Part shown: in pieces, positions 1 to 64,000 of the stretch
Position numbering within the stretch: position 1 is the stretch's first letter
How the letters are laid out: every line of letters starts with the position of its first letter
Virus record (IMG/VR): IMGVR_UViG_3300036770_008700
Coordinates: 1-64,000 of that record
Source: a virus
Direction: 5' to 3' (one strand)
Length of the DNA: 64,000 nucleotides
Program-made: the position numbers and the translations under genes
Notes under the pieces: generated by a model
The model's database searches: none
Seen by the model: only the letters and a program-made list of their open reading frames with translations
What the model was told of the DNA's origin: nothing

Positions 1-216
1 ATGACTGAAAACGTATGGATTCCAAAACAAGTTATTAAAACCGGTCCTTGGGTAGCTGTTCAATATCACGAAGTTAATGTATTAAATCTAGAACAAGCTG
101 TGGTTGATGCTCAAGTTGCTTTAGAGCAAGAAGCTGAAAAACATACCGACGATTGTACTTGGTGGGGTGATTGGAATAATTGTAGCTGTGGTTCTTTCGA
201 CACAAAAGAAAAGTAA
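1..216 (+). CDS. Small hypothetical protein
   Basis: A 71-residue acidic protein that begins with ATG at the first base of the window. The upstream ribosome site is outside the window, so a longer N-terminus cannot be excluded. Residues 50-65 are rich in Trp and Cys (DDCTWWGDWNNCSC), which could bind a metal or form a compact loop. It converges on the next gene with one base between the stop codons. Family not recognised. Confidence 0.6.
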   Translation: MTENVWIPKQVIKTGPWVAVQYHEVNVLNLEQAVVDAQVALEQEAEKHTDDCTWWGDWNNCSCGSFDTKEK

Positions 217-217
217 A

Positions 218-535
218 TTACTTTTTAAGGCTTTTGAGAGTTTTTGCTAATCTTGCTCTTTTGGCAGTTTTGCCGCCCATATCTTCCAGTTTTTCTAGAT
301 CTGTTTTAGAAAGAGGTTCATCACCTTTAACTAAACCTTTTCTCTTGGCAGTCGCACGTAGAGAACCAGGTTTCTTTACAGCCTTTTTAATCCAGTTTTT
401 CTTAGCTTCAGCGAGATATTCTTCTAATGCTTCTTCTTCCTCGTGAATACCTTCCTCATAACCGCATTCCATGCAAGCATCTTCGTAGGTTTCACGAATT
501 ATACGCTGTAGAGAAGCTTTTGTTAGTTTCGTCAT
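218..535 (-). CDS. Hypothetical basic protein with IIRE-type N-terminus
   Basis: 105 residues. The start is supported by AGGAG 8 nt upstream of ATG. It opens with a short helix (MTKLTKASLQRIIRE), a kind of N-terminus common on phage proteins and loosely like the MKLxxILFE tag seen later in this window. An acidic stretch follows (EEGIHEEEEALEEYL, about residues 27-41), then a Lys/Arg-rich second half. A DNA-associated or packaged protein is possible. Function not recognised. Confidence 0.7.
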   Translation of the reverse strand: MTKLTKASLQRIIRETYEDACMECGYEEGIHEEEEALEEYLAEAKKNWIKKAVKKPGSLRATAKRKGLVKGDEPLSKTDLEKLEDMGGKTAKRARLAKTLKSLKK

Positions 536-562
536 AATAAAACACTCCTATGAATATATAGC

Positions 563-591
563 TTTATTTGTTTATTTTGAGATGTTATCCT
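563..591 (+). promoter_or_regulatory. Sigma70-like promoter with SD leader
   Basis: TTTATT, 17 bp, TATCCT with an extended -10 TG (TGT before TATCCT). The predicted start at about 598 gives a roughly 12 nt leader that begins with AAGGAG, a strong ribosome site for the ATG at 610. Confidence 0.55.
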
Positions 592-609
592 ATAGCAAAG
601 GAGCGATGT

Positions 610-828
610 ATGAGGTATAACTTTGTGAAGTTTGTTAATATGGACAAGGCAGTTTTGGAAAAGAATGGGAATTATTTTCTTGCATCGTTTGCAAACGTGC
701 CTGTGTCTGGTCCAGAAATTCTTGTTTTCCCAGCGGATAAAAACGGTTGTGTTACTGACTGGGGTGAGATTGATGGTGGTAGAAGTTATGAAAACCTAGC
801 AGAGTTTATTTCTAAAAAGTGTGTCTGA
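610..828 (+). CDS. Small hypothetical protein
   Basis: 72 residues. The ATG at 610 is chosen because AAGGAG lies 6-7 nt upstream; a longer TTG-initiated reading frame from 568 would begin inside the promoter. The protein is mixed alpha/beta in character with no membrane segment. Family not recognised. Confidence 0.65.
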   Translation: MRYNFVKFVNMDKAVLEKNGNYFLASFANVPVSGPEILVFPADKNGCVTDWGEIDGGRSYENLAEFISKKCV

Positions 829-845
829 ACTGAACAAGGTAGCCA

Positions 846-1382
846 ATGAAAGTCTTTAAAAGCATCTTTGGTGTTTCTAATGCCAAAACTGAAAAGCAAC
901 CAAAAACTGAAAAGCCAAAAGCTAAAGACAAGCCAAAGGGCAAAACAAAAGGCAAGGAAAAGGTTGAGCCTAAAAAGCGTGGACGGCCAACTAATGCCGA
1001 GCTAGCTGCAAAAGCACGTATTGAAAAGGAAGCTGATATCGCCTTTCGTAAAGAACTGCTTGAACGGCAGAAAGCTGCGGTATCTGGGTCATTGGTAGTA
1101 ACTGCAAGTGTTGATGATAGCACAGTTGCAACAAATAACCCAAATTGGGTGCCTCCATGGCCTATATTTCTCCCTGGTCAACGTGTTGAATCCATCTTCA
1201 AACGTGGTGATGGGAAAACAGAAAAAGGAACAGTTGGTAAAGATGATGTGAATTGTCCATCTATTCGAGTTAAATGGGATGACGGAAGTTCACAGTATGC
1301 AGCCAAACTTTCTCTGAAGCTTATTGTTAGAAAAACATACGAAAAGGTTTTTACCAAAAGTCGGTCCAAAAAGGAAGCATGA
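846..1382 (+). CDS. Lysine-rich protein with an AT-hook-like motif
   Basis: 178 residues. Residues about 13-45 are a Lys/Pro/Glu low-complexity tail. It is followed by KKRGRPTNAEL, a canonical AT-hook core (RGRP) that binds the minor groove of AT-rich DNA. The C-terminal part (about 98-160, including GQRVESIFKRGDGKTEKGTV and IRVKWDDGSSQY) looks like a small beta-barrel of Tudor/SH3 type. A nucleoid-like or transcription-associated DNA-binding protein is plausible (inference). It is followed after 2 nt by the next gene, so the two are probably co-transcribed. Confidence 0.7.
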   Translation: MKVFKSIFGVSNAKTEKQPKTEKPKAKDKPKGKTKGKEKVEPKKRGRPTNAELAAKARIEKEADIAFRKELLERQKAAVSGSLVVTASVDDSTVATNNPNWVPPWPIFLPGQRVESIFKRGDGKTEKGTVGKDDVNCPSIRVKWDDGSSQYAAKLSLKLIVRKTYEKVFTKSRSKKEA

Positions 1383-1384
1383 TT

Positions 1385-1549
1385 ATGTCGCTAACCAGAA
1401 ACGACAAACAACAAAACGACTATCTTAAAGTGATTCTTGAAGAAGTTCGTGGTTTGGCTTCTCAAATAAAAAAGCTAGATAACGAAATCAAAGAACTCAA
1501 AAAACAACTTGCCACTCAAGCCCCTTCAAACACCGAGAAAAAAACTTAA
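1385..1549 (+). CDS. Short coiled-coil protein
   Basis: 54 residues, starting 2 nt after the previous stop. Residues 14-42 form an obvious amphipathic, probably coiled-coil helix (VILEEVRGLASQIKKLDNEI, then KELKKQL), followed by a polar tail. The size and helix suggest a small oligomerising adaptor, but no family is recognised. The call rests on the tight spacing and clean heptad pattern. Confidence 0.55.
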   Translation: MSLTRNDKQQNDYLKVILEEVRGLASQIKKLDNEIKELKKQLATQAPSNTEKKT

Positions 1550-1581
1550 ATCAAGAAACTAGAAACCTAGTTATTCTCAAC

Positions 1582-2271
1582 ATGAGAAGACTATCCTTGG
1601 TTTCTATTTTGTTTGAAGAACCAGAACAAGGGCCAGATGCCTTGTTCGGTAAATATATGTTTGACGATCAACGCAAAGATATCAAAAAAAGTGAAAAAGA
1701 AAAACCAACCGAAGAAGAAGAAAATGCACTTTCAGCATTAGCTCGGTATGTTGGATTCAACGTCAAATCAGACTTGGATGATGTTGCTCCAACCCTGTTA
1801 GCGTTAAAACAAAAAAATATGTATGCTCCATTGCTTGACCCTCTTAGGGGTGGCAGAGTAAACGTATACCGCATACTATTCCTAAATCCAGAAACAGCAA
1901 AATCAGTCTTTAATGTTAATGTGTCTCAACAAAAAGGAATGTTGCCACCTGGAACATTAAACCCAACCGGCACATCTCAGGTTCAAGGATGGACAACCGA
2001 TCCATCCATGTTCTATACCATTCTTAGAAAAGAAAAAGACAAACCAGTTTACATCATACTAAAAGCTAGCTTGAAAAAGAATGACAACTTCTTTGGAAAC
2101 CCAAAACGTCTTGCTGGAACAGTTGATGATGATTTTAAACATGAACGAGAAACATTGGCTCTTGGTTCAGTAAATTACGACAAAGGAATTTACTTTGTTT
2201 CTGAACCAACACAGGATAGCTCGGAAGACTTAAACCAAAAACTTTCCTTTGCTATTGCTACAATAAAATAA
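1582..2271 (+). CDS. Tagged protein, possible ADP-ribosyltransferase-like fold
   Basis: 229 residues. It starts with MRRLSLVSILFEEPEQ, a version of the shared ILFE tag. The body shows features that can be read as an R-S-E ADP-ribosyltransferase: VYRIL (Arg, about residue 93), GWTTDPSMF (STS-like strand, about 135), and HERETLALGSV (ExE, about 192). These motifs are spaced plausibly, but the assignment is by eye only. If correct, and if the tag directs packaging, it could be an injected host-modifying enzyme like T4 Alt (inference). Confidence 0.6.
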   Translation: MRRLSLVSILFEEPEQGPDALFGKYMFDDQRKDIKKSEKEKPTEEEENALSALARYVGFNVKSDLDDVAPTLLALKQKNMYAPLLDPLRGGRVNVYRILFLNPETAKSVFNVNVSQQKGMLPPGTLNPTGTSQVQGWTTDPSMFYTILRKEKDKPVYIILKASLKKNDNFFGNPKRLAGTVDDDFKHERETLALGSVNYDKGIYFVSEPTQDSSEDLNQKLSFAIATIK

Positions 2272-2353
2272 ATCACTATAAATAATCTGTTAATTCAACA
2301 TATCTCCTCTTCATTCTATTCTCTTGGTTATCTTCCACAGCCAATACAATACC

Positions 2354-2382
2354 TTTATTTCTTGTTTTATTCTTGATAATAT
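2354..2382 (+). promoter_or_regulatory. Promoter for a leaderless dnaE transcript
   Basis: TTTATT, 17 bp, TAATAT with extended -10 (TGA), then 6 nt (AGGATT) before ATG 2389. The predicted +1 is the A of the start codon. AGGA just before the ATG is too close to act as a normal Shine-Dalgarno site. Confidence 0.55.
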
Positions 2383-2388
2383 AGGATT

Positions 2389-4263
2389 ATGACAAACTCA
2401 ATCAAGCCTTCAAGGTTCGTAGGTCTTCACGCTCATAGCACAGTTGGGAGCATTGGAGATGCTATCGGCCTTCCACAAGAGCATATCGATTATGCTATTT
2501 CCAACAACATGGATGCTCTTGCTCTTACCGATCACGGTTCTATGGCTGGAGTATCTCACCAGCAAATCCATGCCAAGAAGCTCAAAGATAAGGGAGTTAA
2601 GTTTAAGTCTATTCCCGGCGTTGAAGCTTATTTCATCGATTCACTTTCTGAGTGGTCAAAGCTTGTTAAGATGCAAAAGGCCAACAAGGTTTTGGCCAAA
2701 GCTCTTGCTAATAATGAAACAATTGGAAATGAGCTAGCTGATACAGAAGCTGACATGGATGCCAAGCATGGCAAAGAAGTTTTGGAAGAGGAAGAAGGTG
2801 GAACTGTTGTAGAAATCGAAGCAGAATCAAAGAACAACAAGTTTTCTGATCCAATTGCTCAACGTAACCATATTGTTCTTCTGCCCAAGAACAATGCTGG
2901 GCTCAAGAGCCTTTTCCAAATGGTATCGGAAAGTTATATCGATGGCTTTTACCGTTATCCTCGCATTGACTTTGATATCCTAAAGCGTCATGCCAAGGGA
3001 AACATCATCGCTAGCTCTGCATGTATTGGTGGCCGTCTTGCAAAGGTTGTGTTTGATAATCAAGATCCTTCTCTTCAATGGAGAACCTGGGAAGTAACAA
3101 ACTATAATTTTGAAAAGATTCAATCTGAGCTTAAGAGCATTACAGATCGATTTGTTGATGCTCTTGGTGCACCAGAGAACTATTACATTGAACTCCAGAT
3201 GAATCGTCTTGTTCCTCAACATTTGGTAAATTATCATCTTATTGAGCTATCAAAGCGAACAGGACTTAAGCTTGTTGTTACCGTAGATTCTCACTATTCT
3301 AATCCTAATCACTGGAAGGAGCGTGAGGTTTACAAGGCTATGGCTTGGGCTTCAAAGACCAAGGGAACCATTGATCCCAACACTCTTCCTCAAACTGTTG
3401 AAGAGCTTAAGTGTGAGCTTTATCCAAAGAATGCCGATCAGCTTTGGAATACCTACCTTGAGCAAAAGGCGGTATATCCAGAACTTTATAACGACGATCA
3501 ACTTATTTGTGATGCTATTGAACGCACCCATGATATTGCTCACCAGCTTATTGGTGACGTTTCTGTTGACCGTTCTGTGAAGCTTCCCGGCATTGGTCGT
3601 CTTATTGAAAAGAATGCCCTAGAAAAGCTTCTAGAGGCTTCTACGGGCATGTCTGAGGATGATGTAGCATTCAAGCAGTTGGTGCAGCTAGCAATTAATG
3701 GTTTGCGTAACGTTGGACGCAATCATGATGATGTTTACATTAAGCGATTGAAGTATGAACTTGATACCATCAAGCATCTTCGCTTTGCAAAATACTTTCT
3801 CACATATCACAAGATTATGGATATTGCTGGAAAGGAAATGCTTATCGGGAATGGTCGTGGTTCTGCTGCTGGCTCGCTGCTATCATATGTTTTGAATATT
3901 ACGCAGGTTGATCCTATTCGTTTTGGTTTGCTATTCGAACGTTTCTTGGTTAAGTCTAAAAAGTGTTTGCTCCCCACTACTTATGTATTGGCACATGATC
4001 ATCGTCTAGTAACACTTAAAGATGTAAAAATGTTAAAAGATTTGGAAGTTGGGGATATGGTGTATACACATACAAAAGCATGGAAACCAGTTGTAAGCAA
4101 AGAAGAAACACTGCATAAAACACTTGTAGAATTTGAACTAGAAGACGGTACTATGCTTACAAGCAGCCCCAACCATCTTTGGATTGTTATTCGTGAAGGA
4201 AAAGAAATAGAGGTTAGGGCCGATGAAATCAGAGAAACCGACGAGTTTATTAAAATGCTGTAA
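2389..4263 (+). CDS. dnaE: DNA polymerase III alpha, N-terminal part fused to split-intein N-half
   Basis: 624 residues. Residues 1-525 are the N-extein: a PHP domain ([24 protein letters not shown], with further His/Asp metal ligands) followed by the start of the C-family polymerase domain ([16 protein letters not shown], then LLFERFL). Residues 526-624 are an intein N-half starting with Cys1 (CLLPTTYVL), with the GDMVYTH region and the block-B motif TSSPNHLW. The frame ends in a stop after 99 intein residues, so this is a complete gene, not a frameshift. The partner half is on the gene starting at 5130. The extein breaks directly before the catalytic PDIDSDF motif, so neither half should polymerise alone. 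Confidence 0.9.
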
Positions 4264-5258
4264 AAACTGTGGAAATGAGTTTGAGCTAATAATTCCAGAA
4301 AAAAATGGGAGTGGTAGCTCAAACTCACTTAGACGAGTTTTTTGCAATGACAAATGCAAAAATCAGTTTGGTAGGAATAAAGAAGAAGGAAAAGTAAATC
4401 GTATTTGCAAAATATGTGACAAAACTTTTCTTAGCTATCCTTCACAGAAACGCTCTTACTGTTCTAGAAAATGTCAAAATGAAAGTAAAAAAGTAGCACA
4501 CGTTGAAAGAAAGTGTGAATACTGTAATAGTATTTTTGAAGGCAAGCCAAGTGATTTGAATGTGTATTTCTGCTCTAGAGAATGCTTCCATAAAGCCGGA
4601 AGAGAAGTAAAAACTTGCATTACCTGTAAAAAACAGTTTGAAATAAAAAAATCTGATAATCATATTCAACGATGCAGTCGTCAATGTCAGTTCGTTGATC
4701 AGTCGAACGGTAAAATCAAAATACACCTAAATGGCAGAACAGGTTATCGCATTGATTTAGGAATGAAAGATTATTTCAAAAGTGCTCTAGAGGCAGATTA
4801 TGCAAGGTTCCTTGAATATTTTGGGATTCAATACATTTATGAAGGTAAAACGTTCCTAACAGCTATAGGGGCATATACTCCCGACTTCTTCTTGCCAGAA
4901 CTAAACTTATTTGTTGAACTCAAAGGTGTAGAGGATAATGGAAAACCATTCGAAAAAATGATGACAAAGAATCTTTTAAAGCACCAATCGGTACTAGAAC
5001 AAGCCAGCAAAATAATAACAATAACACAAAAAGAGTTTATAGCTGGAATAAAAGCTGCTAATCTATGGTCAACTATTCCCAACCTAGAACAAAGAAACTA
5101 TAAAAAAACAAAAGGATTGGTTGTCACATATGAAGATCAAACAAATCAACAAAGTAAACCTAGCAACTCCAATCAAGCTGGTTGATATTGGAGTTGAAGG
5201 CGATCACACGTTTTTTGTAAGCGACAAACCAAACGGAAACTTTTTCCTTACACATAAC
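3964..5258 (+). mobile_element. Split intein with nested endonuclease gene, inserted in dnaE
   Basis: The insert runs from intein Cys1 codon (3964) to the Asn codon before the +1 Ser (5259). It consists of IntN (99 residues plus stop), a separate endonuclease gene in another frame overlapping both intein halves, and IntC (about 43 residues ending HN). This is the fractured-gene arrangement known from environmental phage sequences: split inteins around a freestanding homing endonuclease. Lysine codons switch from mostly AAG in the exteins to mostly AAA in the insert. Confidence 0.88.
4223..5185 (+). CDS. Homing endonuclease nested in the split intein (zinc-finger array + PD-(D/E)XK)
   Basis: 320 residues. 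Four or five Cys4-type zinc fingers occupy residues about 12-155 ([32 protein letters not shown], each followed by a CSRxC-type pair). A nuclease domain follows: [15 protein letters not shown], then [18 protein letters not shown], the E...PD...ExK signature of Vsr-like PD-(D/E)XK enzymes such as the I-Bth0305I family. AGAGG lies upstream of the ATG. It overlaps IntN by 41 nt and the IntC gene by 56 nt (from the ATG at 5130). It presumably cleaves intein-free dnaE near the PDIDSDF codons (inference). Confidence 0.85.
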
Positions 5259-7370
5259 TCATTTCCCGACATTGATTCAGATTTTTCTGATCGTGATCGT
5301 GCTGTAAAACTTCTTATTGAGTTCTTCGGCAGCGAGAACGTTATTCCTGTAACCAACTTTGCACAGCTTCAACTTCGTTCTCTTATTAAGGATGTTGCAC
5401 GTTTGCACAATCTTCCATTTGAGACAATCAACGCTGCAACAGGAAAGATTGAGAAAGAAGTGTTGGATGTTGCCAAGCAAGTAGAAGGTTTTGACCGTGG
5501 CACATGGGTATTGACCTTTGAAGCTGCTATGAATGATAGTCCCACATTCCAAGAGCTTATGGAAACTTATCCAGAGTTTCAAACCACCATCAAGGTGCTA
5601 TTCAAGCAAATGCGTGGATTGTCTCGTCACGCTGGAGGAGTGATTATTACCGAGAACAGTCGTGAAGGTATGCCGCTTATCAAAGCTGGTGGTGAGCTAC
5701 AAACACCATGGCCAGAAGGTGTTAACTTTCGTCATCTTGAAGAGTTTGGTTTGCTGAAGTTCGATATTCTTGGACTTGGTACACTCCGTATGTTCGAACA
5801 ATGTGTGCGACGTATTCTGCAAAAGCAGGGCAACAAGCATCCAACTTTCAAACAAATCAAGCAATGGTTTTGGGATAACTTGCATCCAGACAACAATCTT
5901 ATGGATGATAAGAAGGTATACGAGCACGTTTTCTGGAATGGAAACTACACAGGAATCTTTCAGTTTATTAACGACAAAACACAAAACTTCATGCGTCACA
6001 TGAAGCCGAAGTCTGTAACAGATATTGCTGTAGCTACATCTATCTTTCGTCCTGGTCCTCTATCTCTCAAGGTAGATCAACGATTCTTGAATAACCGTTC
6101 TAATCCAGATTCGGTTGTATACAAGCATCCTCTTCTCAAAGAAGTGTTTGCTGAAACTTCTGGATTGCTTGTGTTTCAAGAGCAGCTTCAAATGATTTAT
6201 CACAAGCTCGCTGGTGTTCCTCTAGAGGACACAGACGGTATTCGTAAGGCATTTACCAAGAAGGAAATCAACAATAAGGAAAAGGCACAAGCAGAGCGTA
6301 ACAAGCTACGTCAAAGCTTTATTGATGCTTGCAACAAGGCTAATGGAATTGATGCCAAGGATTGTGGTGACATCTTTGATGAAATGGAAAAGCTTGTCGC
6401 TTATTCGTTCAATAAGTCTCACGCTGTATGCTACGCAATTACTACATGGCAATGCGCTTGGTTTCTAACCTATTATCCAGACGAATGGATTGCTACATAT
6501 ATTGATTATTGTGCAATTTCTAAGGGCAAGGTAACAGGCAAGGAAGATCCAAAGGCTATTGCGATTAAAGAAGCTAAGGCTCTTGGTTATGAGCTAACCA
6601 AGCCAGACATTAACGTGTCTGAATATGAGATTATCTCACATCCTGTTTTTGACAAGACTCTTGTGCCAAGCTTTAGCTCACTCAAGCATGTTGGTAAGAC
6701 TGCGGTTTCTGAGATTCAACAGTTTCGTCCATATAATTCTGTAAATGATTTGCTTGTTAATCCAGATGGTTCATGGAGACACAGCAAGTTTAACAAGAGT
6801 GCGTTGTCAGCGTTGATTAAGCTTGAGGCACTAGGTTCCATGAATATTGTTGGTGAAGGTAAGCTGTTTAAGAACTACAAGCAGGTTCATGCTGTTCTTG
6901 TAGAACGATATGACGAGTTTAAGCGTATTACCTCACGTAAGAAGAATAATGATATTGCTCAACCTCTTGCTGCTGCTATTGCAGAGGTTCAAGGCATGGA
7001 AGACTGGACCAAGGCAGAGAAGATGGAGTTTACCAAGGAGCTTGCTGGGTCTGTTGATTTTGATTTGCTTCTTTCCAAGGAAGCTCGTGAGAAGCTTGAT
7101 GAACTTGGTTTTGAATCTATTGATAACTGGAGTGAGAAGGGAAATTACTGGGCCATCGTGGCTTCTGCTGGTCTAGCTAAAACCAAAACAGGCAAGACTT
7201 ATCTTAAGCTTCGGTTGTTTGCTGAAGCTAACAAGGAAGTAACTTGCTTTATTTGGGGTTGGAGAGGTGAAGTAAACCTTGCGCAAAACGATGTTATTGT
7301 TGGATTGTTTGATAAAAGTGATTTTGGATTTTCTTGTTATCAGAACAAGATTTACAAGATTTCAAGCTAA
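5130..7370 (+). CDS. dnaE: DNA polymerase III alpha, split-intein C-half fused to C-terminal part
   Basis: 746 residues from ATG 5130 (a TTG nine bases upstream is possible). Residues 1-43 are Int[16 protein letters not shown] is block F and NFFLTHN is block G, ending in Asn with Ser as +1. The C-extein begins SFPDIDSDF, containing two catalytic aspartates, and continues through the polymerase palm/fingers (MRGLSRHAGGVII, ATSIFRPGPLSL, GLLVFQEQLQMI, AYSFNKSHAVCYA), a helix-hairpin-helix-like region, and an OB-like C-terminus (TCFIWGWRGEV). After trans-splicing the enzyme would be about 1,228 residues, normal for DnaE. Confidence 0.9.
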   Translation: MKIKQINKVNLATPIKLVDIGVEGDHTFFVSDKPNGNFFLTHNSFPDIDSDFSDRDRAVKLLIEFFGSENVIPVTNFAQLQLRSLIKDVARLHNLPFETINAATGKIEKEVLDVAKQVEGFDRGTWVLTFEAAMNDSPTFQELMETYPEFQTTIKVLFKQMRGLSRHAGGVIITENSREGMPLIKAGGELQTPWPEGVNFRHLEEFGLLKFDILGLGTLRMFEQCVRRILQKQGNKHPTFKQIKQWFWDNLHPDNNLMDDKKVYEHVFWNGNYTGIFQFINDKTQNFMRHMKPKSVTDIAVATSIFRPGPLSLKVDQRFLNNRSNPDSVVYKHPLLKEVFAETSGLLVFQEQLQMIYHKLAGVPLEDTDGIRKAFTKKEINNKEKAQAERNKLRQSFIDACNKANGIDAKDCGDIFDEMEKLVAYSFNKSHAVCYAITTWQCAWFLTYYPDEWIATYIDYCAISKGKVTGKEDPKAIAIKEAKALGYELTKPDINVSEYEIISHPVFDKTLVPSFSSLKHVGKTAVSEIQQFRPYNSVNDLLVNPDGSWRHSKFNKSALSALIKLEALGSMNIVGEGKLFKNYKQVHAVLVERYDEFKRITSRKKNNDIAQPLAAAIAEVQGMEDWTKAEKMEFTKELAGSVDFDLLLSKEAREKLDELGFESIDNWSEKGNYWAIVASAGLAKTKTGKTYLKLRLFAEANKEVTCFIWGWRGEVNLAQNDVIVGLFDKSDFGFSCYQNKIYKISS

Positions 7371-7424
7371 AAAACCTCAAAATCATATCGTGAAATATCA
7401 TTTGGAAAAGCATATATATGGCAT

Positions 7425-8762
7425 ATGACCAACCTAATTTCCATTCTTTACGAAATAACCCGATATGAAAGAGAGACAGGAGAAAGTCTTCCTAGCTCGC
7501 AAGAACAAATCATTAAATACGAGGAACAAGGTGGATACTTTATCCATTTTTCTAATGTTCCAAGAATAGGATTATACATTGTAAACAAATACAATACCCC
7601 TATTGGATTTTATGCCTATCCTTTAAATAGAAAGAAGATGGCTGACTTTGCTGTAGACAGACCTTATGCCATTATCTTCAAACCTAAGCCAGAAGCAAAA
7701 ATTTTAGATACTAAGAAGTATGGTGAAGGTGACTACAAGGCAGATGTTGATGAACTTGTTGATATGGGCTATTCTTTAGATGATATCAATGAGGCAGCAA
7801 GAAATGCCAGAAGGCCAAGACCTGCTGGAAAAATCTGGAATGTTACAAGAGTTTTGAGTGGTTCTGATAAAAAAACTGATGATGATTCAGCAACAAGAGG
7901 TGGAGGACCAACAGGTAAATGGTCAATGCTTCTTAAAAAACTTGGTTACGATGGAGTTAATGACGATTGTTTTAGCATCATCCATCCATCCGAGCCTTGT
8001 CAAGCTGTGTTTTTTGATACAGGCAAGCTTGATTTAATCAAAATACTTGACATGAAGGGCACAGGCATAAAATATAAGAGTGACTTATTTGAACCCGAAA
8101 ACCAAGACTTAAAACAAGCAGCTAATTCAAAAACTTCACCGAAACGTTTAGCAATGCTTGCAAAAAGTAAAAACAATCAGGTTCGTAGAAATGTTGCTAA
8201 GAATCCAAACACTTCACCAGAAACTTTGAGAGATTTAGCAAACCCAGAAATAGAAAGCAATGAAGATGTTCGTGAGTATGTATATTCAAATCCAAACTGT
8301 CCACCAGATATTTTAACAGCAGTTGCTGAAAGTTCAGATGGTAGATTAGATACTATTATTGCAGAAAACCCAAACACTCCACCAGAAACGTTAAGAAAGC
8401 TTGCAACAAAAGGACGAGGTGATAATTTTTGGCTTCGTAGAAGTGTTGTTGGTAATGAAAACTGTCCACCAGATATTTTAAGTGACCTTGCAAAAAATGA
8501 CCCCGAATTATTCGTTCGTGTTGTAGCTATATCCAATCCAAGTATTCCAGTAGAAGCATTGGAATTCCTAGCAAATGACACAGAAAAGCAAATTCGTATG
8601 AATGTTGCAAAGAACAATAAAACTCCAAGGGATATTTTGATTAAACTTAGCAAAGACCCATCACATTTCGTTTCAGATGCTGCTGAAAGAACACTTAAAA
8701 ATCTTGGTATTACCGAAGCTTTGATCATGCAAAAAGTATTTAACAAGCTGCTTGGGTATTAA
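7425..8762 (+). CDS. ART-like domain protein with LRV repeats
   Basis: 445 residues. The N-terminus (MTNLISILYE) is a variant of the shared tag. Residues about 35-225 carry a conserved phage module: YFIHFSNVPRIGLY, TPIGFYAYPL, YAIIFKPKP, then GYDGVNDD and IHPSEPCQAVFF; the pattern is reminiscent of ADP-ribosyltransferase-like domains, but this is by eye. Residues about 230-435 are six or seven leucine-rich-variant repeats (NPNTSPETLRDLA, NPNCPPDILTAVA and so on), an alpha/3-10 solenoid for protein binding. A diverged full-length paralogue lies at 42503-43918. Confidence 0.75.
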   Translation: MTNLISILYEITRYERETGESLPSSQEQIIKYEEQGGYFIHFSNVPRIGLYIVNKYNTPIGFYAYPLNRKKMADFAVDRPYAIIFKPKPEAKILDTKKYGEGDYKADVDELVDMGYSLDDINEAARNARRPRPAGKIWNVTRVLSGSDKKTDDDSATRGGGPTGKWSMLLKKLGYDGVNDDCFSIIHPSEPCQAVFFDTGKLDLIKILDMKGTGIKYKSDLFEPENQDLKQAANSKTSPKRLAMLAKSKNNQVRRNVAKNPNTSPETLRDLANPEIESNEDVREYVYSNPNCPPDILTAVAESSDGRLDTIIAENPNTPPETLRKLATKGRGDNFWLRRSVVGNENCPPDILSDLAKNDPELFVRVVAISNPSIPVEALEFLANDTEKQIRMNVAKNNKTPRDILIKLSKDPSHFVSDAAERTLKNLGITEALIMQKVFNKLLGY

Positions 8763-8794
8763 TCAAAATAGCTCTTTGTTGATACTTATCAACC

Positions 8795-9658
8795 ATGAAG
8801 CTATATCCAATACTTTTTGAAGCAGCAACTCCACCTCCACTACCAATAACAAAAAAAACTTTAACTTCATATACAGCACCAGACTTTGCTCTTTTTGTAT
8901 ATGAAGATGCAGAAACACGCTTGGTATTGGTTCATACCAATTCATTGCTAGACTACCTAAGCAACCCAGATGGTGATGTTCCATTTGAAGATATCTGTGC
9001 TGCTATGATTGAATGCGAAGAAAGAGGAAGCGATTGTCTTGGTGTTATGCAAGTAACCCTTGCTGTTGGCAGTCCAAAATGGAAAGGTGCTGGAATAAGC
9101 ATTTATGGTATTGCTAGCAATTATTTTGGAGCGCCATTAATAAGCGATAGAGATCACAGTAGCTCTGTGGCTTCTAGAGAAACATGGGCAAAAATTGAGA
9201 AAAGTTCAGAGTGGACAAAAGCTGGAGAAGGTTTGGACAACTATGCCAAAACACCCAAAGGAAATATCTACGTTGATATTGAAGGCACTTATCCCAAGCG
9301 TTTAGCAGAACCAAGAATCAAACAAGATAAAAAACTTTCCATCACATCTTTTAAAGATATAACACCAGATAAGACATTTCCAAAAACATCAACAACTGTT
9401 GATGATTGCCCATTACCATCAAAAGGTGGTTTTATTTTAGATCCAGAAGAAATGGCCGACCTTGTTGGAACAGCAGATGCATATCGCTATACAGGTCCAC
9501 TCAATGCTGAACCATTAGTTAAACAAGGAGAAAAGCTGCTTCAACTAACAAGAGATGCAAAAGTAAATCCAAAAGACATTTACGTAAAAGAGGTTCTTCT
9601 TACTATGTCTACAGAGCTATTTAGAAGTCGCTACAGAGGATCGGAAACAGCACGATGA
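8795..9658 (+). CDS. Tagged GNAT-like protein, copy 1
   Basis: 287 residues, beginning MKLYPILFEAATPPP, the consensus tag. The central part (about 85-115) has KWKGAGISIYGIASNYFG, resembling the strand-GxG-helix acyl-CoA loop of GNAT acetyltransferases, then SDRDHSSS and an ETWAKIE helix. The C-terminal third is unfamiliar (DDCPLPS, LVGTADAYRYTG). It is a tandem paralogue of the next gene and overlaps it by 4 nt (ATGA). No substrate can be inferred. Confidence 0.65.
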   Translation: MKLYPILFEAATPPPLPITKKTLTSYTAPDFALFVYEDAETRLVLVHTNSLLDYLSNPDGDVPFEDICAAMIECEERGSDCLGVMQVTLAVGSPKWKGAGISIYGIASNYFGAPLISDRDHSSSVASRETWAKIEKSSEWTKAGEGLDNYAKTPKGNIYVDIEGTYPKRLAEPRIKQDKKLSITSFKDITPDKTFPKTSTTVDDCPLPSKGGFILDPEEMADLVGTADAYRYTGPLNAEPLVKQGEKLLQLTRDAKVNPKDIYVKEVLLTMSTELFRSRYRGSETAR

Positions 9659-10479
9659 TTAAGCTTTACAAAATTTTGTTCGAACAACAAGAACAACTTA
9701 AACTTTTAAGTCCAGAACAAATGAAAGCACCAGAAAGTGCTTTCAGCCATCTAAAAACACCCAAAGTGTTCAAAAGCTACGCTGCGCCAACTTTTGCAGT
9801 GCACAAATGGAAATCTGGTAGTGAGCATGGATTCGCATTGTTTCATGTTGATATGTTACGAAAATGGATTGAAAGTCAAAAGTCGTTTCCATACGAAAAA
9901 TGGCTTTGTGCATACGCTGCTACATACAATGAACACCAAGGCGATTGTAGCGATGCGGTAGAAGTCAACTACATTGCAAGAAGCCCAGAGTTTCCCGGTG
10001 CTGGTTCAGTAATGTATGCCTTGGTTTCAGATTACTTTGGAGCACCAATCACAAGCGACAGACAAAGCTCAACAAGTAACTCAGCCAAAAAAGCTTGGGC
10101 AAATATTGAATCAAGTTCAGACTGGACAAAAGTTGCGTTAGATAACTTTAAAGATGGGCCGACTTGGTATAGAATCGATGGCAATTGGCCAAACCGAAAA
10201 GTAAAAGCTGCTGACGAACCAGCAACTCCAGGTGATGATTCCGATGATTGCAATCTACCAGTTGCGGCTGATGAAGAAGGTATAAACAAAAAACTAGGAA
10301 CAGCCGACGCTTGGTTGTATAAAGGCAATATAGACTCAAGTAGTCTCATAGATCGTGGCTATAGTGCTATAAGCGAAATAGCTGATGAAACAGGAGGGTA
10401 CATCACTGATATCGAAAAGGATATAGAGAGTCTCTCAAATAGTCTATTTGTGAAATACTACAAAGGTATTAGTGGATGA
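9655..10479 (+). CDS. Tagged GNAT-like protein, copy 2
   Basis: 274 residues, beginning MIKLYKILFEQQEQ. It is collinear with its upstream neighbour: FPGAGSVMYALVSDYFGAP, SDRQSSTSNSAKKAWANIES, DDCNLPV and LGTADAWLYKG match equivalent blocks there. The conserved spine and divergent surface suggest an old tandem duplication. A GNAT-like fold is inferred from the GAGxxxYxxxSxYFGAP block only. It converges on the minus-strand gene at 10537 across about 57 bp with no clear terminator. Confidence 0.65.
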   Translation: MIKLYKILFEQQEQLKLLSPEQMKAPESAFSHLKTPKVFKSYAAPTFAVHKWKSGSEHGFALFHVDMLRKWIESQKSFPYEKWLCAYAATYNEHQGDCSDAVEVNYIARSPEFPGAGSVMYALVSDYFGAPITSDRQSSTSNSAKKAWANIESSSDWTKVALDNFKDGPTWYRIDGNWPNRKVKAADEPATPGDDSDDCNLPVAADEEGINKKLGTADAWLYKGNIDSSSLIDRGYSAISEIADETGGYITDIEKDIESLSNSLFVKYYKGISG

Positions 10480-10536
10480 AGCTGTCGTTCAACTATCAAA
10501 AGATGGTACCAGCATAATGGGTTTGTAATCTGATAC

Positions 10537-11133
10537 TTAAGAGTTGGTTTCGGGTTTAACAAGTTCTTTGTTTTTCAAAACATAACCCTCAACTCTTCCT
10601 ATGTTTTTATAGTCAAATCCTTTAAGGATTGCCACTTTCTGCACACCAAATGCTCCTTTTTTGGTTTGATAACACACTTGACCAATGATTTCTGTAAACA
10701 ATGCTGGCCAAGTTGATGGTGGAAACATTTTTATGTGAGTGTTATATGCACTTAACTCACCTTTGCGTGTAAAAGGTTGCTTGGTTATTACGTGTGTAAA
10801 CCAATCGTGAACAGCTCTAAATTTCCAGTTCTCTTCTTGAGAAAAAAACGGATGCTCAGAAAAATCTTTCATAACCTTTAACGTCTTTGTTTCCTTTATC
10901 TCTTCTCGCATTTGTTCCGCTGTTTGATAAGGATCGCCATCAACAAACTCAACCTTGACTTTCGATTCAATAATGTTGAAAAACTTGTTCACAGAATCAC
11001 GCATGGCAGAAAAAGATTTTATCGCCTCGGGATCGTTATCAGGTGCATTCTCATAAGCCTCTGCAACCAAATCACAATACAAATCCCAGTTCACAAGCTC
11101 TAGCTTCTCAAACAATATCTCACTTAACTTCAT
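10537..11133 (-). CDS. Tagged conserved phage protein of unknown function
   Basis: 198 residues, starting MKLSEILFEKLELV. The most conserved-looking part is about 105-185: FRAVHDWFTHVITKQPFTRK, GELSAYNTH, PALFTEIIGQVCYQT, GAFGVQKVAIL. The spaced H-D-W-F-T-H, H and E residues could form a metal site, so a hydrolase is conceivable, but I do not recognise the family. Its start overlaps nothing but lies 8 nt past the stop of the Nudix gene upstream, suggesting one transcript. Confidence 0.65.
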   Translation of the reverse strand: MKLSEILFEKLELVNWDLYCDLVAEAYENAPDNDPEAIKSFSAMRDSVNKFFNIIESKVKVEFVDGDPYQTAEQMREEIKETKTLKVMKDFSEHPFFSQEENWKFRAVHDWFTHVITKQPFTRKGELSAYNTHIKMFPPSTWPALFTEIIGQVCYQTKKGAFGVQKVAILKGFDYKNIGRVEGYVLKNKELVKPETNS

Positions 11134-11141
11134 TGTGTCTT

Positions 11142-11546
11142 CTAACCCTCCAATACCTTAACTATCAATTCTCTCATACCATCAATCATATCATATCCAT
11201 CCATATCACCAACACCAACCATCTCCCAATCACTATGCTCACCATAATCTAAACTAATACACTCTTCTGGAGCAGTTGGTAACTCACCCACAAACCATGT
11301 TATACGCCCGTTCTGTGACAACTTCCTAACTCCTATAGGTCTTACCCCTATCTCCTCCTCACACTCCCTTAAAACAGCTTCCAACGCCGTTTCACCACTA
11401 TCTATACCACCACCAGGAAATCCCCACTTCAATGGATTAGAACCACCAGCAGTCCTCTTCAAAATTAATACCTTGTTGTCATATATTAAAACGGCAAGAG
11501 ATACCTTCCGCATATCACTCTCAAACAATATATCAAATAATTTCAT
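11142..11546 (-). CDS. Tagged Nudix hydrolase
   Basis: 134 residues. After the tag MKLFDILFESDMRK comes a compact Nudix domain. The Nudix box is complete: G, five residues, E, seven residues, then RECEEEIGV (consensus REUxEExGU), giving the Mg2+-binding helix. Flanking strands LAVLIYDNKVLILKR and KWGFPGGG are typical. Nudix enzymes hydrolyse nucleoside diphosphate-X compounds; the substrate here is unknown. A tag in front of an otherwise minimal Nudix domain is unusual and argues that the tag is a separate functional signal. Confidence 0.88.
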   Translation of the reverse strand: MKLFDILFESDMRKVSLAVLIYDNKVLILKRTAGGSNPLKWGFPGGGIDSGETALEAVLRECEEEIGVRPIGVRKLSQNGRITWFVGELPTAPEECISLDYGEHSDWEMVGVGDMDGYDMIDGMRELIVKVLEG

Positions 11547-11567
11547 AACAAAAACTAATTAGACTTC

Positions 11568-12422
11568 ATGAAACTTTATAAACTACTCTTTGAAAACGTT
11601 AACGAAGATGATACCCTTAAAGCAATCCTTGATATGCTTAAATCAAACACAAGCACAGCAAAATACCTTAAAACATTTATAGACCATCCATTACTAGCAT
11701 CAGTTTCCAATACCTCAAACAAAGGTATGGCTTTAGCCAAATATTTCTACACTCAAACCAAAGACGAATGGGACAAAATCCTAAAAAATGCAACAAGCAT
11801 TCAACACTTAGGAGGTGGTTCAAAAGGTAATGCCTTCAATGTCGAAACCGAGGATAAAAACTATATCCTTAAACTAGAACTTGAAACTCCTTGGGATACA
11901 AGATTCTCCGCTAAAAAACGTGCAACAACAGCTAGTACAGCATTGTTCGGTGAACCAAAACCAAAAACTTCAACCCCAACCCCAACCCCAACCGATTTAA
12001 AAACAGTTCGTGAAAACAAAGATGCAAGTATCGGAAAAGCCGTGCCAATGATATATGACCAAGGAACCATGAGATTTCCAAACATAGAAGGTGGACAGGA
12101 AATATCATGGACACTAATGGAAAAGTTCGAAATCCCAACCCAAAAAGATCAAGATAAACTCAATGACTTGTTAGACGAAATAAGCGACGAATTATATGCT
12201 GGAATGTCATTAGAATACGTTAAAGACTTAGACAATTATTCAGATAATCTAAAACGTGATGTTAAAAAACTAAGCTCCTCACTAAGACTTAAAGATAACT
12301 GGTTCGAAGAACTTGTTACCCATATGTGGAACCTACAACAAAAAGGTATCACAGACTTTCATGCAGGTAATATCGGTGTGCGTAGATCTGGTGGAGAAGG
12401 TACGTTGGTTTTCTTTGACTGA
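11568..12422 (+). CDS. Tagged kinase-like protein ending at the DFG-type Asp
   Basis: 284 residues, starting MKLYKLLFENVNED. A nucleotide-binding loop is visible at about 83-110 (HLGGGSKGNAFNV, then NYILKLE with the putative Lys), a hinge-like WTLMEKFEIP at about 180, and a catalytic loop ITDFHAGNIGV near the end (His/Asn of HxxN). The protein stops at LVFFD, so the metal-binding Asp is the last residue. This matches phage kinase-like or aminoglycoside-phosphotransferase-like proteins, although most continue past the Asp. A Thr/Pro tract (STPTPTPTD) is a linker. Confidence 0.7.
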   Translation: MKLYKLLFENVNEDDTLKAILDMLKSNTSTAKYLKTFIDHPLLASVSNTSNKGMALAKYFYTQTKDEWDKILKNATSIQHLGGGSKGNAFNVETEDKNYILKLELETPWDTRFSAKKRATTASTALFGEPKPKTSTPTPTPTDLKTVRENKDASIGKAVPMIYDQGTMRFPNIEGGQEISWTLMEKFEIPTQKDQDKLNDLLDEISDELYAGMSLEYVKDLDNYSDNLKRDVKKLSSSLRLKDNWFEELVTHMWNLQQKGITDFHAGNIGVRRSGGEGTLVFFD

Positions 12423-12438
12423 AATACATCCACAAGGT

Positions 12439-13686
12439 CTAATTGAATAAAATCGTTGAAAGATAAACGTGTTTTGATTCTCCCATCAAAAAATCCGCTG
12501 CCTTTTCTAACACTTCATCACTTGGTTCTTCATCACTTGTTTCCTTCATTTGTTTTTTAACAGCATCAACCAAGATCTTTAAAAGCTGCTTAACAACATC
12601 TTTTGCTGCCCCAGCATCTCCACCAGCAGCACGAATAAGCATCTCTGCATTAGAACCTTTTATCAAACCAACAATCGCCCCTGTAATCGAATCAAAGTTT
12701 TTAACCAACAAAGCTATAAAACTACTTTTGATTTCCAACAAAAACTCCTTGTATTCACGAAACAAACTTATTTTACCAGCAGCTTTTGCCGCTCCGTGTT
12801 TGATCGTGTTAACAATCTGCTGAACGAAATCAACAAGCACTTCAAAACTTAAACCACCAGAAGCTTGAGCCAAAGGTATCATCAACGTTATACCAACCGC
12901 TTCCATTGAAGCAGAGTTAAACGGAAACAAGGTTTCTACGATTTGTTGTTTTATCTTGTCGGATAGTAAATCTGTTATTGTTTTAAATGCATTTTCCACC
13001 AAGTTCGCCACGGTTTCTCTTGGATTCCCTCCAGAATCTTCACCTCCACCAGCAACAAGATTAGCGCCTTTTATAGCCGCACCAACAATGCCTTCCTTTA
13101 CTTGCTGCTGCGGTTGATTCGTTTGTGCAGGTTCTAAACCAGTGTTTATACCAGCTTGCTTGCAAGCTGTAACAATCTGATTGTATAAATTCACGTTCTT
13201 TGGATAAATCACCTTGAGAATCAAATTTAATACGTTTGCAACAAGTTGGGCCTTGCCATTCTCAATAAACTGCTTTGCCTTGTCAACACAATCAGTCATC
13301 CACTTATAAGCATTCCCAGCAAGTGAACTGATAAACTCCCAAATCTTTTTCCCAGCTTCACCAAGTTTACTTAAACCAACAAGAAAACTACCAGGAACAA
13401 GATTGCCAGCAATGTTCTTTATCCCATCTAAAAAACCTTTTGTTTTCTCTTTCGCTGAATTCCACCAACTCTTAACCGTAGAAGCTAATCCCTCAAACAA
13501 TAACAAATTACGATGCTCAGAAATAAAAGCTTTGCGATACCTTTTGTTGCAATAAAATTTTATCGCAATCCATTCCCGCTCCGCTAGTTTTTCATCAATC
13601 ATCATGGTCTTTTCATTAATGTCTTCTGGAGGATGCCTTGTCATGTTATAGCTAGATTCAGAAATCAATCTCTTTGATAACTTCAT
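12439..13686 (-). CDS. Large tagged, helix-rich hypothetical protein
   Basis: 415 residues from ATG 13686 (MKLSKRLISESS). The start is chosen by the tag and because the upstream leader is nearly identical to that of the gene starting at 14725. Residues 65-105 and several later stretches are amphipathic or glycine-rich helices (GFLDGIKNIAGNLVPGSF, AAIKGANLVAGGG, ITGAIVGLIKG), which could be membrane-active. An internal NLLLFEGLAS is a second LFE motif, like a protease processing site. Family not recognised. Confidence 0.65.
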   Translation of the reverse strand: MKLSKRLISESSYNMTRHPPEDINEKTMMIDEKLAEREWIAIKFYCNKRYRKAFISEHRNLLLFEGLASTVKSWWNSAKEKTKGFLDGIKNIAGNLVPGSFLVGLSKLGEAGKKIWEFISSLAGNAYKWMTDCVDKAKQFIENGKAQLVANVLNLILKVIYPKNVNLYNQIVTACKQAGINTGLEPAQTNQPQQQVKEGIVGAAIKGANLVAGGGEDSGGNPRETVANLVENAFKTITDLLSDKIKQQIVETLFPFNSASMEAVGITLMIPLAQASGGLSFEVLVDFVQQIVNTIKHGAAKAAGKISLFREYKEFLLEIKSSFIALLVKNFDSITGAIVGLIKGSNAEMLIRAAGGDAGAAKDVVKQLLKILVDAVKKQMKETSDEEPSDEVLEKAADFLMGESKHVYLSTILFN

Positions 13687-13786
13687 AAAGGTTAAATACA
13701 AAAGTTTCTCAAACATAAACAAAACTTCTAAGAAAAAACCTTTTGCGGAATACGGAAATCTAGCCCCTTCTGCTATGCTGAAACCA
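13684..13786 (-). repeat. Duplicated 5' leader, copy 1
   Basis: The region upstream of ATG 13686 is closely related to that upstream of ATG 14725. Shared blocks read on the minus strand: a pyrimidine-rich stretch around CTAG and CGCAAAAGG, AGTTTTGTTT, then GTATTTAACCTTTATG directly at the start codon. It may carry a common promoter (TATTTA 6 nt before ATG). Confidence 0.5.
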
Positions 13787-13796
13787 CTCAAATAAT

Positions 13797-14315
13797 TTAT
13801 AAACCTTCAGCGTTGTACTCCACCCCAGTTTCGTCAAACTCTTCTGCCTTCTCAACAACATCATCAACAAACTCAACATCATACCCATTCTGCTCCATAA
13901 ACCCAACAGCATCCGTTATCTGATCTTGCTTTATCGGTTCTTTGGGGCTAGAACTAACATACTCGTTACTATCTTCCAAATATCTAAAATCATCGCCGTC
14001 AAACACACTTAACCAAGCTTTATGGCTTCTTATCGCACGTTCATCTGATTTGTTGAAATACAACGTGTTATCTGTCCATATACGACTTACCTCTCTTGGT
14101 GCCATATATGGAACAACATCTCTCTTGTCTCCAACAGCAAACAATACTTTGCTTTTATGCATTCCTTCTGGAACTTCTTCATCCTCTCCAGCTAAACCAG
14201 ATTCAATCCAATCTGGAGAATGATGATAAGTTCTTAATGAACCACCAAAACTCTTGATCTTGTCAGAGTCCAAACGGTATACATCACTCTCAAACAATAT
14301 CTTTGATAGTTTCAT
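13797..14315 (-). CDS. Tagged hypothetical protein, possibly ART-like
   Basis: 172 residues from ATG 14315 (MKLSKILFESDVYRLD); an in-frame upstream start lacks the tag. SLRTYHHSPDW, KVLFAVGDKRDVVPYMAP, and SNEYVSSSPKEPI form a pattern seen in phage domains with an ADP-ribosyltransferase-like arrangement (His/Arg strand, central strand, late Glu), but the evidence is weak. The acidic C-terminus is probably flexible. It overlaps the upstream gene by 4 nt, so translation is likely coupled. Confidence 0.6.
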   Translation of the reverse strand: MKLSKILFESDVYRLDSDKIKSFGGSLRTYHHSPDWIESGLAGEDEEVPEGMHKSKVLFAVGDKRDVVPYMAPREVSRIWTDNTLYFNKSDERAIRSHKAWLSVFDGDDFRYLEDSNEYVSSSPKEPIKQDQITDAVGFMEQNGYDVEFVDDVVEKAEEFDETGVEYNAEGL

Positions 14316-14725
14316 TTTGCCTTGTACCTCAACTCCCATACTTCTAAAGGAATCTTCTTGTAGTTAGCATATGTAACTCTTCCCCTGCCATCTCCAACCA
14401 TAGAAAAGTTATCTCCAGTAACCACAACAATAGGAGGTGGAGTGTTCCCCCATGTGTCCGATAACTTCTTCCATCTCTCCCCACGAAATGACTTTAACTC
14501 ATCTTCGTCTTCAACATCTTCCATCCATGAATCAATGTCATCGTACTGCTTTAAATCATCCACAGAAAGCATACCAAGATAGTTTAACTCGAAATCTGAA
14601 CGTGAGGTATCATCACTGAACTCTTCTGGATATGTTTCCATAGCCGTTTCTATCGCATCATCTACATCCGAAACTTTAGGTGGCCTCTGTGATTCTACCT
14701 CAAACAATATCTTTGATAACTTCAT
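14312..14725 (-). CDS. Tagged hypothetical protein with GDGRGRVTYA motif
   Basis: 137 residues from ATG 14725 (MKLSKILFEVESQR). Residues 20-90 are highly acidic. The C-terminal 40 residues contain PPIVVVTGDNFSMVGDGRGR and VTYAN, a strand-turn-strand pattern similar to small ParB/sulfiredoxin-like phage domains in which a DGRGR loop is conserved. No catalytic assignment is made. It is the first gene of a minus-strand group that runs down to 12439. Confidence 0.6.
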   Translation of the reverse strand: MKLSKILFEVESQRPPKVSDVDDAIETAMETYPEEFSDDTSRSDFELNYLGMLSVDDLKQYDDIDSWMEDVEDEDELKSFRGERWKKLSDTWGNTPPPIVVVTGDNFSMVGDGRGRVTYANYKKIPLEVWELRYKAK

Positions 14726-14858
14726 AAAGGTTAAATACAAAAAGTTTCCCAAGAAATTTTTTCCCCAAAAAAATTTTTGAACCACAAACAAAACTTCCAA
14801 GAAAAAAACCTTTTGCGAGTTGCGGGGATCTAGCCCCTTCTGCTGCTGAAACCCCTGC
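14723..14858 (-). repeat. Duplicated 5' leader, copy 2
   Basis: Related to 13684-13786, with an extra 30-odd bp of A/T-rich sequence inserted in the middle. Both copies end with GTATTTAACCTTTATG at the start codon, and both contain AAAAGGTTTTTT-like tracts upstream on the minus strand. Confidence 0.5.
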
Positions 14859-14915
14859 ATATCATGTCCGGCCTACCCCCGGATAAACACCCGTGGCTCA
14901 AAGCCCAGCCCCCCT

Positions 14916-14947
14916 ACCCCCCTGCTTAGAAGGCATATGAGGGGGGT
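14916..14947. other. GC-rich hairpin in divergent intergenic region
   Basis: ACCCCCCT and AGGGGGGT form a perfect 8 bp stem around a 16 nt loop. It lies in a C/G-rich patch (14870-14990) between a minus-strand operon and the plus-strand HNH gene, in an otherwise AT-rich genome. No T-run follows, so a simple terminator is unlikely; it may be regulatory. Confidence 0.45.
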
Positions 14948-15012
14948 CAGGATATGACACTCAACATGGGTAGGGGTGTGGTGAAGGTAATATATATGGA
15001 AAGGAGTCATAT

Positions 15013-15453
15013 ATGAAAAAGTGTTATCGATGCTGTCTGGAGTTGGTGGAAGAAGAGTTTCCTATGCGTCGAGGAAGCCGCATAGGTGTATGTAGAGATT
15101 GCTATAAGGCACATTATGGTGATCCTGATCAGCTTGATCGTGCATATAGTGAGAAGGTTAGAAACACAAATCATAAAAGAAAAGAAAGATGTCGTTCATA
15201 TCTTTATGATATTTTGCTTAAATCTAGTTGCGTCGATTGTGGTTTATCTGATCCGATTGTATTAGAGTTTGATCATAGAAATCCAGAGGAAAAATACCGA
15301 GACGTATCTTTGCTGGTGCAGCAAGGATCAATCGAGTTATTAAAAACAGAGGTGAGTAAATGTGATATTGTATGTGCCAACTGTCACCGGCGTCGAACAG
15401 TTAAAGCACATACGCATTGGAGAGTTCGCTTCACCGATACATTACCGGTTTAA
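15013..15453 (+). CDS. HNH endonuclease
   Basis: 146 residues with AAAGGAG upstream of ATG. An N-terminal Cys pair set (CYRCCLELVEEEF ... CRDCYKAHYG) probably forms a zinc ribbon. The nuclease core is CVDCGLSDPIVLEFDHRNP ... CANCHRRRTVKAH: metal-binding Cys pairs framing the H-N-H-type DH and CANCH motif. Probably a free-standing homing endonuclease. It is the only plus-strand gene between 12.4 and 34.2 kb. Confidence 0.85.
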   Translation: MKKCYRCCLELVEEEFPMRRGSRIGVCRDCYKAHYGDPDQLDRAYSEKVRNTNHKRKERCRSYLYDILLKSSCVDCGLSDPIVLEFDHRNPEEKYRDVSLLVQQGSIELLKTEVSKCDIVCANCHRRRTVKAHTHWRVRFTDTLPV

Positions 15454-15643
15454 TCACAAAAGGATGGATAGGTGGCAACCAAACACTTATAGCCCTCGGG
15501 CATATACATCCTTTGGGCTTACTTTGATGGTGGGCCTAATCCACCCTAAACTGGTTTGATCTCTTTCTATCTCTCGTCACTCATATCTAGCATTAAGCGC
15601 CGTTAGTCCTTAGAGAGAAACAAAGCTATCACTGGATAAGTAG
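15454..15643. other. Intergenic region with inverted repeats
   Basis: No coding sequence is supported. It contains the inverted pair AAAGGATG (15459-15466) and CATCCTTT (15507-15514), a short GGTGG/CCACC pair at about 15530, and GATAAGTAGTTA near 15637, a sequence also seen next to endonuclease genes further right. It may hold converging terminators. Confidence 0.35.
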
Positions 15644-15970
15644 TTAACCGTTATAGATTCTTAACAAGAAAAGCTTGCCAGTGCTAATCCCAGAATAATG
15701 CATGTCACCAATAATAGGATTTTCTACCATGGTTAGAACCTTAATGGATTCACAGCCAGTTGTTTTCAGAAACACAACATAGTCTCCACATTTAACTCTG
15801 TGCGCTTCTGTCCACCACATACCATCATGAGTTTCCAACAATGTGTAAGATCTAGGAAACGATTCTGAAATATTGTGATCACATTTGGAGCAACGTTCGA
15901 TATCGTTTCCTCGCATATTGCACCGCCAACGATAAACTTTGCCGGTCTTAAGTTTGTCACGCTTCAACAT
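15644..15970 (-). CDS. KLY-related small protein, WRC subfamily
   Basis: 108 residues. It has TGKVYRWRC near the N-terminus, CGDYVVFLK in the middle and IKVLTMVENPIIGDM near the end, so it has the same three-block plan as the KLY family but with extra Cys residues (CSKCDH) and a WRC signature. It overlaps the next upstream gene by 7 nt. Function unknown. Confidence 0.7.
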   Translation of the reverse strand: MLKRDKLKTGKVYRWRCNMRGNDIERCSKCDHNISESFPRSYTLLETHDGMWWTEAHRVKCGDYVVFLKTTGCESIKVLTMVENPIIGDMHYSGISTGKLFLLRIYNG

Positions 15971-16287
15971 ACGTTAGAACTTTCTGAAGAGTGAGCCAGA
16001 AGAAGTTTACCATCTTTAGATGATGATTCATAGTACATCTTTCCAACACAAGGATCAGCTGTCATGGTTAATACAATAATGGATTCATTGTGGATTGGTG
16101 AGATAGGAATAACGTAGTCTCCACAATATACAACGTCTTCATCATTGATTCCTGTTTGGAGAACAATGTAATTTGACCAGTCTGGTATTGTTATATCACA
16201 TCCACAATGATTGAGATTATTATTCGTCAGGCCACACCGCCACCGATATATCTTTCCATAAGCAAGTGTGTCACGAATCTTATTCAT
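15964..16287 (-). CDS. KLY-related small protein, WRC subfamily
   Basis: 107 residues: YGKIYRWRCG, HCGCD, VVYCGDYVIPIS, IIVLTMTADPCVGKMYY. It is collinear with both neighbours, a tandem duplication. Cys positions are conserved among the three, so zinc binding or disulphide formation is possible. It overlaps the upstream gene by 8 nt. Function unknown. Confidence 0.7.
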   Translation of the reverse strand: MNKIRDTLAYGKIYRWRCGLTNNNLNHCGCDITIPDWSNYIVLQTGINDEDVVYCGDYVIPISPIHNESIIVLTMTADPCVGKMYYESSSKDGKLLLAHSSESSNVC

Positions 16288-16585
16288 GGTCCATGAACAG
16301 TTTTATATCATCAGACGACATAATACCAACAACAGGGTCATCATTCATTGTTAATACCCTTATTCCTACAGTTCCGTATTTAGCTAAGGGAACAATGAAA
16401 TCGCCGCAATAAATACTGTCTACCGCTCTCATCATACCTGATGGGAGTGCTTTACCTAAAACACAGTAATCCTTCCAATTATACCTTTCTTTATCACAAG
16501 CACAATCGTTATAGGAATTGTTTGTTTTACCACACCGCCAACGATATATCTTTCCATAAAGAAGTGATTCATGTTTCTTATTCAT
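16280..16585 (-). CDS. KLY-related small protein, WRC subfamily
   Basis: 101 residues: LLYGKIYRWRCGKTNN, DCACDKERYNW, IYCGDFIVPLAKYG, IRVLTMNDDPVVGIM. It is the first of three tandem paralogues. No strong ribosome site or leaderless-type -10 is visible, so its promoter is unclear. Confidence 0.7.
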   Translation of the reverse strand: MNKKHESLLYGKIYRWRCGKTNNSYNDCACDKERYNWKDYCVLGKALPSGMMRAVDSIYCGDFIVPLAKYGTVGIRVLTMNDDPVVGIMSSDDIKLFMDHE

Positions 16586-16626
16586 GTGATATCACCATAT
16601 AGGAAAGATTCTTGTGATTATATCTC

Positions 16627-16959
16627 TCAATCAAATTCGATACTTACACGAACATGCTTGTGTGCATTCCATGGATTGTCAAACCATTCTCCAGCATCAT
16701 TCTCGTTGCTTGCTGGATAATCATAACATGCATCGATTACAATGAAACTTGAACGTTCAAGACTCCTCAGAAAGCTATACAACTCGCCAACATCAGTGTT
16801 GTGTGATGGATACCATTTCACATCTTCTATGTTGTATGCGGTACCTTCTGCATTCTCCAGAACCTCTGCTTCGAAACTGGTAACCAGCATCTCAGAGATA
16901 TGCTGTGGAAGCTTCACGCCAACTTTGTGAGCAAAGAATACATGAGAGCGACTTGACAT
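16627..16959 (-). CDS. Hypothetical protein
   Basis: 110 residues with a weak AGGT ribosome site 7 nt upstream of ATG. Mixed alpha/beta with SFIVIDACYDYPASNENDAG near the C-terminus and several His/Trp residues. It is separated from the RadA-like gene by about 116 bp that contain the pair TGGGCC/GGCCCA (17040-17059). Family not recognised. Confidence 0.6.
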   Translation of the reverse strand: MSSRSHVFFAHKVGVKLPQHISEMLVTSFEAEVLENAEGTAYNIEDVKWYPSHNTDVGELYSFLRSLERSSFIVIDACYDYPASNENDAGEWFDNPWNAHKHVRVSIEFD

Positions 16960-17075
16960 TGGATTACCTGATTTTGTTTTGTTGTTTGTCGGAGACTGAG
17001 CGTTATTCCTTCAGTATGCGCTCCCCACTGTTAGTCTCATGGGCCACAGTCCCGGCCCACAGACCGCAAGACCAA

Positions 17076-17966
17076 TCACTGAGCGAACTCAATACCCTTG
17101 CTGGAAATCTCGTAAGGGAAGAACAGACCCGAAGTCCCAAATCGATTCTTCTGCATCTCGGCAACACGCTGACGATAAGTCTCAGACTTCTTATCAGTAT
17201 CCATCGCAAGGTGCAGGTGACAGTCAACAGCGTGCTTGACTTCCTGCTTACCAGCGAACGTACCATCCTTGGTAACCTGACCAATAATCATGGCAACCGT
17301 CATGTTATCCTTGCACCAAGCAGCGATATCCCACATCGCATCACACTGCTGCTGAGCAGGACCAGCAGGACGACCAGCACCCTTGCTTGCACGCTCAATC
17401 GTCTGAAGAGAATCGACGAAGAGGAAAAAACCCTTTCCAGCCGCAAGAGTGTGCTTCTTCCGAACCTTATCTGCAAAACCAATGATATCAGAGATATCGT
17501 AGAAAGAGCTAAAGTAAGCGTTATCCGACTCCAGAAGAGCGTTAAACTCCATCTTCTCAAGCTTCATCTTGATCTGAGCACCGGACTCTTCGCAAGAGTT
17601 ATACAGCACCACATGACCCTGCTCTGCAAGGCTGTTAGCAAGCTGGAGAGAGATCGTGGTCTTGCCACCACCAGGAAGACCCGTCACCATGCAGCAAGTT
17701 GAAGGACGGATACCCTCACCAGTGAAGAGAGCATCGATGTACTCCCAACCAGTCTTAAGCGTGGTACGCAGAGCATCAGGCACCTTGATATCCGAGAAAC
17801 GACCCGCTTCAACGGATTGAGCGAGACGACCAGCAGCAGCAACCTCAACGTTCTTCTTGGAATTCTTCTTCATAGTCGTGGAAACCTTCTTTGCAGTGGC
17901 ACGCTTCACAACAGCCTTGGTGGTGGTGGTGGTCTTAGCAGCAGCCTTGGTCGTCGTCTTCTTCAT
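17076..17966 (-). CDS. radA: RadA/Sms-like recombination ATPase
   Basis: 296 residues. Residues 1-45 are a Lys/Thr/Ala-rich tail. The RecA-type core follows: Walker A GLPGGGKTT, the RadA-like LYNSCEESGAQIKMKLEKM, Walker B GFFLFVDSLQT, and KNRFGTSGL, matching the KNRFG motif that distinguishes RadA from RecA. It lacks the N-terminal zinc finger and the C-terminal Lon-like domain of bacterial RadA, so it is a minimal version. Probable role: branch migration in phage recombination. It is GC-richer than the surrounding genes. A leaderless-type promoter precedes it. Confidence 0.8.
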   Translation of the reverse strand: MKKTTTKAAAKTTTTTKAVVKRATAKKVSTTMKKNSKKNVEVAAAGRLAQSVEAGRFSDIKVPDALRTTLKTGWEYIDALFTGEGIRPSTCCMVTGLPGGGKTTISLQLANSLAEQGHVVLYNSCEESGAQIKMKLEKMEFNALLESDNAYFSSFYDISDIIGFADKVRKKHTLAAGKGFFLFVDSLQTIERASKGAGRPAGPAQQQCDAMWDIAAWCKDNMTVAMIIGQVTKDGTFAGKQEVKHAVDCHLHLAMDTDKKSETYRQRVAEMQKNRFGTSGLFFPYEISSKGIEFAQ

Positions 17967-18043
17967 GTTCTAAGAATACCAAACGAGGAGGATTTTCTAA
18001 AGATTATTCTGATTTTTTTATTTCGCTGGAATTCCAGGGGTTT
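17967..18043 (-). repeat. 77 bp promoter repeat, copy 1
   Basis: Matches 18827-18903 at 76 of 77 positions. It contains the promoter, an A/T-rich upstream element, and the palindrome CTGGAATTCCAG (18026-18037) about 25 bp upstream of the -35. A related, more diverged version lies at 21276-21352. Confidence 0.85.
17973..18001 (-). promoter_or_regulatory. Leaderless-type promoter for radA-like gene
   Basis: Read on the minus strand: TTTAGA, 17 bp, TATTCT with TGG before it, then 6 nt (TAGAAC) to ATG 17966. The predicted +1 coincides with the start codon. Confidence 0.7.
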
Positions 18044-18067
18044 TCTGACGACGAGTGTTTCAGTTTT

Positions 18068-18268
18068 TCAGTCCCAATGCCAAGGATTGCCCATGTGATT
18101 GGTTCCAAACACCATATCATCATCACCAGCAACCATAAGCGCAAGCACCGCACGATCCCAACGACGACGATCACGATTGCTCTCATGCTTCAGAAGCGAA
18201 GAGCGAAAGAAATAGTTGCTCTTGAAATCTTGACGCTTCACATCGTTGCGCTGGTGGTTGATCTTCAT
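18068..18268 (-). CDS. Small basic hypothetical protein
   Basis: 66 residues. The start at 18268 is fixed by a leaderless-type promoter. The N-terminal half is basic (DVKRQDFKSNYFFR, NRDRRRWDR); the C-terminal half (MVFGTNHMGNPWHWD) is aromatic and His-rich. It appears monocistronic, with its own promoter. Unknown function; typical of early phage host-takeover genes (inference from position and expression signals). Confidence 0.6.
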   Translation of the reverse strand: MKINHQRNDVKRQDFKSNYFFRSSLLKHESNRDRRRWDRAVLALMVAGDDDMVFGTNHMGNPWHWD

Positions 18269-18274
18269 GTTCCT

Positions 18275-18303
18275 ACCTTATCAGAGATTGTTGGAGAAGT
18301 AAA
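18275..18303 (-). promoter_or_regulatory. Leaderless-type promoter
   Basis: TTTACT, 17 bp, TAAGGT preceded by TGA, then AGGAAC and ATG 18268: the -10 ends 6 nt before the start codon. Confidence 0.65.
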
Positions 18304-18311
18304 GGTATTGT

Positions 18312-18806
18312 TCAGGAACAATCCTCGCAATCATGGGAATCGTCAACCATATCGTTCAAGTTGAAGATTTCCACAATAGTTTCCGGCAATCCTTCCAAAC
18401 CGTCGAAGGTGTATTCAATGTCGTTGTAATCCGTTACCTCGCCATTCTCAAACTCACCAGCGAAGCACATTCCACCCTCATGCCAGTACGCATGAACATC
18501 AAACCCATGATGTACAAGCTCACGGAACACACCAAGGGGAGGAGCCCATGCCGTGTCAACGTACCCACTAACGGTGTTGGCATCACCATCAAAATCGCCA
18601 CCAAAATCCCACTTTACACCCCAGTTTCCCACCCTCCAGTAAAACTCACTGTCAGAGAGAAAGCCCTGCTCGCCTTGAGGGAGCGAGGTATCTTGAGGGA
18701 AGAAAGTCTCTGCAATCTTTTCCTGCTTTGCAGCCTCGACAAACTTCTGGATCATCGCAGGGTCGTTGTGGGTGACGGTCACGTAGTTGCTGCACCAGTT
18801 CGGCAT
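18312..18806 (-). CDS. YubB/Api92-like protein (DUF1281-type)
   Basis: 164 residues. The opening MPNWCSNYVTVTH is the hallmark of the YubB/Api92 ferredoxin-like family found on phages and plasmids. Further family-like features are YWRVGNWGVKWD, a WAPPLGVFREL block, and HAYWHEGGMCFAGEF. The function of the family is unknown. It is preceded by AAAGGAAG, so unlike its neighbours it has a 16 nt SD-containing leader although its promoter is a near-exact copy of the radA one. Confidence 0.8.
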   Translation of the reverse strand: MPNWCSNYVTVTHNDPAMIQKFVEAAKQEKIAETFFPQDTSLPQGEQGFLSDSEFYWRVGNWGVKWDFGGDFDGDANTVSGYVDTAWAPPLGVFRELVHHGFDVHAYWHEGGMCFAGEFENGEVTDYNDIEYTFDGLEGLPETIVEIFNLNDMVDDSHDCEDCS

Positions 18807-18826
18807 TGTTCTTTCTTCCTTTCGAT

Positions 18827-18903
18827 GTTCTTAGAATACCAAACGAGGAGGATTTTCTAAAGATTATTCTGATTTTTTTATTTCGCTGGAATTCCAGGGG
18901 TTT
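18827..18903 (-). repeat. 77 bp promoter repeat, copy 2
   Basis: One mismatch to 17967-18043. It carries the same palindrome CTGGAATTCCAG at 18886-18897. Confidence 0.85.
18833..18861 (-). promoter_or_regulatory. Promoter with SD leader
   Basis: TTTAGA, 17 bp, TATTCT (TGG before it). In the radA copy ATG follows 6 nt later; here that triplet is ATC, and an SD (AAAGGAAG) plus ATG follow further down at 18806. Confidence 0.65.
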
Positions 18904-18928
18904 GAGAGCTTCTGACGGCAAAGGATTA

Positions 18929-19165
18929 TTACGATCCCAAGCGAGAGCGAAGCCTCGTCAAGGTCTTTTCGTTGTAAGGCAATGCCTCCCTGCACTCATT
19001 CGGTCGCATACGCTCTTGCTCAAAACAAACAAGAGCGTCTGTTCCAAGCGTTACCCGAAAGATGCTTCGACGTTCAAACCTGAGATAAACACCATCACCA
19101 TCATAATCAAGAAGATTGTCACTCAGAAGTCCGTCCAGATATGCCTTGATTGTTTCCTTGTTCAT
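18929..19165 (-). CDS. Small hypothetical protein
   Basis: 78 residues from ATG 19165, fixed by a promoter ending 6 nt upstream. It begins with a helix (NKETIKAYLDGLLSDNLLDY) followed by short strands (DGVYLRFERRSIFRVTLG). GC-richer than the KLY genes, like its neighbours. Family not recognised. Confidence 0.6.
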   Translation of the reverse strand: MNKETIKAYLDGLLSDNLLDYDGDGVYLRFERRSIFRVTLGTDALVCFEQERMRPNECREALPYNEKTLTRLRSRLGS

Positions 19166-19171
19166 GTTCTT

Positions 19172-19200
19172 ACCTTATCAGAGTGTTGGGAGTAAAGTCT
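19172..19200 (-). promoter_or_regulatory. Leaderless-type promoter (weak -35)
   Basis: Extended -10 TGATAAGGT, then AAGAAC and ATG 19165. At 17 bp spacing the -35 is AGACTT; a better TTTACT sits only 13 bp away. The extended -10 may compensate. Confidence 0.5.
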
Positions 19201-19201
19201 T

Positions 19202-19387
19202 TTACTTGAGAAGATCCATGTCAACCTCGATGTTGGAGAGTTGCATCTCCACATCGCAGTCGTGGCACATGGGAGCCCCATTAGAAGCAATCGCTTCCGG
19301 CCCAATCCCGTGAGCCTCCGCACCACACTCGGAACAGGCGAACGTGCAGGAAACGCCGATCTCAGGGATGTTCTTCCAGCTAGCCAT
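19202..19387 (-). CDS. Small zinc-ribbon protein
   Basis: 61 residues. CTFACSECG and CHDC give two Cys pairs about 22 residues apart, a typical treble-clef or zinc-ribbon arrangement. An acidic helix (MQLSNIEVDMDLLK) ends the protein. AGAGAGAAG upstream is a probable ribosome site. Confidence 0.65.
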   Translation of the reverse strand: MASWKNIPEIGVSCTFACSECGAEAHGIGPEAIASNGAPMCHDCDVEMQLSNIEVDMDLLK

Positions 19388-19411
19388 CTTCTTCTCTCTC
19401 TTTCTGAATCT

Positions 19412-19440
19412 ACTCTACCAGACGGGTTTGAGAAAGTAAA
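19412..19440 (-). promoter_or_regulatory. Promoter for zinc-ribbon gene
   Basis: TTTACT, 17 bp, TAGAGT with TGG before it; a 16 nt purine-rich leader follows to ATG 19387. Confidence 0.55.
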
Positions 19441-19447
19441 AGATTAT

Positions 19448-19693
19448 TCAAAACGACTCGAAAACGAAATCTGCGAGTCGGGAATAAGAACGGTCAAGGA
19501 TGCTCTGATGCGTGCTGGTGGTACGAGAATACTTCCTGTCGTTGTAGTAAATCTTTCCAGCTTCATGGTCTACACGGAAGATCAGAACACCATAGCTACG
19601 AACCTCGTTACCCTTCATCTCAAGGGCACCATGACGGCAAGCAAGACCATCACGCACAAAAGCAACGAACTCGTTGTCTCGGATCTTTGCCAT
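19448..19693 (-). CDS. Small hypothetical protein
   Basis: 81 residues from ATG 19693, with AGAGAGAAG upstream. Predicted mostly beta (YGVLIFRVDHEAGKIYYNDR) with a basic C-terminal helix. It has its own promoter. Family not recognised. Confidence 0.6.
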   Translation of the reverse strand: MAKIRDNEFVAFVRDGLACRHGALEMKGNEVRSYGVLIFRVDHEAGKIYYNDRKYSRTTSTHQSILDRSYSRLADFVFESF

Positions 19694-19717
19694 CTGTTCT
19701 TCTCTCTTTCTATACTC

Positions 19718-19746
19718 ATAATATCACCCACCTTCGATATTCTAAA
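19718..19746 (-). promoter_or_regulatory. Promoter with SD leader
   Basis: TTTAGA, 17 bp, TATTAT with TGA before it; an 18 nt leader with AGAGAGAAG runs to ATG 19693. Confidence 0.6.
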
Positions 19747-19763
19747 ACTTATTCCTCATTTTA

Positions 19764-19794
19764 CTCAAAACGCTGGATTTACAGGGGTTTTGAG
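19764..19794. terminator. Inverted repeat between minus-strand genes
   Basis: CTCAAAAC and GTTTTGAG form a perfect 8 bp stem around 15 nt. It lies about 40 bp after the stop of the upstream minus-strand gene and just upstream of the next promoter. It could end transcription, although there is no long U-run; a related half-site sits in the 77 bp repeats. Confidence 0.4.
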
Positions 19795-19834
19795 AGCTTG
19801 GTGGGGTTTTTACTTCCATTGAAGTCAATTTATA

Positions 19835-20116
19835 TTAGCGAACCTTCCAACGAATTTGTGGGTTTGCCAGCACCCACAAACGGAGTTTTTCATAAGATGC
19901 TGTAACTTCCGTTACTTCTGCTTCATAAGCAGCAACAAGGAATTGATTTCTGGAATCTTTCTCGCTCAAAGGCTTTGGAAGCCTAGAATCAATATATTCT
20001 GCTTTATATGCAGGCAATGTTTCAATAATGGATTTATTGTGCCATTTGTAAGTAAATTCAGTGGTTGTCTGACAAATTGTATAAGGACAGCCCGGAATTA
20101 CAAGATTCATGCTCAT
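19835..20116 (-). CDS. Small hypothetical protein
   Basis: 93 residues from ATG 20116 (a second ATG two codons later is possible). The N-terminal NLVIPGCPYTICQTTTEFTY contains two Cys; the rest is helical and charged. The promoter predicts a leader of only 6 nt, so it is almost leaderless. Family not recognised. Confidence 0.6.
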   Translation of the reverse strand: MSMNLVIPGCPYTICQTTTEFTYKWHNKSIIETLPAYKAEYIDSRLPKPLSEKDSRNQFLVAAYEAEVTEVTASYEKLRLWVLANPQIRWKVR

Positions 20117-20128
20117 GTTCTTGTTCTT

Positions 20129-20157
20129 ACCTTATCAGGGTTTCTGGAGAAAGTAAA
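20129..20157 (-). promoter_or_regulatory. Near-leaderless promoter
   Basis: TTTACT, 17 bp, TAAGGT preceded by TGA. AAGAAC occurs twice between the -10 and ATG 20116, which lengthens the usual 6 nt gap to 12 nt, as if by duplication. Confidence 0.6.
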
Positions 20158-20166
20158 GGATTTGTT

Positions 20167-20361
20167 TCAGCGAGACAAACGCTGCTTGAGCATTAGATCG
20201 GCAATCAAACGCTCTGTGTCGCACCAAAGAGTCTCTGTAAACTTTACCTTCTCCAGCGCAGAGCGAACACTGCTAGGAAGAGCATCATAGAAAATCTCTG
20301 AACGCTGTCCATGAACCTTGACATACTCAGAAATAATCTTCTCTTGACGCTTCAACAACAT
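20167..20361 (-). CDS. Small helical hypothetical protein
   Basis: 64 residues, all predicted helix, basic (LLKRQEKIISEYVKVHGQR, SVRSALEKVKF). AGGAAAGAGG upstream is a good ribosome site. Family not recognised. Confidence 0.6.
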   Translation of the reverse strand: MLLKRQEKIISEYVKVHGQRSEIFYDALPSSVRSALEKVKFTETLWCDTERLIADLMLKQRLSR

Positions 20362-20400
20362 GACTTTCTACCTCTTTCCTTCTTTGTGTTTTATAGCTTC

Positions 20401-20814
20401 TCAGCTAGCGACGTTACGCCAACAGTTTGGCTTGCTAGCATCCCAGACTGGCCTATTGCCCCATGCAGGAACCGACAAAGCTACACCACCAAACTTCGCA
20501 CGCATCTTCACAAGATAACCATTCGGCATATCAGCATGATATGATGAACCTAGAGCAGTGCAGCCCTTAGCAGAAAGATATACATGCTCACGCTCATAAA
20601 GATGAAACGTGAAAAAATCACGCTCAATCTTGCTAGGCTCACGATCAAACATCATATCGAACGCAACAATAAAACCATTCACATTCTGAAGAGAATAATG
20701 AAGAGGTTGATTAAACCCTTCACCCGAAACCATCCTATTCCAAAGCTTATCAGCATAAGCAGCAATGAACTTTGAAACGTTGGAATCAATCGTGTTCATA
20801 TCGATGGTCTTCAT
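20401..20814 (-). CDS. Hypothetical protein
   Basis: 137 residues with an AAGGAAAG ribosome site. It looks globular, mixed alpha/beta (NGFIVAFDMMFDREPSKIER, then LSVPAWGNRPVWD with several Trp). The leader shares the segment AAAGAAGGAAAGA with the gene at 20167, suggesting duplicated regulatory DNA. Family not recognised. Confidence 0.6.
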   Translation of the reverse strand: MKTIDMNTIDSNVSKFIAAYADKLWNRMVSGEGFNQPLHYSLQNVNGFIVAFDMMFDREPSKIERDFFTFHLYEREHVYLSAKGCTALGSSYHADMPNGYLVKMRAKFGGVALSVPAWGNRPVWDASKPNCWRNVAS

Positions 20815-20861
20815 GGCTTTCTTTCCTTCTTTGTGTTGTGTTTGTTCTTACAGCTTCTCAA

Positions 20862-21275
20862 TCACCAAGGACGATCATCCATACCATCGCTGCTAAGACC
20901 ATTCCTCGCAGCAACAGTGCTGCCTGACTGCACCGGAGAAAACTTTACATGGGAGATTACAGGCTTTGCCTTGAAAATTTCACCGGTCTTCATGTTGTAA
21001 TAAATCACCTGATACCCTCTCGTTCCAAAGCTGAAACCGAAACCTGTCAACAAAAGACTCTCCAGCGCCCGACGCTTAACTTCTGCTTCATTGCAGGTAT
21101 AAATGCTGTGGTCTACACCACGAAGAGTGTTCCAACTAGTAAGCTCAAGCCATTCATGATTGGCATTAAACTTCGATGCCTTGTTAAGAGGATTGCTCTT
21201 CAAAAGATTTTCAATCACAGGATGAAGAGTTGTAGTCATGGGAGCCTTCTTGCTGGTCTTGCTCGTCTTCTTCAT
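20862..21275 (-). CDS. Hypothetical protein with basic N-terminal tail
   Basis: 137 residues. ATG 21275 is preferred because the promoter's predicted +1 falls on it; a longer in-frame start would lie upstream of transcription. It begins MKKTSKTSKKAPMTTT, a Lys/Thr tail like that of the RadA-like protein, then a globular part with FGFSFGTRGYQVIYYN. Family not recognised. Confidence 0.6.
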   Translation of the reverse strand: MKKTSKTSKKAPMTTTLHPVIENLLKSNPLNKASKFNANHEWLELTSWNTLRGVDHSIYTCNEAEVKRRALESLLLTGFGFSFGTRGYQVIYYNMKTGEIFKAKPVISHVKFSPVQSGSTVAARNGLSSDGMDDRPW

Positions 21276-21281
21276 GTTCTT

Positions 21282-21310
21282 AGAATACCACCCAATCATG
21301 ATTTTCTAAA
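21282..21310 (-). promoter_or_regulatory. Leaderless-type promoter
   Basis: TTTAGA, 17 bp, TATTCT with TGG before it, then AAGAAC and ATG 21275. An upstream 14 bp palindrome ACTGGAATTCCAGT (21334-21347) matches the palindrome of the 77 bp repeats. Confidence 0.7.
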
Positions 21311-21390
21311 GGATTATTTTCTTTTTTTATTTCACTGGAATTCCAGTGGTTTTTTGGTCATGCAGCTTGACTAGTCTAGGATTTAATCCC

Positions 21391-21460
21391 TCCCCCTTGC
21401 TACCCCTTGCTACCCCTTGCTACCCCTTACTCCCTCTTGCTCCCCCTTACTACCCCTTGC
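21391..21460. repeat. Seven phased 10 bp iterons, consensus TACCCCTTGC
   Basis: Seven contiguous decamers in exact register (TCCCCCTTGC, TACCCCTTGC twice, TACCCCTTAC, TCCCTCTTGC, TCCCCCTTAC, TACCCCTTGC). They are flanked by the direct repeat CTAGTCTA at 21371-21378 and 21460-21467. A 10 bp period places each unit on the same face of the helix, suggesting cooperative protein binding. It may be a replication origin or regulatory array. Confidence 0.85.
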
Positions 21461-21467
21461 TAGTCTA

Positions 21468-21727
21468 TGTTATTTTGTGGCTAAGTGTTTTTTAGTATGA
21501 TTTTGTTTATTGTGTTATGTGACGATACACTACATCACGTTATGATTTTTTTGATTTTATTTTGGAAGAAGTTTATGGTTGTGACTATTTACCATATTAC
21601 TGGATTACGAGTTTATGAAAACCTAGTGATTTACCTATGTAAATCGTGGTTTTTGAAAACTGGCGTTATTAGCTTACCAGAGGCAATCTGCATCAGCCGT
21701 GTGAATGGCGTTGTTCAGAGGGGCAAT
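21468..21727. other. Non-coding AT-rich region with long hairpin
   Basis: No convincing gene: an 84-codon plus-strand frame here has no ribosome site or promoter. It contains a 36 nt inverted repeat at 21618-21653: outer arms AAAACC/GGTTTT and inner arms GATTTAC/GTAAATC around a CTAT loop. Together with the iterons it makes a structured, roughly 350 bp intergenic region. Confidence 0.5.
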
Positions 21728-21997
21728 TTAGAGGTATAGTTGTTTATTTCTGACGATTGAGAGGAAGTGAGAAGCTATATTTTTTGTGTTATGAGAGTTT
21801 GTTGAGTTATTATTGAGCAGTGCATTTTTCATGATTTCGACTGCTTGTTGGTTTGATGTAGCTTTTATAGCTTGTATGAGTGCATTTGTTAGGTTGTTAG
21901 CTAGTTTAAGTTTATGGGGGTTATTGGGATGTAGCTTCCATTCGGAAGGTGTTTCTGGGATAGCGAGAGAGAATTCGTTTACGGCGATTATTTTCAT
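21728..21997 (-). CDS. Small hypothetical protein, Asn-rich
   Basis: 89 residues. Mostly helical with many Asn residues (HPNNPHKLKLANNLTNALIQ, LLNNNSTNSHNTKN). A leaderless-type promoter ends 6 nt before ATG. It is the last minus-strand gene before the iteron region. Family not recognised. Confidence 0.55.
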   Translation of the reverse strand: MKIIAVNEFSLAIPETPSEWKLHPNNPHKLKLANNLTNALIQAIKATSNQQAVEIMKNALLNNNSTNSHNTKNIASHFLSIVRNKQLYL

Positions 21998-22003
21998 GAT
22001 AGA

Positions 22004-22033
22004 GTTATACTGGTTTAATAATGTTGGATTAAA
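22004..22033 (-). promoter_or_regulatory. Leaderless-type promoter
   Basis: TTTAAT, 18 bp, TATAAC, then TCTATC and ATG 21997 (6 nt). The -10 is not of the extended type (CAG before it), so it is somewhat weaker than the others. Confidence 0.5.
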
Positions 22034-22139
22034 GGTTTTGTTTTTTTATGAGATTGATTGTGAAGATTGTTGAGTATAGTACGATTGGGAATGAGAGGAA
22101 TCCGTAGATGAAAGCGATTGAGTGAGATAGTATGTTCAT
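22029..22139 (-). CDS. Tiny membrane protein
   Basis: 36 residues starting at an ATG that overlaps the previous stop (TAATG), so it is probably translated by re-initiation. One long hydrophobic helix (about residues 8-29: IAFIYGFLSFPIVLYSTIF and beyond) is followed by a basic end (IKKQNL). Likely a single-span inner-membrane protein. Function unknown. Confidence 0.55.
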   Translation of the reverse strand: MNILSHSIAFIYGFLSFPIVLYSTIFTINLIKKQNL

Positions 22140-22390
22140 TATTCTAGTTTTGCTTCTTGGAATGCGTTAGTGTTTAGGTAGACGTTTAGTTCCCATTTGA
22201 TCCATCCAACGATTCCTTTTGGTGTTAGGATTTTTGAGCTACTTTGGTCTAGAGAGTGTTGTAGCAGTACGAATGGGATATTTGGACTGAGTTGATCAAC
22301 AATTTTTTGTTCTTGATTCCACACGATTCTTGTTCGTGAGTTCTGAGGTGTAACATACATTTTACCTACTTTGAGTTCGGAGAGGGTCAT
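22139..22390 (-). CDS. KLY family protein
   Basis: 83 residues: VGKMYVTP, then PFVLLQ, then SKILTPKGIVGWI. The family plan suggests a small all-beta (SH3-like) barrel: an opening strand with GKLY, a middle FVVLE strand, and a closing hairpin KILTxxGxxGW. This is one of the shorter members. It overlaps the upstream family gene by 4 nt (ATGA). Function unknown. Confidence 0.7.
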   Translation of the reverse strand: MTLSELKVGKMYVTPQNSRTRIVWNQEQKIVDQLSPNIPFVLLQHSLDQSSSKILTPKGIVGWIKWELNVYLNTNAFQEAKLE

Positions 22391-22728
22391 AGTTTGGTTA
22401 AGTGTATATGTGAGTATTGTGGATGGTTTACCACCATGTATTTTACTTCACCTTCTGATGTTAGGATTTTTAGGATATTGTTATTTAGGTGATTTAGTAC
22501 AACGAAGGTATTATTTGGGTACAAGGGTTTGATGGATGTGTTAGTTGTGTATCCATGTGTTTTGAAGTTGATATCTGTTGCTTTATGCATCATGTTTGCG
22601 GCGATATTTGGGTTTGAGAAGTATGTTAGTATTGCTTGAGCTGCCCGTTCTGGTGTTTCGAACAGCAGCCAAACGTTTTCACTGATTGTTTGGTACAATG
22701 CTCCTGAATCAAAGTTTGATGTATTCAT
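22387..22728 (-). CDS. KLY family protein
   Basis: 113 residues: SGALYQTI, FVVLNHL, LKILTSEGEVKYMVV. The usual GW after the turn is replaced by KY. A longer variable segment (about 20-65) carries helical sequence (ETPERAAQAILTYF). It overlaps the upstream gene by 4 nt. Confidence 0.7.
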   Translation of the reverse strand: MNTSNFDSGALYQTISENVWLLFETPERAAQAILTYFSNPNIAANMMHKATDINFKTHGYTTNTSIKPLYPNNTFVVLNHLNNNILKILTSEGEVKYMVVNHPQYSHIHLTKL

Positions 22729-23018
22729 TGATTTGCGTTTTTAATGAGTTTGAAAGTAGACTTGTCTAAGATAAGCCATCCAACAACTCCATTTGTTGTT
22801 AGCACTTTAACACAAAAAAGTGGTTGTCGTTTTGGGTGGGAAAAGCTTGTTTTATCTTTATCCAGCACGACAAAAGGTTGCAAGGCTTTGATTGTGTCAA
22901 CAGTGTCAACAAATCCATCATACCAACGATTATCTTTTGGATGGAATTGACGCATATCGAGATCGATTTTACAGGCATACAGTTTGCCTATTTGCAGGTT
23001 TTCTTGTGTTGTAATCAC
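22725..23018 (-). CDS. KLY family protein, GTG start
   Basis: 97 residues: IGKLYACK, PFVVLDKD, VKVLTTNGVVGWL. It starts at GTG 23018 and is preceded by its own leaderless-type promoter inside the KLY operon, so transcription is probably reinforced here. No Shine-Dalgarno site is visible. Confidence 0.7.
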   Translation of the reverse strand: MITTQENLQIGKLYACKIDLDMRQFHPKDNRWYDGFVDTVDTIKALQPFVVLDKDKTSFSHPKRQPLFCVKVLTTNGVVGWLILDKSTFKLIKNANQ

Positions 23019-23024
23019 ATTCTT

Positions 23025-23053
23025 AGTTTAACATGGTATAATCGGCACATAAA
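23025..23053 (-). promoter_or_regulatory. Internal leaderless-type promoter (GTG start)
   Basis: TTTATG, 17 bp, TAAACT with TGT before it, then AAGAAT and GTG 23018. It obeys the same 6 nt rule although the start codon is GTG, which argues that the spacing is selected. Confidence 0.55.
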
Positions 23054-23359
23054 CTAAATCTGTGTTTTGTCATAGGAAAACACATAAGGCAAATCACTAT
23101 CTTCAAGTGATAACCAACCTACTTCACCTGTTGTTGTTAGAATTTTTACACGATGGACATGGAACGTAGTTTTCTTGTATTTCCTATAGGCAAATATTAC
23201 AGTATGAAGCTCTAACGGAACAAAAGCAAGATCTGGTGATAGCAGTTTGTTTGTGCTTAGTGTGGCATCAGGTTGTTTTGGATCAACCATATCATACATT
23301 GCCATGTAATGTGGAATATGATATAAGCCGCCGAGTTTGATATCCGAGATATTTTTCAT
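23054..23359 (-). CDS. KLY family protein
   Basis: 101 residues: LGGLYHIP, AFVPLELH, VKILTTTGEVGWL. The variable middle is rich in Asp, Pro and Lys. It overlaps the upstream member by 4 nt (ATGA). Confidence 0.7.
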   Translation of the reverse strand: MKNISDIKLGGLYHIPHYMAMYDMVDPKQPDATLSTNKLLSPDLAFVPLELHTVIFAYRKYKKTTFHVHRVKILTTTGEVGWLSLEDSDLPYVFSYDKTQI

Positions 23360-23619
23360 GTTATGATTTCCTCAACGGTTTCACCTTCCCAAAAACGAAG
23401 ATAACCAACCAATCCAGTTTCTGTAAGCACTTTTACAAGAAAGGTTTCATGATACGTATCATGACGAATCACGCTACCAAGTGTTACAAAAGGTGATTGT
23501 TCTTCTATGCGGCCTAATAGATATAGTTTCTCCAAAGTCGGCTTTGTTGCGTCAGCGAGCAACGCTTTAGGAATATCGCAGCAGTATATTTTACCAACTT
23601 TTATTTCTTTGGGGTTCAT
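23356..23619 (-). CDS. KLY family protein
   Basis: 87 residues from ATG 23619, chosen over a longer frame because AAAGAG lies upstream and the family N-terminus starts here. Motifs: VGKIYCCD, PFVTLGS, VKVLTETGLVGYL. Confidence 0.7.
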   Translation of the reverse strand: MNPKEIKVGKIYCCDIPKALLADATKPTLEKLYLLGRIEEQSPFVTLGSVIRHDTYHETFLVKVLTETGLVGYLRFWEGETVEEIIT

Positions 23620-23629
23620 TAATACTCTT

Positions 23630-23902
23630 TCACTCTTTAAGTTCTTTGAACCAATGAGTGCCTGTTGTAAAGTATGCCCAACCAACTTGACCTTTACTTG
23701 TTAGAAGTTTGCAATACCAAGTCATCTTATTTGGATCTTGTTCCTTTTCTAATAGAACCAAACATTCCATAGAAACAAGACTTACTCCTTCTGGAGTAAT
23801 AAGAAGCCATATGTCGGTCATAGCTTCATTCATCATACTAAGCCATATACCTTTATAGAGCTTCCCAACTTCTAAATCTTCTGGAGATAAAGGCAATCTC
23901 AT
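23630..23902 (-). CDS. KLY family protein
   Basis: 90 residues: VGKLYKGI, CLVLLEKE, CKLLTSKGQVGWA. It overlaps the upstream member by 4 nt. The middle segment includes VSLVSMECLVLLEK, more hydrophobic than usual. Confidence 0.7.
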   Translation of the reverse strand: MRLPLSPEDLEVGKLYKGIWLSMMNEAMTDIWLLITPEGVSLVSMECLVLLEKEQDPNKMTWYCKLLTSKGQVGWAYFTTGTHWFKELKE

Positions 23903-24201
23903 GGTTGTGTTACTTGTTTGAAGCAGTAAGGATAATCAAATAGATCGTAATGAAGTTCTGAGGTCCAACCAATGTTACCAGATGTTGTAAGAAGTTTCAA
24001 GCAAAACTGACTATCATGGATTAGTTTTACTTCCAAGACAACAAACCAATCATTTGGTAAAAGCAATGAACCGTAGGTTGAATGTAGGTGTGCCCGAGCG
24101 TATATGGAATGAGGTTTTTTGAATAGTTCAATCGTGTTCATGCGTTCTTCAACCGTATCGTATAAGCCACCAACTTTTAGTTCATGAATATACGTATACA
24201 T
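23899..24201 (-). CDS. KLY family protein
   Basis: 100 residues: VGGLYDTV, WFVVLEVK, LKLLTTSGNIGWT. It overlaps the first gene of this operon by 20 nt. Confidence 0.7.
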   Translation of the reverse strand: MYTYIHELKVGGLYDTVEERMNTIELFKKPHSIYARAHLHSTYGSLLLPNDWFVVLEVKLIHDSQFCLKLLTTSGNIGWTSELHYDLFDYPYCFKQVTQP

Positions 24202-24517
24202 GCTTTACTTCCTCAATGCAACCCTTGGTCCATTCAGCGTCTTCTGGATAAAAAATCCAACCAATCTCTCCATTAGTCGTAAGAATCTTGCAAACCTTAT
24301 CCGTCTGTTCCAACAGCATAAACATGCTGTTTGGTTCAATATGAGAAACATTGCAGTTTAATCGATTGCTCCAATAATCAGTCCATCCTTCGGCGGCGCT
24401 CTCGACGACGGCGTAGGGGTTGGTTATGTCTGCGTGGGCGACGGCAGCAACAATATCCTTCGAAGGATAAAGCATCCAAAAGTATTTCTTGAACTGAAAA
24501 AGCTTTCCAATGTTCAT
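24182..24517 (-). CDS. KLY family protein with GC-rich linker
   Basis: 111 residues: IGKLFQFKKYFWMLYPSKDI, then an Ala-rich linker (about 24-45) encoded by unusually GC-rich DNA (24388-24452), then NCNVSHIEPNSMFMLLEQ and CKILTTNGEIGWI. It is much closer to the four genes at 40883-42061 than to its operon neighbours. First gene of an eight-member KLY operon, driven by a leaderless-type promoter. Confidence 0.75.
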   Translation of the reverse strand: MNIGKLFQFKKYFWMLYPSKDIVAAVAHADITNPYAVVESAAEGWTDYWSNRLNCNVSHIEPNSMFMLLEQTDKVCKILTTNGEIGWIFYPEDAEWTKGCIEEVKHVYVYS

Positions 24518-24523
24518 ACATCC

Positions 24524-24552
24524 AGTATATCACACCATAAACCGTTTATAAA
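24524..24552 (-). promoter_or_regulatory. Leaderless-type promoter of the KLY operon
   Basis: TTTATA, 17 bp, TATACT with TGA before it, then GGATGT and ATG 24517 (6 nt). Confidence 0.7.
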
Positions 24553-24574
24553 GACTTAGATTATGAGGTAGAAG

Positions 24575-24790
24575 TTACTTCCTGCGTCGTCCAAGAACCG
24601 TGCCAATCTCACCATCGGGAACAAACTTGTTGTCCTTGTGGTAAATAAACTGCCGTGCGGTAATGTTTCCTTCTTCTTCCTCCTCACGGCACTCCATCCA
24701 ATCCCAATATGACTGCTCGCCTTGTCCACAAAGCCAAGAAGCAAAGTGACGGGCTGCGGCTTCATTCTCAAATTTGATCGTGATGTTCAT
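24575..24790 (-). CDS. Small protein with CGQGEQSYWDWME motif
   Basis: 71 residues. It begins with a strand and helix (MNITIKFENEAAARHFASWL), then CGQGEQSYWDWMECREEEEE, a motif I associate with small conserved phage proteins. A truncated relative lies at 25871-25945. A leaderless-type promoter precedes it. Function unknown. Confidence 0.65.
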   Translation of the reverse strand: MNITIKFENEAAARHFASWLCGQGEQSYWDWMECREEEEEGNITARQFIYHKDNKFVPDGEIGTVLGRRRK

Positions 24791-24796
24791 GTTCTT

Positions 24797-24825
24797 GTTA
24801 TATCACAAGGTTCTGGGGAAGTAAA
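24797..24825 (-). promoter_or_regulatory. Leaderless-type promoter
   Basis: TTTACT, 17 bp, TATAAC with TGA before it, then AAGAAC and ATG 24790. Confidence 0.7.
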
Positions 24826-24836
24826 GTATTTGTTTT

Positions 24837-25178
24837 TCACATTGTCAGAGAACGCTTCCAAGACTCCATGAAAGAGATAATGTTCTTTGCACCAACAGGA
24901 TTGGCACTATGAACAACATAACTTGGAATAACCATATATTCTGGATTATATTGATTGGCATACCACTTAAGAAACTCCATTGTGGTATCTTTCCCACCAA
25001 GATCATGATCAAACGAACAAAATGCTGGATCACCACAAGTTTCAATAATGTCTTTGGCATCATTGGTTGAGCGAGCAATCAGAATATGCATTCCATCCGG
25101 CCATAAAGATCGGTCAACCATCTCAATGGTTCGTTCGTCATCCAAAAAGAGAATATATTTTCCGTTAAAATCCATCAT
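24837..25178 (-). CDS. Receiver-like protein of the cyclic-phosphate-processing (cREC) type
   Basis: 113 residues. ILFLDDERTIE is the acidic pocket of a receiver fold. CSFDHDLGGKDTTMEFLKW and VVHSANPVGAKNI are motifs I associate with the stand-alone cREC family (named for predicted cyclic-phosphate processing). The histidines are unlike classical response regulators, so phosphotransfer is unlikely. It may act on a cyclic phosphate end of a nucleotide or RNA (inference). Two adjacent ATG codons; the first matches the promoter. Confidence 0.75.
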   Translation of the reverse strand: MMDFNGKYILFLDDERTIEMVDRSLWPDGMHILIARSTNDAKDIIETCGDPAFCSFDHDLGGKDTTMEFLKWYANQYNPEYMVIPSYVVHSANPVGAKNIISFMESWKRSLTM

Positions 25179-25184
25179 GGATTA

Positions 25185-25213
25185 ATAATAACAGTAGGTT
25201 CTGGAGAACTAAA
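25185..25213 (-). promoter_or_regulatory. Leaderless-type promoter
   Basis: TTTAGT, 17 bp, TATTAT with TGT before it, then TAATCC and ATG 25178. Confidence 0.65.
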
Positions 25214-25236
25214 GGAATATTCGCTGTTGCAAAGGA

Positions 25237-25821
25237 TCAAACTTCATATTTGATTGTGCGAACAATTTCTTCCAGATTCTTTTGACGATGCATTAGAGCG
25301 AAATAGAAAACAAGAGTGTTATACGCATCTACATCAGCACGATGAGGCTCGCCTTTGAAAGTAAGCTTGTATCGTCCCATACAAGAACGTAGACCACCCT
25401 TAACACTGTTTTCCTTTGCCATTTGCAGAAATGTGTAAATGGTTTTCACATCAATGGCACGGTGACCAAAGTAAGGAAACTCCACATTGTTTTCTTTGAA
25501 CTCTGCTTTTAGCTCGTCTGCGTCTCCGAATCCCCATTGAACAGGATTTACAAACGTGTTGTGTTGTACGATAAGTTCACCAAGTTCTGCAGCAACTTGT
25601 GATAGAGGAACAGCTTTGGTATCGATATCTTCTTGTGTGATGCCTGTGAGTTCTGTGATGAAAGGTGTTAGTGGCTCTTTGGGATTAACGTACCACTTAT
25701 ACGTTTGAATGTTGTTGATATTTGATCCAATGGCAACACCAACTTGAATGATTTTGGTGACGTTTCCTTCGCCGTTGCTGTTGAGTTCCAGATCAATTGC
25801 TAGATAGTTTTGCGTATTCAT
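25237..25821 (-). CDS. DEDDh-type 3'-5' exonuclease
   Basis: 194 residues. AIDLELNSNG supplies the first Asp/Glu pair, WGFGDADELK the second acidic motif, and HRADVDAYNT the H-x4-D motif, the DnaQ/RNase T layout. TELTGITQEDI is also typical of DnaQ-like enzymes. Possible roles are proofreading for the phage DnaE or RNA/DNA end trimming; the distance from dnaE does not decide this. It has its own leaderless-type promoter. Confidence 0.82.
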   Translation of the reverse strand: MNTQNYLAIDLELNSNGEGNVTKIIQVGVAIGSNINNIQTYKWYVNPKEPLTPFITELTGITQEDIDTKAVPLSQVAAELGELIVQHNTFVNPVQWGFGDADELKAEFKENNVEFPYFGHRAIDVKTIYTFLQMAKENSVKGGLRSCMGRYKLTFKGEPHRADVDAYNTLVFYFALMHRQKNLEEIVRTIKYEV

Positions 25822-25827
25822 GCTTTT

Positions 25828-25856
25828 ATCATATCACACATTAATCAGTATCTAAA
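25828..25856 (-). promoter_or_regulatory. Leaderless-type promoter
   Basis: TTTAGA, 17 bp, TATGAT with TGA before it, then AAAAGC and ATG 25821. Confidence 0.7.
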
Positions 25857-25870
25857 CGTTTTCGTAATAT

Positions 25871-25945
25871 TCAAGCTCGAAAGGCAACCATCCAATCCCA
25901 ATAGTTTTGTTCGCCATGGCAGCAAAGCCACGAAATAGAAGTCAT
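25871..25945 (-). pseudogene. Truncated relative of the GEQxYWDWM protein
   Basis: 24 residues starting in an ATGA overlap with the upstream gene: SWLCCHGEQNYWDWM matches SWLCGQGEQSYWDWM of the protein at 24575-24790, then the frame stops. The N-terminal strand and the acidic tail are missing. Either a decayed duplicate or a minimal peptide. Confidence 0.5.
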
Positions 25946-26244
25946 GACATGTCTTCAAAAAGCTCGCAGGAGTGCGTATAATCGGTTTCTTTCAACCAAT
26001 CAACGAACCATTCACAGATATCATCTCCATCCTTTGCTGAGGCTCCTACGCTCAGGAATGAGGCTTCATATTGCTCACTCCTCCAATGCCAGAAGTTATA
26101 ACATTCCGCAATGCTAAGAGTTACTCCAAATCCATCTTGAATAGCCTTTTGAATGATCTTGCAATAATCGTAAGCGTAATCAACGTTACCATGTCCAGAA
26201 CAACAAAGAAAGTGTAAGTCAATATACTTTTGGTTGATATTCAT
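25942..26244 (-). CDS. Hypothetical protein
   Basis: 100 residues, rich in aromatic residues, Cys and His (LHFLCCSGHGNVDYAYDYC, CYNFWHWRSEQYEASF). AAGGA upstream of ATG. It overlaps a KLY gene by 26 nt at its 5' end. The Cys/His content suggests possible metal binding. Family not recognised. Confidence 0.6.
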   Translation of the reverse strand: MNINQKYIDLHFLCCSGHGNVDYAYDYCKIIQKAIQDGFGVTLSIAECYNFWHWRSEQYEASFLSVGASAKDGDDICEWFVDWLKETDYTHSCELFEDMS

Positions 26245-26461
26245 TTTTCAAATCCTTTAGATGTTTAGCGTATTGAACATATCCAACCAATCCAGTTGGT
26301 GTTAGTACCTTTAACCAAGTAACACAATGAGTTTCGTTTACTTCCAACATAACAAAAGGTGTGTGTTCTTCAGCAATAGAAAAATCTGAAATAGGAGTAA
26401 TCTGATTGTAAATCCTTACAGGATAAGGATACGCATACAGGCTGCCAAGCTTTAAATTCAT
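26219..26461 (-). CDS. KLY family protein
   Basis: 80 residues from ATG 26461, supported by AAAAGAGG upstream and by the family N-terminus. Motifs: LGSLYAYP, PFVMLEV, LKVLTPTGLVGYV. Confidence 0.7.
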   Translation of the reverse strand: MNLKLGSLYAYPYPVRIYNQITPISDFSIAEEHTPFVMLEVNETHCVTWLKVLTPTGLVGYVQYAKHLKDLKNEYQPKVY

Positions 26462-26715
26462 CTGGCCTCTTTTAAATGTTTTCGAGCACAAAGAACATAA
26501 CTCGTGTCTCCATCTGGAGTTAGAATCTTTAGCCAAAGATGCCAGGGTTTTTCTTTTGATGGACGAGGTTCTGATGACTCAGATATTTCTAATGCAACAA
26601 AAGGAGTATGAGCTTTTAGAAGCTTTTTGATGTTGAAGTCTATTGCTGGTGACCTTCTCAAGTTGCAACTAAAAGGATATTGGTATAACTTGCCAACTTT
26701 TACATCATGATCCAT
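26458..26715 (-). CDS. KLY family protein
   Basis: 85 residues: VGKLYQYP, PFVALEI, LKILTPDGDTSYV. GW is replaced by SY. It overlaps the next member by 4 nt and the upstream one by 11 nt; these three genes are recent-looking tandem relatives (LYxYP signature). Confidence 0.7.
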   Translation of the reverse strand: MDHDVKVGKLYQYPFSCNLRRSPAIDFNIKKLLKAHTPFVALEISESSEPRPSKEKPWHLWLKILTPDGDTSYVLCARKHLKEAR

Positions 26716-26950
26716 ACTCGGTTACCTTTTTTAGAAAAGATGGAGCATGACTAACATGCCCAATTTCACCTTTTGCAGTTAACACTTTTAAATATTTAAT
26801 ACTGGACCAGATGGGTGTTGTAAGCTCCAACACAACAAATGGTGTTGCTTTTGGTATGGTAGGTAATAGTGTTGGCTTTCTATCAGCGGGCCAGAGAGTT
26901 ACATCCATAGTAGGATAACAATAAAAACTTCCAAACTTGATATCGCTCAT
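26705..26950 (-). CDS. KLY family protein
   Basis: 81 residues from ATG 26950, with AAAGG upstream. Motifs: FGSFYCYP, PFVVLEL, LKVLTAKGEIGHV. It overlaps the upstream non-family gene by 4 nt. Confidence 0.7.
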   Translation of the reverse strand: MSDIKFGSFYCYPTMDVTLWPADRKPTLLPTIPKATPFVVLELTTPIWSSIKYLKVLTAKGEIGHVSHAPSFLKKVTEYGS

Positions 26951-27261
26951 GGCACAACAACCTTTTGTGTGCAAGGTGTTTTATCTTCAATTGGATTCGG
27001 TCCTCTTAAATCGCTCCAATAACAAAAATGATCGTTGTTTGAAATGGTAAAACATTCTTGACCATCAGAAAAACTAATATCACCATTCATATGAAGAGTT
27101 CGTTGCCAGCATCCAAAAGGTTTCGTGGCAAGAAACTTTTCAAACTGATCGGCAACCGTTCTATGGTTCTGTGCTGTGAGAACAAGAGCTAGATCACCGT
27201 CCCCACCTTCACAAAGTACAGATTCGTAGATAAACTCAAAAAGCTTTGTATTGTCTTGCAT
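26947..27261 (-). CDS. Hypothetical protein
   Basis: 104 residues, not of the KLY family. LFEFIYESVLCEGGDGDLAL is followed by a strand-rich section (WQRTLHMNGDISFSDGQECF, FCYWSDLRG). It is the first gene of an operon that continues into three KLY genes, and it has the window's best -35 box. Family not recognised. Confidence 0.6.
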   Translation of the reverse strand: MQDNTKLFEFIYESVLCEGGDGDLALVLTAQNHRTVADQFEKFLATKPFGCWQRTLHMNGDISFSDGQECFTISNNDHFCYWSDLRGPNPIEDKTPCTQKVVVP

Positions 27262-27267
27262 GGTTAT

Positions 27268-27296
27268 AAGTTACCAACTTATAAACAAAAAGTCAA
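27268..27296 (-). promoter_or_regulatory. Leaderless-type promoter, strong -35
   Basis: TTGACT, 17 bp, TAACTT with TGG before it, then ATAACC and ATG 27261. Confidence 0.65.
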
Positions 27297-27490
27297 GCTT
27301 TATCTGCTCTCCAGCCGGGACCATCTGGATAATCCCAATCAATAAACATTGGACCGATTCCACATTCATCACAAGTTTGACGATTCACATAATCTCCAGC
27401 CTCAACCTCTGAACGGTGAACCTCAAACCCATTTCCGCATTGGCTACATTGAATCCAACCAAGATCTTTTGTGCTTTCAGATATCCCCAT
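27293..27490 (-). CDS. Small zinc-ribbon protein
   Basis: 65 residues. CSQCG and CDECG, about 24 residues apart, form a zinc-ribbon-like pair. The C-terminus is acidic and Trp-rich (IDWDYPDGPGWRADKA). It overlaps another Cys-rich small gene by 14 nt. Confidence 0.65.
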   Translation of the reverse strand: MGISESTKDLGWIQCSQCGNGFEVHRSEVEAGDYVNRQTCDECGIGPMFIDWDYPDGPGWRADKA

Positions 27491-27641
27491 TTGGTTCCTC
27501 GTATTCCTTCAAGCCCCACTCTCGGCGTCTGTAACAATCTTGACAAAACATGTCGTTACAAAGATCACAACACCAAATCCATCTGCAACCTTTTCCGGTA
27601 TCATCACAAGGCTCTTCCATCTTGGTTTCTGTGTCCGTCAT
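27477..27641 (-). CDS. Tiny cysteine-rich protein
   Basis: 54 residues: CDDTGKGCRWIWCCDLCNDM followed by FCQDCYRRREWG gives eight Cys, enough for two zinc sites (treble-clef or B-box-like). Its end overlaps the next zinc-ribbon gene by 14 nt, suggesting coupled translation. Likely a protein- or nucleic-acid-binding finger. No clear promoter or SD was found. Confidence 0.55.
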   Translation of the reverse strand: MTDTETKMEEPCDDTGKGCRWIWCCDLCNDMFCQDCYRRREWGLKEYEEPNGDI

Positions 27642-27748
27642 TTATTGTTATTCCTCAACTACATCAAACTCATCATAACAACAATCTTCATTCATCTCAA
27701 CTTCATGAATCTGCTTTAGTAAAAAGAAGCCTCTCTTAAGCCTGCTAA
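27642..27748. other. Short gap without an assigned gene
   Basis: On the minus strand a reading frame encodes CCYDEFDVVEE-type sequence, but its only ATG gives 15 residues and there is no convincing start. Nothing else is seen. Confidence 0.3.
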
Positions 27749-28054
27749 TTACACCACTGCTTTGACAATCTTTTCAAAGTCATCATGCAGGTATAGATAC
27801 CCAACAATTCCTTTTTTTGTGATAACCTTTGGATACGAAGATCCACGGCCAACATCATTTATCTCCAACAACACAAATATGTCATTTTCAAAACTAACAT
27901 AGTCTACTGCATAAGGAACCCAATGCTCATTTAACATTGATTGCTCTGGTCTATCAGAGAAAACAGTACGTGGCGCTTGATAGGAAATTTTATCAGACAA
28001 ACTGATTCCTCTAACGAGTTGACACAAATCACCAATGTTAGCTTTACAATCCAT
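27749..28054 (-). CDS. KLY family protein
   Basis: 101 residues: IGDLCQLV, IFVLLEI, PKVITKKGIVGYL. The GKLY block is degenerate (GDLC). It lies 12 nt after the next upstream gene. Confidence 0.65.
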   Translation of the reverse strand: MDCKANIGDLCQLVRGISLSDKISYQAPRTVFSDRPEQSMLNEHWVPYAVDYVSFENDIFVLLEINDVGRGSSYPKVITKKGIVGYLYLHDDFEKIVKAVV

Positions 28055-28066
28055 GTGTCATTGCTT

Positions 28067-28258
28067 TCAGTAAGCTATGTGGTCGTCGTGTTTGTATTCT
28101 CTTACAGCTTGAATCAATAGCTTAATCAATGATTCGTTGTAATGAGCGTAGATGTCATAATAAAGAATCCAACATGGTCCTTCACTAATAACTCCAGCTT
28201 CTTCCCTAGACAAATGAAACCAGCGATTGTTAAACAGTGTAAGATTAGGTTTGTTCAT
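28067..28258 (-). CDS. Small hypothetical protein
   Basis: 63 residues with AGGAG upstream of ATG. Aromatic and His-rich (NNRWFHLSREEAGVI, CWILYYDIYAHY), ending in a charged helix. Family not recognised. Confidence 0.6.
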   Translation of the reverse strand: MNKPNLTLFNNRWFHLSREEAGVISEGPCWILYYDIYAHYNESLIKLLIQAVREYKHDDHIAY

Positions 28259-28300
28259 TTTTGTTTCTCCTTGTTCAAGTTGTTGTAAGTAAGTAAAGTT

Positions 28301-28477
28301 TTAGGGCATTTGAATAGGTTCGGGTGACAAAGTACGAAGTCTTGTTGCATCCTGTAAACCCTTTGCGTATCCAGCATCTGCTCCAAATGCATAACCAATG
28401 CAACCAGCAAAGATTAACATAACAAGAACAATCAATGCAGTAGACTTGTTAACAGTTTCTGGAATGTTAGTTTTCAT
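28301..28477 (-). CDS. Small single-span membrane protein
   Basis: 58 residues from ATG 28477. A hydrophobic segment (ALIVLVMLIFAGCIGYAFGA, about 13-32) is followed by GYAKGLQDA. Likely anchored in the inner membrane with a short cytoplasmic N-terminus. A TTG start four codons upstream is possible. Function unknown. Confidence 0.6.
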   Translation of the reverse strand: MKTNIPETVNKSTALIVLVMLIFAGCIGYAFGADAGYAKGLQDATRLRTLSPEPIQMP

Positions 28478-28481
28478 CTTG

Positions 28482-28799
28482 TTACTCAATATCTTGCGGG
28501 TTAATAACTTCTTGCCACTCTGTCAAACACACACTTAGTATACCAATCTCTCCATCTGGAAGTAAAGCTTTTATCTTGCGCCAATCCTTGTCAGGACCAA
28601 AAACAGTAATATCGTATACCTCTAACACAACAATATGCAAGTCAAAGGTATACGTTTTTGCTCGGCTGGTATCATGTATACGTATTGGAAATGTTTCCGG
28701 CCAGTTAAGCTTTTTAGCCTGCGTCGCAAGCAGCTTTCTGGCTTTCTTGGTAAAACAATAAATCCTACCAACCTTCATTTCAAACTTGGATGCTCTCAA
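28482..28799 (-). CDS. KLY family protein, divergent
   Basis: 105 residues: VGRIYCFT, then helical KKARKLLATQAKKL, IVVLEVY, IKALLPDGEIGIL. It and the next upstream gene share the ALLxDxxIGxL ending and the LSxxEWxxV tail, forming a subfamily. It overlaps that gene by 20 nt. Confidence 0.65.
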   Translation of the reverse strand: MRASKFEMKVGRIYCFTKKARKLLATQAKKLNWPETFPIRIHDTSRAKTYTFDLHIVVLEVYDITVFGPDKDWRKIKALLPDGEIGILSVCLTEWQEVINPQDIE

Positions 28800-29106
28800 C
28801 TTGCTCCCATTCCTGTGTGCTTAAATAAATCGTGCCAATACTGGAATCTTCCAATAAAGCTATGACCCTACAGGAATTCTTTCCACTAAGCAAACTTCCA
28901 TTATGATGTGCTTTGTGCACTTCCAACACAACAATCCTTGAATCTAATGGAAAGTACTTGTAATCAACAACATCAATTTTGTAATACCTGTCATACCTGT
29001 CGAAAGAGATGTAGTGCACAAGATAACCTTTTTCGCCTGCTAGCCGATTATTTTGGATAGTTTTTTTTGCAGCGGCTGTTAAACCATACATCTTTCCAAC
29101 CATCAT
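28780..29106 (-). CDS. KLY family protein, divergent
   Basis: 108 residues: VGKMYGLT, helical AAKKTIQNNRL, RIVVLEVHK, VIALLEDSSIGTI, and a tail STQEWEQVE like its downstream neighbour. It overlaps the upstream gene by 4 nt. Confidence 0.65.
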   Translation of the reverse strand: MMVGKMYGLTAAAKKTIQNNRLAGEKGYLVHYISFDRYDRYYKIDVVDYKYFPLDSRIVVLEVHKAHHNGSLLSGKNSCRVIALLEDSSIGTIYLSTQEWEQVESIQV

Positions 29107-29417
29107 AGCTTACTCAACCTAACAACATTATCATAAGACCAAGGAGCGTGGTATGCATACCTAATCCAACCAATACCTCCAGAACTTAAAACCTTTACAA
29201 CTCTTTCTTCAACATCCAAAGGAACAAATAAATCGTCTGGCAAAAGAATTGAAATATTCGTGCCATAATAGTTTTTCAACTGTTTTGCTATGTGATTTGC
29301 ACTTTCTAAGTCATCATGATATGTGCCTGCCTTAGTACCATTGGCACATGCTAGCTTTTTGTCCTCATAACACAACCAATAATGAGTTTTAAATTTGTAA
29401 AGTTTTCCTACTTGCAT
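29103..29417 (-). CDS. KLY family protein
   Basis: 104 residues: VGKLYKFKTHYWLCYEDKKL, LFVPLDV, VKVLSSGGIGWI. With its upstream neighbour it belongs to the same subfamily as the 24182 and 40883-42061 genes (HYW/YFW after the first strand), but its linker is not GC-rich. Confidence 0.7.
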   Translation of the reverse strand: MQVGKLYKFKTHYWLCYEDKKLACANGTKAGTYHDDLESANHIAKQLKNYYGTNISILLPDDLFVPLDVEERVVKVLSSGGIGWIRYAYHAPWSYDNVVRLSKL

Positions 29418-29692
29418 ACAATTTCCTCAAAATATGGAAAACACCAGTCGTGATATGCAATCCAACCAATATCTCCATTTGGCAGCAGAACTTCTTTGCA
29501 AAGATTTCCCTCCTTAAGCAACACAACTACATCATTTGGTTTAAGATAGCTTGTGTGTGCGTTGAATTCCTTGGTCATCAAAGTAGATTCATAAACTGAA
29601 TAAGCACTAGGAGCAACCATTGCCATATGCCTATCAGGAAACACATACCAATAATGTCTCTTCACAGAATATAGCTTTCCAATGTTATCCAT
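29408..29692 (-). CDS. KLY family protein
   Basis: 94 residues: IGKLYSVKRHYWYVFPDRHM, VVVLLKE, KEVLLPNGDIGWI. First gene of a minus-strand operon, with a leaderless-type promoter. It overlaps the next gene by 10 nt. Confidence 0.7.
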   Translation of the reverse strand: MDNIGKLYSVKRHYWYVFPDRHMAMVAPSAYSVYESTLMTKEFNAHTSYLKPNDVVVLLKEGNLCKEVLLPNGDIGWIAYHDWCFPYFEEIVCK

Positions 29693-29698
29693 AGTATC

Positions 29699-29727
29699 AG
29701 TTTAGCATATTAGACAGTTTATCTAAA
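29699..29727 (-). promoter_or_regulatory. Leaderless-type promoter
   Basis: TTTAGA, 17 bp, TAAACT with GC (not TG) before it, then GATACT and ATG 29692. Confidence 0.65.
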
Positions 29728-29738
29728 GAAATTAAGTT

Positions 29739-29828
29739 TTAGCATCGTGCGAAATAAATCCCAGCAGCATATGCACAAATAATTATGCATATAAAGGCTA
29801 TAACGCTGAGTTCATTACGAAATGTCAT
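29739..29828 (-). CDS. Tiny membrane protein
   Basis: 29 residues, start overlapping the upstream stop (ATGA), so probably translationally coupled. Almost all of it is one transmembrane helix (LSVIAFICIIICAYAAGIYF) with a basic end. Function unknown. Confidence 0.55.
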   Translation of the reverse strand: MTFRNELSVIAFICIIICAYAAGIYFARC

Positions 29829-30022
29829 GTAGAAACAATGATTTCTGTATCTTCTGTGATTGTGATTTGAGTTAGTGGAGTCAAAACAACACTTAGTTTT
29901 GGTGCATTTAATGGCCCACCACGAGCTATCGTAACCCTGCAAACTTTGTTGTTGTAGGTGATTAACTCACCTTCCGCAAGATGAGCATTAATCAGATCTT
30001 TTTGCTTTTCATATCTGCGCAT
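29825..30022 (-). CDS. Small basic beta-rich protein
   Basis: 65 residues with a strong AGGGAGG ribosome site. A basic N-terminal helix (RRYEKQKDLINAHLAEGE) leads into strands (ELITYNNKVCRVTIARGG, KLSVVLTPL). Family not recognised. Confidence 0.6.
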   Translation of the reverse strand: MRRYEKQKDLINAHLAEGELITYNNKVCRVTIARGGPLNAPKLSVVLTPLTQITITEDTEIIVST

Positions 30023-30326
30023 TGTTACCTCCCTCTACTTTTACCAAAGCTAAACCGTAAAATGACATACGATTTAACATGTACGTGCTTATACTTCCAA
30101 CAGTGCCATTAGGAAGCAAAAAATTTGCTTTATCAACTTCGGTTGAACCTAAATACAACACCAACTGCCCAATGTTGATATAAGACATATTGTAGTTATG
30201 TTTAATGTCATGAAAGCCTAATGAGTTATCTTTCCACAATACTTCTGTTTTTTTCCTCCTAAGTTCATAAAGAGAACCTGGAGTTTCTTTGCAATTGAAA
30301 TCAATAACACGTTTTTTTTGTTTCAT
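30009..30326 (-). CDS. KLY family protein, divergent
   Basis: 105 residues: PGSLYELR, QLVLYLGS, NFLLPNGTVGSI. It begins with a basic MKQKKRV. Assignment to the family rests on the three-block order only. It overlaps a tiny Cys-rich membrane gene by 26 nt. Confidence 0.6.
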   Translation of the reverse strand: MKQKKRVIDFNCKETPGSLYELRRKKTEVLWKDNSLGFHDIKHNYNMSYINIGQLVLYLGSTEVDKANFLLPNGTVGSISTYMLNRMSFYGLALVKVEGGNNAQI

Positions 30327-30435
30327 GACACTTACAACAACATTTCTGATTGGTTACTAGTGGACAAGTAAAAACCCACATTAGGAAAAAACAAATAGCA
30401 CCCGCTATCGATAATGCCGTTTGCATGGTCGTCAT
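30301..30435 (-). CDS. Tiny membrane protein with cysteine-rich tail
   Basis: 44 residues. A hydrophobic helix (about 7-26: ALSIAGAICFFLMWVFTCPL) is followed by KCCCKCHETKKTCY, with five Cys and one His. It is reached from a promoter with extended -10 TGGTATAAC 12 nt upstream, so the leader would be only about 6 nt. Possibly a membrane-anchored metal-binding peptide. Confidence 0.5.
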   Translation of the reverse strand: MTTMQTALSIAGAICFFLMWVFTCPLVTNQKCCCKCHETKKTCY

Positions 30436-30471
30436 GATCTTAACTAGGTTATACCATCCAGATATTCAAAA

Positions 30472-30813
30472 CTATAAATTTTCCTCAAAGTCCTCAATAC
30501 GATATTCACGAAAATATATTCCAAGTATTTTTAAGTCATCGTCATGCAGTGATAACCAACATAACACACCATTACAAGTCAATATCTTGTAATCATACAT
30601 TGGATCGGTGTCGCTATAACGATAATCACTCAATAATCGTTCTAAAAACACAAATGGTTCTAATGGATATAATGGAATTAACTTGCTGGTTTTATTCAAC
30701 TCTGGACGATTGAGATAAGCTGGCCATGCACCAGAATTCGTGCTAGGATTTCCATGCAAAATATAGAGTTTGCCAGGAATTAGTTTAGAACTTTGAATTC
30801 CCTTGTTAGTCAC
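30472..30813 (-). CDS. KLY family protein, GTG start
   Basis: 113 residues: PGKLYILH, PFVFLERL, YKILTCNGVLCWL. GTG 30813 almost abuts the upstream stop (TGATGTG), so re-initiation is likely. Its C-terminus extends further than in most members (EYRIEDFEENL). Confidence 0.65.
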   Translation of the reverse strand: MTNKGIQSSKLIPGKLYILHGNPSTNSGAWPAYLNRPELNKTSKLIPLYPLEPFVFLERLLSDYRYSDTDPMYDYKILTCNGVLCWLSLHDDDLKILGIYFREYRIEDFEENL

Positions 30814-30814
30814 A

Positions 30815-31105
30815 TCATATAACTATACTGAAACTTTTACCGTAATCAATCCCACGAATTTTTGAAAACGTAATGTAATACAAATTTCCATCCTCAAACA
30901 AGATTTTGTAGGAATCCCATACAGACCCTAAATTGTCCACATACTCAATTGCTACAAATGTATTGGATGGATCTAAATACCTTCCTTTCACTACCGCAAA
31001 ACATTCATTCTTTAAAACATAAAATGGCCAAGCAACATCTTGTTCAATGTTTTTATACATCTTTCCAAGCTTAAACAAGTCGCTGTTGTTTTTAATCTTT
31101 GTCAT
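30815..31105 (-). CDS. KLY family protein
   Basis: 96 residues: LGKMYKNI, TFVAIEY, YKILFEDGNLYYI. It shares KNI, SW(D)SYKILFEDGNLY with the next upstream gene, a recent duplicate pair. It overlaps that gene by 14 nt. Confidence 0.7.
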   Translation of the reverse strand: MTKIKNNSDLFKLGKMYKNIEQDVAWPFYVLKNECFAVVKGRYLDPSNTFVAIEYVDNLGSVWDSYKILFEDGNLYYITFSKIRGIDYGKSFSIVI

Positions 31106-31358
31106 TAGACATAATCTCTCGAAATAGAATGTCGAAGTTATGTGTGTCTTTTTTAAAAGTTATCTGATACAGATTTCCATCCTCAAACAAGATTTCGTAG
31201 GAATCCCATGTATAGTTAGGGTAATGTTTAAACCCCAAAACCACGAAACAATTGCCTGGATTTAGATAACCAAGTATTTTTTGGTAATCCAAAGAATACA
31301 ATGTCCAAGACGAGCATTCAGTTATATTTTTATACAACTTACCAATCTTGAGTGACAT
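31092..31358 (-). CDS. KLY family protein
   Basis: 88 residues from ATG 31358, supported by GAAAGG upstream. Motifs: IGKLYKNI, CFVVLGF, YEILFEDGNLYQI. It is the duplicate partner of the downstream gene; nucleotide similarity is obvious in the segment encoding SYEILFEDGNLY. Confidence 0.7.
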   Translation of the reverse strand: MSLKIGKLYKNITECSSWTLYSLDYQKILGYLNPGNCFVVLGFKHYPNYTWDSYEILFEDGNLYQITFKKDTHNFDILFREIMSNDKD

Positions 31359-31363
31359 ACCTT

Positions 31364-31693
31364 TCAGCCCCAACAAATTCTTTCTGAGTCATCAAACACA
31401 ACCAAAAGCCTGCTAATTTTACCTTTAAGTGAAATACAAATTTCAAAACAGTTTGTTTTGACATTGAATTGCATCATATCAATCACAGAAAGTGCTCTAA
31501 TGCAATTCTTTCGGAATGTGTCACCGTCCAAATCACCAAACATATCGTGATTATCTGGTCCACACATTCCCATCAACATTAGAATGCCATATGCGTTATG
31601 ATTGTTAAAGTTGACTTCGGTGCCCCCGCCAACTTGATCTCCATCATCATTGTATACCGCTGGATTGTTCGGGTCAAAGAATGTTACTGACAT
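31364..31693 (-). CDS. Hypothetical protein
   Basis: 109 residues, not of the KLY family. MSVTFFDPNNPAVYNDDGDQ and an Asn/Gly-rich stretch precede MCGPDNHDMFGDLDGDTFRK and C-terminal strands (ISRLLVVFDDSERICWG). The acidic loop could bind calcium. Family not recognised. Confidence 0.6.
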   Translation of the reverse strand: MSVTFFDPNNPAVYNDDGDQVGGGTEVNFNNHNAYGILMLMGMCGPDNHDMFGDLDGDTFRKNCIRALSVIDMMQFNVKTNCFEICISLKGKISRLLVVFDDSERICWG

Positions 31694-31694
31694 A

Positions 31695-32015
31695 TTAGAT
31701 TATCCTTTTCCAGTCGCCTGGAAACCAAATTATCCATCCACAGCTACCATCCTCAGTCAACACCTTTATGAAGTTTTGACGAATTACACCGTTTTCCTTC
31801 AAATCAAATTCTAACACAACGTTATTCAAATACACAACGTTTTTGTTTTTTTCTATCAAAGCTATCATTGAGTAACTGCAATGATCTAAATCATAAAAAT
31901 GGATTAAGTGTTCAAAGGTGAGCAGCTCCCGCAACGTCAAGCTTTCATATAGCTTGCCGGGAATCATTGGATTCTTTTGCCATTTAGCTAGCTCTCGTTG
32001 AAACAGATAACTCAT
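31695..32015 (-). CDS. KLY family protein
   Basis: 106 residues: PGKLYESL, NNVVLEFD, IKVLTEDGSCGWI, with an extra N-terminal helix (SYLFQRELAKWQ). It follows the tiny zinc-ribbon gene after about 19 nt. Confidence 0.65.
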   Translation of the reverse strand: MSYLFQRELAKWQKNPMIPGKLYESLTLRELLTFEHLIHFYDLDHCSYSMIALIEKNKNVVYLNNVVLEFDLKENGVIRQNFIKVLTEDGSCGWIIWFPGDWKRII

Positions 32016-32034
32016 TTTATCGTCTATGGCTAAT

Positions 32035-32202
32035 TTACTTCAATGTAGATACTTCAAAACTATAACCACACTTCTCACAAGCTAGCTTTGTTTTAGTTTT
32101 GTCAAGCTTCATCATGTGCTGCAACGCACATTCAGTGTTGTTGCTGTTCATGCGCTTAATTAGGCCAGACGCAGCGTTACTAGCAAATATCGTTGTTTCC
32201 AT
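32035..32202 (-). CDS. Tiny zinc-ribbon-like protein
   Basis: 55 residues with AAAGAG upstream of ATG. A helical N-terminus (SGLIKRMNSNNTECALQHMM) leads to CEKCGYSFEV, half of a zinc ribbon; a distant Cys and His may complete the site. Function unknown. Confidence 0.55.
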   Translation of the reverse strand: METTIFASNAASGLIKRMNSNNTECALQHMMKLDKTKTKLACEKCGYSFEVSTLK

Positions 32203-32218
32203 ACTTTCTCTTTCATAT

Positions 32219-32602
32219 TCAAATTTTCTTGCGTTGGCTTTTAGTAACCTTGCGAATGTTTGCTTCCATCAAAGCTAGCTCACCAACCTCTACATTCTTT
32301 CCAGCTTCCGCATGACGCTTCTTGAGATGATAGCTCTTGTGACAACTAGAATGACACAACACCATCCCAGCCACATATTCAAGATTCTCCCAATCATCAA
32401 CCTCTCGTGAGCCGATCACGTGATGCAATGTAAGACTTTTACCGGGATAACGAGGATTGTAACCTTCTGCCAACGAACCTCCACAAATCGCACAAGGATG
32501 CATTCTAATGACAAACTGCATAATCCAGTCAAGCTGCTTAACCTTGCTCGTCACAGACCCCTTGCGACGTACAACAGCCTTCTTGACAATATCCTTTTTC
32601 AT
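32219..32602 (-). CDS. HNH endonuclease-like protein
   Basis: 127 residues. CAICGGSL and CHSSCHKSYH frame LTLHHVIGSREVDDWENLEY, giving the Cys-supported HNH fold with HH as the first catalytic motif and Asn in WENLEY. Both termini are basic. It has a leaderless-type promoter, so unlike the late-region endonucleases it is probably expressed early. Either a homing enzyme or a DNA-degrading/packaging-type HNH. Confidence 0.8.
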   Translation of the reverse strand: MKKDIVKKAVVRRKGSVTSKVKQLDWIMQFVIRMHPCAICGGSLAEGYNPRYPGKSLTLHHVIGSREVDDWENLEYVAGMVLCHSSCHKSYHLKKRHAEAGKNVEVGELALMEANIRKVTKSQRKKI

Positions 32603-32608
32603 ACCAAA

Positions 32609-32637
32609 AGAATATCACAGTAAATAGATTATCTAAA
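32609..32637 (-). promoter_or_regulatory. Leaderless-type promoter
   Basis: TTTAGA, 17 bp, TATTCT with TGA before it, then TTTGGT and ATG 32602. Confidence 0.7.
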
Positions 32638-32938
32638 GATTTAGGTTGATTTTTTTTGGATTAACTTTTTTCCAGTAACCTAAACCAGCTTCGCTAACTT
32701 GTATCCACACTGGACATGCATCGCCAGTTAATACCTTCATCCAGTAATAGTTTACAGATGATGTTGTATACTCAGATATCGATGGCCATATGTCAGCTTG
32801 ATTTTTAATCTCAAGCAAAACAACATATGAACCATCTTCAATATGAACACGATCAAAGTAGTATGAAACACTGCCTGGATTGCCAACATGACCATGAAAC
32901 TTCCAGGGCGCTTTATACAACTTTCCTATCTCCAACAT
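32633..32938 (-). CDS. KLY family protein
   Basis: 101 residues from ATG 32938 (MLEIGKLYKAP); an in-frame ATG at 32953 would add MKKTK. Motifs: IGKLYKAP, YVVLLEI, MKVLTGDACPVWI. Neither start has a clear ribosome site. It lies just downstream of the amidoligase gene and may be co-transcribed with it. Confidence 0.65.
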   Translation of the reverse strand: MLEIGKLYKAPWKFHGHVGNPGSVSYYFDRVHIEDGSYVVLLEIKNQADIWPSISEYTTSSVNYYWMKVLTGDACPVWIQVSEAGLGYWKKVNPKKINLNL

Positions 32939-32994
32939 CTTGGTTTTCTTCATTTGACTGGTAAAAGTAATCAGTAATGTTAAGTAACTTACCT

Positions 32995-34062
32995 TCACAT
33001 AGAAAGGTTCTGAGCCGTGAATCCAGAAAGCTCTTGAATACGCTCCACGTAATAAGCCTTGAGAGACTTGCTAATACCCCGCCAAACTTCATCGGCAACT
33101 GTGGCAGTTGTACGAAGAGAGGTAGGAGTAGGGTCAACACGAGGCTGTGCATACGGGTTGGTAATAGTATAAGACGGATTAGTGTTACCACGCTGGCCGG
33201 GAAGCTTCTTGATAAGAATTCCATGCATGGTCTTGAGTTGTGAGATAGCAACCTTGATACTGCTAGGAGCAAGACCACTGCGATTAGCAATCGTAGCAAG
33301 AAACAACGTGCCACCACCATTGCGGTGACTTGCCATAAACACATCATAAACCTTCTGGCAACCAGAAGTCATGCCAATCCAAGACGCACGAGGACGACCA
33401 CGGCGAGCAGCAGGTTGAGCAACAGTCGCAGCAGAACCCTTTGAAGCTTTAATAAAGGATGAAAGAAATTCAACCCAATTCAGAATGGTATCACCATTGA
33501 TAGAACCAGAATGCTGGCGAAATTCAATCGTGTTATGCTTGGCAAGCGCATGAAGGTTAACCTTGTAATAACGATCAGGCAAAACACGCTGGAGAGCGTG
33601 CATAGTTTGGCAACTTTCAACCATATTAACTACATTAGAACCGCCCTTTGTGTAATACACATCAGAACCACGACGATTGGTAGGCATCATAAGATCAATG
33701 GTGCTCTCAAATTTAGTGTAACGATGGAAAACAGTCTTAACCTCTTCAACGCTAAGATCGCTTGCGTCAATATGAACATGCAATCCACAACTGCGATTAA
33801 CGAATGCACCCATCGCTTGAAGTGTTGCACATACCTTGCGCACAGTGCGCAAATCAGAAGCCTCTTCGGTGTCAAGAACAGGAGACACAAGCTCCATGCT
33901 GAAAAAACCATCAACATCAGACAATGAACCATCGTGCACAATACGCCATTCCGTACCATACCACTTTTCAATCATCAACCCACGCACATGCTTGCGCAAA
34001 TTCTCCACAGTGTTGAGAACGTTCTTGGGGCTGTAGAACTCGATCTCAATTCCGAACTTCAT
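32995..34062 (-). CDS. Amidoligase with AT-hook and winged-helix-like C-terminus
   Basis: 355 residues. Residues 1-205 match the amidoligase (COOH-NH2 ligase, ATP-dependent) family: FGIEIEFYSP at the start, GLHVHIDASD in the middle, and NTIEFRQHSGSIN near the end. These enzymes are thought to join amino groups to carboxylates of peptides or cell-wall components. Residues 218-225 hold RRGRPR, an AT-hook core. Residues 230-290 resemble a winged helix (TLFLATIANRSGLAPSSIKV). A ligase fused to DNA-binding elements is unusual. GC-richer than the neighbours. Confidence 0.75.
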   Translation of the reverse strand: MKFGIEIEFYSPKNVLNTVENLRKHVRGLMIEKWYGTEWRIVHDGSLSDVDGFFSMELVSPVLDTEEASDLRTVRKVCATLQAMGAFVNRSCGLHVHIDASDLSVEEVKTVFHRYTKFESTIDLMMPTNRRGSDVYYTKGGSNVVNMVESCQTMHALQRVLPDRYYKVNLHALAKHNTIEFRQHSGSINGDTILNWVEFLSSFIKASKGSAATVAQPAARRGRPRASWIGMTSGCQKVYDVFMASHRNGGGTLFLATIANRSGLAPSSIKVAISQLKTMHGILIKKLPGQRGNTNPSYTITNPYAQPRVDPTPTSLRTTATVADEVWRGISKSLKAYYVERIQELSGFTAQNLSM

Positions 34063-34068
34063 ACAACT

Positions 34069-34097
34069 AGAATACCAAACGTTAAGAAATTTCTAAA
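34069..34097 (-). promoter_or_regulatory. Leaderless-type promoter of amidoligase gene
   Basis: TTTAGA, 17 bp, TATTCT with TGG before it, then AGTTGT and ATG 34062. It overlaps the inverted repeat AACGTTAAGA (34078-34087) / TCTTAACGTT (34116-34125), whose left arm lies in the spacer and right arm upstream of -35, an operator-like layout. Confidence 0.7.
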
Positions 34098-34125
34098 GGA
34101 ATTCTTTCTTTTTTATCTTAACGTT

Positions 34126-34225
34126 TTTTTAGCTGCTTTACAGGCAAAAATTTAGTAAACAAACTGAACCATTGAATGATAGCAAACAAAAAAACAAGCA
34201 AGTGAATTATTTGTGGATGTTTATC
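34126..34225. other. AT-rich divergent intergenic region
   Basis: No gene is supported. It separates the leftward amidoligase promoter from the rightward promoter at 34226. T-rich and A-rich blocks only. Confidence 0.3.
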
Positions 34226-34254
34226 TTTAAAGTTTAGGTGTGACTTGTTATGAT
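34226..34254 (+). promoter_or_regulatory. Plus-strand promoter
   Basis: TTTAAA, 17 bp, TATGAT with TGT before it. The predicted start is about 34261, three bases before an ATG at 34264. Confidence 0.6.
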
Positions 34255-34263
34255 AGAGTTTAT

Positions 34264-34359
34264 ATGGGCGACAACGTTTTGGAAGATACGATTGCAGGAG
34301 TGTATTTTTGCATGGTGATTCCATTTGTTATTGTTTTGGCATACAACGTTTTCAACTGA
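34264..34359 (+). CDS. Possible tiny membrane protein
   Basis: 31 residues; GVYFCMVIPFVIVLAYNVF is a plausible transmembrane helix. The ATG lies about 3 nt after the predicted transcript start, which fits the near-leaderless habit of this genome but leaves no room for a ribosome site. It could equally be non-coding leader. Confidence 0.35.
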   Translation: MGDNVLEDTIAGVYFCMVIPFVIVLAYNVFN

Positions 34360-34375
34360 TTGAAAGGTGAAATAC

Positions 34376-34582
34376 ATGAGTAACGATGTTTTTGTTGTAA
34401 TGGAAGGTGCAAAGATTGCTGGCGTTTATCGTTATAGAGAGGATGCTGTTAGTCATGCACAAGCCTGTGGAGGAAATTTTATCGTGCAACCTATTCGTAA
34501 CGAGATTCCTGGTTGGGTTCAAGTTATGGTAGATTCAGCAAAGAAAAAGGCTCAAATGCAAAGCTCGGGAGTAATAAGATGA
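34376..34582 (+). CDS. Small hypothetical protein
   Basis: 68 residues from ATG 34376 with AAAGG upstream. DVFVVMEGAKIAGVYRYRED reads as a strand-turn-strand followed by helix AVSHAQACGG; this resembles small phage proteins but no family is named. It overlaps the next gene by 4 nt (ATGA). Confidence 0.65.
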   Translation: MSNDVFVVMEGAKIAGVYRYREDAVSHAQACGGNFIVQPIRNEIPGWVQVMVDSAKKKAQMQSSGVIR

Positions 34583-35025
34583 GTAAAGAAACATTTAAAC
34601 CATCAAAGAATGCTGCCGAAATGTTAGCAGAAATGCATGACATGAGTGATGAAGAACTTGAATGGTTTAGTGATATGGGAATGGGTATTGCTGCCACAAT
34701 GGAAGACTTAACCGCTCAAATTGAGAATCCACCAAAAAAGCGTGTTAAAGGCTGCGAAGTGATTCACTTGGGAGCAGAGTTGTTTTTACCAATGCGTGCC
34801 TTAAAACAAAGGCTAGAAGCCGGTGGTTTAGAACTAGAAGATTATGTCCGAGAACTTGACCAAATTGTTGATAGGTTGAGTTTTGTTGTAACAGAAAATC
34901 AAAAAGTACTAAGCAACCCCAAGGTTCGTAACCATATGAAACAATTAGCAAACGCTGTTGTGCTTCACCTGGAAGCTGGTCCAGTGCTCAATAATATGTT
35001 TGGTATTCTTAGTCAAGAACAGTGA
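34579..35025 (+). CDS. Helical hypothetical protein
   Basis: 148 residues from ATG 34579, coupled to the previous gene. Strongly acidic helical N-terminus (AEMLAEMHDMSDEELEWFSD) and long C-terminal helices (LKQRLEAGGLELEDYVREL). No catalytic motif is visible. It converges on the minus-strand structural-like pair. Confidence 0.65.
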   Translation: MSKETFKPSKNAAEMLAEMHDMSDEELEWFSDMGMGIAATMEDLTAQIENPPKKRVKGCEVIHLGAELFLPMRALKQRLEAGGLELEDYVRELDQIVDRLSFVVTENQKVLSNPKVRNHMKQLANAVVLHLEAGPVLNNMFGILSQEQ

Positions 35026-35044
35026 CAGGTCATGTTTTGTTCAA

Positions 35045-35479
35045 CTACCCCAATCCTGGCGAATAAACGATAAAGTTTTCAAAACTAGCTGAACCTGTGT
35101 GATAAGGGTCACTTGCATTAAATGTGAATGACCCCGTAAGCGTTGGTATGCTTGCTGTTGGAATGCCTGTTAATCCAGCTAAAATCTGAAAATTAACTGA
35201 TCCGCTGCCACTTGGTTTCTTAAGATATATTTCTTTTACACGAACTTCAAATGTAGCATATCCATTGCTACCGATTGTAAAATGATTGGAATTACTGACT
35301 CCGAACGCTGTAAATCCAACATCTAAAGAACTAGTATTGGAATGAATCGTTATAAACTTGGTAACGTAGGGAAAGCTTATTTTAACTGGCGTTGTTGAAG
35401 CAGATGATGCTGTAACATATGGCAAACCAGATGCTAGGTAAGCTGGAACATCATTATAGCCGGGAGAGGGATATTGCAT
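35045..35479 (-). CDS. Beta-sandwich virion-type protein, copy A
   Basis: 144 residues, Ser/Thr/Gly-rich, all beta. SFPYVTKFITIHSN, VGFTAFGVSNSNHF and FEVRVKEIYLKK align with the downstream-strand neighbour. The ending ILAGLTGIPTASIPTLTGSF is nearly identical in both. These features suggest a capsid decoration, fibre or neck protein. Confidence 0.7.
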   Translation of the reverse strand: MQYPSPGYNDVPAYLASGLPYVTASSASTTPVKISFPYVTKFITIHSNTSSLDVGFTAFGVSNSNHFTIGSNGYATFEVRVKEIYLKKPSGSGSVNFQILAGLTGIPTASIPTLTGSFTFNASDPYHTGSASFENFIVYSPGLG

Positions 35480-35482
35480 AAA

Positions 35483-35902
35483 TCAACCGATACCTTCATA
35501 AGTTAAAACATTAGTGAATGAATTGCTGCCAGTAAAATAAGGATCAGACGAGCTAAATGGATATGAGCCTGTGAGTGTTGGAATGCTTGCTGTTGGAATA
35601 CCTGTTAATCCAGCAATGATATGAAAAGTATGAGCACCATCAATATACATTTCTTTTACTCGAACTTCAAATGTAACGGTATCATTGTTGGAAATACTGA
35701 AATAGTTTGTCCCTGCAACACCGTTTGCTGTGAATCCAATCTTTAAAGATCCACCGTCAGCTTTCACTGTAATAAACTTGGTCACGTAAGGAAACTGCAC
35801 ATGATATGCAGGTGCTGATGTTGCGGTGCCTGTGAGAGCATATGGTAGTCCAGAAATTTGATAAGCTGGAGTAAAGTTAAAGCCGGGCTGTGGCCATTGC
35901 AT
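35483..35902 (-). CDS. Beta-sandwich virion-type protein, copy B
   Basis: 139 residues, paralogous to copy A: QFPYVTKFITVKADGGSLKI, GFTANGVAGTNYFSI, FEVRVKEMYIDG, and the shared GLTGIPTASIPTLTGS. The gap between the two genes is 3 nt. Same likely role: a surface-exposed structural protein. No clear promoter is seen. Confidence 0.7.
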   Translation of the reverse strand: MQWPQPGFNFTPAYQISGLPYALTGTATSAPAYHVQFPYVTKFITVKADGGSLKIGFTANGVAGTNYFSISNNDTVTFEVRVKEMYIDGAHTFHIIAGLTGIPTASIPTLTGSYPFSSSDPYFTGSNSFTNVLTYEGIG

Positions 35903-35969
35903 GTTGCTTATACCTTTTTTGTTGGTTGAACATAACTATTCAATAAACCAGAAAAGGATTTACAATCTC

Positions 35970-36092
35970 ATGCATGACAAACTTACTCTAGAAAAATGTT
36001 GCTCTGTGTTCGGTGACTCAAAATGGGCACCCCTCGCTGGCTTCCTAGCGGTTACAGAAGGTCTGCAAACCCTACACCACAGTCATCACTAA
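35970..36092 (+). pseudogene. N-terminal fragment of a Dps-like gene
   Basis: 40 residues: FGDSKWAPLAGFLAVTEGLQ and TLHHSHH match FGPNEYAPLAAFLAATEALQ and MIAHSHH of the intact protein at 36736. The frame stops right after HSHH, at the site where the minus-strand HNH gene ends. The codons have diverged considerably, so it is not a recent copy. It keeps an AAAAGGA site and ATG, so a short peptide could still be made. Confidence 0.65.
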
Positions 36093-36691
36093 CCTTCCCA
36101 TCTATTGTTCTTTTTCAAGTTATCAAACGCTGGAAGAGGTTGTAAATTTTCAAGAGCCCAGCACGCTTTAAACTCTGATGAATCTGTCGAATCGTAATTA
36201 AACCAAGAATCTGGTCTTATGTGGTCGATATGCCAATAAGTTCCATGATTTTCCCACGACATTTCTGGCGTAAATTGTTTTTCTAAATGTTCTTTTAACT
36301 GCTCTAAAGTGTAACCTACAAGATCAATCCAGCTTGTCCTATTTTTCGTTAAAAATCTAGTTTTAAGAGCATGGTTCATTCGTCTGCTCATGTTTTCTCT
36401 TAAACGAAACTGTGGATCAGTTGCTCTTCTTATTCTATTTTGTTCGTTCAGTTGTTCTTTTAATCTTTCACGACGTTCACGTTGCTTTTGAACGTAATGA
36501 TCTCTTCGTTTATGTCTGATTTCTTTCTTTTTCTCACGCAGTTTAACTTTGTTTTTTTGACAATATTCACGGCATGGCTCTTTTCTGCAAATTTTGCATA
36601 TGCTAAGATGGCCATCTTTTGATTTTTTATTTTTGTGATAATCAGTTAATGGTTTTTCAATCGAACACGAACTGCACTTTTTCAACGTCAT
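36089..36691 (-). CDS. HNH homing endonuclease
   Basis: 200 residues. An N-terminal zinc ribbon (CSSCSIEKPLTDYHKN, CKICRKEPC) and a very basic linker (KLREKKKEIRHKRRDHYVQK) lead to the HNH core: YWHIDHIRPDSWF, then WALENLQPLPAFDNLKKNN. It sits between a Dps-like gene fragment and the intact Dps-like gene, so that gene is its probable target. TATAGATAGG upstream of ATG may be a late-type promoter. Confidence 0.88.
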   Translation of the reverse strand: MTLKKCSSCSIEKPLTDYHKNKKSKDGHLSICKICRKEPCREYCQKNKVKLREKKKEIRHKRRDHYVQKQRERRERLKEQLNEQNRIRRATDPQFRLRENMSRRMNHALKTRFLTKNRTSWIDLVGYTLEQLKEHLEKQFTPEMSWENHGTYWHIDHIRPDSWFNYDSTDSSEFKACWALENLQPLPAFDNLKKNNRWEG

Positions 36692-36735
36692 ATACCTATC
36701 TATAAGTATTCTAAAAATAACTTAAAGGGATTTAT

Positions 36736-37233
36736 ATGGACAGTATTGATAATGTTTGGGAATCTATGGTTGAGATCTTTGGTCCAAATGAATATGCACC
36801 ATTAGCTGCATTTTTAGCTGCTACAGAAGCTCTTCAAATGATAGCGCACAGTCACCATTGGCAAACCAAAGGTGAAAACTTCTATGGCGATCACCTTCTT
36901 TATCAACGTCTGTATGAAGCTATCCTGCCTGAGATAGATTTGATTGGTGAAAAACTGATTGGTGTCAGCCAAGATGTTTCTCTTACCAACTACTTCAAAC
37001 GTGTTAAAGCAATGGAAATGTTTCTTAAAGCTGTAACACACAGCGATCAACCATATATTGTTGTAAGCCATGATGCAGAACTAACATACGTTCGTATGGG
37101 TGGCGAACTAATGGACCAACTAGAACAAGCTGGTTTGCTCACAAGAGGCTTGGAACAAATGCTAGGCAACGTTCTTGACAAACATGAAGAACATATCTAC
37201 TTGCTTGACCAAAGAGTTAAAAGCAACAAATGA
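36736..37233 (+). CDS. Dps/ferritin-like protein
   Basis: 165 residues with AAAGGGA upstream of ATG. HSHHWQTKGENFYGDHLLYQ followed by RLYEAILPEIDLIGEKLI is the Dps-type ferroxidase region (H...D...E on two helices). A four-helix bundle is likely. Dps proteins store iron and protect DNA from oxidants; in a phage it might be a virion-associated or host-protective factor. It overlaps the next gene by 4 nt. Confidence 0.7.
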   Translation: MDSIDNVWESMVEIFGPNEYAPLAAFLAATEALQMIAHSHHWQTKGENFYGDHLLYQRLYEAILPEIDLIGEKLIGVSQDVSLTNYFKRVKAMEMFLKAVTHSDQPYIVVSHDAELTYVRMGGELMDQLEQAGLLTRGLEQMLGNVLDKHEEHIYLLDQRVKSNK

Positions 37234-37856
37234 AACTATATCCAATATTATTTGAGCAACAAGAAACAGAGCATCCTTTCTCTCCAGAGTTGTTTGATGC
37301 TTTAAAAGAGTTTGTTGACAAAAACAATATTGAAAAGCTTGAAGCATTGATGCCAGAAATTAAAGAGTTGGTTTCATCAAACAAGTATCCAAATATAACA
37401 GATCCAAGTGATGTTAAAGTATATCGTGGAATGAAAATCAGCTTTAAACGAGCAGAAGAGCTATGCAAAACTTATCAATGCATAGAAGAAGAAACAAGTA
37501 AAAACAACGTTGTTTATAAGACGTTTAAAGGTTCTGTTGTTGTTCCTACTAAACGTAACGTACAAAGTTGGTCTGGAAATGTTAACGTTGGCATTCAATT
37601 TGCTATGGACCCAGAAATTGGTGGTGAAGTTCCAATCGTGTTCTCGGCAATAGCTTCAAAAGACAAGTTTTTCGGTAAGCCGGGAGAAATTGCAAGAATT
37701 GTTTTGCCAAGACGAGCGAGTGAAATGGAAACAATATCTATTTCTCCAGTAGAATCAGATGGTTTTGTTTTGGCAATTCCACCAGATGATTTCTTTGGAA
37801 GGAATCCAAGTTTAACCGATCCATATACCCTCAAGAAATTGACTTTAAAGCTCTGA
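37230..37856 (+). CDS. Tagged ADP-ribosyltransferase-like protein
   Basis: 208 residues, beginning MKLYPILFEQQETE, the consensus tag. VKVYRGMKISFKRAEEL supplies the Arg of an R-S-E ART, NVQSWSGNVNVGIQFAMD the SxS strand and following helix, and EMETISISPVESDGFVLAIP the late acidic strand. This is the clearest ART in the window. With the tag, an injected host-modifying enzyme is an attractive guess. Translation is coupled to the Dps-like gene (ATGA). Confidence 0.72.
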   Translation: MKLYPILFEQQETEHPFSPELFDALKEFVDKNNIEKLEALMPEIKELVSSNKYPNITDPSDVKVYRGMKISFKRAEELCKTYQCIEEETSKNNVVYKTFKGSVVVPTKRNVQSWSGNVNVGIQFAMDPEIGGEVPIVFSAIASKDKFFGKPGEIARIVLPRRASEMETISISPVESDGFVLAIPPDDFFGRNPSLTDPYTLKKLTLKL

Positions 37857-37888
37857 AATTATTTTGACACAAAAGGAGTATAAAACCC

Positions 37889-38542
37889 ATGCTTTTGTCT
37901 GATATATGGAAACTTCAAGGTTCGGCAAAACAAGAACAAGCATTGTTAGAAGAGCTAACTAAAGCTCCACTGGTGTTTAAAGAAGTAACGTTGCAAGACG
38001 CAACCAACGTTTTAGTTCTTCAAGTTACAAATGATTACTTGTGCTTGGAAACCATAAGAGTTTCCTTGTTGCCAGCAACAGCTCAAAAAGTTGCCAACCA
38101 TTTCAATTGTATACTTCCAACCAAAAACCTTGTTGATAAGATTTGGAAAGCTTGTGACTTAAAGTTAAACCCAAAGTCTATGTCAACCAATCGTGGTTCT
38201 TATGACACACTCAAAGCACACAATGACTCAATAAATACTCAAGTAAACAACCGAGAGTTTGTTTTGATTGGTGGTCATAAGAAAGACATTGTAATCAATA
38301 GCAAAATGCCAAAAGGCAAAGTAATCATATATGGCTGGCATTACCCTAATGGTAAACCTATTCAACCAGAAACAACTGTTCATGGTGATTTCTACAAAGA
38401 CTATTCACATGGAACAAGACTTGTAAGTAAAACTGTAATGTTGAATGGTGAAGTTAAAAATATCTGGGATGTGATTAACAGTGCTGTTTGGGAAAAACTG
38501 GTTGGAGATAAACCCTTTTTAGAAACTGGATATAGAGTTTAA
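37889..38542 (+). CDS. Conserved protein of unknown function
   Basis: 217 residues with AAAGGAG about 10 nt upstream of ATG. The C-terminal half has a recognisable conserved block: LIGGHKKDIVINSKM, VIIYGWHYPNGKPIQP, VHGDFYKDYSHGTRLVSKT. The His/Asp residues (GHKKD, VHGD, DYSHG) could form an active site. I have a sense of this block in phage and bacterial hypothetical proteins, but know no function. Confidence 0.7.
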   Translation: MLLSDIWKLQGSAKQEQALLEELTKAPLVFKEVTLQDATNVLVLQVTNDYLCLETIRVSLLPATAQKVANHFNCILPTKNLVDKIWKACDLKLNPKSMSTNRGSYDTLKAHNDSINTQVNNREFVLIGGHKKDIVINSKMPKGKVIIYGWHYPNGKPIQPETTVHGDFYKDYSHGTRLVSKTVMLNGEVKNIWDVINSAVWEKLVGDKPFLETGYRV

Positions 38543-38575
38543 ACTTTATCCTTTTGTTTTAAGAACAAATTTAGG

Positions 38576-38677
38576 TTATTTGGTGGTTCGCAATCCACCA
38601 ACACAAATGACCCACGAATCTGTGGCGTCTTTCATTTCTGTGTTGTGGATTTTAGTTGTGTTTGGTTTTCCAATTTT
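38576..38677 (-). pseudogene. C-terminal fragment of a RuvC-like gene
   Basis: The minus strand reads KIGKPNTTKIHNTEMKDATD and SWVICVGGLRTTK, then stop. This aligns without gaps to KTGKSANQEVFNSEMKDACD and AWVVVVGGKRL, the C-terminus of the intact RuvC-like protein at 39739-40299. There is no start codon. It lies directly downstream of the GIY-YIG gene, and includes the 7 bp hairpin TTGGTGG/CCACCAA (38580-38601), which may also serve as a terminator. Confidence 0.75.
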
Positions 38678-38690
38678 CAGTATATTGTTT

Positions 38691-39716
38691 TTACTCAATA
38701 CTGTTTGTGGGCAAAGTTGTAGAAACATTTTCTTTCTCTTCCTGATCTAATAAAATCCAACCCTTATAAGCCTTTCTTTTACCTTTAATCAAATCATGCA
38801 TTGATGATTGAGACAAACCATGTTCTTTGCAGAATTGGTTTAGGTTTGAAATAGGTCCAAAAACTTTATTTGTTGGGGATTGAATTCTCACATCATATGT
38901 ATTGCTTATTTTTGAGATTCTGTCAGTTTTTATTGAATCTTTTGTGATATGCTTATTTTCCAAAAGTCTCCAACCTTGGCAAATTTTAGCATAGCCATTA
39001 ATCATTGATCTAAAGTTTTTATCATTGATTCCATGCTCTCTGCAAAATGCTCTAAGATTAGTGATAGGACCATACTCTTTATTATTCGGGCACACAACCC
39101 GCACATCGTATACTTTTTGTAATTTTTGAGCTAGTAAATCTTTTGCTGGAATGTATGGAATGTCTTTATTTATTGCTAATCTCCAACCTTTACAAGTTTT
39201 TACTTTACCCTTTCTTAACTGCAAAAGATGCGAATAAAATATGTTGTTTTCTATGCAAAATTTACGTAAGTTAACCACCGACACAAATTTACCATTTGGA
39301 TCAATCAAATCTACTGATAGTTTTTTCTTGGAATTCGACAACTTTTGTTTAGTTTGCTCTGAGAGTTTTAAACCCAAATTAGAATAAGCAGTTGGATTAA
39401 TATTGTAACATTCATTTTGATTGTCATAATATTGATCAAGCCAATATTGCTCTCTCTGAACGATGTTGTCAACAGTGCAATGTTCTAAAACACGCATCTC
39501 AAAACTATCAAAATACTTCAAGTATTCTTTTTGCAGGTAAGGGCTTGCTCGTCCTTTTCTTAAATTTGTATTATGCACCCCAAGTCTTTTGGTAATCGAC
39601 AAACAACTTCCTATGTAAATTTTATTGTTTCTGACATTGCGTATTTGGTATATGGCTGGTGTTTTTGGAGTGTATTCACCATTCAATATAATTGGCCCTA
39701 GTAATCTTCTTGTCAT
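38691..39716 (-). CDS. GIY-YIG homing endonuclease with three DNA-binding repeats
   Basis: 341 residues. The catalytic domain (about 18-110) has AIYQIRNVRNNKIYIGSC (GIY-YIG motifs), KRLGVHNTNLRKG with catalytic Arg region, and EQYWLDQY with the metal-binding Glu. Then come three homologous repeats of about 60 residues, each with an N-terminal strand, a helix-turn-helix-like NLRxFCxEHG segment and a xGWRLL ending (about 135-180, 205-255, 275-325). A promoter-like TATAAC lies 12 nt before ATG. Confidence 0.9.
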   Translation of the reverse strand: MTRRLLGPIILNGEYTPKTPAIYQIRNVRNNKIYIGSCLSITKRLGVHNTNLRKGRASPYLQKEYLKYFDSFEMRVLEHCTVDNIVQREQYWLDQYYDNQNECYNINPTAYSNLGLKLSEQTKQKLSNSKKKLSVDLIDPNGKFVSVVNLRKFCIENNIFYSHLLQLRKGKVKTCKGWRLAINKDIPYIPAKDLLAQKLQKVYDVRVVCPNNKEYGPITNLRAFCREHGINDKNFRSMINGYAKICQGWRLLENKHITKDSIKTDRISKISNTYDVRIQSPTNKVFGPISNLNQFCKEHGLSQSSMHDLIKGKRKAYKGWILLDQEEKENVSTTLPTNSIE

Positions 39717-39738
39717 GCGAGATAAGTAGTTATACCAT

Positions 39739-40299
39739 TTATTTTATCCCGTCAAGTCTCTTTCCTCCAACGACAACCACCCATGCATCACAAGCATCTT
39801 TCATTTCCGAGTTAAAAACTTCTTGATTGGCACTTTTACCTGTTTTTGCCACATGTTTTTTCCAAGGAAATTCTGGATGTAGTGCTGTGATAAAATCAAA
39901 CACTTTCTCTTTAACGGGACGTTTATCGGCTTTGTTATTCTTAAACCCTACAGCTTTTCTAGCAGAAGTTACGTTAACATCAACAACTTCTGCATTAAAA
40001 GCTTTATGGGAAAGATAGGAAATGATTCCATTAAATTTTGATAAGACTGCAAGTGTATCTGCGCTGCTAAAACCCTTACTAAACATCTTAGCATTAGCTT
40101 CAACATAGATACGTTCTACTTTTTTATCACCAACTAGTTTCTTTATCTCTTCAATACCTCTATCTGCTTTGTCCCACATAGTATGTAGTGTGCTGGAAGT
40201 CAATTTTACAGCATCAAATACAACAACTTGTTCATTTTCATCAACCAAACAAACTCCAGTGCAACTCGTGCTGATATCAAGTCCTAAGAAATATTTCAT
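39739..40299 (-). CDS. RuvC-like Holliday junction resolvase
   Basis: 186 residues from ATG 40299, supported by AAAGGA upstream. An RNase H-like fold is seen: YFLGLDISTSCTGVCLVD (first Asp), RIYVEANAKMFSKGF (Glu), and SEMKDACDAWVVVVGG (last two acidic residues). This is the poxvirus/phage RuvC layout. It would resolve branched DNA before packaging and may act with the RadA-like ATPase. Confidence 0.78.
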   Translation of the reverse strand: MKYFLGLDISTSCTGVCLVDENEQVVVFDAVKLTSSTLHTMWDKADRGIEEIKKLVGDKKVERIYVEANAKMFSKGFSSADTLAVLSKFNGIISYLSHKAFNAEVVDVNVTSARKAVGFKNNKADKRPVKEKVFDFITALHPEFPWKKHVAKTGKSANQEVFNSEMKDACDAWVVVVGGKRLDGIK

Positions 40300-40325
40300 A
40301 TTGATTCCTTTAACATCCCAAACAA

Positions 40326-40841
40326 TCATTCGTCATAAACCTCGCAACCATAAAGACGCCTAATCTTGTCAACTGATTGCTTTGGAATCTTGCACGTATA
40401 ACTTACTTGATAGCAATCTTTGTTTGAAGCAGCTAAAACTACATGGTCTTTCCATGTTGGCTTCATGTTAAGAAACTCAACACCTAGTTGCTGTTGAAAC
40501 AACTCAACAACAGCATTTACCCAGCCCCAGCCGGTTTTAAATGCCATTTGCTTGCCTCGTGGAATATTAATGTTTAGTCGTTGTGTTTTGTAACCAGCAA
40601 TGGTTTCATTCGACCATACAGCTTCATTCAAAGCAATCCAATCATTATTCGAGGTACGTGAGTATGCAGCCGCAAAATCCTTGAGACGACGACCTACTTG
40701 AACATAACATTGTTCTGGCAAAGCATCTACTAATGCTTTTCTTTGCTCGGTCATTGCTTGCTCAAGTGTTGAGTAAAAGTTAACTGTAGTGATTGCTTTG
40801 TCTTTATTGCCAACAAGCATGTAATACGATTTTTGAATCAT
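40326..40841 (-). CDS. Hypothetical protein
   Basis: 171 residues with TAAGGAG upstream of ATG. Starts with a strand-rich section (YYMLVGNKDKAITTVNFYS) and continues with a helix, then GKQMAFKTGWGWVNAVVELF. No catalytic motif is visible. The 26 nt gap to the RuvC-like gene suggests co-transcription. Family not recognised. Confidence 0.65.
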   Translation of the reverse strand: MIQKSYYMLVGNKDKAITTVNFYSTLEQAMTEQRKALVDALPEQCYVQVGRRLKDFAAAYSRTSNNDWIALNEAVWSNETIAGYKTQRLNINIPRGKQMAFKTGWGWVNAVVELFQQQLGVEFLNMKPTWKDHVVLAASNKDCYQVSYTCKIPKQSVDKIRRLYGCEVYDE

Positions 40842-40882
40842 AATGGTGACTCCTTACGCTAAGTTATCACACACGTTTTTCT

Positions 40883-41185
40883 TTATAAACCAATATCAAA
40901 ACATTCATTATCACACCAATCATCAGGAACAAAAATCCATCCAAGCTGTCCATTGTTTGAAAGAACTTTTAAACAATTTCTATCTCGCTCAATCAAACAG
41001 AATATACTCTTTGGTTCAAGATAAGAAACGTTGCAGTTTAAATGAAATGAATAATATTTGGCTGCATCGCTGGTGTCTCGAAGACTACATCGTCGAATAG
41101 CAATGCTGCTGTGTAGGATACTATCTTTTGAAGGATACAACAACCAAAAGTATTCCTTGATTTGATAAAGCTTTCCAACATTCAT
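40883..41185 (-). CDS. KLY family protein
   Basis: 100 residues: VGKLYQIKEYFWLLYPSKDS, NCNVSYLEPKSIFCLIER, LKVLSNNGQLGWI. Last of four tandem, closely related members. Its linker is not especially GC-rich. It overlaps the upstream member by 4 nt. Confidence 0.75.
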   Translation of the reverse strand: MNVGKLYQIKEYFWLLYPSKDSILHSSIAIRRCSLRDTSDAAKYYSFHLNCNVSYLEPKSIFCLIERDRNCLKVLSNNGQLGWIFVPDDWCDNECFDIGL

Positions 41186-41475
41186 TGGTTTACTTCCTCA
41201 ATATAGTTCTTGTCCTTGTAAAAATCAGAAAGATAAATCCAACCAAGCTCACCATTAGTTGAAAGGATTTTACAGAACTTACCATCTTGCTCCAAAAAAC
41301 AGAAAATGCTTTTTGGAGAAATATATGAAACGTTGCAGTTATATTCCTTGCTATAATAAGCGGCGGCGGAGGCGGTGGTGTCGAGGGAGGCGAAGAGGAA
41401 GGCGTCAGCAATATCCTTTGAAGGATAAAGTAACCAAAAATACTTCTTGACTTGATAAAGCTTTCCGATGTTCAT
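41182..41475 (-). CDS. KLY family protein with GC-rich linker
   Basis: 97 residues: IGKLYQVKKYFWLLYPSKDI, an Ala/Thr linker (ADAFLFASLDTTASAAAYY) encoded by GC-rich DNA at 41360-41411, NCNVSYISPKSIFCFLEQ, CKILSTNGELGWI. Four-base overlaps on both sides. Confidence 0.78.
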   Translation of the reverse strand: MNIGKLYQVKKYFWLLYPSKDIADAFLFASLDTTASAAAYYSKEYNCNVSYISPKSIFCFLEQDGKFCKILSTNGELGWIYLSDFYKDKNYIEEVNQ

Positions 41476-41768
41476 TGATTTACTTCCTCAATATCGGCTT
41501 TGCACCAATCAGCAAGATTAATCCAACCAAGTTCTCCATTAGTTGAAAGAATCTTGCAACAATACCCATCTTGTTCCAAGAGCATAAAAATGCTGTTTGG
41601 AAAAATATATGAAACGTTGCAGTTGAAACGCTTGCTATAATAATCAGCGCCCTCTACGGCTTCGGTGAAGGAGGCTCCAGCAACAGCGGGGTAGGTGGCG
41701 ACTTCATCCTTTGAAGGAAAAAGAAACCAAAAGTATTTCTTGGCTTGATAAAGCTTTCCAACATTCAT
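41472..41768 (-). CDS. KLY family protein with GC-rich linker
   Basis: 98 residues: VGKLYQAKKYFWFLFPSKDE, a linker TYPAVAGASFTEAVEGADYY (GC-rich DNA at 41646-41702), NCNVSYIFPNSIFMLLEQ, CKILSTNGELGWI. Outside the linker it is nearly identical to its neighbours. Confidence 0.78.
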   Translation of the reverse strand: MNVGKLYQAKKYFWFLFPSKDEVATYPAVAGASFTEAVEGADYYSKRFNCNVSYIFPNSIFMLLEQDGYCCKILSTNGELGWINLADWCKADIEEVNQ

Positions 41769-42061
41769 TGATTTACTTCCTCAATGCAACCCTTTGCCCA
41801 ATCTTTATTTTTTGGATAAATGATCCAACCAAGTTCTCCGTTGGTTGAAAGAATCTTGCAAAATCGTCCATCTTGTTCCAAAAAACAGAAAATGCTTTTT
41901 GGAGAAATGTATGAAATATTGCATTTGAAATACGTGCTCCAATAATCAGCAACAGCGGCGGTGGCGGCGGCGGCCAGATCGTCTTCGGCGGCAGCAATCT
42001 CCTTTGAAGGAAAAAGGAGCCAAAAATACTCCTTGACTTGATAAAGCTTTCCAACATTCAT
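41765..42061 (-). CDS. KLY family protein with GC-rich linker
   Basis: 98 residues from ATG 42061, fixed by a leaderless-type promoter. VGKLYQVKEYFWLLFPSKEI, an Ala-rich linker (AAAEDDLAAAATAAVADYW; GC-rich DNA at 41950-41997), CNISYISPKSIFCFLEQ, CKILSTNGELGWI. First gene of the four-member cluster. Confidence 0.78.
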   Translation of the reverse strand: MNVGKLYQVKEYFWLLFPSKEIAAAEDDLAAAATAAVADYWSTYFKCNISYISPKSIFCFLEQDGRFCKILSTNGELGWIIYPKNKDWAKGCIEEVNQ

Positions 42062-42067
42062 GAATCC

Positions 42068-42096
42068 AGTATACCACATGGAAAAATGAATATAAC
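42068..42096 (-). promoter_or_regulatory. Leaderless-type promoter of KLY cluster
   Basis: GTTATA, 17 bp, TATACT with TGG before it, then GGATTC and ATG 42061. The -10 and spacer end resemble those of the 24517 promoter, whose gene is the closest relative outside the cluster. Confidence 0.65.
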
Positions 42097-42098
42097 GG

Positions 42099-42530
42099 TT
42101 ATTTTTTCGCTTCTAAAAGCTTTGTAAATCCTTCAATAACAGCGTCACTCCAAAATTGATACTCATAATCCTCTAACTTATTCTCTTTTAACCACTTCCT
42201 CGTTGCCGTAGCCTTGGCAATAACTTTTCTGTCAGTCAACTTGTCGGCACGCTTGACTTCCACAATAACCTTTTTACCGGTTTTATACAGAACCAAGAAG
42301 TCAGGAGTATAGTTTCTATACCTGCCAGCTATTGCATACCGGATAATAATGCTCTCATATTCGTAAGAAAGCACATCTGGATTCTGATCTAGATAGAGTG
42401 CAACCGTGTATTCCCAACCTGATCTATATTTTATTGGTGTTGGACATTTAGGAGAATAATGTGTCCCAGTTATGTAATGCTTTTTACGCTTGCGTCGCTT
42501 TTTTACAGTTTTCTTTTTATCAGTTTCCAC
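42099..42530 (-). CDS. TnsA-like PD-(D/E)XK nuclease, possibly head-completion type
   Basis: 143 residues from GTG 42530 with AAAAGG upstream, overlapping the previous gene by 28 nt. A basic tail (KKRRKRKKHY) precedes the nuclease: YRSGWEYTVALYLDQNPDVL (Glu), YTPDFLVLYKTGKKVIVEVK (PD...ExK). This RSxWE...PDF...EVK pattern resembles T4 gp4-like head-completion nucleases and TnsA. Given the virion genes to the right, a head/neck role is more likely than restriction (inference). Confidence 0.68.
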   Translation of the reverse strand: METDKKKTVKKRRKRKKHYITGTHYSPKCPTPIKYRSGWEYTVALYLDQNPDVLSYEYESIIIRYAIAGRYRNYTPDFLVLYKTGKKVIVEVKRADKLTDRKVIAKATATRKWLKENKLEDYEYQFWSDAVIEGFTKLLEAKK

Positions 42531-43918
42531 AATACCTTTTCCATTACCAATGCTTGAGTCATTTCTTGTAACCCAGATAAACGCTGAAAAGCAGAACGAC
42601 GAACAAAGTTGTCTGAATCTTTTGCCAGTTTCTCTAAAATATCCCGAGGAACTTTGGGATTGTCTGCAACAGCTTCCCGTGTTAAAGGGTCTGTAGAATC
42701 ATCAGCAAGATACCTTAAAACTTCCTGTGGTGTGTTTCGATTTCCTGCAACCGCTATTCGAACCACCGGTTGCTTCGCTAACTCAGCTAAAACATCGCCT
42801 GGAGTGTCTTCATTTCGTGCAACAGCAGATCGTACAGTCTCTGCTGGGTCTTTTGAAAAAGTTGTTAAAACCTCTGGTGTAACGTTTAAATGGTTAACCG
42901 CCAGAATACGAATAGTTGTATTCTCAAGGTCGTCTAACTTTGCTAGACTTGCCAAAACTTTTGGCGTTGCTGAGTTGTTGTTTACAACAGCCATTCGAAC
43001 ATTAAAATCTCTATCGTTAGCAAGAGCCACTAATAAATCTTCTGGAGATTTCTTATTCTTTGCCAGAAGCACACGAACACTATCTGTGTCAAATAAAAGC
43101 GACTTCAAAACTTCTGGTGGAGCGTTTTCATTCCCTGCAACAACTTTTCTAATCTTCCAATCAGAATCCTGTGCAAGACTCGCTAACAACTTCGGTGAAG
43201 AAGTTTTTGCAAGCGTAATCTTCCTTTGATAATCTCTTTCCTCTGTGTCAAATAATTGATCAACATCTTTTATGTTGCTACTTTTAAGTTCAATCACTTT
43301 TACTAAATCAAGCTTGCTTGTATCAAAAAATACTGCTTGACAAGGCTCTGAATCATGAATAATAGAAAGGCAATCGTCGTTAACTCCATCATAGCCAAGC
43401 TTCTTGAAAAGAATTGACCATTTACCTGTTGCGCCGCCACCTCTTGCCACTGAATCATCATCAGTTTTTTTGTCAGAACCACTCAAAAGTCTTGTAACAT
43501 TCCAGATTTTTCCAGCAGGAGTTTTTCTTTTAGCTTTTGAAGCTGCTTTCTCAATCACTTCTAACGAGTTGCCCATGTCAACAAGCTTGGCAATGTCTGC
43601 TTTGTAGTCACTCTCACTATACTTCTTAATCTCTAGAATATTAGCTTCTGGTTTAGGCTTAAAGATAATAGCATAAGGTCTATCAATCGCAAAACTTTCC
43701 ATCTTATCTCTATCTAAAGGATATGCGTAAAATCCAATAGGAGTGTTGTACTTGTTAACAATGTATAACCCTATTCTTGGAACATTAGAAAAGTGAATGA
43801 AATATCCACCTTGTTCCTCGTATTTAACAAGCTCTTCTTGCCAACGAGGAAAATTTTCTCCTATCTCTTCTTTGTATCTGGTTATTTCGGATAAACGAAT
43901 GGTTTTTCTCTTGGTCAT
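42503..43918 (-). CDS. ART-like domain protein with LRV repeats, second copy
   Basis: 471 residues. Paralogue of 7425-8762: GGYFIHFSNVPRIGLYIVNK, TPIGFYAYPL, YAIIFKPKPEA, GYDGVNDD, SEPCQAVFFD are shared, the first being identical over 20 residues. The C-terminal half has eight or nine LRV repeats (NENAPPEVLKSLL, NRNTPQEVLRYLA and so on), two or so more than the other copy. The tag is degenerate (TIRLSEITRYKEE). It may bind several protein partners through the solenoid. Confidence 0.75.
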   Translation of the reverse strand: MTKRKTIRLSEITRYKEEIGENFPRWQEELVKYEEQGGYFIHFSNVPRIGLYIVNKYNTPIGFYAYPLDRDKMESFAIDRPYAIIFKPKPEANILEIKKYSESDYKADIAKLVDMGNSLEVIEKAASKAKRKTPAGKIWNVTRLLSGSDKKTDDDSVARGGGATGKWSILFKKLGYDGVNDDCLSIIHDSEPCQAVFFDTSKLDLVKVIELKSSNIKDVDQLFDTEERDYQRKITLAKTSSPKLLASLAQDSDWKIRKVVAGNENAPPEVLKSLLFDTDSVRVLLAKNKKSPEDLLVALANDRDFNVRMAVVNNNSATPKVLASLAKLDDLENTTIRILAVNHLNVTPEVLTTFSKDPAETVRSAVARNEDTPGDVLAELAKQPVVRIAVAGNRNTPQEVLRYLADDSTDPLTREAVADNPKVPRDILEKLAKDSDNFVRRSAFQRLSGLQEMTQALVMEKVLWKLIKRKL

Positions 43919-43952
43919 ACATCATATATATTCTTGGATGTGGAAGATAACC

Positions 43953-43982
43953 AAGAGGAGAGAGGGAGGGGGAGAGAGAGGA
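43953..43982 (+). repeat. 30 nt polypurine tract
   Basis: An uninterrupted run of A and G on the plus strand with partial mirror symmetry around GGGAGGGGG, upstream of the LRV gene's start codon on the template side. Such tracts can form triplex DNA. It could affect transcription or simply be low-complexity drift. Confidence 0.6.
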
Positions 43983-44015
43983 TGATTAAGAGTGTGTATG
44001 GGTGATGATAAGTAG

Positions 44016-44999
44016 TTACAGTATATTCATCTCTTCTAACGTTTGTTTTGTTAGCAGTTTATAAGCATCGATCCCATTTGCTCGACAATACTCTTCGGCT
44101 GCTAACTGCTTTTGCTTAACTTTTTCAGATTCTGAATAAGCTGCTGGCTTGATTTCCCAAAGTTCTTTCCGTCCATCGGTATATTCAATCAGAAAATCTG
44201 GAATATATCGTCGAGCATGTTCTCTGTTTCCTTCGTTTAGTTTGTAGCAGATCACGAACGGTTCATATGTAAACGTTCTAACTGTCAGTTCTTTATCCAA
44301 CCATTCAACTACTGCTTTTTCCCAAGATGACCGATAAAAGACTTCGTTGCCCAATTTTTCAGAAAAAACGTGTCCATTTTTGTGGAAGTTTTTCCCATAG
44401 GCTTGACGCTTTCCTGCAACCATTTCTGAAGAAACAATCTCTGACATTTTTTGTCTAGTCTCTAGTGAATGGTTTTTGCCGTACATCGGATTTCTCTCTC
44501 CACTGAAACAAGCTGTATCTTTATGATGTTTTGAGATTTTTTCTTTTGCTTCCTTTGTATGATGTTTACCAAACATAGGATGTTTCGTTTTGTCTTTCAG
44601 TCTCTCAGTCATAGAAGCACTAAGTTTTCCTTTTACTTCATCGTCCATTCGTGCATTATTAGGAATCAAACCTTCTCTAATCGCCGCACCACGACAAGGT
44701 TTGCTACAAAAATGATGTACGAACTTAGCGATCTGATTTTTCCATTGCAAAACCAACTTTTTGCAATAAAAACATTCAATTTCTGCTTTTCTGGGAGAGG
44801 GCTTATAACTTTTTTCCATAACTCTTCGATGTGCATATGCACATTCAAGTTTACAATAATGATTTTTGTTCTTTAGTTGCTTGTATTCCAGCTTTTTTGG
44901 AGTAAAAACAGTGTGGCAAAAATCACACTCGAAAACAACAATTCGTCGCTTTTGTTTTGGTTTACCAACAACGGCTTCCATCTTGTCTTCTATTATCAT
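44016..44999 (-). CDS. Homing endonuclease: zinc ribbons, NUMOD3 repeats and TnsA-like nuclease
   Basis: 327 residues with AGAGGTGAG upstream. Two zinc-ribbon modules (CDFCHTVFTPKK, CFYCKKLV, with CKLEC and CSKPC partners), two NUMOD3-like motifs (HPMFGKHHTKEAKEKIS, NPMYGKNHSLETRQKMS), then a PD-(D/E)XK domain: FYRSSWEKAVVEWLDKEL, RRYIPDFLIEYTDGRKELWE. The nuclease resembles the phage protein at 42099. Probably a free-standing late-region homing enzyme. Confidence 0.85.
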   Translation of the reverse strand: MIIEDKMEAVVGKPKQKRRIVVFECDFCHTVFTPKKLEYKQLKNKNHYCKLECAYAHRRVMEKSYKPSPRKAEIECFYCKKLVLQWKNQIAKFVHHFCSKPCRGAAIREGLIPNNARMDDEVKGKLSASMTERLKDKTKHPMFGKHHTKEAKEKISKHHKDTACFSGERNPMYGKNHSLETRQKMSEIVSSEMVAGKRQAYGKNFHKNGHVFSEKLGNEVFYRSSWEKAVVEWLDKELTVRTFTYEPFVICYKLNEGNREHARRYIPDFLIEYTDGRKELWEIKPAAYSESEKVKQKQLAAEEYCRANGIDAYKLLTKQTLEEMNIL

Positions 45000-45046
45000 A
45001 TCTCACCTCTATTGTAGTATAGGTGATGATAAATAGTGGGTATAGG

Positions 45047-47467
45047 TCAAAAGTCTATTTTTATCGTGAACTTAAGCTTATCGCCACTGCGCTTCAAAAC
45101 CGGTTGAGCCATTTTTGTTTTTGCCACTATGTTCAAGTTTTCATCGTGAAGATATAAGTCAGTGATATACACATAACGCTTATCAAAATCACTAGCAAAA
45201 TCTGTTGCTTCCAAGTCACGATTCCAGCTTGGGTTACTAGAACTCACAAGCTCTAAAGGATTAGCATAAAGGTCAGCTTTCATAACATGAATGTTGCGCT
45301 CACCTTGAAACGTGCATTCGAATCCGTTTTCACCAAACCAATAAAGACTTGGATTTTTGATTAACACAAGGCCATTGTCATAAAAGATGTTGCCAACAGA
45401 GTTATATTGAGCTTGTGATCCAGAGCAATCTGCTCTGTAAAGACTTCCAAAGCCATCATCCTTTAGTGTTATACCAACTTTACCATAACTGTTTGATACG
45501 TTGTTATCGGTTATTATAAACGTACCGGGAGCTATTTTGTTGCCATAAAACAAGTTGGATATATCGAATATGACAACTTGCAAGCTACCGTTTTCTTGTG
45601 TTCGCTGGAGGATGGTTGGTGTGCGTTGTGGATTAAGTGTTCCTAGTGAGCTTGTTACATCAAAACCAGACAACGCTGCAATAATGCTTTTTGGATTAAG
45701 GTCTGTGTTAAGAGTTGCACTACCGCTTACTGGTGGAACTAAATCGTATATAGAATCCAGAGAATACATGTTTTTTAACGTAACCAAGTTATAAGCTTCT
45801 TGGCCTTTGTCGGTAACAAAGGAGCTTGCGCTTAGGTTACTTAGCAGTTCATAATAGTTTGGTGTGAACTTACCATTATCGTTTGGCAGAACAGTTAAAC
45901 TGTTTCTGCGTACAGAGCCAGTGTTGTAAAGAAACTGGTTTGAGGTTAGTTGTTCTGTGTTACCAACAAGAGCACTGCCGGTTAAGTTGATTAGTCTTGG
46001 ATAATTTCCTGTTGCAAAGTCTCTTGTATAGTTTTCTAGATTGATATAATGTCCACCAGTATCAAAACTCATGTCAACATTAAATGGATGTTCTGTTGTT
46101 CCATTTACACATTGGAATGGGTGAACTAATACACCACCAAGTCCAGCAACCGTGTCAACGCTTCTATAAGGCGATTCTTTTGTGAACATTGGTGGAAGAT
46201 AGAACAATAGATTTGGATCGCCTAATGGGGCTCCTGATAGGCTTCTTGAGGCTATCTCATTTTGACCAAGATACTTGTTATAGATTTTCAGTTCATGCAC
46301 TTCTGCATTAAGAGGATGTGCTAACGTGTATGAAGTTGGTTCATCTTGTGTGGGACTTGTTATGAACGCTGAACCAGTGACAGGTATACCAAATCTTGTT
46401 TGTGCTCTATTGGAGAAAAAGTAGGCTGCTGGACCGTTTTCTGGGCATTCCAAAAAGTTTCCAACAGTTAAAATGCATGGATTTAAAACCAGCGTTTCTT
46501 CTTTGGGAGCAATGCTTGCAGAAGGAATATAGAATGTTCCTTGTTCAACTCCATCAATCATGAAAGAGCCGCTACCAAAGTTATAACTGTTTGTGCCCCA
46601 ACGAACGGTTACATGTTGCCAAGTGTTTCTTGACAAACAGTTGTCGTTCGAAACAAAGTTTAAACCTGTTGTGCTTGCTGGATTGATTGCGGACGGTAAT
46701 GTTTTTGCTGAACTACTAAGTTGCAACAATAACCTATAACCGTCTGTTAGACCATTTGAATCTCTACTTGAGCCAGAGATAAGAGATAACGCATATGCTC
46801 CAGAAAGATGAAAAATTGTTCCTGCTTTAAATTCACTTGTTTGTGAGTCTATTGTATACTTTGGATTTATCCAAAAATCGAAAGAGAATGCACCAGAAGG
46901 AATATAGCTTGAAGAAACAATGGTTCCAGCACCATTCAAAGAAGCAGTAGTGGGATATAGCAAAGCAGAGTTAGATGGAAGACCACTGGCTGTAAAGAAG
47001 TTTAATGAATTATAGTTGGTAAATGCGAAGTTATAGTTTGTACCGAACAAGCTATAGTAAGGCATGAGCACGTTGGTTGTAACAAACTTACGTGTCATGT
47101 TTAGGTCAAGGTTCACACCAGGAGTAAATCTTACAACTTCTTGTTTTTGTGTGTTTCTTGGGTTGGTTGGTTGGTTTTTAACAACCGACAAATATTCGCT
47201 TATTCTTTGGTTTAACTGCGCTGGTGTTTTTGATTGTTTAGCAAACGCAAGAACATCATCTATATCATTGATTTGTTGGAATGAGCCTGTTGGAGCACCA
47301 GATACAACCGACCAATTCACATAATAGTCTTTCATTGCATTTGAGCGGCGAGGATAAACGTATGCTGCTCCAGTTACACCTGTGCTACTTGACACAAAGG
47401 TTGTGCTTGGTACAGTTTGTATTGAGAAGAACTCAATATCACCGGGCTCGAAACGTTGGATAGACAT
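45047..47467 (-). CDS. Large virion protein with LamG-like domain
   Basis: 806 residues, Ser/Thr/Asn/Gly-rich. About residues 190-400 form a concanavalin/LamG-like domain (FSFDFWINPKYTID, TWQHVTVRWG, SFMIDGVEQGTFYIPS). The C-terminal 45 residues (YVYITDLYLHDENLNIVAKT, then a KRSGDKLKFTIKIDF strand) match the end of the protein at 48803. Probably a tail fibre or baseplate component. It is separated from the next structural gene by an endonuclease gene. Confidence 0.75.
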   Translation of the reverse strand: MSIQRFEPGDIEFFSIQTVPSTTFVSSSTGVTGAAYVYPRRSNAMKDYYVNWSVVSGAPTGSFQQINDIDDVLAFAKQSKTPAQLNQRISEYLSVVKNQPTNPRNTQKQEVVRFTPGVNLDLNMTRKFVTTNVLMPYYSLFGTNYNFAFTNYNSLNFFTASGLPSNSALLYPTTASLNGAGTIVSSSYIPSGAFSFDFWINPKYTIDSQTSEFKAGTIFHLSGAYALSLISGSSRDSNGLTDGYRLLLQLSSSAKTLPSAINPASTTGLNFVSNDNCLSRNTWQHVTVRWGTNSYNFGSGSFMIDGVEQGTFYIPSASIAPKEETLVLNPCILTVGNFLECPENGPAAYFFSNRAQTRFGIPVTGSAFITSPTQDEPTSYTLAHPLNAEVHELKIYNKYLGQNEIASRSLSGAPLGDPNLLFYLPPMFTKESPYRSVDTVAGLGGVLVHPFQCVNGTTEHPFNVDMSFDTGGHYINLENYTRDFATGNYPRLINLTGSALVGNTEQLTSNQFLYNTGSVRRNSLTVLPNDNGKFTPNYYELLSNLSASSFVTDKGQEAYNLVTLKNMYSLDSIYDLVPPVSGSATLNTDLNPKSIIAALSGFDVTSSLGTLNPQRTPTILQRTQENGSLQVVIFDISNLFYGNKIAPGTFIITDNNVSNSYGKVGITLKDDGFGSLYRADCSGSQAQYNSVGNIFYDNGLVLIKNPSLYWFGENGFECTFQGERNIHVMKADLYANPLELVSSSNPSWNRDLEATDFASDFDKRYVYITDLYLHDENLNIVAKTKMAQPVLKRSGDKLKFTIKIDF

Positions 47468-47493
47468 AACTATTTGATTTGCTTTCTGCTAAC

Positions 47494-47832
47494 TTAAATA
47501 CTCTCAATGATATTTTCTAGTTTGTTTTCTTTCAATAACGCATGAAGCCTTGGAGCTAATATCGTTGCAACAAGTTCAGAAAGATTTGCACCCTCCTTCA
47601 TCTGCCTAGACACTTCCTCAATCCCAGAGTTATCAAGCATTGTGTGAAGAATCTCATGCATCAATGTTTCTTCTCTTACATCCTTTGCCATCGATCCATT
47701 TACAACAATCTTGCTTTGATAATAGTCTGTGAAACCACAAACTTCTGAGGCATCTCTGCCTGTCATAGCTTCAATCTGTTCTTCAGACCATTGCTGAATG
47801 GAATAACAACGTGTTCCAACTTTCAAGTTCAT
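47494..47832 (-). CDS. HExxH metalloprotease-like protein
   Basis: 112 residues. ETLMHEILHTMLDNSG contains the zinc-binding HEILH helix; VVNGSMAKDVREETLMH precedes it in the way seen in small phage metallopeptidases. A possible third ligand is E in GIEEVSRQ. It overlaps the upstream HNH gene by 4 nt. A role in virion maturation or host-protein cleavage is possible. Confidence 0.7.
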   Translation of the reverse strand: MNLKVGTRCYSIQQWSEEQIEAMTGRDASEVCGFTDYYQSKIVVNGSMAKDVREETLMHEILHTMLDNSGIEEVSRQMKEGANLSELVATILAPRLHALLKENKLENIIESI

Positions 47833-48743
47833 TGTTTCCTCTTTTTATTCCCATATGTTTCTGTTTTCTTGTGACATTCAATACACAAAGTTCTACCATT
47901 GTTTATATCCCATAACTCTTTACAGGCTTCAGCTTGTTCTGTTGTGGCTATATTGTTTTCGTTCATGATATCAGAAAATCTTTTAATATGATCTGCGTTT
48001 ATATCTCTTGATGCATCTCCGCATTGAACGCAAATAAAGTTATCTCTTTTAAACACAGCCAATCGCCACTCTTTGTATGCTTGCAACTGTCTTACGATTG
48101 CATGTATTACAGAAACGCCTTGACCGTTTTTCCAGTTGGGATTTCTTGAACCAACATTGCTTCTTATACCTAGTTTAAACTGCTCTTTTTGCGTAAAGGA
48201 TATTTTTCTTCCAAGATCTGCTATTTCTGGATCATCTTTTGCAGTTTTGCCTTTTGTCCACGGCTCATAACCTTGCGGCATCTCTGGGTGCTTGCCGTAA
48301 AAATGATGGTTTTCTCCAGATTTTGCACATGACCTTGAACAAAATCTAGAAGTTTGCCAATGACTAGACCCAACCTTATACTCTTTCCCACAAGCTTCAC
48401 AAGTTTTTGTTGACGGAACTTTTCTACATTCCCATGAACAATAGTTTTCTTTGTTTACAGCAGAAGCTCTACGCTCAAACTCTTTACCACACCGATTACA
48501 GTTGATCTTTATAGAGTTCTTTCTGGATAATCCAGCAACTTTTCCATGACACTTGTGACCGCAATATTCTTGTTTTTTATGCGAAGGAATATATTTCTCT
48601 CCGCAACCAACACAAGACCTTTCAACTTTCCACGTTTCTGCTATCGCAACAAAATAGCACTTTTTGGAGCAATAAACTTTGTCTGGTTTGCGATGTTGAA
48701 AAGGAGTATTACAAGACTTGCAAACGTAATCATATATCTTCAT
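47829..48743 (-). CDS. HNH homing endonuclease with zinc-ribbon array
   Basis: 304 residues. Four zinc-ribbon modules (CKSCNTPFQHRK, CVGCGEKYIPSH, CNRCGKEFERRA, CEACGKEYKVG, each with a matching C-x3-C partner), then NUMOD3-like sequence (NHHFYGKHPE, DLGRKISFTQK), then HNH: FKRDNFICVQCGDA, DINADHIKRFSDI, NNGRTLCIECHKK. CACTATATATC about 30 nt upstream of ATG may be a late promoter. It lies between structural genes. Confidence 0.88.
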   Translation of the reverse strand: MKIYDYVCKSCNTPFQHRKPDKVYCSKKCYFVAIAETWKVERSCVGCGEKYIPSHKKQEYCGHKCHGKVAGLSRKNSIKINCNRCGKEFERRASAVNKENYCSWECRKVPSTKTCEACGKEYKVGSSHWQTSRFCSRSCAKSGENHHFYGKHPEMPQGYEPWTKGKTAKDDPEIADLGRKISFTQKEQFKLGIRSNVGSRNPNWKNGQGVSVIHAIVRQLQAYKEWRLAVFKRDNFICVQCGDASRDINADHIKRFSDIMNENNIATTEQAEACKELWDINNGRTLCIECHKKTETYGNKKRKQ

Positions 48744-48802
48744 TGGCTAATGCCTCTAAAGATATATAGTGAGTATACTTTTATAGTATGGCTAGAAAGT
48801 TT

Positions 48803-50041
48803 TTATTTCTTCGAGGAAATACGGATATTTTTCTTTGCAAAATAATCCAAACGTACCTTTACAGTGTATTCACGTTGATAGTTTTTCAAAATCGGGCGTG
48901 AGGTCTTTGCTACAGCCAATAGGTTGTTGTCAGCATCATACAAACCAATGCTAGTGATGAACGCAAAGCTACGTTGAATGTCTTCTTGACCAGCATCAAT
49001 CACAACAATACGCCCATCGCTGTCTGTATAAGTTGGATTGCTGGAATAGTTGAATCTATCTGCTGAAAACTTACAGAAGTAAACGCTGGAGTTGATGTTT
49101 GTTTGGTTTTGAAATGCCATAACTGTGGCATCTGAACCAGTGAAACGAGTAGAACAAACATAGTCAAGAATGTCATCAACAGAAGCTTGATAAAACAAAC
49201 TTCCTGTGCTTGTATACACAGAGCTTGAAAGAAGAGAACCTTCAAACGGTTGTGTGAGAGTTGTTACGCTTTCAATTGTTCCTGTAATGCTTTGTGTTAC
49301 GTTAAAGACACGAGATGCATCAACAATAACAATACCTTGATCATGCCAAATAAGACCAACTGCATTGGTTGTTGCTGTGTCTACAAGAGTACCAACAGAA
49401 CCTCCAGGGAATGAATAGTTTACATTTGTTGCAGAACCAAGGTCTGTGTAAATCTTTTCAGCCGTGCCAGAAGAAGAAAGATCGCTCACCGTTGCATTTG
49501 ATCCGCTATAAAACATTCTGAGAGCATATGTTTCACGCTTTAGTTGATCTCTGGAGAACAAACGTTTAAATGAGAAGAACAATGCTTCTTTAATTGATGT
49601 TCCAACAACAGATGTGCCATCGAAAGAACCTGAGATAAACGTAAACGCTTGTGTATCATTTCCGAGAAGTTGTTGAGCAAATGTACGATAGATATCAATC
49701 TTTTCACGCATCATCAATGAGTTGCTTGGAAAGTAATATTGATCGTTTACTGCATCATAGGATGTTGTTGTTTGAGTAACGAGAAGTGAACTTGTGTGAA
49801 GACCAACAGTAACATCGAATACGGGGTTAGCTGTTTGTAGTGAATAATCTTGGTCAAACACAGTTTGGAATAGAGAAGAAGTAACACCGGGACCGGTACC
49901 AGAGCCTGTTACCCAAACTTGATATTTTCTTCTTGTAACAGAAGAAGAAACGTCGTTGCCGATAACGTCAATAAGCTGCTCAAGCACATCGCTTTGAGTT
50001 CTTTTATCTGTTTGAGCATTGAAAAATTCAAATGTAGCCAT
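48803..50041 (-). CDS. Virion structural protein, baseplate/tail type
   Basis: 412 residues with AAAAGGAT upstream. Ser/Thr-rich, mixed fold. The C-terminus (FAFITSIGLYDADNNLLAVA, then KTSRPILKNYQREYTVKVRL) is shared with the 806-residue protein downstream, and resembles phage baseplate assembly domains. Possibly part of a wedge or tail tube-associated assembly. No enzymatic motif. Confidence 0.72.
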   Translation of the reverse strand: MATFEFFNAQTDKRTQSDVLEQLIDVIGNDVSSSVTRRKYQVWVTGSGTGPGVTSSLFQTVFDQDYSLQTANPVFDVTVGLHTSSLLVTQTTTSYDAVNDQYYFPSNSLMMREKIDIYRTFAQQLLGNDTQAFTFISGSFDGTSVVGTSIKEALFFSFKRLFSRDQLKRETYALRMFYSGSNATVSDLSSSGTAEKIYTDLGSATNVNYSFPGGSVGTLVDTATTNAVGLIWHDQGIVIVDASRVFNVTQSITGTIESVTTLTQPFEGSLLSSSVYTSTGSLFYQASVDDILDYVCSTRFTGSDATVMAFQNQTNINSSVYFCKFSADRFNYSSNPTYTDSDGRIVVIDAGQEDIQRSFAFITSIGLYDADNNLLAVAKTSRPILKNYQREYTVKVRLDYFAKKNIRISSKK

Positions 50042-50061
50042 CTTGATATTATCCTTTTATT

Positions 50062-50772
50062 TCACTTTGAAATGGAAGCAACGAACTCTTTTACAGCGCC
50101 GCTGCTCATACCTGTTACTCTAACAACAGATCTAATGTTGTTTTTGTTGCTGGGTTGACCGAAAATAAGAAACTGAGCGTTTGTAATAGCTTTTGCTGAG
50201 ATTGCAATGCTAACGGAAGCTCCGCCTTGAGAGCTTGGAGCAGCATTCCTTGTAAGAACATACGTTGCCATGCGGTTGCGATCAATAACAGGTGTACTTC
50301 CAGCAATAAACAAGAATCGATCATCACACATAACCAAGAACTGATTGTCAACAAGTTCTTGTGGAAGAGTTTCACCGCCTGTAAGAGTTTGTTGAATGGT
50401 TACGCTTTGTTGCTGTGGTGATGTTGATGTTGTACTATTAACACCAAGAGTAAGTGTATCCCCAGTTAGTCCAGCAGTTGCAGACAAGGTAAGTAAAGGC
50501 AAGGTATAACGATTTGGATCAGGAAGAGAAACCAATGGATGTACCAAAGCTAGTTTGTTGTTTGTGATAGCTTCGAATACTGGTGTATTCTTTTCAATCT
50601 TTTCTTGACCTACAGTACGTCCGTATCTTACAATCATACCATAATCAACTTCATCGTCTCCAGCAGCAAACTTGATAACATTGAATGTACCTTGTGCCAG
50701 CTTTTGACGACCTAAATCTGTAAGAACGGCGTCTACTATAATGTTGTTTGTATCTTGTTGCAAAAAGCCCAT
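50062..50772 (-). CDS. Virion structural protein
   Basis: 236 residues with AAAAGGAAC upstream. The N-terminus IIVDAVLTDLGRQKLAQGTF, then FAAGDDEVDYG, is a module I associate with phage structural proteins; a related version opens the protein at 58834 (IITDEGRRQLGTGQF). The rest is beta-rich. Tail or baseplate location is inferred from the neighbourhood. Confidence 0.72.
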   Translation of the reverse strand: MGFLQQDTNNIIVDAVLTDLGRQKLAQGTFNVIKFAAGDDEVDYGMIVRYGRTVGQEKIEKNTPVFEAITNNKLALVHPLVSLPDPNRYTLPLLTLSATAGLTGDTLTLGVNSTTSTSPQQQSVTIQQTLTGGETLPQELVDNQFLVMCDDRFLFIAGSTPVIDRNRMATYVLTRNAAPSSQGGASVSIAISAKAITNAQFLIFGQPSNKNNIRSVVRVTGMSSGAVKEFVASISK

Positions 50773-50807
50773 TGTTTAGTTCCTTTTCGTATACTACTAG
50801 TTATGGT

Positions 50808-52619
50808 TCAAGCTGGATTTCTATCATCCATAATGGTTATATCTACAAACTGATCGGTTTGTAGATCTGTGTTAATCAATTGAATCCTGTATTTGTTTTC
50901 TGGTCCAAAGTTCACAATCTTTACATTGTCTCCATTACGCTGTGTTAACTCGTAGTATTCTGGATTAAACACAACAGTCATTTGGGAATAACCTTCGTTT
51001 TTTATTGTGTCAACAAAAGCATCTTTGTTCAAATATAGGTTTGGATAAGGCTTTGGTGCATTTGGTGCCGATGCATCAATACGTTCAATCGTGTTTCGTT
51101 GCTTGTTAAAGTTTATACCGATTTGATTGCTGTAGTTGCTGGTTATGCCATGAGCATCAACACATGCAACAGCGTAAATGTAATAACTTTCTCTGTCAAA
51201 ATCATCATCAATATAACAGGTTGGAGAAAAAACGTCTAGGTTAGTGATTGTTGTTTGGTTAATTACAACATTGTTATCGATGTTTCCTTCACCTTGTATA
51301 AACTGAAACAAACCAGTTGTGCCGGGAGGAGGAGCTACGAAAAACGTTTCAAAACCATTTTGCAAGTCATTAAAATCGTACATTCTAACAAGTTCAAAAG
51401 GACGTTGTGCTGGTCTTACGTCTCCAATATTCTTTCTTCTAAACACTTGAAAATACTTAATGTGTCTTCTTGTATCAATAGGAAAGTTCCAAGTAAGAAC
51501 AGGCTTCTTTAATCCATAATCCCAACGAATAAAAAAATCTGTTGGAGGTTCTGGAGGTGTTAAGTCTTCACACATCACCATTGTTCTTGTTGACTTGCTG
51601 CCAACCAAAAACGTTGAGATAACATTTACACGATTTTCAGGGTCAAATGTTAGTGTTTGGAGCGCAGTAATCACTCTGATAAAGTAAACATAACGTTGGT
51701 TGTAAAGTACCTGTGTGTCAAAGAACTCGGTTGTGTTTGGATCTTCAACGTAAAACGTTGTTTTCTCTACCAGCTCACCTCTTGCAAGTTGACGGTATCT
51801 ATCAATCACATACCCAGTTGTTTGAAACACTAAACCAAAGTCAACTTGTAAATCACTAATTGTTACAGATATCGGATTATCCAGCGATATATCGTATTGC
51901 GAGCCATTAAATCTATTTGCGTACTCTTTAACTGTATTTTGTGTAGAAAACAGTTTTGAAACACCATCTACCATTGACGGTGTGATTGCTAACAATGAAT
52001 CGTTTGTAAGCTTTTCATGAAACAAAGTACCAAACGCTTTATTTGCTACAGGAACAACAGTTGCTATGTTTTCTAGTGAGTTTGCTGGGTCAACTTCTGT
52101 TGTATCAGTGTTTGTTGTGTATGCATAGTTCAAATATTTGTTAAGGTATTCTTGAGTTACTCCTTCTGGAGTTATTTCATGCAAGGCTCTAACAGCGTCT
52201 GTAAGCCCAGCATTAACACGATTATAGTTTATTTGTCCGTACAACCGACTTAAATACTTTTGACGTTCGGTAACAAAACTGTTTTCTTGTTGTTTGAATG
52301 TGTCAAAGTAAGCAAGAGATAAATCGTCTTCGTCTAATATCTTGTTTGCATTAGCTTCAATTGAAATATCAATAAACTCTTGCTTTACAACTGTGTTTGA
52401 TCCAACGTTTACTTTATTCCATGAAAGCCGCACGTATCTTGGTACATTTCTGGAGAAGTCAACTGTGTTTGGCCGAGCGTTAGTTGCAATAGAAGGATTT
52501 ATTAGCTCGTCTGGACGATAAAAGTTGTAGTTGAACGTTGCATCAAACGTTTGAATCTCTGGAATGTCTGCGATTGTGATTGGCAGAGAAGGTAAGGATT
52601 CTCCTATTGTTACAGCCAT
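50808..52619 (-). CDS. Large tail/baseplate protein
   Basis: 603 residues, mostly beta with FN3-like sections: DLTPPEPPTDFFIRWDYGLK followed by PVLTWNFP and KYFQVFRRK is a clear FN3 pattern, and YIYAVACVDAHGITSNYSN is a closing strand. The N-terminal part is unfamiliar. The gene overlaps the next upstream gene by one base. Confidence 0.75.
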   Translation of the reverse strand: MAVTIGESLPSLPITIADIPEIQTFDATFNYNFYRPDELINPSIATNARPNTVDFSRNVPRYVRLSWNKVNVGSNTVVKQEFIDISIEANANKILDEDDLSLAYFDTFKQQENSFVTERQKYLSRLYGQINYNRVNAGLTDAVRALHEITPEGVTQEYLNKYLNYAYTTNTDTTEVDPANSLENIATVVPVANKAFGTLFHEKLTNDSLLAITPSMVDGVSKLFSTQNTVKEYANRFNGSQYDISLDNPISVTISDLQVDFGLVFQTTGYVIDRYRQLARGELVEKTTFYVEDPNTTEFFDTQVLYNQRYVYFIRVITALQTLTFDPENRVNVISTFLVGSKSTRTMVMCEDLTPPEPPTDFFIRWDYGLKKPVLTWNFPIDTRRHIKYFQVFRRKNIGDVRPAQRPFELVRMYDFNDLQNGFETFFVAPPPGTTGLFQFIQGEGNIDNNVVINQTTITNLDVFSPTCYIDDDFDRESYYIYAVACVDAHGITSNYSNQIGINFNKQRNTIERIDASAPNAPKPYPNLYLNKDAFVDTIKNEGYSQMTVVFNPEYYELTQRNGDNVKIVNFGPENKYRIQLINTDLQTDQFVDITIMDDRNPA

Positions 52620-55600
52620 TATCTTACAAGCTCCACGTTGATAAAGTACGAATCAAGTAAAAGACCTTCAGACTTCTTATAAGTCTCGCCGTTATTAGTG
52701 TATGTTTGACCTGTATTAACTAGCTTCTGTAATAAAGCATCACCTTCAAACGTTTGACTCATTGCATTAGTATCAATAGGAAACCTATCAATATCGTACA
52801 AGATGTTGAAAACACGGTCGTAATCCTTTTGACGAAATACAGTTTTTGGAATGTCGTTGCAAAGAGTTAGCATTAGCTTTAAATCATCTTGACTTGCTTG
52901 AAACGCTGATAGAAGTTCACGATATTCTGGTGTCATAAACTTAACCTTGGTCAAGTCTGCGGTGCCAAGTTGTATCTTTTGCATTTCAGTTACAAACTGA
53001 GTTGTTTCCGCTTCTGTGTAGGATATAAACGTTTCTTCACTAGTATTCAATCCAGTAGTAACATGAACATACATGTCTAGAATAAAGCTACGATACAAGT
53101 TCTCTGCTACTTCTGCTCCCAGCTTTCTTCTATCAATTGATGCGTTGTAATATCCATCAGAACCAACAAACTGCGTTGTTGTTTTTGCAGTAACTTCATC
53201 AAATGGTTGGTCTTCGTCAAAATCATAAAACTGAAACAAATCTCTTAGTGAATAATAGTTCTCTCTTGATAGCTGTTCTACCGGATATGCATCAAACCCT
53301 CTGGCAAATAAGGATAAATCAAATTTGAACTGTTGTGGTTTATAAATTATTCCATCGTTGTTCTTGTCAAGTTTGTAAACCTTTATGTTAATCAAGTCGC
53401 TGGTGCTTTCCTCCAGCTTACCATTGTTTACTTCACTCTTGTTTAGTCGGGCTCCAAGTGCTGATTTTACAAACCCATATGGTATTCCAACAGTAACAAT
53501 CTTTTTCTTGCTACTACCAACAAAATCGTTTTGTTTCATAGCAGCCTTAACAGCTGCCCAGTTTCTATCGCTCACAGCTTTACCCGCTGGCAAATAGAAA
53601 TCCAAAGCTCTAGAGTTGTTTGGATTATATACAGCTCTTTTATTCACTATGTTTGCAAGAATACCTTTTGCAGTTCTCGTTGTACTCAATGAGTTAGGAT
53701 TATTAGTGTTAACTTCCTTTATTACTAACAACTCTTGATTTGTTGGAGATACCACATTAGTAAAGCGATTGTTTAACTGCTCAAAAAACATCAATATGTT
53801 TTCAATGATACGATCTTCCTGTGATAGCTTGGTTCCATAGTCAGTGAGAATCTCGCTATACTGTGGAGCACCACGCACAAAGTTTCTTATATCAGCAGAT
53901 ACTTGCGACAATGCATTTCCAACAAAGTTAAGCTGAATATATTGTGTTGTTGGCAGTTTTGTGTTTTGATTGCTTTCTACTAAGTTATACGTTATGTTCT
54001 TGGTTGCAAACTGATCAACTAAGTTAGAAAACATCTCAAACATAAGCAGAACAAAGCCTGATAGGGTTAAACCGTTGTATCGTGTAACACTTGTCCCAGG
54101 AAATAAATGATATGCTATTTCGTTTGTGCTAGCTGCTGCAAACATTTCCTTGCACATATCCAAAACGTTCTTGAACAAGTTGTCGGTTGTTCTTAATGCG
54201 TAAATCAAATTAGAAAACTGTTGGATCTGAACTTGTGCAATGTTGTTTTCTGGATTCCTGTTATTTGAAGGAGGTGCAGGTACTCCTTTTCCAAGTTGTT
54301 GCTTTTGTTGGTTTTGCTGTTTTATTATTGATTGATTTTTTGACAGCCCAGTTCCTGTTTTGTTGACAGAAGTAGAAGGAGGAAGCGGAGCTACGTTCTT
54401 AAGAACCAACTGCCTTACAACAGCTATCTGATTGTCTAAAAGGTTGGGAATATTGTTTTCGTTAAGATTCTCAGAAAATCCTTGAATGTTTTGTTGTGAC
54501 AGTTCACTTAGCAACAAGTCTCTGAATTTATCAGTTTGTGCAACATCTTGAGTAACAGTTTTGCGTGTGTCATACAAAGCAACAAGAAGTAAAAGTTTAT
54601 AAACTTCAAATTTGATTTTTGGACTTGAGTTGCCCAAAGAAAACAACACAAAGCTTAACAGGTTTGTCGAATCGTTGTTGTTACCACGAACAAGGTCTTG
54701 TGAAGATACGTAATACTGCAACATTGAACTCAACATACGGCTTGATAACAAACCATTTGATGTACTATCAAAAGAATCTTGTTGCAGTAAAAGCTTATTG
54801 AAAACGTTTCGTGCTTTTGTAATACGTTCAGAAAACGTTTCACGGTAACTATTGTATGTAGTAAAGTCTCCGTTCAAGATGCCGTCAGAAAAGTAGTTTG
54901 TTCCTGGGACAAATACAGTTTCACCATCGCCAGCAACTTGACGACTCTCAAAAGGCAATACAACAGCATTTTGTGTGCTTGTTTTCAGATAAAACAATGT
55001 AGACAAACTGTTGCTACCAAGAGGAGCAACAAATATGTCTGATGGAGGACTGCCAATCAGATTATCAAAAGGATTGCCTTGGTTACCAAAACCAAAAAAG
55101 CTCGCTTCTGGGATTTTATACTTACCTAAACCTTTTGATACTCTAAACTCCTTAGATAACAGGTTAACTAAGAACTTAAACCTGTCGGTGCTAGTAGCTG
55201 GCAAAACGTTTAAAACGCCGTTAAACGTTACGTAATCAACAATGTACTTACCACGAATAGCATTCGAGGTATATAAAAGGTTATCGCCGTATGTCAAGTC
55301 AAGAGTTATAGAGTCTTGTACTCTTTGCTGACGAGAAGAAACTGGATTGCTAACATATGCAGAACGATCTGCGTCAGTGAAGTTAGACAAAAGATTAAAT
55401 GAACACTTCTCCAGTATACCACTCAAATCAAACAATAATTGATAAAGTATTTTTGTATCAGAAAACCCATTATAGGATTGCTCTGAAAATAACATTCGTT
55501 GACTAACAAAGTTTCTTAAACCAAGATAAGGTGTTTTGAATGCATATGCTGCATCCATGTTGTTTTTCAAATCCAAAACATTGTTGATTTCCTTGATTTT

Positions 55601-56368
55601 TCTTATTAGTCCATCCAGGGTTCTTATGGTTCCTCTAGAACGTTCTACATCTTGATTTACTCTTGTTGATATTGAGTTTAAAACCGAGCTAAACTGCGTA
55701 TCAACCGTTGCACGATTAAGAATCAAATACTTTCGCAAAGTGTCTCGTATCAAGCTTGATTGATACAAGTCGTCAAAATAGTTACCAAATCTTGTTTTAA
55801 CGGTGTATTGATATAGATCGTAGATAGGTTTAAAATCGGTTAGTGTAATAATCTCACCACGTAATCTTGATATATCCAAAACAGGCTGACCATTAACAAA
55901 AGTATGGGTATCCAACGACAATGTTTCTTCTACCATGTCGCTTTGAGTTAACAATTTAACAGGGTTTGGCTTTGGTTTGAATATTACAGGCGGTGCAATA
56001 AATGGCTCTGCCCTCCCAGTGAGTGCAATGATAGGTACAAGCACAGTATTTTGCCTGGCATCCATTACCATAGAAACACCAAAACTTCTTGGTGTAGGAG
56101 TTACTCTTGTTGTATTAATCGTTAATACTGGCAAAGGAATGTTTGCGCTTGAGACACTATCGGAAATCGGAGATGGTCCAACTGGAACTGTTACCACAGG
56201 AGATGATAATGGGGAAGGAACTGTGGTTGATGAAAATGGTGTTATAGAACCAGCGACTTGAGGAGTGTTTGTTGTGGTTGTAGTTGCTGTAGGAACCAAT
56301 GTAGGAGTGTAAGCAGGTTGTATAGCTATATTTGTTCTTGTTTGGTTACCATTTCTTGTTGCACCCAT
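52619..56368 (-). CDS. Very large virion protein
   Basis: 1,249 residues, the longest gene in the window. Residues 1-130 are a Thr/Pro/Val/Ser-rich, probably disordered tail (TPTATTTTTNTPQVAG-like). The remainder is Asn/Gln-rich and mostly helical, without enzymatic motifs. It sits among FN3-type baseplate proteins. Likely a baseplate hub or tail-tip protein. One base separates it from the next upstream gene. Confidence 0.72.
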   Translation of the reverse strand: MGATRNGNQTRTNIAIQPAYTPTLVPTATTTTTNTPQVAGSITPFSSTTVPSPLSSPVVTVPVGPSPISDSVSSANIPLPVLTINTTRVTPTPRSFGVSMVMDARQNTVLVPIIALTGRAEPFIAPPVIFKPKPNPVKLLTQSDMVEETLSLDTHTFVNGQPVLDISRLRGEIITLTDFKPIYDLYQYTVKTRFGNYFDDLYQSSLIRDTLRKYLILNRATVDTQFSSVLNSISTRVNQDVERSRGTIRTLDGLIRKIKEINNVLDLKNNMDAAYAFKTPYLGLRNFVSQRMLFSEQSYNGFSDTKILYQLLFDLSGILEKCSFNLLSNFTDADRSAYVSNPVSSRQQRVQDSITLDLTYGDNLLYTSNAIRGKYIVDYVTFNGVLNVLPATSTDRFKFLVNLLSKEFRVSKGLGKYKIPEASFFGFGNQGNPFDNLIGSPPSDIFVAPLGSNSLSTLFYLKTSTQNAVVLPFESRQVAGDGETVFVPGTNYFSDGILNGDFTTYNSYRETFSERITKARNVFNKLLLQQDSFDSTSNGLLSSRMLSSMLQYYVSSQDLVRGNNNDSTNLLSFVLFSLGNSSPKIKFEVYKLLLLVALYDTRKTVTQDVAQTDKFRDLLLSELSQQNIQGFSENLNENNIPNLLDNQIAVVRQLVLKNVAPLPPSTSVNKTGTGLSKNQSIIKQQNQQKQQLGKGVPAPPSNNRNPENNIAQVQIQQFSNLIYALRTTDNLFKNVLDMCKEMFAAASTNEIAYHLFPGTSVTRYNGLTLSGFVLLMFEMFSNLVDQFATKNITYNLVESNQNTKLPTTQYIQLNFVGNALSQVSADIRNFVRGAPQYSEILTDYGTKLSQEDRIIENILMFFEQLNNRFTNVVSPTNQELLVIKEVNTNNPNSLSTTRTAKGILANIVNKRAVYNPNNSRALDFYLPAGKAVSDRNWAAVKAAMKQNDFVGSSKKKIVTVGIPYGFVKSALGARLNKSEVNNGKLEESTSDLINIKVYKLDKNNDGIIYKPQQFKFDLSLFARGFDAYPVEQLSRENYYSLRDLFQFYDFDEDQPFDEVTAKTTTQFVGSDGYYNASIDRRKLGAEVAENLYRSFILDMYVHVTTGLNTSEETFISYTEAETTQFVTEMQKIQLGTADLTKVKFMTPEYRELLSAFQASQDDLKLMLTLCNDIPKTVFRQKDYDRVFNILYDIDRFPIDTNAMSQTFEGDALLQKLVNTGQTYTNNGETYKKSEGLLLDSYFINVELVR

Positions 56369-56369
56369 G

Positions 56370-58760
56370 TTATATCACCACTTCATTGCTAGTATAATCT
56401 GGACTAAGGTTTAAGTTGAAATATTGCATCGTTATGATGTACCTAAATACCCCAGAATCTGTATACCTCACAGCATCAGTAAACAAATAGTTGTTCAGCA
56501 CGTTAATCCCATGAGCTTTTCCAATCAAGTCCAACTTGCCTGTTGCTACGTTCTGTCTGCGAATAATAAAATGGCTTATGTGAGATTGATCACCGTTAAC
56601 ACTCCACGTTAAATCAACTTGCTTGCTGTTAAAAGCACTTGCTTTTAAGTTGTTGATGCTGGGAGATGGTGGCTTAAGGTCCAAAGAAATATAGCTGATA
56701 TCTGTAATGTCTGCAAACTCTAGTTGATCAAAACCATATTGTAGAACAAACTCATCTCCACTTTTCTTTGGGTTGGTTCCTGTAAGCAAACCATATGGAT
56801 TGTTGACGTTGTAAGGTGTGTAAGTATAAGAAGGTGGACTTAGCTTGCCGTTTGTTCTTGGTGTGGAAGAACCAGTTAGAACAACTGCTTGCAAAAGAGT
56901 TGCAGGGTTTCTAACAAACGTTGTTAATTCGTAAACATATTGTGAACCACGATTCAAAGGACCATATTTCGTTGTGCTTTGCACGTAGTTTCCATCGATA
57001 TAAGCCATAAATAACTTATCGTTTGTTTCCAAGTCACGAAGTTCTACCTTGGTCACCAATAACTCCTTGAGACGTTCACGCTTGATATCGTCACCAAAGT
57101 ACTGAATCAATCCTTGATTGACAAGAAACTGTTTAACGTTGTCCTCTAGCTTGTTCGTAATAGCATAGTTGATATTAAAACTTACATCGTAATATTGCGT
57201 GCTGCTTCCTGGCAACTGGATTGGTGTAATGTTTGGTGAGGTTGCTGTTACTGTTGCATAATCTTGTGTTTGAGGAAGATAAGCAAACTCAATAACCCCA
57301 GAAGATTCAAAACGTTGACCTCTTATGTCAACCAAAGCACAACGATACCGATATGATTTGTATCGATCCAATCCTGTATCAAGATATGCATAACTTGCAT
57401 TGCTGCCTTGGCCTCCAATAAAAAACGTTGAAAGCATAGTTTCAATGTTGTTAGTTAGGTTAGTACGATAAAGCTCTAAAAATGCTATATCGTCTGGAAT
57501 TTGACTTATTGAAAGTCTTAGACCTTCTCGATTGTATTCGGGACTCAAACTAACAAACACGTTATCTTTTGTTGATGTTACTTCGCTCGCTTCTACTTCA
57601 ACTATTTGACTTGTGAAGTCACTGCTTGTATCAGAGTTTGCGTTGTAAGACAATGCACGAAACAATAAAAGACCAACGCTAGAGTTTTGAATGTTGAATA
57701 TTCTTGTTTCTCCAGCTGGGAGATCAAAACTACCGATTACTTCTTGTGTGACTTCGTTTGTTTTTACACTTGGATTGTAAACAGTTTTGTATATCTTTAC
57801 ACCAGTGCCGTTTACATCTCTTTGCTTAACTGTTACCAATAGTTGTCCACCAGCAAGTTTCACAACATTAAAATCTGGTGGTATTGTAGCTCTTTGCAAA
57901 CGTGACAAATTTGTTTTATGTTTAACAAGCTTTACAAACTCTTGCACCAAATTGTTTTTTGTGTCATAAATTGAAAACATCAAGTAAAAGTCTTGTGTCC
58001 CTACTGATTCAGCTGGGAATAAGAACTCTGGATGAATATTGATAACATCACGTTCAACAACGCTATATGATTGCAATCTAGGTTCAGAATTGTTATCAAT
58101 ATTGTTTGTTGTCATTAAGCTTTCAGCAATTAATGATTCAATTTTGTTTTGGTTGCTATTGTAGAACTTTCCTACCAAACCGTTATTTGATTCGTAAGAA
58201 GTATTGACGGAATATATTAGTTTGATTGAGTCTGCTGGGTCTGTTTTGTATTGATTCAGCAACTCTTTACTTAGCTGCACAACTGTTCTATCTTCGTTTA
58301 AAGGTTGTTGTGCTATGCTGTTTGGGGCTGCATATACTTCGTTTCTTACTGCGTCTTTGGGGTTGTTTGTTACAACGGTATAACCAACACCATGATTGAA
58401 CTTATCAATTAAGTCTTTGAGTGTGTAAGTTTGAGAAGCAAGGGTATTGTTTCTGGTAGTTGTTATGCTTGTGGTTATGTTGAATGCACGTTTTTGAATG
58501 TTTTTAACCAACTGTGTAGAGTTTTGGTTTAAAACGTTAAGCACTTGCATATCTTGATTGAACACGGACAAGGGAACAGCGTTCTTTGGATTTTCTTTGT
58601 ATGCACGAAGTATTAGTTGTGTTGCTACAGAGTTGAGTGCAGCTGTTTTGCTTATTTGCAAGTTAAAACGATACAAATAATTTTCTGACGTTGCGTATTC
58701 TAGAGACGCAAAATCATCTGAGGTAGCTATAACTTGAACGGTATTTATTTTTACTTGCAC
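56370..58760 (-). CDS. Large tail/baseplate protein with FN3-like domains
   Basis: 796 residues from GTG 58760. Several FN3-like segments are visible (ISQIPDDIAFLELYRTNLTN, then YRYRCALVDIRGQRFESSG; and near the C-terminus LDLKPPSPSINNLKASAF, VDLTWSVNGD, ISHFIIRRQNV). Similar in style to the 603-residue protein. CACTATATATGG upstream could be a late-type promoter. Confidence 0.72.
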   Translation of the reverse strand: MQVKINTVQVIATSDDFASLEYATSENYLYRFNLQISKTAALNSVATQLILRAYKENPKNAVPLSVFNQDMQVLNVLNQNSTQLVKNIQKRAFNITTSITTTRNNTLASQTYTLKDLIDKFNHGVGYTVVTNNPKDAVRNEVYAAPNSIAQQPLNEDRTVVQLSKELLNQYKTDPADSIKLIYSVNTSYESNNGLVGKFYNSNQNKIESLIAESLMTTNNIDNNSEPRLQSYSVVERDVINIHPEFLFPAESVGTQDFYLMFSIYDTKNNLVQEFVKLVKHKTNLSRLQRATIPPDFNVVKLAGGQLLVTVKQRDVNGTGVKIYKTVYNPSVKTNEVTQEVIGSFDLPAGETRIFNIQNSSVGLLLFRALSYNANSDTSSDFTSQIVEVEASEVTSTKDNVFVSLSPEYNREGLRLSISQIPDDIAFLELYRTNLTNNIETMLSTFFIGGQGSNASYAYLDTGLDRYKSYRYRCALVDIRGQRFESSGVIEFAYLPQTQDYATVTATSPNITPIQLPGSSTQYYDVSFNINYAITNKLEDNVKQFLVNQGLIQYFGDDIKRERLKELLVTKVELRDLETNDKLFMAYIDGNYVQSTTKYGPLNRGSQYVYELTTFVRNPATLLQAVVLTGSSTPRTNGKLSPPSYTYTPYNVNNPYGLLTGTNPKKSGDEFVLQYGFDQLEFADITDISYISLDLKPPSPSINNLKASAFNSKQVDLTWSVNGDQSHISHFIIRRQNVATGKLDLIGKAHGINVLNNYLFTDAVRYTDSGVFRYIITMQYFNLNLSPDYTSNEVVI

Positions 58761-58833
58761 AGTGTCTTAGACCTATTCCATATATAGTGATTTATACAAA
58801 TCAGAATAGATTGTGGAGGGAACGTTTTGCAAA

Positions 58834-59910
58834 CTATTGGAAAATGAGGCTGAACATGTTTATGAATTTATCGTTACCTGTAGCGTCTGTTAAAACTTTA
58901 CCAACAAAGTAAACATGAATTTTTGTTGTGGCTGTTACAAGGTCTGGATTTAAAGGCGTCGGTATAGCATCTGGAAACAATGGAAGTAATGGTGAGTTGT
59001 TGGCTACGCTAAACACACCAAAGTCAACAACGTCCAGCTTTGTTACTTTACCGTTTGCCATCTCAAACATTTGTCCAACAATTCTGTTGGTGATTGTTGT
59101 TTCACTAAATCCAATTGTTGTGCGTTGTAGTTGAACACGCTCTTGAACTGTACCATTCGCAACAACAATGTTGTTAAACTCGTTCTTTAAATCACTGAAT
59201 GTTAAGATCTGACGGTTACCGTTAATGGCACCTGCATAGTTTCCTATAGGTTGTGTAGCTGCGCTAGCACCATCTGCTCTATTAACAGGAGGCAAATAGG
59301 AAAAGTTGTCTATGTGAGATAACCTGCGGTCAAAGAAAAGGTTTTCTGTACCCTCTAAATTACCAACTGTTACACCTCCAGCTAATATAGAGTTGTTTGT
59401 TATATGGTAGGTTACCGAACTAGTGGTAACGATAAACTCATCACGATTGGTATAAAGCAAGTCAGGACTTTTCAATATCATTAACTTGCGAAAGTTGTTG
59501 GTGTTGTCTCCAAGAACCGTTGATGCAACAGAAGCAAAAGTCGCAGAACTTGATAGAATCTCTGGCGTGCCATTCTCCCAGCCCTTAACAAGTTGTCCAC
59601 CTATAACACGAACTGTACCTTGAGAGCTTGTAAAATAGTTGTTGTTGCCGGAAACTCTTAAACCACCACTATCATCTGCTTCAAAGGTAATTTGATCTTG
59701 TGGAAGTGGAAAAGCTTCAAAGGTTAAAATGGTTCTTATGCTGGAATCTGGAACTGTACCTGTGACGTATGTATCTAATGATGAATACACAGCACTAGAA
59801 TCACCAAACGAATAAAATGCTGGGATAAACTGACCTGTTCCTAGTTGTCTTCTACCTTCATCTGTGATGATGGTATCTAAGATTCTTGTTTTGTTGTCAA
59901 TAAGTCCCAT
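58834..59910 (-). CDS. Virion structural protein
   Basis: 358 residues with AGGAAC upstream. N-terminal module ILDTIITDEGRRQLGTGQFI, FYSFGDSSAVY matches that of the 236-residue protein at 50062; the rest differs. Beta-rich, Asn/Ser/Thr-rich. A common assembly or anchoring module with different tops is the simplest reading. Confidence 0.72.
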   Translation of the reverse strand: MGLIDNKTRILDTIITDEGRRQLGTGQFIPAFYSFGDSSAVYSSLDTYVTGTVPDSSIRTILTFEAFPLPQDQITFEADDSGGLRVSGNNNYFTSSQGTVRVIGGQLVKGWENGTPEILSSSATFASVASTVLGDNTNNFRKLMILKSPDLLYTNRDEFIVTTSSVTYHITNNSILAGGVTVGNLEGTENLFFDRRLSHIDNFSYLPPVNRADGASAATQPIGNYAGAINGNRQILTFSDLKNEFNNIVVANGTVQERVQLQRTTIGFSETTITNRIVGQMFEMANGKVTKLDVVDFGVFSVANNSPLLPLFPDAIPTPLNPDLVTATTKIHVYFVGKVLTDATGNDKFINMFSLIFQ

Positions 59911-59911
59911 T

Positions 59912-61138
59912 TTATGTTCCTACTCTTGGATCATCGTCATGCCACGGTTGAGATGCACGATATTCCTTATCGAATATACCTGATCCATATGGATTAACTG
60001 TGTAAGCTGCTGTAACATTTGTAGATTGATATATTGATGCTGTAAGATAGTTGTTGCTTTCGCCGGATAAAGCACTTCCAGAGATGAAGTTTATACCTCC
60101 ATCTGTATCCATTGGTCCACCGATTTCTTTGTTGTTATATGTTTTTGTGTATGGCCTACCTTCAAGCATGTCTCTTGGTTGACCATAATGGTTTTGACGA
60201 AACACACAAGAAAAGTTGGTTGGAACACCGTTGTACAACCCATACTTCCAGCCTTCACAGTCTACTGTATAAGAAAGTTGATAGGAATAGTTTTCATATG
60301 TACCAAGCGTTGAAGGCGCAGGAACAATTAAATCTACATAACTAGGCTTGATACCATAAACTAGTTTTCTGCCGAAATTATTCGTCATTGATCCGAAAAA
60401 TAAGCCATAGGAATATTCATGCCAATCTTCTGGGAACAAAGGGTCAGTATATCCAGGGTCATAGTAACCAGGAATGTCCAGAAGGAGATCTAAGCTTTTT
60501 GTATATGGCGAGACTGTATCAATATATGCACTTCCAACTATGATACTCCTTTTGTTGAATGAAATATTTTGATTAGCAACTGTTTGAAATATGTTCTCAA
60601 ATGAATAGTCTACTTCATAATAGTCAACTGTCAATTCGTATGTGTCACGATCAACACTTCTTGGTACGTAATTGTATTTCTTCTCAAACGGATATGAATT
60701 AATCCATTCATAATTGCTAACAACACCGCTATCACTTCCAGTAATAGCTGGAAAAGAGCTAGTTGCGAATAAAATCCACAAAAAATCTACACCGGCCCCA
60801 GCAAAGTCTCGATCTACAGCTGGTTTACCTGCGCCATATGTGCCTGTTGCATGCAAACTGATGACATCAGGAACAAAACTATCTTCTATTTGTTGTGTGC
60901 TGCTTGCGATTCGCAAGTATCGAACTTCGCCGGACTTATAGAAAGGATGTGTCCGCTGGTATACGAAATCGCTTGCAACAGTCGCAGCTTTAAATTCTTC
61001 CGAACCACTTACAACACTCCCAGAAACTGCTCTAAGCCATGTTGTATCACCCATTTTTGGTTTTGGTGGACCAACAAGAATATTATCTGAGTAGCTTTTA
61101 TAGTAAGAGAATCTATTTTCTACGTCGTAGATTGGCAT
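59912..61138 (-). CDS. Virion structural protein
   Basis: 408 residues with GGAGAAT upstream. Tyr/Asp/Gly/Ser-rich, all beta (DFLWILFATSSFPAITGSDS, YGLYNGVPTNFSCVFRQNHY). No recognised domain. Two bases separate it from the next gene. Tail fibre or baseplate plate component by context. Confidence 0.7.
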   Translation of the reverse strand: MPIYDVENRFSYYKSYSDNILVGPPKPKMGDTTWLRAVSGSVVSGSEEFKAATVASDFVYQRTHPFYKSGEVRYLRIASSTQQIEDSFVPDVISLHATGTYGAGKPAVDRDFAGAGVDFLWILFATSSFPAITGSDSGVVSNYEWINSYPFEKKYNYVPRSVDRDTYELTVDYYEVDYSFENIFQTVANQNISFNKRSIIVGSAYIDTVSPYTKSLDLLLDIPGYYDPGYTDPLFPEDWHEYSYGLFFGSMTNNFGRKLVYGIKPSYVDLIVPAPSTLGTYENYSYQLSYTVDCEGWKYGLYNGVPTNFSCVFRQNHYGQPRDMLEGRPYTKTYNNKEIGGPMDTDGGINFISGSALSGESNNYLTASIYQSTNVTAAYTVNPYGSGIFDKEYRASQPWHDDDPRVGT

Positions 61139-61146
61139 GATAGTAA

Positions 61147-63423
61147 CTATTCTCCAATCACTTCATGAACGCTGTTTGAAGAAAGAAGCTGATTTAATGT
61201 ATCATGATATTCTTCAAGTTGATTTGTTTCTGGATTAAGTCTTAATGTTGATCCGTAAAGAATGATTTTGTTGACACCAGTTGTGAGAAAACTTAAACTG
61301 TTACTGCTTATAGCATTATCATTATCCCAAGGTAGTTGAAATCCGAATGTGAGCTTATCTGTTGGTAGCAATATATAAGGATTGGGTTTTGTATATACGT
61401 TGTTGATTGCGATGGGATTATCATAGTTATTTATGAAATACGAGCCGTTGCCTATGATATTTGGTGAACTAAATGTGCTAACCCAATCCCGACCGTTCGC
61501 TGGTTCAATTTGATTTCTACCTGATAGATTAAGTGTTGGAATGACATATCTGCTGTTTGGGAACGAGATAGTAGAGCCAGAAAAAATATAAGCAACGCCT
61601 TCTTCAAAAGCTACAGAGGATTTAACAGAAGAACTCATTATCCACTGGCCATTAAAAAATGTTCCATTATCATTCGGAATTATAAGTTCTCTTTTTAAGT
61701 ATCCTGCACTGTCTCCAGAGGCTGAGAGAGCCATTTGAATGATATCAACCACATCATTTATGGTTGATGTTGTCAATGACGACGTAGTAAAAGTGGAAGG
61801 AGCACTGGAGCCACCAAATTGATACTGTATATTTTGAGGAAGAGAAGGCTTGTTTTGCAAATAAGGTCTTTGGTTTAAAAGAAAAAATGTCCAAATAGCT
61901 GGAGAAAACGGCGATTTACCTGGTAAATAGATTGAACTGCTTATTTCTAAGCATATTTTTTCCAACATGAATGGTTCAGACAAATAATCACTCATGTTTA
62001 TTTGCTGTGAACTGGTTGCTTGGAATTTTGGATGATATGGAAAACCAAAATTGCTGATCTGCCTACCATACAAATTGTATTGCTGCGGTAAACCCGATAC
62101 AACGCCACCATAATCAATCGAACTATGAAAACCAAAAGTTTGCTCATCTAAAGAATTCTTTAAACCGTTTAAATCTCCCGAGTAACTATCAATACCTTTC
62201 CCTGTTCCTATGCCCTCATAAAGCTTTGTGTTAGGATTCCAATATCCCATTGGATAACTTCCAACACTTGCGCTCTTGTAAAGAGTAAATGTTTGTTCTG
62301 CGGCTGGAGTTATATCAATCTCTATTCTATTCTTGCTCCAAAGAGGCTGTTGAAATCCTAAACCTGTTGTTTCAACCAAGCTACCTGTTGCAAAAAACTG
62401 ATAATTCGAACTTGTTACGTTCGATATTTTTGCATCAACTTCTGGATTTGCAAAGTCTTGAAAAGGTTCTATGTCTTGTCCTGGTGTAAACGTAACAAAC
62501 GTATCAGATACGTCTTTCTTCATACTCCCAGAAGCTACAATAGGTCGATTAAAGATCTCAGAACCAGAGAAGTATGGCTGTTTGTATAAGTCATTCTTAG
62601 CTTCTTCTGATAGTCCTGCATCAATAGCTTGAGGAGTCATAACAAGGGGATAAACAATACCCTTTACATCAACACTTGCAGTTGTTGGACCAAAACCCAT
62701 GTACTGCAAAGTTATAATGCCATTTACAGTTGAACTGCCAGTAACTTGAATTGATGTGTTTGTACTACCACTTAAACTAGAAGATATATCAGCTAGATTA
62801 CTGTTCGTCGAATCATAAAACGTCACATAATTGTTTGTTGGTATCGTTCCAAAATCTGAAAACGTAACGTATGCGTTATTGGTATCTTTAAATTGAACAT
62901 TTTGATTAACGACCAATGAGTATTGGTCGGTATATCTTGGAGAACGAAGTACGTTTACCGGTGTTCCTGCGGTTGACTGATAAATCGCACGATATGCAAA
63001 GGTTCCTTCGAACGGTGCAGAAAAATTAACGTATGACCCAGTAACAGTTTGATCCTTTATGAAAGCATTTACAGTTGGTGTGTTAGGATTGCTTGTTAAT
63101 TCTGTGATAACAACTGTGGGTAAACCAACAAAAGGATTGTCAAAAACAATACTATAAGACGAGGATGGATATCCCAGAGAACCAACAGTTACAACCTTCT
63201 CTTCATAGTCTGGATAAGTTGTAACAAAAATTCCAGCATCTGTAACAGGTTGATTGAATCGTATAACCTTGTCATCATTAAAGAAAACAGGATAACGACC
63301 TGTACGGTTATCACTTGATGTTCTCCATACTGTTGGAAAGCTACCTGTTGCATCTTGTCTTTGTGACAATAATACTTTGGAAGGTAATCCTCTCGCTCTT
63401 GTTCCTTTAAGAGTTCTTGCCAT
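61147..63423 (-). CDS. Large virion structural protein
   Basis: 758 residues, Ser/Thr/Asn-rich with long beta stretches (SYSIVFDNPFVGLPTVVITE, GSYVNFSAPFEGTFAYRAIY). A polar N-terminus (ARTLKGTRARGLPSKVLLSQ) is basic. No enzymatic motif. Likely tail-associated. Confidence 0.7.
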   Translation of the reverse strand: MARTLKGTRARGLPSKVLLSQRQDATGSFPTVWRTSSDNRTGRYPVFFNDDKVIRFNQPVTDAGIFVTTYPDYEEKVVTVGSLGYPSSSYSIVFDNPFVGLPTVVITELTSNPNTPTVNAFIKDQTVTGSYVNFSAPFEGTFAYRAIYQSTAGTPVNVLRSPRYTDQYSLVVNQNVQFKDTNNAYVTFSDFGTIPTNNYVTFYDSTNSNLADISSSLSGSTNTSIQVTGSSTVNGIITLQYMGFGPTTASVDVKGIVYPLVMTPQAIDAGLSEEAKNDLYKQPYFSGSEIFNRPIVASGSMKKDVSDTFVTFTPGQDIEPFQDFANPEVDAKISNVTSSNYQFFATGSLVETTGLGFQQPLWSKNRIEIDITPAAEQTFTLYKSASVGSYPMGYWNPNTKLYEGIGTGKGIDSYSGDLNGLKNSLDEQTFGFHSSIDYGGVVSGLPQQYNLYGRQISNFGFPYHPKFQATSSQQINMSDYLSEPFMLEKICLEISSSIYLPGKSPFSPAIWTFFLLNQRPYLQNKPSLPQNIQYQFGGSSAPSTFTTSSLTTSTINDVVDIIQMALSASGDSAGYLKRELIIPNDNGTFFNGQWIMSSSVKSSVAFEEGVAYIFSGSTISFPNSRYVIPTLNLSGRNQIEPANGRDWVSTFSSPNIIGNGSYFINNYDNPIAINNVYTKPNPYILLPTDKLTFGFQLPWDNDNAISSNSLSFLTTGVNKIILYGSTLRLNPETNQLEEYHDTLNQLLSSNSVHEVIGE

Positions 63424-63431
63424 GTTGTTAG

Positions 63432-63977
63432 TTATGCTCCACGATAATATCCACCAAATGCAACAGAATCCGTGCCATACAAAGCAACGTTACCATATGT
63501 GAATCCTGCTGTTGCACTTTTTTGATCTCTGGTTTGTAAGTTTGAATCACTTAAGCTATAATTTTCACTAAAAAATGGTTGTATAATGGAACCAACAACT
63601 TCACCGCTTAAATTAACAACACTGGAAGTAACTTGAACACTCAATAAATCGGTTGTGTTTGTTAGTTCTGGAAAGAATGCACCATTAGGTTGATCAACCC
63701 AAGGTTCCATTTTTGGCTGAACTGTTTGATCCATAACGGCGTTAGGTCTTGTATCAATCACTCCAACAACACTGCCATTGCTAGCTGTAACAAGTATGTA
63801 TCCAGCACCATATTCCAAAAACGAACGAACCATTTTAGGTTCTTCACGATAAACCATTTGCTCAACAATATCGGTACCGAATCTACGTTCATCACCAACG
63901 TTACCAGCTTCTAGAAAAGCATAGACACCACGGATTTGCTCTTGTGGACTTTCGTTGGTTGCAAGACGAAAAGGCAT
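63432..63977 (-). CDS. Virion structural protein
   Basis: 181 residues. Globular beta-rich protein (GYILVTASNGSVVGVIDTRP) with TGFTYGN-like C-terminal strands. It lies 8 nt upstream of the 758-residue gene, so it belongs to the same transcript. The true 5' context is outside the window. Family not recognised. Confidence 0.65.
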   Translation of the reverse strand: MPFRLATNESPQEQIRGVYAFLEAGNVGDERRFGTDIVEQMVYREEPKMVRSFLEYGAGYILVTASNGSVVGVIDTRPNAVMDQTVQPKMEPWVDQPNGAFFPELTNTTDLLSVQVTSSVVNLSGEVVGSIIQPFFSENYSLSDSNLQTRDQKSATAGFTYGNVALYGTDSVAFGGYYRGA

Positions 63978-64000
63978 AGGAAACGGTTCTATAATCGATT

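Follow-up and report, generated by a model that had tools for sequence, protein, structure and literature searches.

In the variable proteins of diversity-generating retroelements (DGRs), which have a C-type lectin or Ig fold, a constant scaffold carries a localised hypervariable segment. A constant SH3 frame whose target is set by altered RT and n-Src loops is realised in the Fynomers, human Fyn SH3 domains engineered in these two loops for chosen targets (PMC4022905). Among phage proteins, predicted SH3-like domains occur in Nip, the SpbK inhibitor of Bacillus phage phi3T, a counter-defence protein that works by binding the defence complex (PMC11984713). Furthermore, a zinc-ribbon expansion of ~35 copies is described for Bacillus phage G, called unprecedented there and proposed to comprise transcription factors or DNA-binding proteins (PMC7824862).

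The locus analyzed here lies in a 64,000-nt window (positions 1 to 64,000 of IMG/VR record IMGVR_UViG_3300036770_008700), which belongs to a 122.9-kb phage contig and carries numerous small minus-strand genes of one family. As in phage G, whose zinc ribbons represent the nearest published expansion we found, a small domain has undergone a comparable expansion specific to the lineage of a very large phage; the fold is a different one, and loop hypervariability is not reported in the passage on the phage G ribbons. The likeness to Nip is one of predicted fold, and Nip is encoded by a single gene of 279 aa with two SH3-like domains and an HU-like domain. With the Fynomers the family shares the constant frame and the altered RT and n-Src loops, whereas it is natural and phage-encoded rather than laboratory-made and its RT loop is longer and variable in length.

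All 29 open reading frames of the sequence-only reading, which had counted at least 29 family copies, were found where it had placed them. Starting from ORF 41182-41475 alone, an iterative HMM search settled on the 26 minus-strand genes of that reading and no others in the window, plus four outside, thereby linking all 26 from one seed. None of the shuffled or reversed decoys was recovered (best E=0.07). In leave-one-out searches, in which relatives above 35% identity to the tested gene were also left out of the profile, 26/26 genes were recovered with E between 2e-21 and 1.4e-4. On these sequence comparisons the 26 genes are certain members, while the remaining three, carrying a WRC signature, are only probable ones (see below). 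Five further members lie outside the window, at contig positions 98068-101212. Comparison with PHROGs, NCBIfam and Pfam gave no significant hit and no family with matches to several members, the best E being 0.0016 for PHROGs and 0.01 for NCBIfam and Pfam.

The tandem runs had been described correctly: they comprise 8, 3, 4, 3+1 and 4 genes, plus singles at 27749, 31695 and 32633. All genes are on the minus strand, and leave-one-out E-values are given in brackets. The run of eight consists of 22139-22390 (1.3e-12), 22387-22728 (8e-10), 22725-23018 (GTG start; 2e-14), 23054-23359 (3e-10), 23356-23685 (1.4e-9; the true start probably lies later, near 23620), 23630-23902 (1.8e-12), 23899-24201 (1.3e-12) and, at its head, 24182-24517 (5e-20), a member of what we call the FW subfamily. 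The run of three comprises 26219-26536 (9e-11; here, too, the start is probably later, near 26460), 26458-26715 (4e-10) and 26705-26974 (2e-8). It is followed by the single gene 27749-28054 (5e-11) and the run of four 28482-28799 (1e-6), 28780-29106 (1.5e-6), 29103-29417 (1e-11) and 29408-29692 (head; 2e-15). Next come 30009-30326, the most divergent of the 26 (1.4e-4), 30472-30813 (1e-9), which has an orthologue of 56% identity in a 260-kb relative, 30815-31105 (5e-9) and 31092-31376 (1e-10), and the singles 31695-32015 (1e-12) and 32633-32998 (2e-11). The last array belongs to the FW subfamily as a whole and contains 40883-41185 (5e-16), 41182-41475 (the modelled member), 41472-41768 (2e-21) and the head gene 41765-42061 (1.5e-15).

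The 4-nt overlaps that had been noticed proved to be ATGA overlaps at eight junctions in the window. In the close arrays the 3' end of each gene holds the ribosome-binding site of the next copy together with its overlapping ATGA start. A TAWACT box stands 6 nt upstream of the ATG of three array heads in the window, where 1.5 would be expected; minus-strand examples are the promoter-like TATACT boxes at 24524-24529 and 42068-42073. The box was also found in relatives, with one stronger scan in contig L023; as an array promoter signal it is suggestive only. The gene at 24837-25178 (minus strand) encodes a cREC cyclic-phosphate processing receiver domain (PF20274), positioned near or between the SH3-like arrays and neighbouring family arrays in three relatives; cREC is regarded as a conflict gene (PMC7824862).

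The WRC genes (15644-16585) required a separate analysis. Against the first profile they gave E-values of 0.05, 1.5 and 1.7 and were thus not linked. A second test used a 159-member profile excluding the trio, built from three alignments. In two of these all three genes ranked above every decoy (E ~1e-4, 0.01 and 0.04-0.06; decoys from 0.22), whereas in the third the weakest gene, with E 0.2, fell below the best decoy (0.087). Comparison of the trio with the family profile to profile yielded E 5e-5 at a probability of 67%. An AlphaFold2 model showed a strand order similar to the family at low confidence (pLDDT 50) and was too poor to use. The search of viral contigs with the trio returned no relatives. 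Individually, the Cys-rich gene 15644-15970 reached E=1e-4 with the profile excluding the trio, 15964-16287 (42% identical to the first) E=0.04-0.2 and 16280-16585 (49% identical to the second) E=0.01-0.04, all on the minus strand. The trio is probably a Cys-rich divergent branch of the SH3-like family, as judged from these profile scores.

Between 5 and 47 copies are present on each of the related contigs, which reach 260 kb in length; the copies total ~160, and the expansion consequently belongs to the whole phage clade. Among INPHARED phages, neither megablast nor tblastn detected anything related to the region or to the family, and no member was confirmed in GTDB genome contigs by a profile search with the FW alignment. 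Four contigs of 235-356 kb encode a homologue (33-35% identity) of the Dps-like protein at 36736-37233 and no detectable SH3 family, and thus seem not to belong to the clade. A tree of 120 domains displayed lineage-specific clades, with too few columns for deep forks, so that only the clustering by lineage is to be read from it. Judged by contig comparison, arrays are gained or lost as blocks between close relatives: in place of the four-gene array (40896-42106) contig L028 has 35 bp, and the WRC block is missing from L016.

Tandem arrays, presence or absence among close relatives and lineage-specific clades are also what would be left by accordion amplification, with the copies being mostly by-products of tandem duplication, small ORFs that are tolerated and have little selected function. 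Such an origin seems quite unlikely, given that nearly all of the ~160 ORFs are open with the same core, that the framework dN/dS is 0.2-0.7, that close arrays keep their ribosome-binding sites and overlaps and that contigs with MnmA proteins of 59-70% identity still share the expansion.

The small SH3-like barrel suggested from the letters was borne out by a confident structure model, made for one member. AlphaFold2 predicted for 41182-41475 an SH3 barrel (pLDDT 90.6, pTM 0.81) of five strands with RT hairpin, n-Src loop, distal hairpin and a 3-10-like turn. Foldseek with this model listed nearly exclusively SH3 and SH3b domains as top PDB matches (probability 0.9-1.0, E 0.02-0.5), and the family profile matched the Pex13p SH3 domain weakly in sequence (E=0.0013-0.005, three chains). 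A common SH3-like barrel fold of the members is thus well supported at the level of prediction. The core is conserved at G 100%, Y 93%, L 97% and G 97%. Of the residues that bind PxxP in eukaryotic SH3 domains (the aromatic surface of ALYDY, W118, P133 and Y136), the first Tyr alone shows conservation (93%), and the W118-equivalent is a mixture of Y, F, C and W; the PxxP surface of the eukaryotic type is only partly kept.

The first Foldseek match was an endolysin with SH3b domains, and one of 29 members gave a weak match to Pfam SH3_3 (E=0.012, the best score for SH3_3/SH3b and none above the curated cut-off). Both would fit a role in entry or lysis, as SH3b modules that bind the cell wall or as parts of the virion, a reading which we regard as highly improbable. 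In contrast to the SH3b domains of endolysins and NlpC/P60 proteins, which share the barrel according to Foldseek, the phage proteins are standalone, have neither a catalytic partner or domain nor a repeat architecture nor a significant SH3b sequence match, and form very many paralogues. Almost none of them has a hydrophobic segment, and their genes are located outside the tail module. A motif like the capsid-targeting sequence (CTS) of internal virion proteins (N-terminal, MKLxxILFE-like) occurs in no family member, although it is present in eight other ORFs of the same contig.

SH3-like barrels of other families (KOW, Tudor and Sm-like) bind nucleic acid, and the family genes adjoin RecA-like, exonuclease and RuvC-like genes. 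In phage G, a putative DNA-binding domain is greatly expanded in a lineage-specific way, as the ~35 zinc ribbons (PMC7824862). These points would be compatible with nucleic-acid-binding regulators, for example many factors for transcription or translation. The properties of the proteins make this unlikely: their net charges lie anywhere between -12 and +10, the median pI is 5.5-6.3, the invariant positions hold structural glycines, L and Y rather than a basic patch, and the hypervariable Ala/Gly/Arg/Asp loops are ill-suited to a single ligand type.

The fixed core with fast-changing linkers, as it had been described, was recovered, and the linkers correspond to the RT and n-Src loops, with which SH3 domains bind their targets; this variability is as well supported as the fold. 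RT insertions have a mean length of 18 and a maximum of 42 residues. Orthologous SH3-like genes are 40% identical vs 72% for neighbouring genes (p=1.5e-5). In the FW subfamily, and only there, the tip of the RT loop is encoded by a scrambled GC-rich tract phased in GCG/GCC triplets, which the sequence-only reading had missed. Tracts were located on the minus strand at 24363-24462 in 24182-24517 (GC 0.58 vs 0.36 for the remainder of this gene), 41343-41425, 41639-41717 and 41927-42023, the last with a near-perfect GCC/GCG triplet run at 41955-41974. The GC content amounts to 0.57 in the tract vs 0.35 elsewhere. GC islands as such are not a trait of the family alone, as other genes, e.g. the RecA-like gene, have them too; specific to FW is their occurrence at the same place in nearly all members. 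Inserts of sister copies are 29-43% identical, compared with 24-37% for shuffled sequence and 60-84% for the flanks. The dN/dS of the flanks (0.2-0.7) indicates that these are under purifying selection; the inserts give 0.7-1.2, of which the values of 1.0-1.2 rest on insert alignments that are not meaningful and should not be read as dN/dS above 1.

Localised variability and unusual base composition could likewise point to a DGR or to capture of high-GC host genes as the source of the tract instead of triplet expansion, which we consider very unlikely. An in-cis DGR is improbable because no reverse transcriptase (PF00078) was found in four contigs (G000, G001, G002 and G003), all possibly incomplete and including the 260-kb one; moreover, the FW tracts are of unequal length, with differences of as many as 14 codons, and, unlike the DGR variable proteins, sit on an SH3 fold. 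Capture of host genes is disfavoured by the composition of the codon positions, since GC at position 2 almost equals that at position 3, unlike in high-GC coding DNA. In-frame GCC/GCG runs persist in the tracts, which also argues against either source.

The best reading, to which we give about an even chance, is an expressed repertoire of binders or inhibitors on an SH3 scaffold directed against host factors, with the loops docking different host proteins; Nip and the Fynomers are precedents. It is consistent with the sequence-only reading, which had thought of inhibitors or adaptors for differing host proteins, for example anti-defence factors. The sequences show one family of single-domain proteins, SH3-like by prediction, that has grown through tandem duplication within a clade of large, uncultivated phages. 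By the anatomy of the arrays each gene is a small cassette, so that copies could probably come and go with expression left intact. Selection keeps the barrel, variation falls in the RT and n-Src loops, and the tip of the FW RT hairpin holds the scrambled triplet tract; new loops may arise by GCN triplet expansion followed by substitution and selection. Each protein would act as a soluble intracellular binder that docks a distinct host protein via both loops and thereby inhibits or redirects it. Defence proteins or takeover targets would be the likeliest partners, and expansion and loop scrambling would be the phage's part in an arms race; no member matches known defence or anti-defence families. 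The full version of this proposal is tentative and on balance doubtful. In it the clade has a natural set of binders on dozens of SH3 scaffolds: in-frame expansion of GC-rich triplets would renew their RT loops, which selection would then diversify, every copy would neutralise its own host (defence) protein, and whole arrays would be exchanged as cassettes.

Phage counter-immunity proteins are usually discovered singly, and 20-47 paralogues of one scaffold together would offer a ready panel for finding defence systems and host-takeover targets. If the scrambling of the loops is adaptive, it would constitute a way to targeted protein diversity that needs no retroelement, and the tracts would represent natural loop sequences on the scaffold used for Fynomer binders.

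Linkage by profile HMM, the check proposed with the sequence-only reading, was obtained from a single seed (41182-41475): searched iteratively against every contig ORF of at least 45 aa plus shuffled and reversed decoys, the profile reached a stable set after three rounds, precisely the 26 GKLY/FVVLE/KILT genes and four more at 98-101 kb (best decoy, E = 0.07). In a leave-one-out analysis, in which relatives of more than 35% identity were also dropped from the profile, none of the 26 lost significance (E from 2e-21 to 1.4e-4). Profile comparison thus showed the 26 genes to be one real family, as claimed; no family in Pfam, PHROGs or NCBIfam covered these SH3-like genes. The three WRC genes (15644-16585, minus strand), said to follow the same plan, were not linked by the first profile (E 0.05, 1.5, 1.7). 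With a profile of 159 members from seven contigs, the trio itself excluded, two alignments gave E values of 1e-4, 0.01 and 0.04-0.06, all better than every decoy, and a third gave 0.0017, 0.037 and 0.2, a decoy outscoring the weakest; the HHalign comparison returned E = 5e-5 at 67% probability. By the larger profile the trio, which has four conserved cysteines, probably belongs to the family.

The expected small SH3-like barrel was reproduced by AlphaFold2 from a 118-sequence alignment, one member being modelled with confidence (pLDDT 90.6, pTM 0.81; strands 6-9, 14-17, 50-52, 57-64, 67-72, 77-81 and 92-94, helices 20-24 and 34-44, short turn 84-87). Foldseek matches in the PDB were almost all SH3/SH3b (Sho1, Hck, Lck, Lyn, endolysin, NlpC; probability 0.9-1.0, none with E <0.001), small SH3 proteins were among those in a viral library, and a search of PDB sequences with the family profile picked up the SH3 domain of Pex13p (E = 0.0013). 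An SH3 barrel is the predicted fold of the family. We mapped the three motifs onto SH3 anatomy from the model and the Pex13p alignment: GKLY corresponds to the ALYDY strand, the RT hairpin is followed by FVVLE as the next strand, and KILTxxGxxGWI forms the distal hairpin. On this mapping the variable segments are the RT and n-Src loops. The proposed fixed core with variable linkers thus became a conserved frame with variable target loops, the RT loop carrying insertions of 18 residues on average and 42 at most; the PxxP aromatic surface of classical SH3 domains is only partially retained. In SH3 domains the RT and n-Src loops touch targets, and Fynomers were made by altering both on an SH3 scaffold (PMC4022905), the same two loops that vary here.

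Between this phage and a 260-kb relative (RecA 92% identical), family orthologues showed a median identity of 40% (n = 9) versus 72% for neighbouring genes of similar size (n = 31, p = 1.5e-5). One branch, the FW subfamily, comprises 24182-24517, 40883-42061 and the majority of copies from the 260-kb and 48-kb relatives; it has a scrambled tract which the sequence-only reading had missed. This tract lies at the RT-hairpin tip and is GC-rich (mean GC 0.57, up to 0.71; gene otherwise 0.35). Identity between sister copies is 72-84% ahead of the tract and 60-73% beyond it but falls to 29-43% inside, barely above shuffled tracts (24-37%). The framework dN/dS was 0.2-0.7; that of the inserts (0.7-1.2) is indicative only because they barely align. 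In one group the tract codons follow the phase NNG (mostly GCG), in the others NNC (mostly GCC), and near-perfect triplet runs are still present. As a source, a retroelement in cis is disfavoured since no reverse transcriptase was found in the four contigs searched, and capture from high-GC genes since tract GC at the second codon position nearly equals that at the third. The simplest origin would be that GCN triplets expanded and then changed.

In close arrays, the last codons (IEEVNQ) of a gene include the ribosome-binding site GAGGAAG used by the following copy, whose start overlaps the stop codon, in agreement with the overlapping tandem genes described before. In one related contig (L028; flanks 66-80% identical, DNA) 35 bp stand in place of the four-gene array 40896-42106, which the 260-kb relative also lacks, and the WRC block is missing from another contig (L016), whose RecA gene is 84% identical (DNA). 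These alignments showed gain and loss of cassettes as whole blocks. Related contigs were located via the family itself, RecA and MnmA. Copies numbered 31 plus the WRC trio in this contig, 41 within the 51 kb read of the 260-kb contig, 47 in a 65.6-kb contig, 22 in a 241-kb contig and 7, 6 and 5 in fragments; by these counts the expansion was shown to be clade-wide. The copy number in the FW array of a 48.6-kb relative (L024) is uncertain because of undetermined bases at 18400-18700. The family clusters partly by genome and is partly shared between genomes; more distant large phages picked up by the Dps-like protein had no detectable member. That the copies merely reflect weakly selected amplification seems rather improbable to us.

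The window comprises bases 1-64000 of a 122,895-base IMG/VR virus contig which, judged from its sequence, comes from a large tailed phage. Labels, assigned partly by reading of the sequences, include tail and baseplate-like genes (45-64 kb), a polymerase resembling PolIII-alpha (2.4-7.4 kb) and RecA-like, RuvC-like and Dps-like genes. No near relative was found among 50,697 phage records, the RecA-like protein and the polymerase reaching ~25-30% identity at best to database phages. The polymerase gene (2389-7370; L016 12409-14110) is split at 4223-5185 by what is probably a homing-type insertion, an ORF carrying zinc-finger-like motifs; this ORF is 99.7% identical to that of L016, compared with 93-97% for the flanking polymerase, suggesting recent homing. 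A 90-nt element, which may serve as a common promoter or processing signal, occurs three times (17954-18043, 18814-18903, 21263-21352; 82-93% alike) with a shorter fourth copy (34068-34098), and a 10-nt tandem repeat, about CCCTTGCTAC, lies at 21380-21472. Proteins 7425-8762 and 42503-43918 have an N-terminal domain in common (EEQGGYFIHFSNVPRIGLYIVNKYNTPIGFYAYPL), the latter also having LRV/HEAT repeats. An MKLSKILFE-like N-terminus ending in an L/IxE-type site is found on otherwise unrelated proteins (1582-2271, 7425-8762, 9655-10479, 11142-11546, 11568-12422, 13797-14339, 14312-14860; contig 96557-97282), with similar-looking ones on several more, e.g. 10537-11133 and 37230-37856. It resembles the T4-like capsid-targeting propeptide (CTS; PMC7411985), and its carriers may be packaged and injected.

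Family genes lie on one strand per contig (the 65.6-kb contig has one exception, itself doubtful), among non-structural genes. In three relatives a cREC domain gene (PF20274) is near or adjoins them; a role of this domain in cyclic-nucleotide or RNA-repair conflicts is proposed in PMC7824862. A putative amidoligase (PF12224, 32995-34062), which could modify peptides or proteins, adjoins a family member. At 1-16000 of the 65.6-kb contig a second expanded family is interleaved with the SH3 arrays, with five or more pentapeptide-repeat proteins that begin like MEASELKKILDQHKLW. None of the family proteins matched the capsid-targeting-like motif, hydrophobic segments are absent from almost all of them, and their charges range from -12 to +10, which fits soluble intracellular proteins with no single shared nucleic-acid ligand. 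A set of nucleic-acid-binding proteins is unlikely, as this charge range does not fit one such ligand; roles in the cell wall or virion we regard as very improbable.

Searches of the open-access literature turned up no description of a phage family matching this one in size, fold and loop pattern. The closest expansion found is the ~35-copy zinc-ribbon family of phage G, called unprecedented in PMC7824862, and Nip, a phage counter-defence protein with predicted SH3-like domains, is a precedent for such domains in this role (PMC11984713). With roughly an even chance, we infer, each copy would bind a different host protein via its RT and n-Src loops and inhibit or redirect it, and arms-race pressure would drive the copy number.

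Follow-up and report, generated by a model that had tools for sequence, protein, structure and literature searches.

An HNH endonuclease gene in a virus genome is flanked on one side by a short open reading frame resembling the beginning of a dps-like gene, and on the other side by a full-length dps-like gene. This arrangement raises the question of which of the two gene starts is native to the genome, and how the other one came to lie beside a nuclease gene. The locus is part of a stretch of 64,000 nt (the window) belonging to an IMG/VR virus record of 122,895 bases, in which the HNH protein has one match (E ≤ 0.01).

The dps locus and its uninterrupted relatives

The short open reading frame (35970..36092, plus strand) consists of 40 codons with a TAA at the junction to the HNH gene, has its own ATG with AGGA upstream, and encodes MHDKLTLEKCCSVFGDSKWAPLAGFLAVTEGLQTLHHSHH. 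The HNH gene (36089..36691, minus strand, 200 aa) has its stop codon at the complement of positions 36089-36091, overlapping the last base of the final sense codon of the fragment. A short intergenic stretch (36692..36735) separates it from the divergent, complete dps-like gene (36736..37233, plus strand, 165 aa). The Dps-like protein matches PHROG 3636 (E 3.9e-11), with the Pfam families DUF5856 and Ferritin scoring under their cut-offs, and PADLOC gave no match for either HNH or Dps. The original prediction, made from the letters of the sequence, was that the fragment matches the start of the Dps-like protein, that it stops where the opposite-strand HNH gene ends, and that its codons have diverged strongly from the full copy. 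The overlap of the two gene ends and the homology are as predicted: the fragment and the full gene match beyond chance (33 aa, 54.5%, E 3e-10 in the flank test; E 3e-7 by tblastn inside the 122,895-base record). The divergence is strong as well, with DNA identities of 0.23, 0.40, 0.70, and 0.67 in successive 30-nt windows.

It had also been proposed to compare the locus with relatives lacking the HNH gene. In two viral contigs, L003 and L004, a single dps gene (88–90% protein identity over residues 9–163) is uninterrupted, the HNH gene is absent at dps, and the surrounding genes are syntenic with the window on both sides. The HNH protein had no match (E ≤ 0.01) in the 260-kb record of L004, which may itself be a fragment. 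In both contigs dps starts with MHDKLSLEQCCSVFGDSEWAPLAAFLAVTEGLQ, and the window fragment begins nearly alike: 33 of its 40 amino acids are identical to the dps start of L003 and 34 of 40 to that of L004, and the distance to the divergent upstream gene is 67 nt for the fragment and 64 nt in both contigs. DNA identity to the two contigs is 0.80–0.83 over the first 90 nt of the fragment and only 0.60–0.63 over the last 30 nt. What is a separate reading frame in the window is the 5′ end of dps in these relatives, and not the conserved gene of its own that would have spoken against the prediction. Because dps of the HNH-less relatives begins like the fragment, we regard the fragment as native and the start of the seemingly intact gene as foreign.

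The full-length gene was compared with the same two contigs. Its identity in codon-aligned 30-nt windows was 0.20–0.70 through codon 41 and 0.87 from codon 42. For codons 9–41, 59 of 99 nt (L003) and 58 of 99 nt (L004) were identical, versus 303 of 363 nt for codons 42–162 in both cases (Fisher p 1.6e-6 for L003 and 4.8e-7 for L004), and at the protein level codons 42–162 had 118/121 and 117/121 identities to L003 and L004, respectively. The maximum-likelihood breakpoint lies at codon 40 (2ΔlnL 27.9 with L003, 27.2 with L004; support range codons 38–41.7 with L003, and a wide 18.7–43 with L004), and this is where the displaced fragment ends. The best changepoints in six other shared control genes reached 2ΔlnL 4.2–11.7; dps was tested over codons 9–162 with an edge of 9 nt, and the controls over their full length after gap stripping, with the edge set at 30 nt. 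Judged from these comparisons the full-length gene is a hybrid, with a foreign first part of 41 codons and a native remainder. Thus, the originally predicted position of a Dps-like gene across the HNH gene stands, but the gene is not intact. The suggestion that an intact copy was placed beside a split allele is not supported, since only the hybrid with its native body from codon 42 is present. The alternative offered with it, in which the endonuclease brought in the flank of a foreign allele, gains support from the uninterrupted dps genes that begin like the fragment.

When positions 36090-36858 are left out, 35970-36089 joined to 36859-37233 yields a single open dps frame, which is identical to L004 at 152 of 165 positions and to L003 at 153 of 165 (stop counted). 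The insert is therefore delimited as a unit of 769 nt (36090..36858) that comprises the HNH gene, the intergenic spacer, and a foreign dps 5′ end (codons 1–41; 36736..36858, plus strand). The native dps body (36859..37233, plus strand) starts at the Trp codon of an HSHHW motif, so that the junction falls at HSHH|W, and H41 and W42 are invariant in a five-row alignment. We take this position to be the ferroxidase region of Dps. Homing endonucleases choose conserved sites, and a ferroxidase-type region is such a site. Beyond the endonuclease gene, the displaced native end matches the element-free relatives.

Nine of the 14 dps differences between L003 and L004 fall in codons 32–40. Such clustering at the putative target might reflect recoding of a cut site, but we consider this suggestive only, because about 2.7 kb of the L003/L004 alignment contain five hypervariable patches of this kind, two of them in ruvC and one of these over codons 155–161. 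The two contigs are 93–98% identical in three aligned blocks; short patches were seen at L003 positions 396-454, 883-1003, 2204-2277, and 2601-2732, and the patches include dps codons 32–40 and ruvC codons 155–161.

Among 53 dps loci, an alignment scan revealed by score no clear source for the foreign 5′ end, and no second carrier of the dps unit was found. A search of the same 53 loci, L003 and L004 included, with flanks of up to 4 kb revealed no separate same-strand partial copy of dps; the opposite strand gave two 12-residue matches, in L136 and L137.

Other features were noted in the surroundings. Two neighbouring paralogous genes (35045-35902, minus strand) are 55% identical and had no convincing family match in Pfam or PHROG. 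An Amidoligase_2 family gene (32995-34062, minus strand; E 1.1e-31) is 68% identical in L004, and the single window gene at 37230-37856 has a tandem pair of homologues in L004 (6455-7798, plus strand). Farther away, the DNA polymerase III alpha gene (2389-7370, plus strand) appears to be in pieces. Its N-part (2389-4263) closes with an intein-like N half, and its C-part (5121-7370) opens with an apparent intein C half, ...FLTHN|SFPDID; between them lies an ORF of 320 aa (4223-5185) that has CxxC pairs and matched nothing in Pfam. The arrangement resembles the 'fractured gene' layout of split inteins.

Similar layouts at other phage genes

A second locus of the same layout, with an unrelated enzyme, lies 2 kb from dps. 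Here, a GIY-YIG homing endonuclease gene (38691..39716, minus strand; PF01541, E 6.4e-10) is located between an orphan ruvC 3′ fragment (38576..38692, minus strand) and a full RuvC-like resolvase gene (39739..40329, minus strand). The orphan matches the adjacent ruvC C-terminus (35 aa, 48.6%, E 7.6e-8), and its similarity starts at codons 147–154, close to a changepoint in ruvC at about codon 155 (2ΔlnL 24.5 with L003, 16.9 with L004, versus 4.2–11.7 in the six control genes), which indicates that the final ~30 codons of the full gene may be foreign. Nucleotide identities of 0.54–0.61 were obtained among the two window tails and those of L003, L004, and L021, so neither window tail is clearly native. 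This locus appears, less firmly, to be a parallel to the dps cassette. Nearby on the minus strand, we observed a tandem family of paralogues of about 100 aa each (40886-42112; mutual identity 48–66%), and two TnsA-like endonuclease-domain genes (42099-42530 and 44016-44999), one with NUMOD3 motifs and both conserved in L003.

Among the best 80 of 255 loci related to a denV-like gene, nine (L225-L231, L233, L234) have the order gene, HNH gene, 3′ fragment. Some are near-copies (L227 and L228 are 99.9% identical), so we count them as about three groups, represented by L225, L226, and L227. Between L225 and L227 identity was 72.3% in the gene core (nt 1–220), 97.9% in the remainder of the gene (nt 221–546), 96.3% in the HNH gene, and 76.2% in the displaced fragment, with outer flanks of 1 kb at 48.5% and 44.3%, i.e., not alignable. 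The tail was nearly identical at synonymous positions, too (dS 0.016). L225 and L226 were similar throughout (core 98.6%, tail 99.1%, HNH gene 97.1%), with 84.9% in the fragment (dN 0.059, dS 1.5 over 25 codons). The fragments begin at one common place and bound the transferred block. The comparison shows that the end of the denV-like gene and the HNH gene moved between lineages as a block. The simplest reading would be that one unit entered recipients with differing native 3′ ends at the same position; a single old insertion with later gene conversion of the unit may also account for the data, and in both cases the unit moves. Evidence on which end is native comes from the nearest HNH-less row, L232 (core 72% identical to L225), whose tail is 49% identical to the HNH-linked tail and 60% to the displaced fragment. 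The nativeness of the fragment depends on this row, since among the distant HNH-less rows L236-L244 (cores 41–46%) seven of nine tails are nearer to the HNH-linked tail of L225 and two of nine to its fragment. Apart from these loci, L248 contains an N-terminal partial copy of the denV-like gene, which is of a different kind and has no HNH gene.

For DNA ligase, 48 of 57 loci were usable (L198, L220, L223, and six rows under 425 aa were dropped), and in six of these an HNH gene abuts the ligase 3′ end (HNH+). The tails of L169 and L170 resemble that of L168 by 94% and 90%, with cores at 83% and 81%. Among the HNH− rows listed, eleven have cores at 82–84%, and their tails are 64–74% like the L168 tail and 68–80% like the displaced L168 fragment. 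L173 and L174, which are HNH+ with a different-looking HNH gene, have tails 76% like that of L168. Stretches of 98–100% DNA identity extend between L168 and L169 through the 3′ part of the ligase gene and most of the HNH gene, and past the HNH gene identity drops to about 50%. When a tree was built from the final 84 codons, four HNH+ rows (by path L168, L169, L170, and L191) formed the smallest starred set (99) that includes L168; the HNH+ label needs 2 changes on this tree (0/500 shuffles as low) versus 5 changes on the tree of the first 900 nt (156/500 shuffles as low). The core data reject a clade of these four rows (p-AU 2.5e-5, lnL difference 128.6); the clade was named from the tail tree, and the two sets of columns are separate. 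The conflict between the trees depends on L191, since L168, L169, and L170 as a clade are compatible with the core data (p-AU 0.28). In the tail tree, none of the five closest neighbours of the L168 fragment has an HNH gene abutting ligase; in four of them (L182, L183, L196, L224), HNH-like pieces lie about 0.7 kb downstream of the gene. These data support, less firmly than for the denV-like gene, co-transfer of ligase tail and HNH gene. The displaced ligase fragment is kept in one of the 57 loci, L168, which is the same contig as L080. In L080 (1603-2115, minus strand) this displaced 3′ end is joined with about 87 codons of a different sequence, perhaps the remnant of a further insertion.

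How common is the layout? From an HNH alignment scan, in which the best 80 of 446 relatives were kept, we surveyed 102 HNH-family genes in 90 loci including the window, and 96 of the genes were tested loosely. Besides the window, this loose flank test, whose output also includes chance and paralogue matches, yielded candidates at the 5′ end of nrdB (L024), the 3′ end of ligase (L080), the 3′ end of the denV-like Pyr_excise gene (L086, the same contig as L225), the 5′ end of an intein-bearing gene (L094), and a 62-aa gene (L028); L094 and L080 appear only in this test and are absent from the strict lists. As candidate hybrids we consider nrdB of L024 and the genes at L028, L094, L045, and L087. 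Both copies were present within 300 nt in 4 of 91 cases for HNH genes and 10 of 732 for other genes. Stricter settings, picked after this count was known, gave 3/91 versus 5/732 (Fisher 0.049), 3 versus 6 (0.067), and, at the strictest (both copies at most 60 nt from the gene, unequal ORFs), 3/91 versus 2/732 (0.011). The GIY-YIG/ruvC case sits among the controls at every setting and is one of the 2/732 at the strictest. Too near to a locus end for the survey were 9 of 100 HNH genes and 105 of 837 control genes. An abutting fragment pair was found in none of the 11 annotated-phage HNH loci (L157-L167) among the 60 matches listed, and four of the 11 showed weak, distant flank matches. All contigs in the comparisons are metagenomic. 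The layout is uncommon, and the survey by itself is weak, so the general claim is borne by the denV-like and ligase families. As a separate observation, the HNH ORF in L088 (3200-4252) ends in a fused, nearly identical DNA repeat of the final 15 codons of the adjacent upstream gene, which is SbcC-like (named by eye).

The HNH protein and the origin of the hybrid gene

The HNH protein has an N-terminal CxxC...CxxC motif and a C-terminal WENHGTYWHIDHI...N motif, and D156, H157, and N182 are invariant across 14 aligned HNH sequences. It matches PHROG 1035, 'endonuclease VII' (E 1.4e-24), a name that is an annotation and does not imply recombination endonuclease VII activity for this enzyme. There was no Pfam match at E ≤ 0.1, and therefore no intein domain is assigned to the protein. 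A structure model (pLDDT 89.7) had Cas9 HNH domains and Hpy99I as its best PDB matches, which were weak (E 0.6 or more), and Foldseek returned 44 matches at E ≤ 10 and none at E ≤ 0.001. A PDB sequence search with the HNH profile found only ribosomal protein L6 chains (E 0.06–0.14), which we take as chance. Other types of mobile element were rejected: there was no Rfam match at E ≤ 0.1 within 32000-42000, the insert carries its own start codon and gene end, which disagrees with a self-splicing intron, and the HNH gene lies on the strand opposite to dps and hence not in frame within a host protein, as an intein would.

We consider it highly probable that the HNH gene encodes a free-standing homing endonuclease and that its mobile unit also brings along a substitute end for the target gene. 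The enzyme would cut at the conserved HSHH|W codons of a dps gene that is still uninterrupted, and the break would be repaired from a phage bearing the HNH gene together with its own dps 5′ end. The recipient would gain the HNH gene and the foreign 5′ end, the latter continuing in frame into the recipient's dps body; the imported end is presumably uncuttable, and the hybrid should be resistant. The recipient's own 5′ end would be displaced and remain as a 40-codon orphan, which could provide the second arm of homology when the unit is transferred again. When the unit first integrated at dps, the event may have been one-sided, with end joining on the fragment side, or the donor may already have contained a fragment that served as an arm; one-sided illegitimate repair would be a natural route for this step. 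Later transfers between fragment-bearing alleles could be two-sided, as the block boundaries in L225 and L227 suggest. At the level of sequence, the comparisons show that a nuclease gene with a foreign gene end took the place of the native dps end and pushed it aside, and that such a unit moved as a block in the denV-like gene; a break at or near the junction made by the HNH enzyme, resistance of the imported end, and an arm role of the displaced end are inferred.

Classical intronless homing with co-conversion, in which the fragment would be a one-off by-product of illegitimate repair and no recurrent mobile unit would exist, has the hybrid and the displaced end in common with this explanation. 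It agrees with the finding of the dps fragment only in the window and in none of the 53 scanned loci, and passages of a T4 review (PMC2988022) describe one-sided microhomology repair and co-conversion near free-standing endonucleases. Nevertheless, we regard it as unlikely, because about three denV-like groups keep a same-start fragment that bounds the transferred block.

Instead of debris or a homology arm, the orphan might be a small functional gene in its own right. Its own ATG and the upstream AGGA would fit, as would its dN/dS of 0.06–0.07 relative to L004 and the protein conservation between the denV-like fragments of L225 and L226. However, a sequence that diverged mostly while it still belonged to dps would show a low dN/dS in any case, and in L003 and L004 the orphan is no separate gene, which makes this reading very improbable.

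Hardly credible is a tandem duplication of dps, with decay of one copy and a chance landing of the endonuclease gene in between. It would explain the homologous stretches on both sides of the HNH gene, but it predicts that start and body are equally related to the relatives, whereas a step from 59% to 83.5% identity is seen at codon 41/42. This step sits at the end of the fragment, the fragment is the part that resembles the relatives, L003 and L004 have a single uninterrupted dps, and a similar layout recurs at ruvC, the denV-like gene, ligase, and nrdB. An assembly artefact that fused two strains, conceivable for one metagenomic contig, is very improbable given the in-frame downstream junction, the synteny on both sides, and the recurrence of the layout in other contigs.

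Comparison with known mobile elements

Free-standing homing endonucleases usually spare their target by residing between genes, or within introns or inteins. The dps locus would indicate another phage solution, in which a spare gene end is carried along. We give even chances to the view that phages hold a general class of homing cassettes that arose independently around unrelated nucleases, HNH and GIY-YIG, each enzyme being accompanied by a resistant 5′ or 3′ end of its target gene, with displaced ends as homology arms. If true, repeated rounds would let core genes of DNA metabolism (dps, ruvC, nrdB, ligase, and denV) evolve as mosaics. This would account for orphan gene fragments beside phage nucleases, would make recombination breakpoints within conserved genes predictable, and would supply naturally paired alleles, one sensitive and one predicted to be resistant, by which cut sites could be located using only sequence data.

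In phages, T4-type enzymes such as SegF, MobA, and MobE are encoded by free-standing genes near the gene they cut and are of the HNH or GIY-YIG type (PMC2988022, in part). The phage cassette has these features in common with them, as well as co-conversion of flanks, and one-sided illegitimate repair is known from T4 intron homing (same passages). Unlike the cassette, the T4-type genes are described there as intergenic or as dividing a gene into halves that both stay in use (mobE/nrdA, mobA/60), and the terms duplicat-, truncated, chimer-, pseudogene, and 'gene fragment' do not occur in the main text of this review. Our literature searches found no phage description of a cassette that replaces a gene end, which is not proof of novelty; such a cassette was also missing from the relevant passages of the T4 review, of PMC10448857 on phage nuclease genes, and of PMC12724721 on Skunavirus HNH genes.

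Fungal mitochondrial mobile ORFs (mORFs) that generate gene hybrids are described in sections of PMC3630166 for atp6, atp9, cox2, and nad3 of Glomus, and, as cited there, for atp6 of Allomyces; Paquin et al. 1994 is cited by the same paper. According to these sections they differ from the dps cassette in having LAGLIDADG or GIY-YIG enzymes, C-terminal replacements, and organelle genomes as hosts.

The closest parallel is provided by the WHO elements of Torulaspora and Lachancea yeasts. As far as the pertinent parts of PMC7282813 describe them, an endonuclease and a replacement end of FBA1 travel together, the target gene is hybrid, former ends persist beside it as displaced fragments, and the trees of the two gene parts conflict. 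Endonuclease with replacement gene end, hybrid target, and displaced old end are all found at dps, where a full-length target gene also lies directly beside the endonuclease gene, as in WHO-like and mORF-like elements. Differences concern the enzyme and the replaced end: WHO proteins are intein-zinc finger fusions and their elements replace the 3′ end (PMC7282813, same parts), while the phage enzyme is HNH, perhaps also GIY-YIG, and the phage cases include a 5′ end (dps, and nrdB as a candidate) as well as 3′ ends (denV-like gene, ligase). Membership in the WHO protein family by descent was rejected, given the endonuclease VII/HNH-type PHROG matches and the lack of an intein-zinc finger fusion. 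Cleavage by WHO enzymes was demonstrated experimentally (PMC7282813, same parts), and the phage cassette is known here from sequence comparison. By its layout, the phage cassette appears to work like the WHO and mORF elements while standing outside the WHO protein family, which would suggest that this strategy arose repeatedly with unrelated enzymes.

Follow-up and report, generated by a model that had tools for sequence, protein, structure and literature searches.

Stranded gene ends beside free-standing nuclease genes suggest homing-type elements that replace the ends of phage genes

Two nuclease genes of a phage are probably free-standing homing-type elements, each of which brings along a second version of one end of its target gene, with the result that this gene becomes a chimera and its old end is left stranded; we put the probability of this reading at roughly 0.84. 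The proposal centers on two genes, one ruvC-like and one dps-like, in a single window, meaning the whole 64,000-base stretch of DNA that was analyzed (bases 1-64000 of a 122,895-base virus record). At both genes, an endonuclease gene sits beside, not inside, an uninterrupted host gene. The ruvC locus is laid out as follows.

37889-38542, plus strand: convergent neighbor gene, an open reading frame (ORF) whose stop faces the ruvC fragment and which anchors the argument from position
38576-38692, minus strand: stranded ruvC 3' end, in-frame C-terminal codons with their own stop and without a start
38691-39716, minus strand: free-standing GIY-YIG endonuclease gene, 341 amino acids, with repeated C-terminal modules
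39739-40299, minus strand: full-length ruvC-like Holliday junction resolvase gene, 186 amino acids from the ATG at 40299
39739-39861, minus strand: 3' end of the ruvC gene, starting at about codon 147, a probable import along with the endonuclease gene

The full-length gene codes for a RuvC-like resolvase, as evidenced by a family profile (phrog_159 RuvC-like, E=8.4e-13 in a profile search) together with conserved acidic residues, of which D8, E67, D168, and D171 are invariant across five aligned sequences. In RuvC, the corresponding acids are catalytic. No Pfam family matched the protein at 0.01, and an in-frame upstream ATG would extend the start of the gene to 40329. The stretch that appears to have been replaced carries the last two conserved acids, D168 and D171, and so loss of this end without a replacement would be expected to kill the enzyme. 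The neighboring GIY-YIG protein has the catalytic domain of its family (PF01541, E=6.4e-10, 39.6 bits against a cut-off of 22.6) and also matches phrog_2081 (3e-28) and phrog_314, a homing endonuclease family (1.4e-24).

An initial annotation of this DNA had drawn attention to a startless piece of the RuvC C-terminus beyond the GIY-YIG gene. Its coordinates and letters for the ruvC gene, the GIY-YIG gene, and the fragment were confirmed, and the matches that it singled out (TEMKDATDSW with SEMKDACDAW and VGGLR with VGGKR) are correct, belonging to an alignment in which 16/30 residues are identical without a gap. The homology runs over 38588-38692, and the stop codon occupies 38576-38578 on the minus strand. 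The GIY-YIG gene ends on the fragment, its stop codon overlapping the codon with which the alignment begins (the tblastn residue at 38692). Upstream, the reading frame of the fragment extends back to an ATG at 38728, within the GIY-YIG gene, and the homologous part itself has no start of its own. The resemblance is significant against shuffled controls: the best ungapped BLOSUM62 score in the 198 bases past the endonuclease gene is 96, while 400 dinucleotide shuffles gave a mean of 22.9, a standard deviation of 3.3, and a maximum of 34. A tblastn search of the RuvC-like protein against the 122,895-base record recovered its gene and, at E=1e-6, the fragment, with nothing further at E<=0.001. 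Third codon positions of the two copies agree at only 15/30, which indicates that they are diverged alleles and not a fresh duplication. On the far side, 33 bases separate the stop of the fragment from the stop of the convergent gene. The RuvC-like protein had no match among 50,697 phage records at E<=1e-5, and probing genome_contigs with six exact peptides found no relative.

The same annotation had described a mirrored arrangement nearby, in which the opposite end of a dps gene is preserved beside an HNH gene. That arrangement is real as well: with a score of 100, the dps fragment exceeds all 400 dinucleotide shuffles, the highest of which reached 45. Its features are as follows.

35483-35902, minus strand: gene upstream of dps, 71% identical to its counterparts in the relatives L003 and L004, where it has the same place
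35970-36089, plus strand: stranded native 5' end of dps, 40 codons, cut off after HHSHH
36089-36691, minus strand: HNH/endonuclease VII-like gene, 200 amino acids (phrog_1035, E=1.4e-24)
36736-37233, plus strand: full-length dps-like gene, a chimera in which codons 1-41 (36736-36858) are foreign and the remainder native

The stop codon of the HNH gene shares one base with the last codon of the dps fragment, and the HNH protein matched no Pfam family at 0.01. The dps-like protein matches phrog_3636 (3.9e-11), while its Pfam scores, 17.9 bits for Ferritin and 27.2 bits for DUF5856, are both below the cut-offs.

Comparison with relatives shows that the dps gene is a chimera, with a native body, a foreign 5' end in use, and the fragment as its native end, because the fragment matches the relatives while the gene's own N-terminus does not. 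After HSHH, 116/118 residues of the gene are identical to L003, against 19/28 in the 28 residues before (p=4.5e-6). The fragment is identical to L004 at 34/40 residues and to L003 at 33/40, whereas among the best 30 of 51 dps loci no close match to the gene's own N-terminus was found, the best being 21/41 identical residues in L109. The gene at 35483-35902 adjoins the dps fragment in the window, and its counterpart in L003 and L004 adjoins the intact dps. Composition is of no help for the direction of replacement at dps, since the fragment, at 48.3% GC, is the part that differs from the body (39.7%), and the end within the gene (39.2%) does not. Across the 51 dps loci, the sole off-gene matches were weak, 12 residues long, and on the opposite strand, in L136 and L137.

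Relatives with empty sites also inform the ruvC case. The close relatives L003 and L004 (seen again as L012 and L011) and the more distant L014 have both ruvC and dps, and no nuclease gene or fragment was seen between or beside the two genes in these three. The distance between the stops of ruvC and the convergent gene is 0 bases in L003 and 4 in L004, and in L014 the two genes overlap by 12 bases; in the window, the fragment has the position at which ruvC ends in these relatives. The gene content of the interval from dps to ruvC differs among the window, L003, L004, and L014, and the convergent neighbor is not always the same gene; by eye, its homologue in L014 lies between dps and ruvC without adjoining ruvC. 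One gene of this interval, at 37230-37856 on the plus strand, has a relative in the corresponding position in L004 and, by eye, in L014; it matched no family in the Pfam and phrog searches, and its YRG, SWS, and ExE-like motifs are reminiscent of an ADP-ribosyltransferase. Beyond ruvC lie a TnsA-like small nuclease gene (PF08722; 42099-42530, minus strand) and a 327-amino-acid gene with a related C-terminal domain (44016-44999, minus strand), homologues of both being near ruvC in L003.

The window's ruvC is likely a chimera with a foreign tail, as suggested by an abrupt loss of similarity toward its 3' end. Nucleotide identity falls from 0.793 over codons 1-150 to 0.615 over codons 151-182 against L004 (p=3e-4) and from 0.793 to 0.563 against L003 (p=6.5e-6), and third-position identity to L004 falls from 91/150 to 10/32 (p=0.003). 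For the protein sequence, the comparison with L003 gives a significant drop (p=0.002), and the comparison with L004 does not (p=0.08). Counted from codon 152, protein identity drops by 0.279 (L003) and 0.157 (L004), which exceeds every tail-minus-body drop in 25 comparison pairs of similar divergence (-0.132 to +0.216). The differences between the ruvC genes of L003 and L004 also lie mainly in the 3' part. The fragment is no nearer to the empty-site relatives (14/30 residues identical to each of L003 and L004) than to the full gene (16/30), and the base-composition profile of the gene is not decisive; that the fragment is the native end is likely from its position and by analogy with the other cases. 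The initial annotation had called this gene intact, and full length it is, but the end in use was likely imported.

A second ruvC case supports the analogy. L026 and L027 are identical across the region and are counted once; both have a ruvC-like gene, a GIY-YIG gene, and then a 16-codon ruvC C-terminus, and their GIY-YIG gene is homologous to that of the window across 240 residues (E=5e-40). Against the empty sites of L020, L022, L024, L025, and L029, the fragment matches at 36-41/48 bases and 12-16/16 residues, compared with 29-36/48 bases and 9-12/16 residues for the tail in the full gene. The DNA past the fragment resembles the DNA downstream of ruvC in these five relatives, clearly so in 4/5. 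Sequence comparison at this locus thus identifies the fragment as the native end and the end in use as foreign. The scan that bears on this case covered 87 records (the best 80 of 519 relatives, several records being repeat views of one contig) and returned six matches, namely the window in three views, L026, L027, and a weak opposite-strand match in L047.

The two close relatives L003 and L004, which lack the nuclease genes, differ from each other at the same points. They are 97-98% identical here, and their mismatches gather in patches at L003 416-442, facing L004 6073-6099, and in a ruvC part at L003 818-1000, facing the corresponding ruvC part of L004. Around dps, a 27-base stretch with the H|W codon at its end holds 9/17 of the mismatches found over 817 bases (p=9e-10); the dps fragment of the window ends at this codon, and 5/7 of the changed codons are synonymous. 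Near the ruvC point, 7/19 mismatches lie within 30 bases (p=0.003), where the five changed codons are, by eye, not synonymous; a second cluster of seven lies 41-67 bases upstream. These intervals were drawn after inspection of the data and come from a single sequence pair. We read the patches as putative conversion scars or recoded cut sites.

How general is the arrangement? Surveys of nuclease relatives used a flank test, in which a same-strand protein-level match (E<=1e-3) was sought between the 1.5 kb on either side of the nuclease gene, lying no more than 100 bases away on one side and no more than 700 on the other, a nearness rule added after a looser first test. The HNH survey took the best 80 of 446 relatives, giving 77 testable loci, of which 8/77 matched in the raw count against 14/478 other ORFs of the same loci (p=0.006); on inspection L197 was discarded, leaving 7/77. 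For GIY-YIG genes there was no excess, with 1/68 testable loci (of 76) against 6/372 controls. Pooled, the test gave 9/145 against 20/850 (p=0.027), counts that include near-copies of the same loci and so have smaller effective numbers. Among the 14 HNH controls, L165, L166, L178, L182, and L196 read as pairs of nuclease genes, and several more read as low-complexity frames. Of the six GIY-YIG controls, three likewise look like nuclease-gene pairs, and another, L250, itself shows the arrangement. The looser test without the nearness rule had found no excess (5/77 against 8/132 shifted positions). An earlier set of 13 HEG loci, two of them too short and some on the same contigs, had the arrangement in 0/11, and 20 endonuclease genes from 15 phage records picked from two listings had it in 0/20. 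The cases that the surveys added are these.

L159, nrdB: HNH case in which the start side of the nuclease gene adjoins the fragment
L163, a gene of 61 amino acids: HNH case
L187 and L232, uvdE: HNH cases, with just 12 and 9 matching residues
L217, DNA ligase: HNH case, with 346 bases between nuclease gene and fragment and 95 unrelated residues ahead of the fragment
L223, pyrimidine dimer glycosylase: HNH case in which the start side of the nuclease gene adjoins the fragment
L224, prohead protease: HNH case, a short match 412 bases away
L238, terL (named by tblastn): GIY-YIG case
L250, dnaC-like gene (named by tblastn): a GIY-YIG gene behind it, then a repeated dnaC-like C-terminus

In L238, the body of terL has 54.4% GC, the tail in the gene 30.4%, and the fragment behind the GIY-YIG gene 56.5%, a composition that marks the gene as a chimera and the fragment as native. 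Composition profiles of L159, L163, L217, L223, and L250 are not decisive, and for the L159, L238, and L250 genes, the phage relatives among the matches listed (eight each) are too distant to settle which end is native. The total is twelve cases, namely ruvC and dps here, L026/L027, and nine others, all on metagenome-derived contigs. Ten further cases thus support the suggestion that free-standing enzymes, presumably by homing, generally act in a way that strands a piece of the target gene. As a general mechanism, it recurs across viruses but is a minority arrangement, at 7/77 for HNH genes, 1/68 for GIY-YIG genes, and 0/20 for genes from phage records.

The annotation had also proposed a scan for flanking fragments elsewhere in the genome. 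A scan of the record with 162 non-overlapping ORFs returned the ruvC and dps cases but no third; its other matches within 8 kb were mostly between predicted genes, as tandem paralogues or shared domains. The ORFs at 12439-13791 and 14312-14860 share only a leader-like start and have, by eye, an ordinary ORF and no recognized nuclease between them, and they were rejected. So was a match of the ORF at 18806-19195 to 17967-18092 and 21273-21353, as it reflects a repeated intergenic, promoter-like element and not a gene. This element, about 70 bases long, lies upstream of three minus-strand genes (17967-18092, about 18820-18900, and 21273-21353) and is probably a phage promoter. Elsewhere in the window, a tandem family of proteins of about 100 amino acids, some with variable alanine-rich stretches, occupies 40883-42079 (minus strand), 22725-24517, and 29103-29692. 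Finally, a DnaE-like DNA polymerase is encoded in two pieces (2389-4263, 4223-5185, and 5121-7370, plus strand, including a gene of 320 amino acids between them), of which the first ends intein-N-like and the second starts intein-C-like (...THN|S). This arrangement looks like a split-intein "fractured gene," and the 320-amino-acid gene has what we take to be a VSR/EDxHD-type nuclease likeness.

We propose the following course of events. The enzyme would cut the native gene within a conserved motif. The broken end of the main body would then be repaired from a donor with its own gene end and nuclease gene, joining the body to the donor end, and the other broken end, the old native one, would be attached straight to the opposite side of the nuclease gene. 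In both window cases the fragment is joined at the stop codon of the nuclease gene, but L159 and L223 have it next to the start side, so the orientation is not fixed. The gene would stay functional with a changed and presumably cut-resistant end, while the stranded native end might serve as a second homology arm in a later round of homing, as in the model for WHO elements. A chimeric host gene with a foreign end, and the old end beyond the endonuclease gene, is what comparison or composition shows for dps, for the ruvC of L026/L027, and for the terL of L238, and it is likely for the window's ruvC. The searches found no donor that pairs either nuclease with the corresponding gene end; the best HNH relative found is 43% identical, and the only GIY-YIG relative found in the single-protein search is 28% identical.

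Illegitimate entry of a foreign segment, bringing a gene end and a passenger nuclease gene whose enzyme did no cutting, is the most serious competitor, although we consider it unlikely. Nuclease genes do occur at exchange boundaries in phages, according to the available portions of one paper (PMC10448857), and flanking copies are also found beside other genes (the 14/478 and 6/372 above). Such mosaic recombination sits poorly with joins that interrupt conserved motifs in two genes of the same 4-kb stretch, with fragments only 0-10 bases from nuclease genes in several cases, and with the mismatch patches that HEG-free relatives have at the same points.

Tandem duplication of part of ruvC or dps, with the nuclease gene inserted later between the copies and nothing foreign involved, would account for the two copies of a gene end that flank each nuclease gene, and it is consistent with the 16/30 residues shared by the ruvC fragment and gene, no fewer than the fragment shares with relatives. 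We regard it as very improbable, since the dps fragment resembles the N-terminus of relatives and the gene's own N-terminus does not, the tail of the L238 gene differs in composition from both body and fragment, and the L026/L027 fragment is the native one. The initial annotation spoke of a "shadow exon," and its wording does not fit: no intron was found, and the full gene needs no splicing. That the fragments are alternative or second exons of a gene split by an intron or intein deserves almost no credence, even if the same genome has the two DnaE-like pieces with intein-like ends and a gene between. Both ruvC and dps are complete without the fragments, and there is, by eye, no intein-like sequence near them. 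No Rfam match was found up to E=1 in 35000-41000, nor any at the gathering score in L159, L217, L223, L238, and L250, and the nuclease genes thus do not qualify as intron-encoded.

End replacement by free-standing homing-type elements, the reading we prefer, resembles designs known outside phages. As described in the available parts of Coughlan 2020 (PMC7282813), WHO elements at FBA1 in Torulaspora and Lachancea yeasts share with the window cases a free-standing endonuclease gene beside the host gene, the absence of splicing, remaining fragments of the old gene end (3' in WHO), and a chimeric host gene. Their enzymes are intein-related zinc-finger fusion proteins of yeast nuclei, in contrast to the GIY-YIG and HNH genes of a phage, and they are clustered and affect the 3' end, whereas both 3' and 5' ends are affected here and clusters were not seen (PMC7282813, same parts). 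The elements in the window may work like a WHO element, by analogy, but are not one, as their nuclease families, GIY-YIG and HNH/endonuclease VII, set them apart from WHO elements proper.

Mobile ORFs also make gene hybrids in fungal mitochondria, according to the parts available of Beaudet 2013 (PMC3630166), which cites the Allomyces atp6 case. There, as here, the C-terminus is duplicated around an endonuclease ORF, the native C-terminus is displaced downstream, and the foreign one is in use, in one case (atp9) with a GIY-YIG enzyme; unlike here, the setting is mitochondrial DNA, only C-termini are involved, and the enzymes in the other three genes are LAGLIDADG (PMC3630166). For T4-like phages, the accessible text of PMC2988022 describes intronless homing and split genes, including the seg and mob genes and Aeh1 nrdA. 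As in the window, free-standing GIY-YIG and HNH genes insert into functionally critical gene regions, and the co-conversion of flanking DNA may be likened to the window cases; the split genes consist of two pieces that are both used, and that text describes no replaced end or stranded old end (PMC2988022). Neither do the available parts of a T4 review (PMC2993671), the phage nuclease-boundary paper (PMC10448857), the F-CphI paper (PMC6083498), and the Skunavirus HNH paper (PMC12724721) mention replaced ends with stranded old ends.

Searches of the open-access literature, which takes in only a minority of subscription journals, turned up no account from phages of an exchanged gene end together with its stranded predecessor. 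Dassa in 2009 reportedly described fractured genes in which split inteins occur with a free-standing endonuclease gene. They are said to have, as here, an endonuclease gene lodged in a conserved gene whose function is kept, through protein trans-splicing of two halves there and through a new gene end here. As far as could be seen, the novelty lies in the occurrence of this design in phages, in its use of GIY-YIG and HNH nucleases, and in its action at 5' ends.

Free-standing phage homing genes are known between genes, in introns or inteins, or splitting a gene into pieces that are used. The arrangement described here would add a further low-cost way to inhabit a conserved gene, namely to bring the missing end along, and it would account for chimeric phage gene ends and for stranded scraps near nucleases. 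It also suggests a simple way to search, by looking for nuclease genes that have one and the same gene end on either side, and it marks likely cut sites within a few bases. More broadly, we lean slightly toward the idea that phages carry a class of homing elements, built on at least two nuclease families, that cut a conserved gene and supply a cut-resistant 3' or 5' end, with the old end as a homology arm. If so, the design would tie phages to the homing described, in the parts of the papers available, from yeast nuclei and fungal mitochondria, and the short mismatch patches in relatives that lack the nuclease genes would be scars from attacks after which repair did not bring the element in. 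Such elements would then drive the chimeric evolution of phage replication, packaging, and repair genes.
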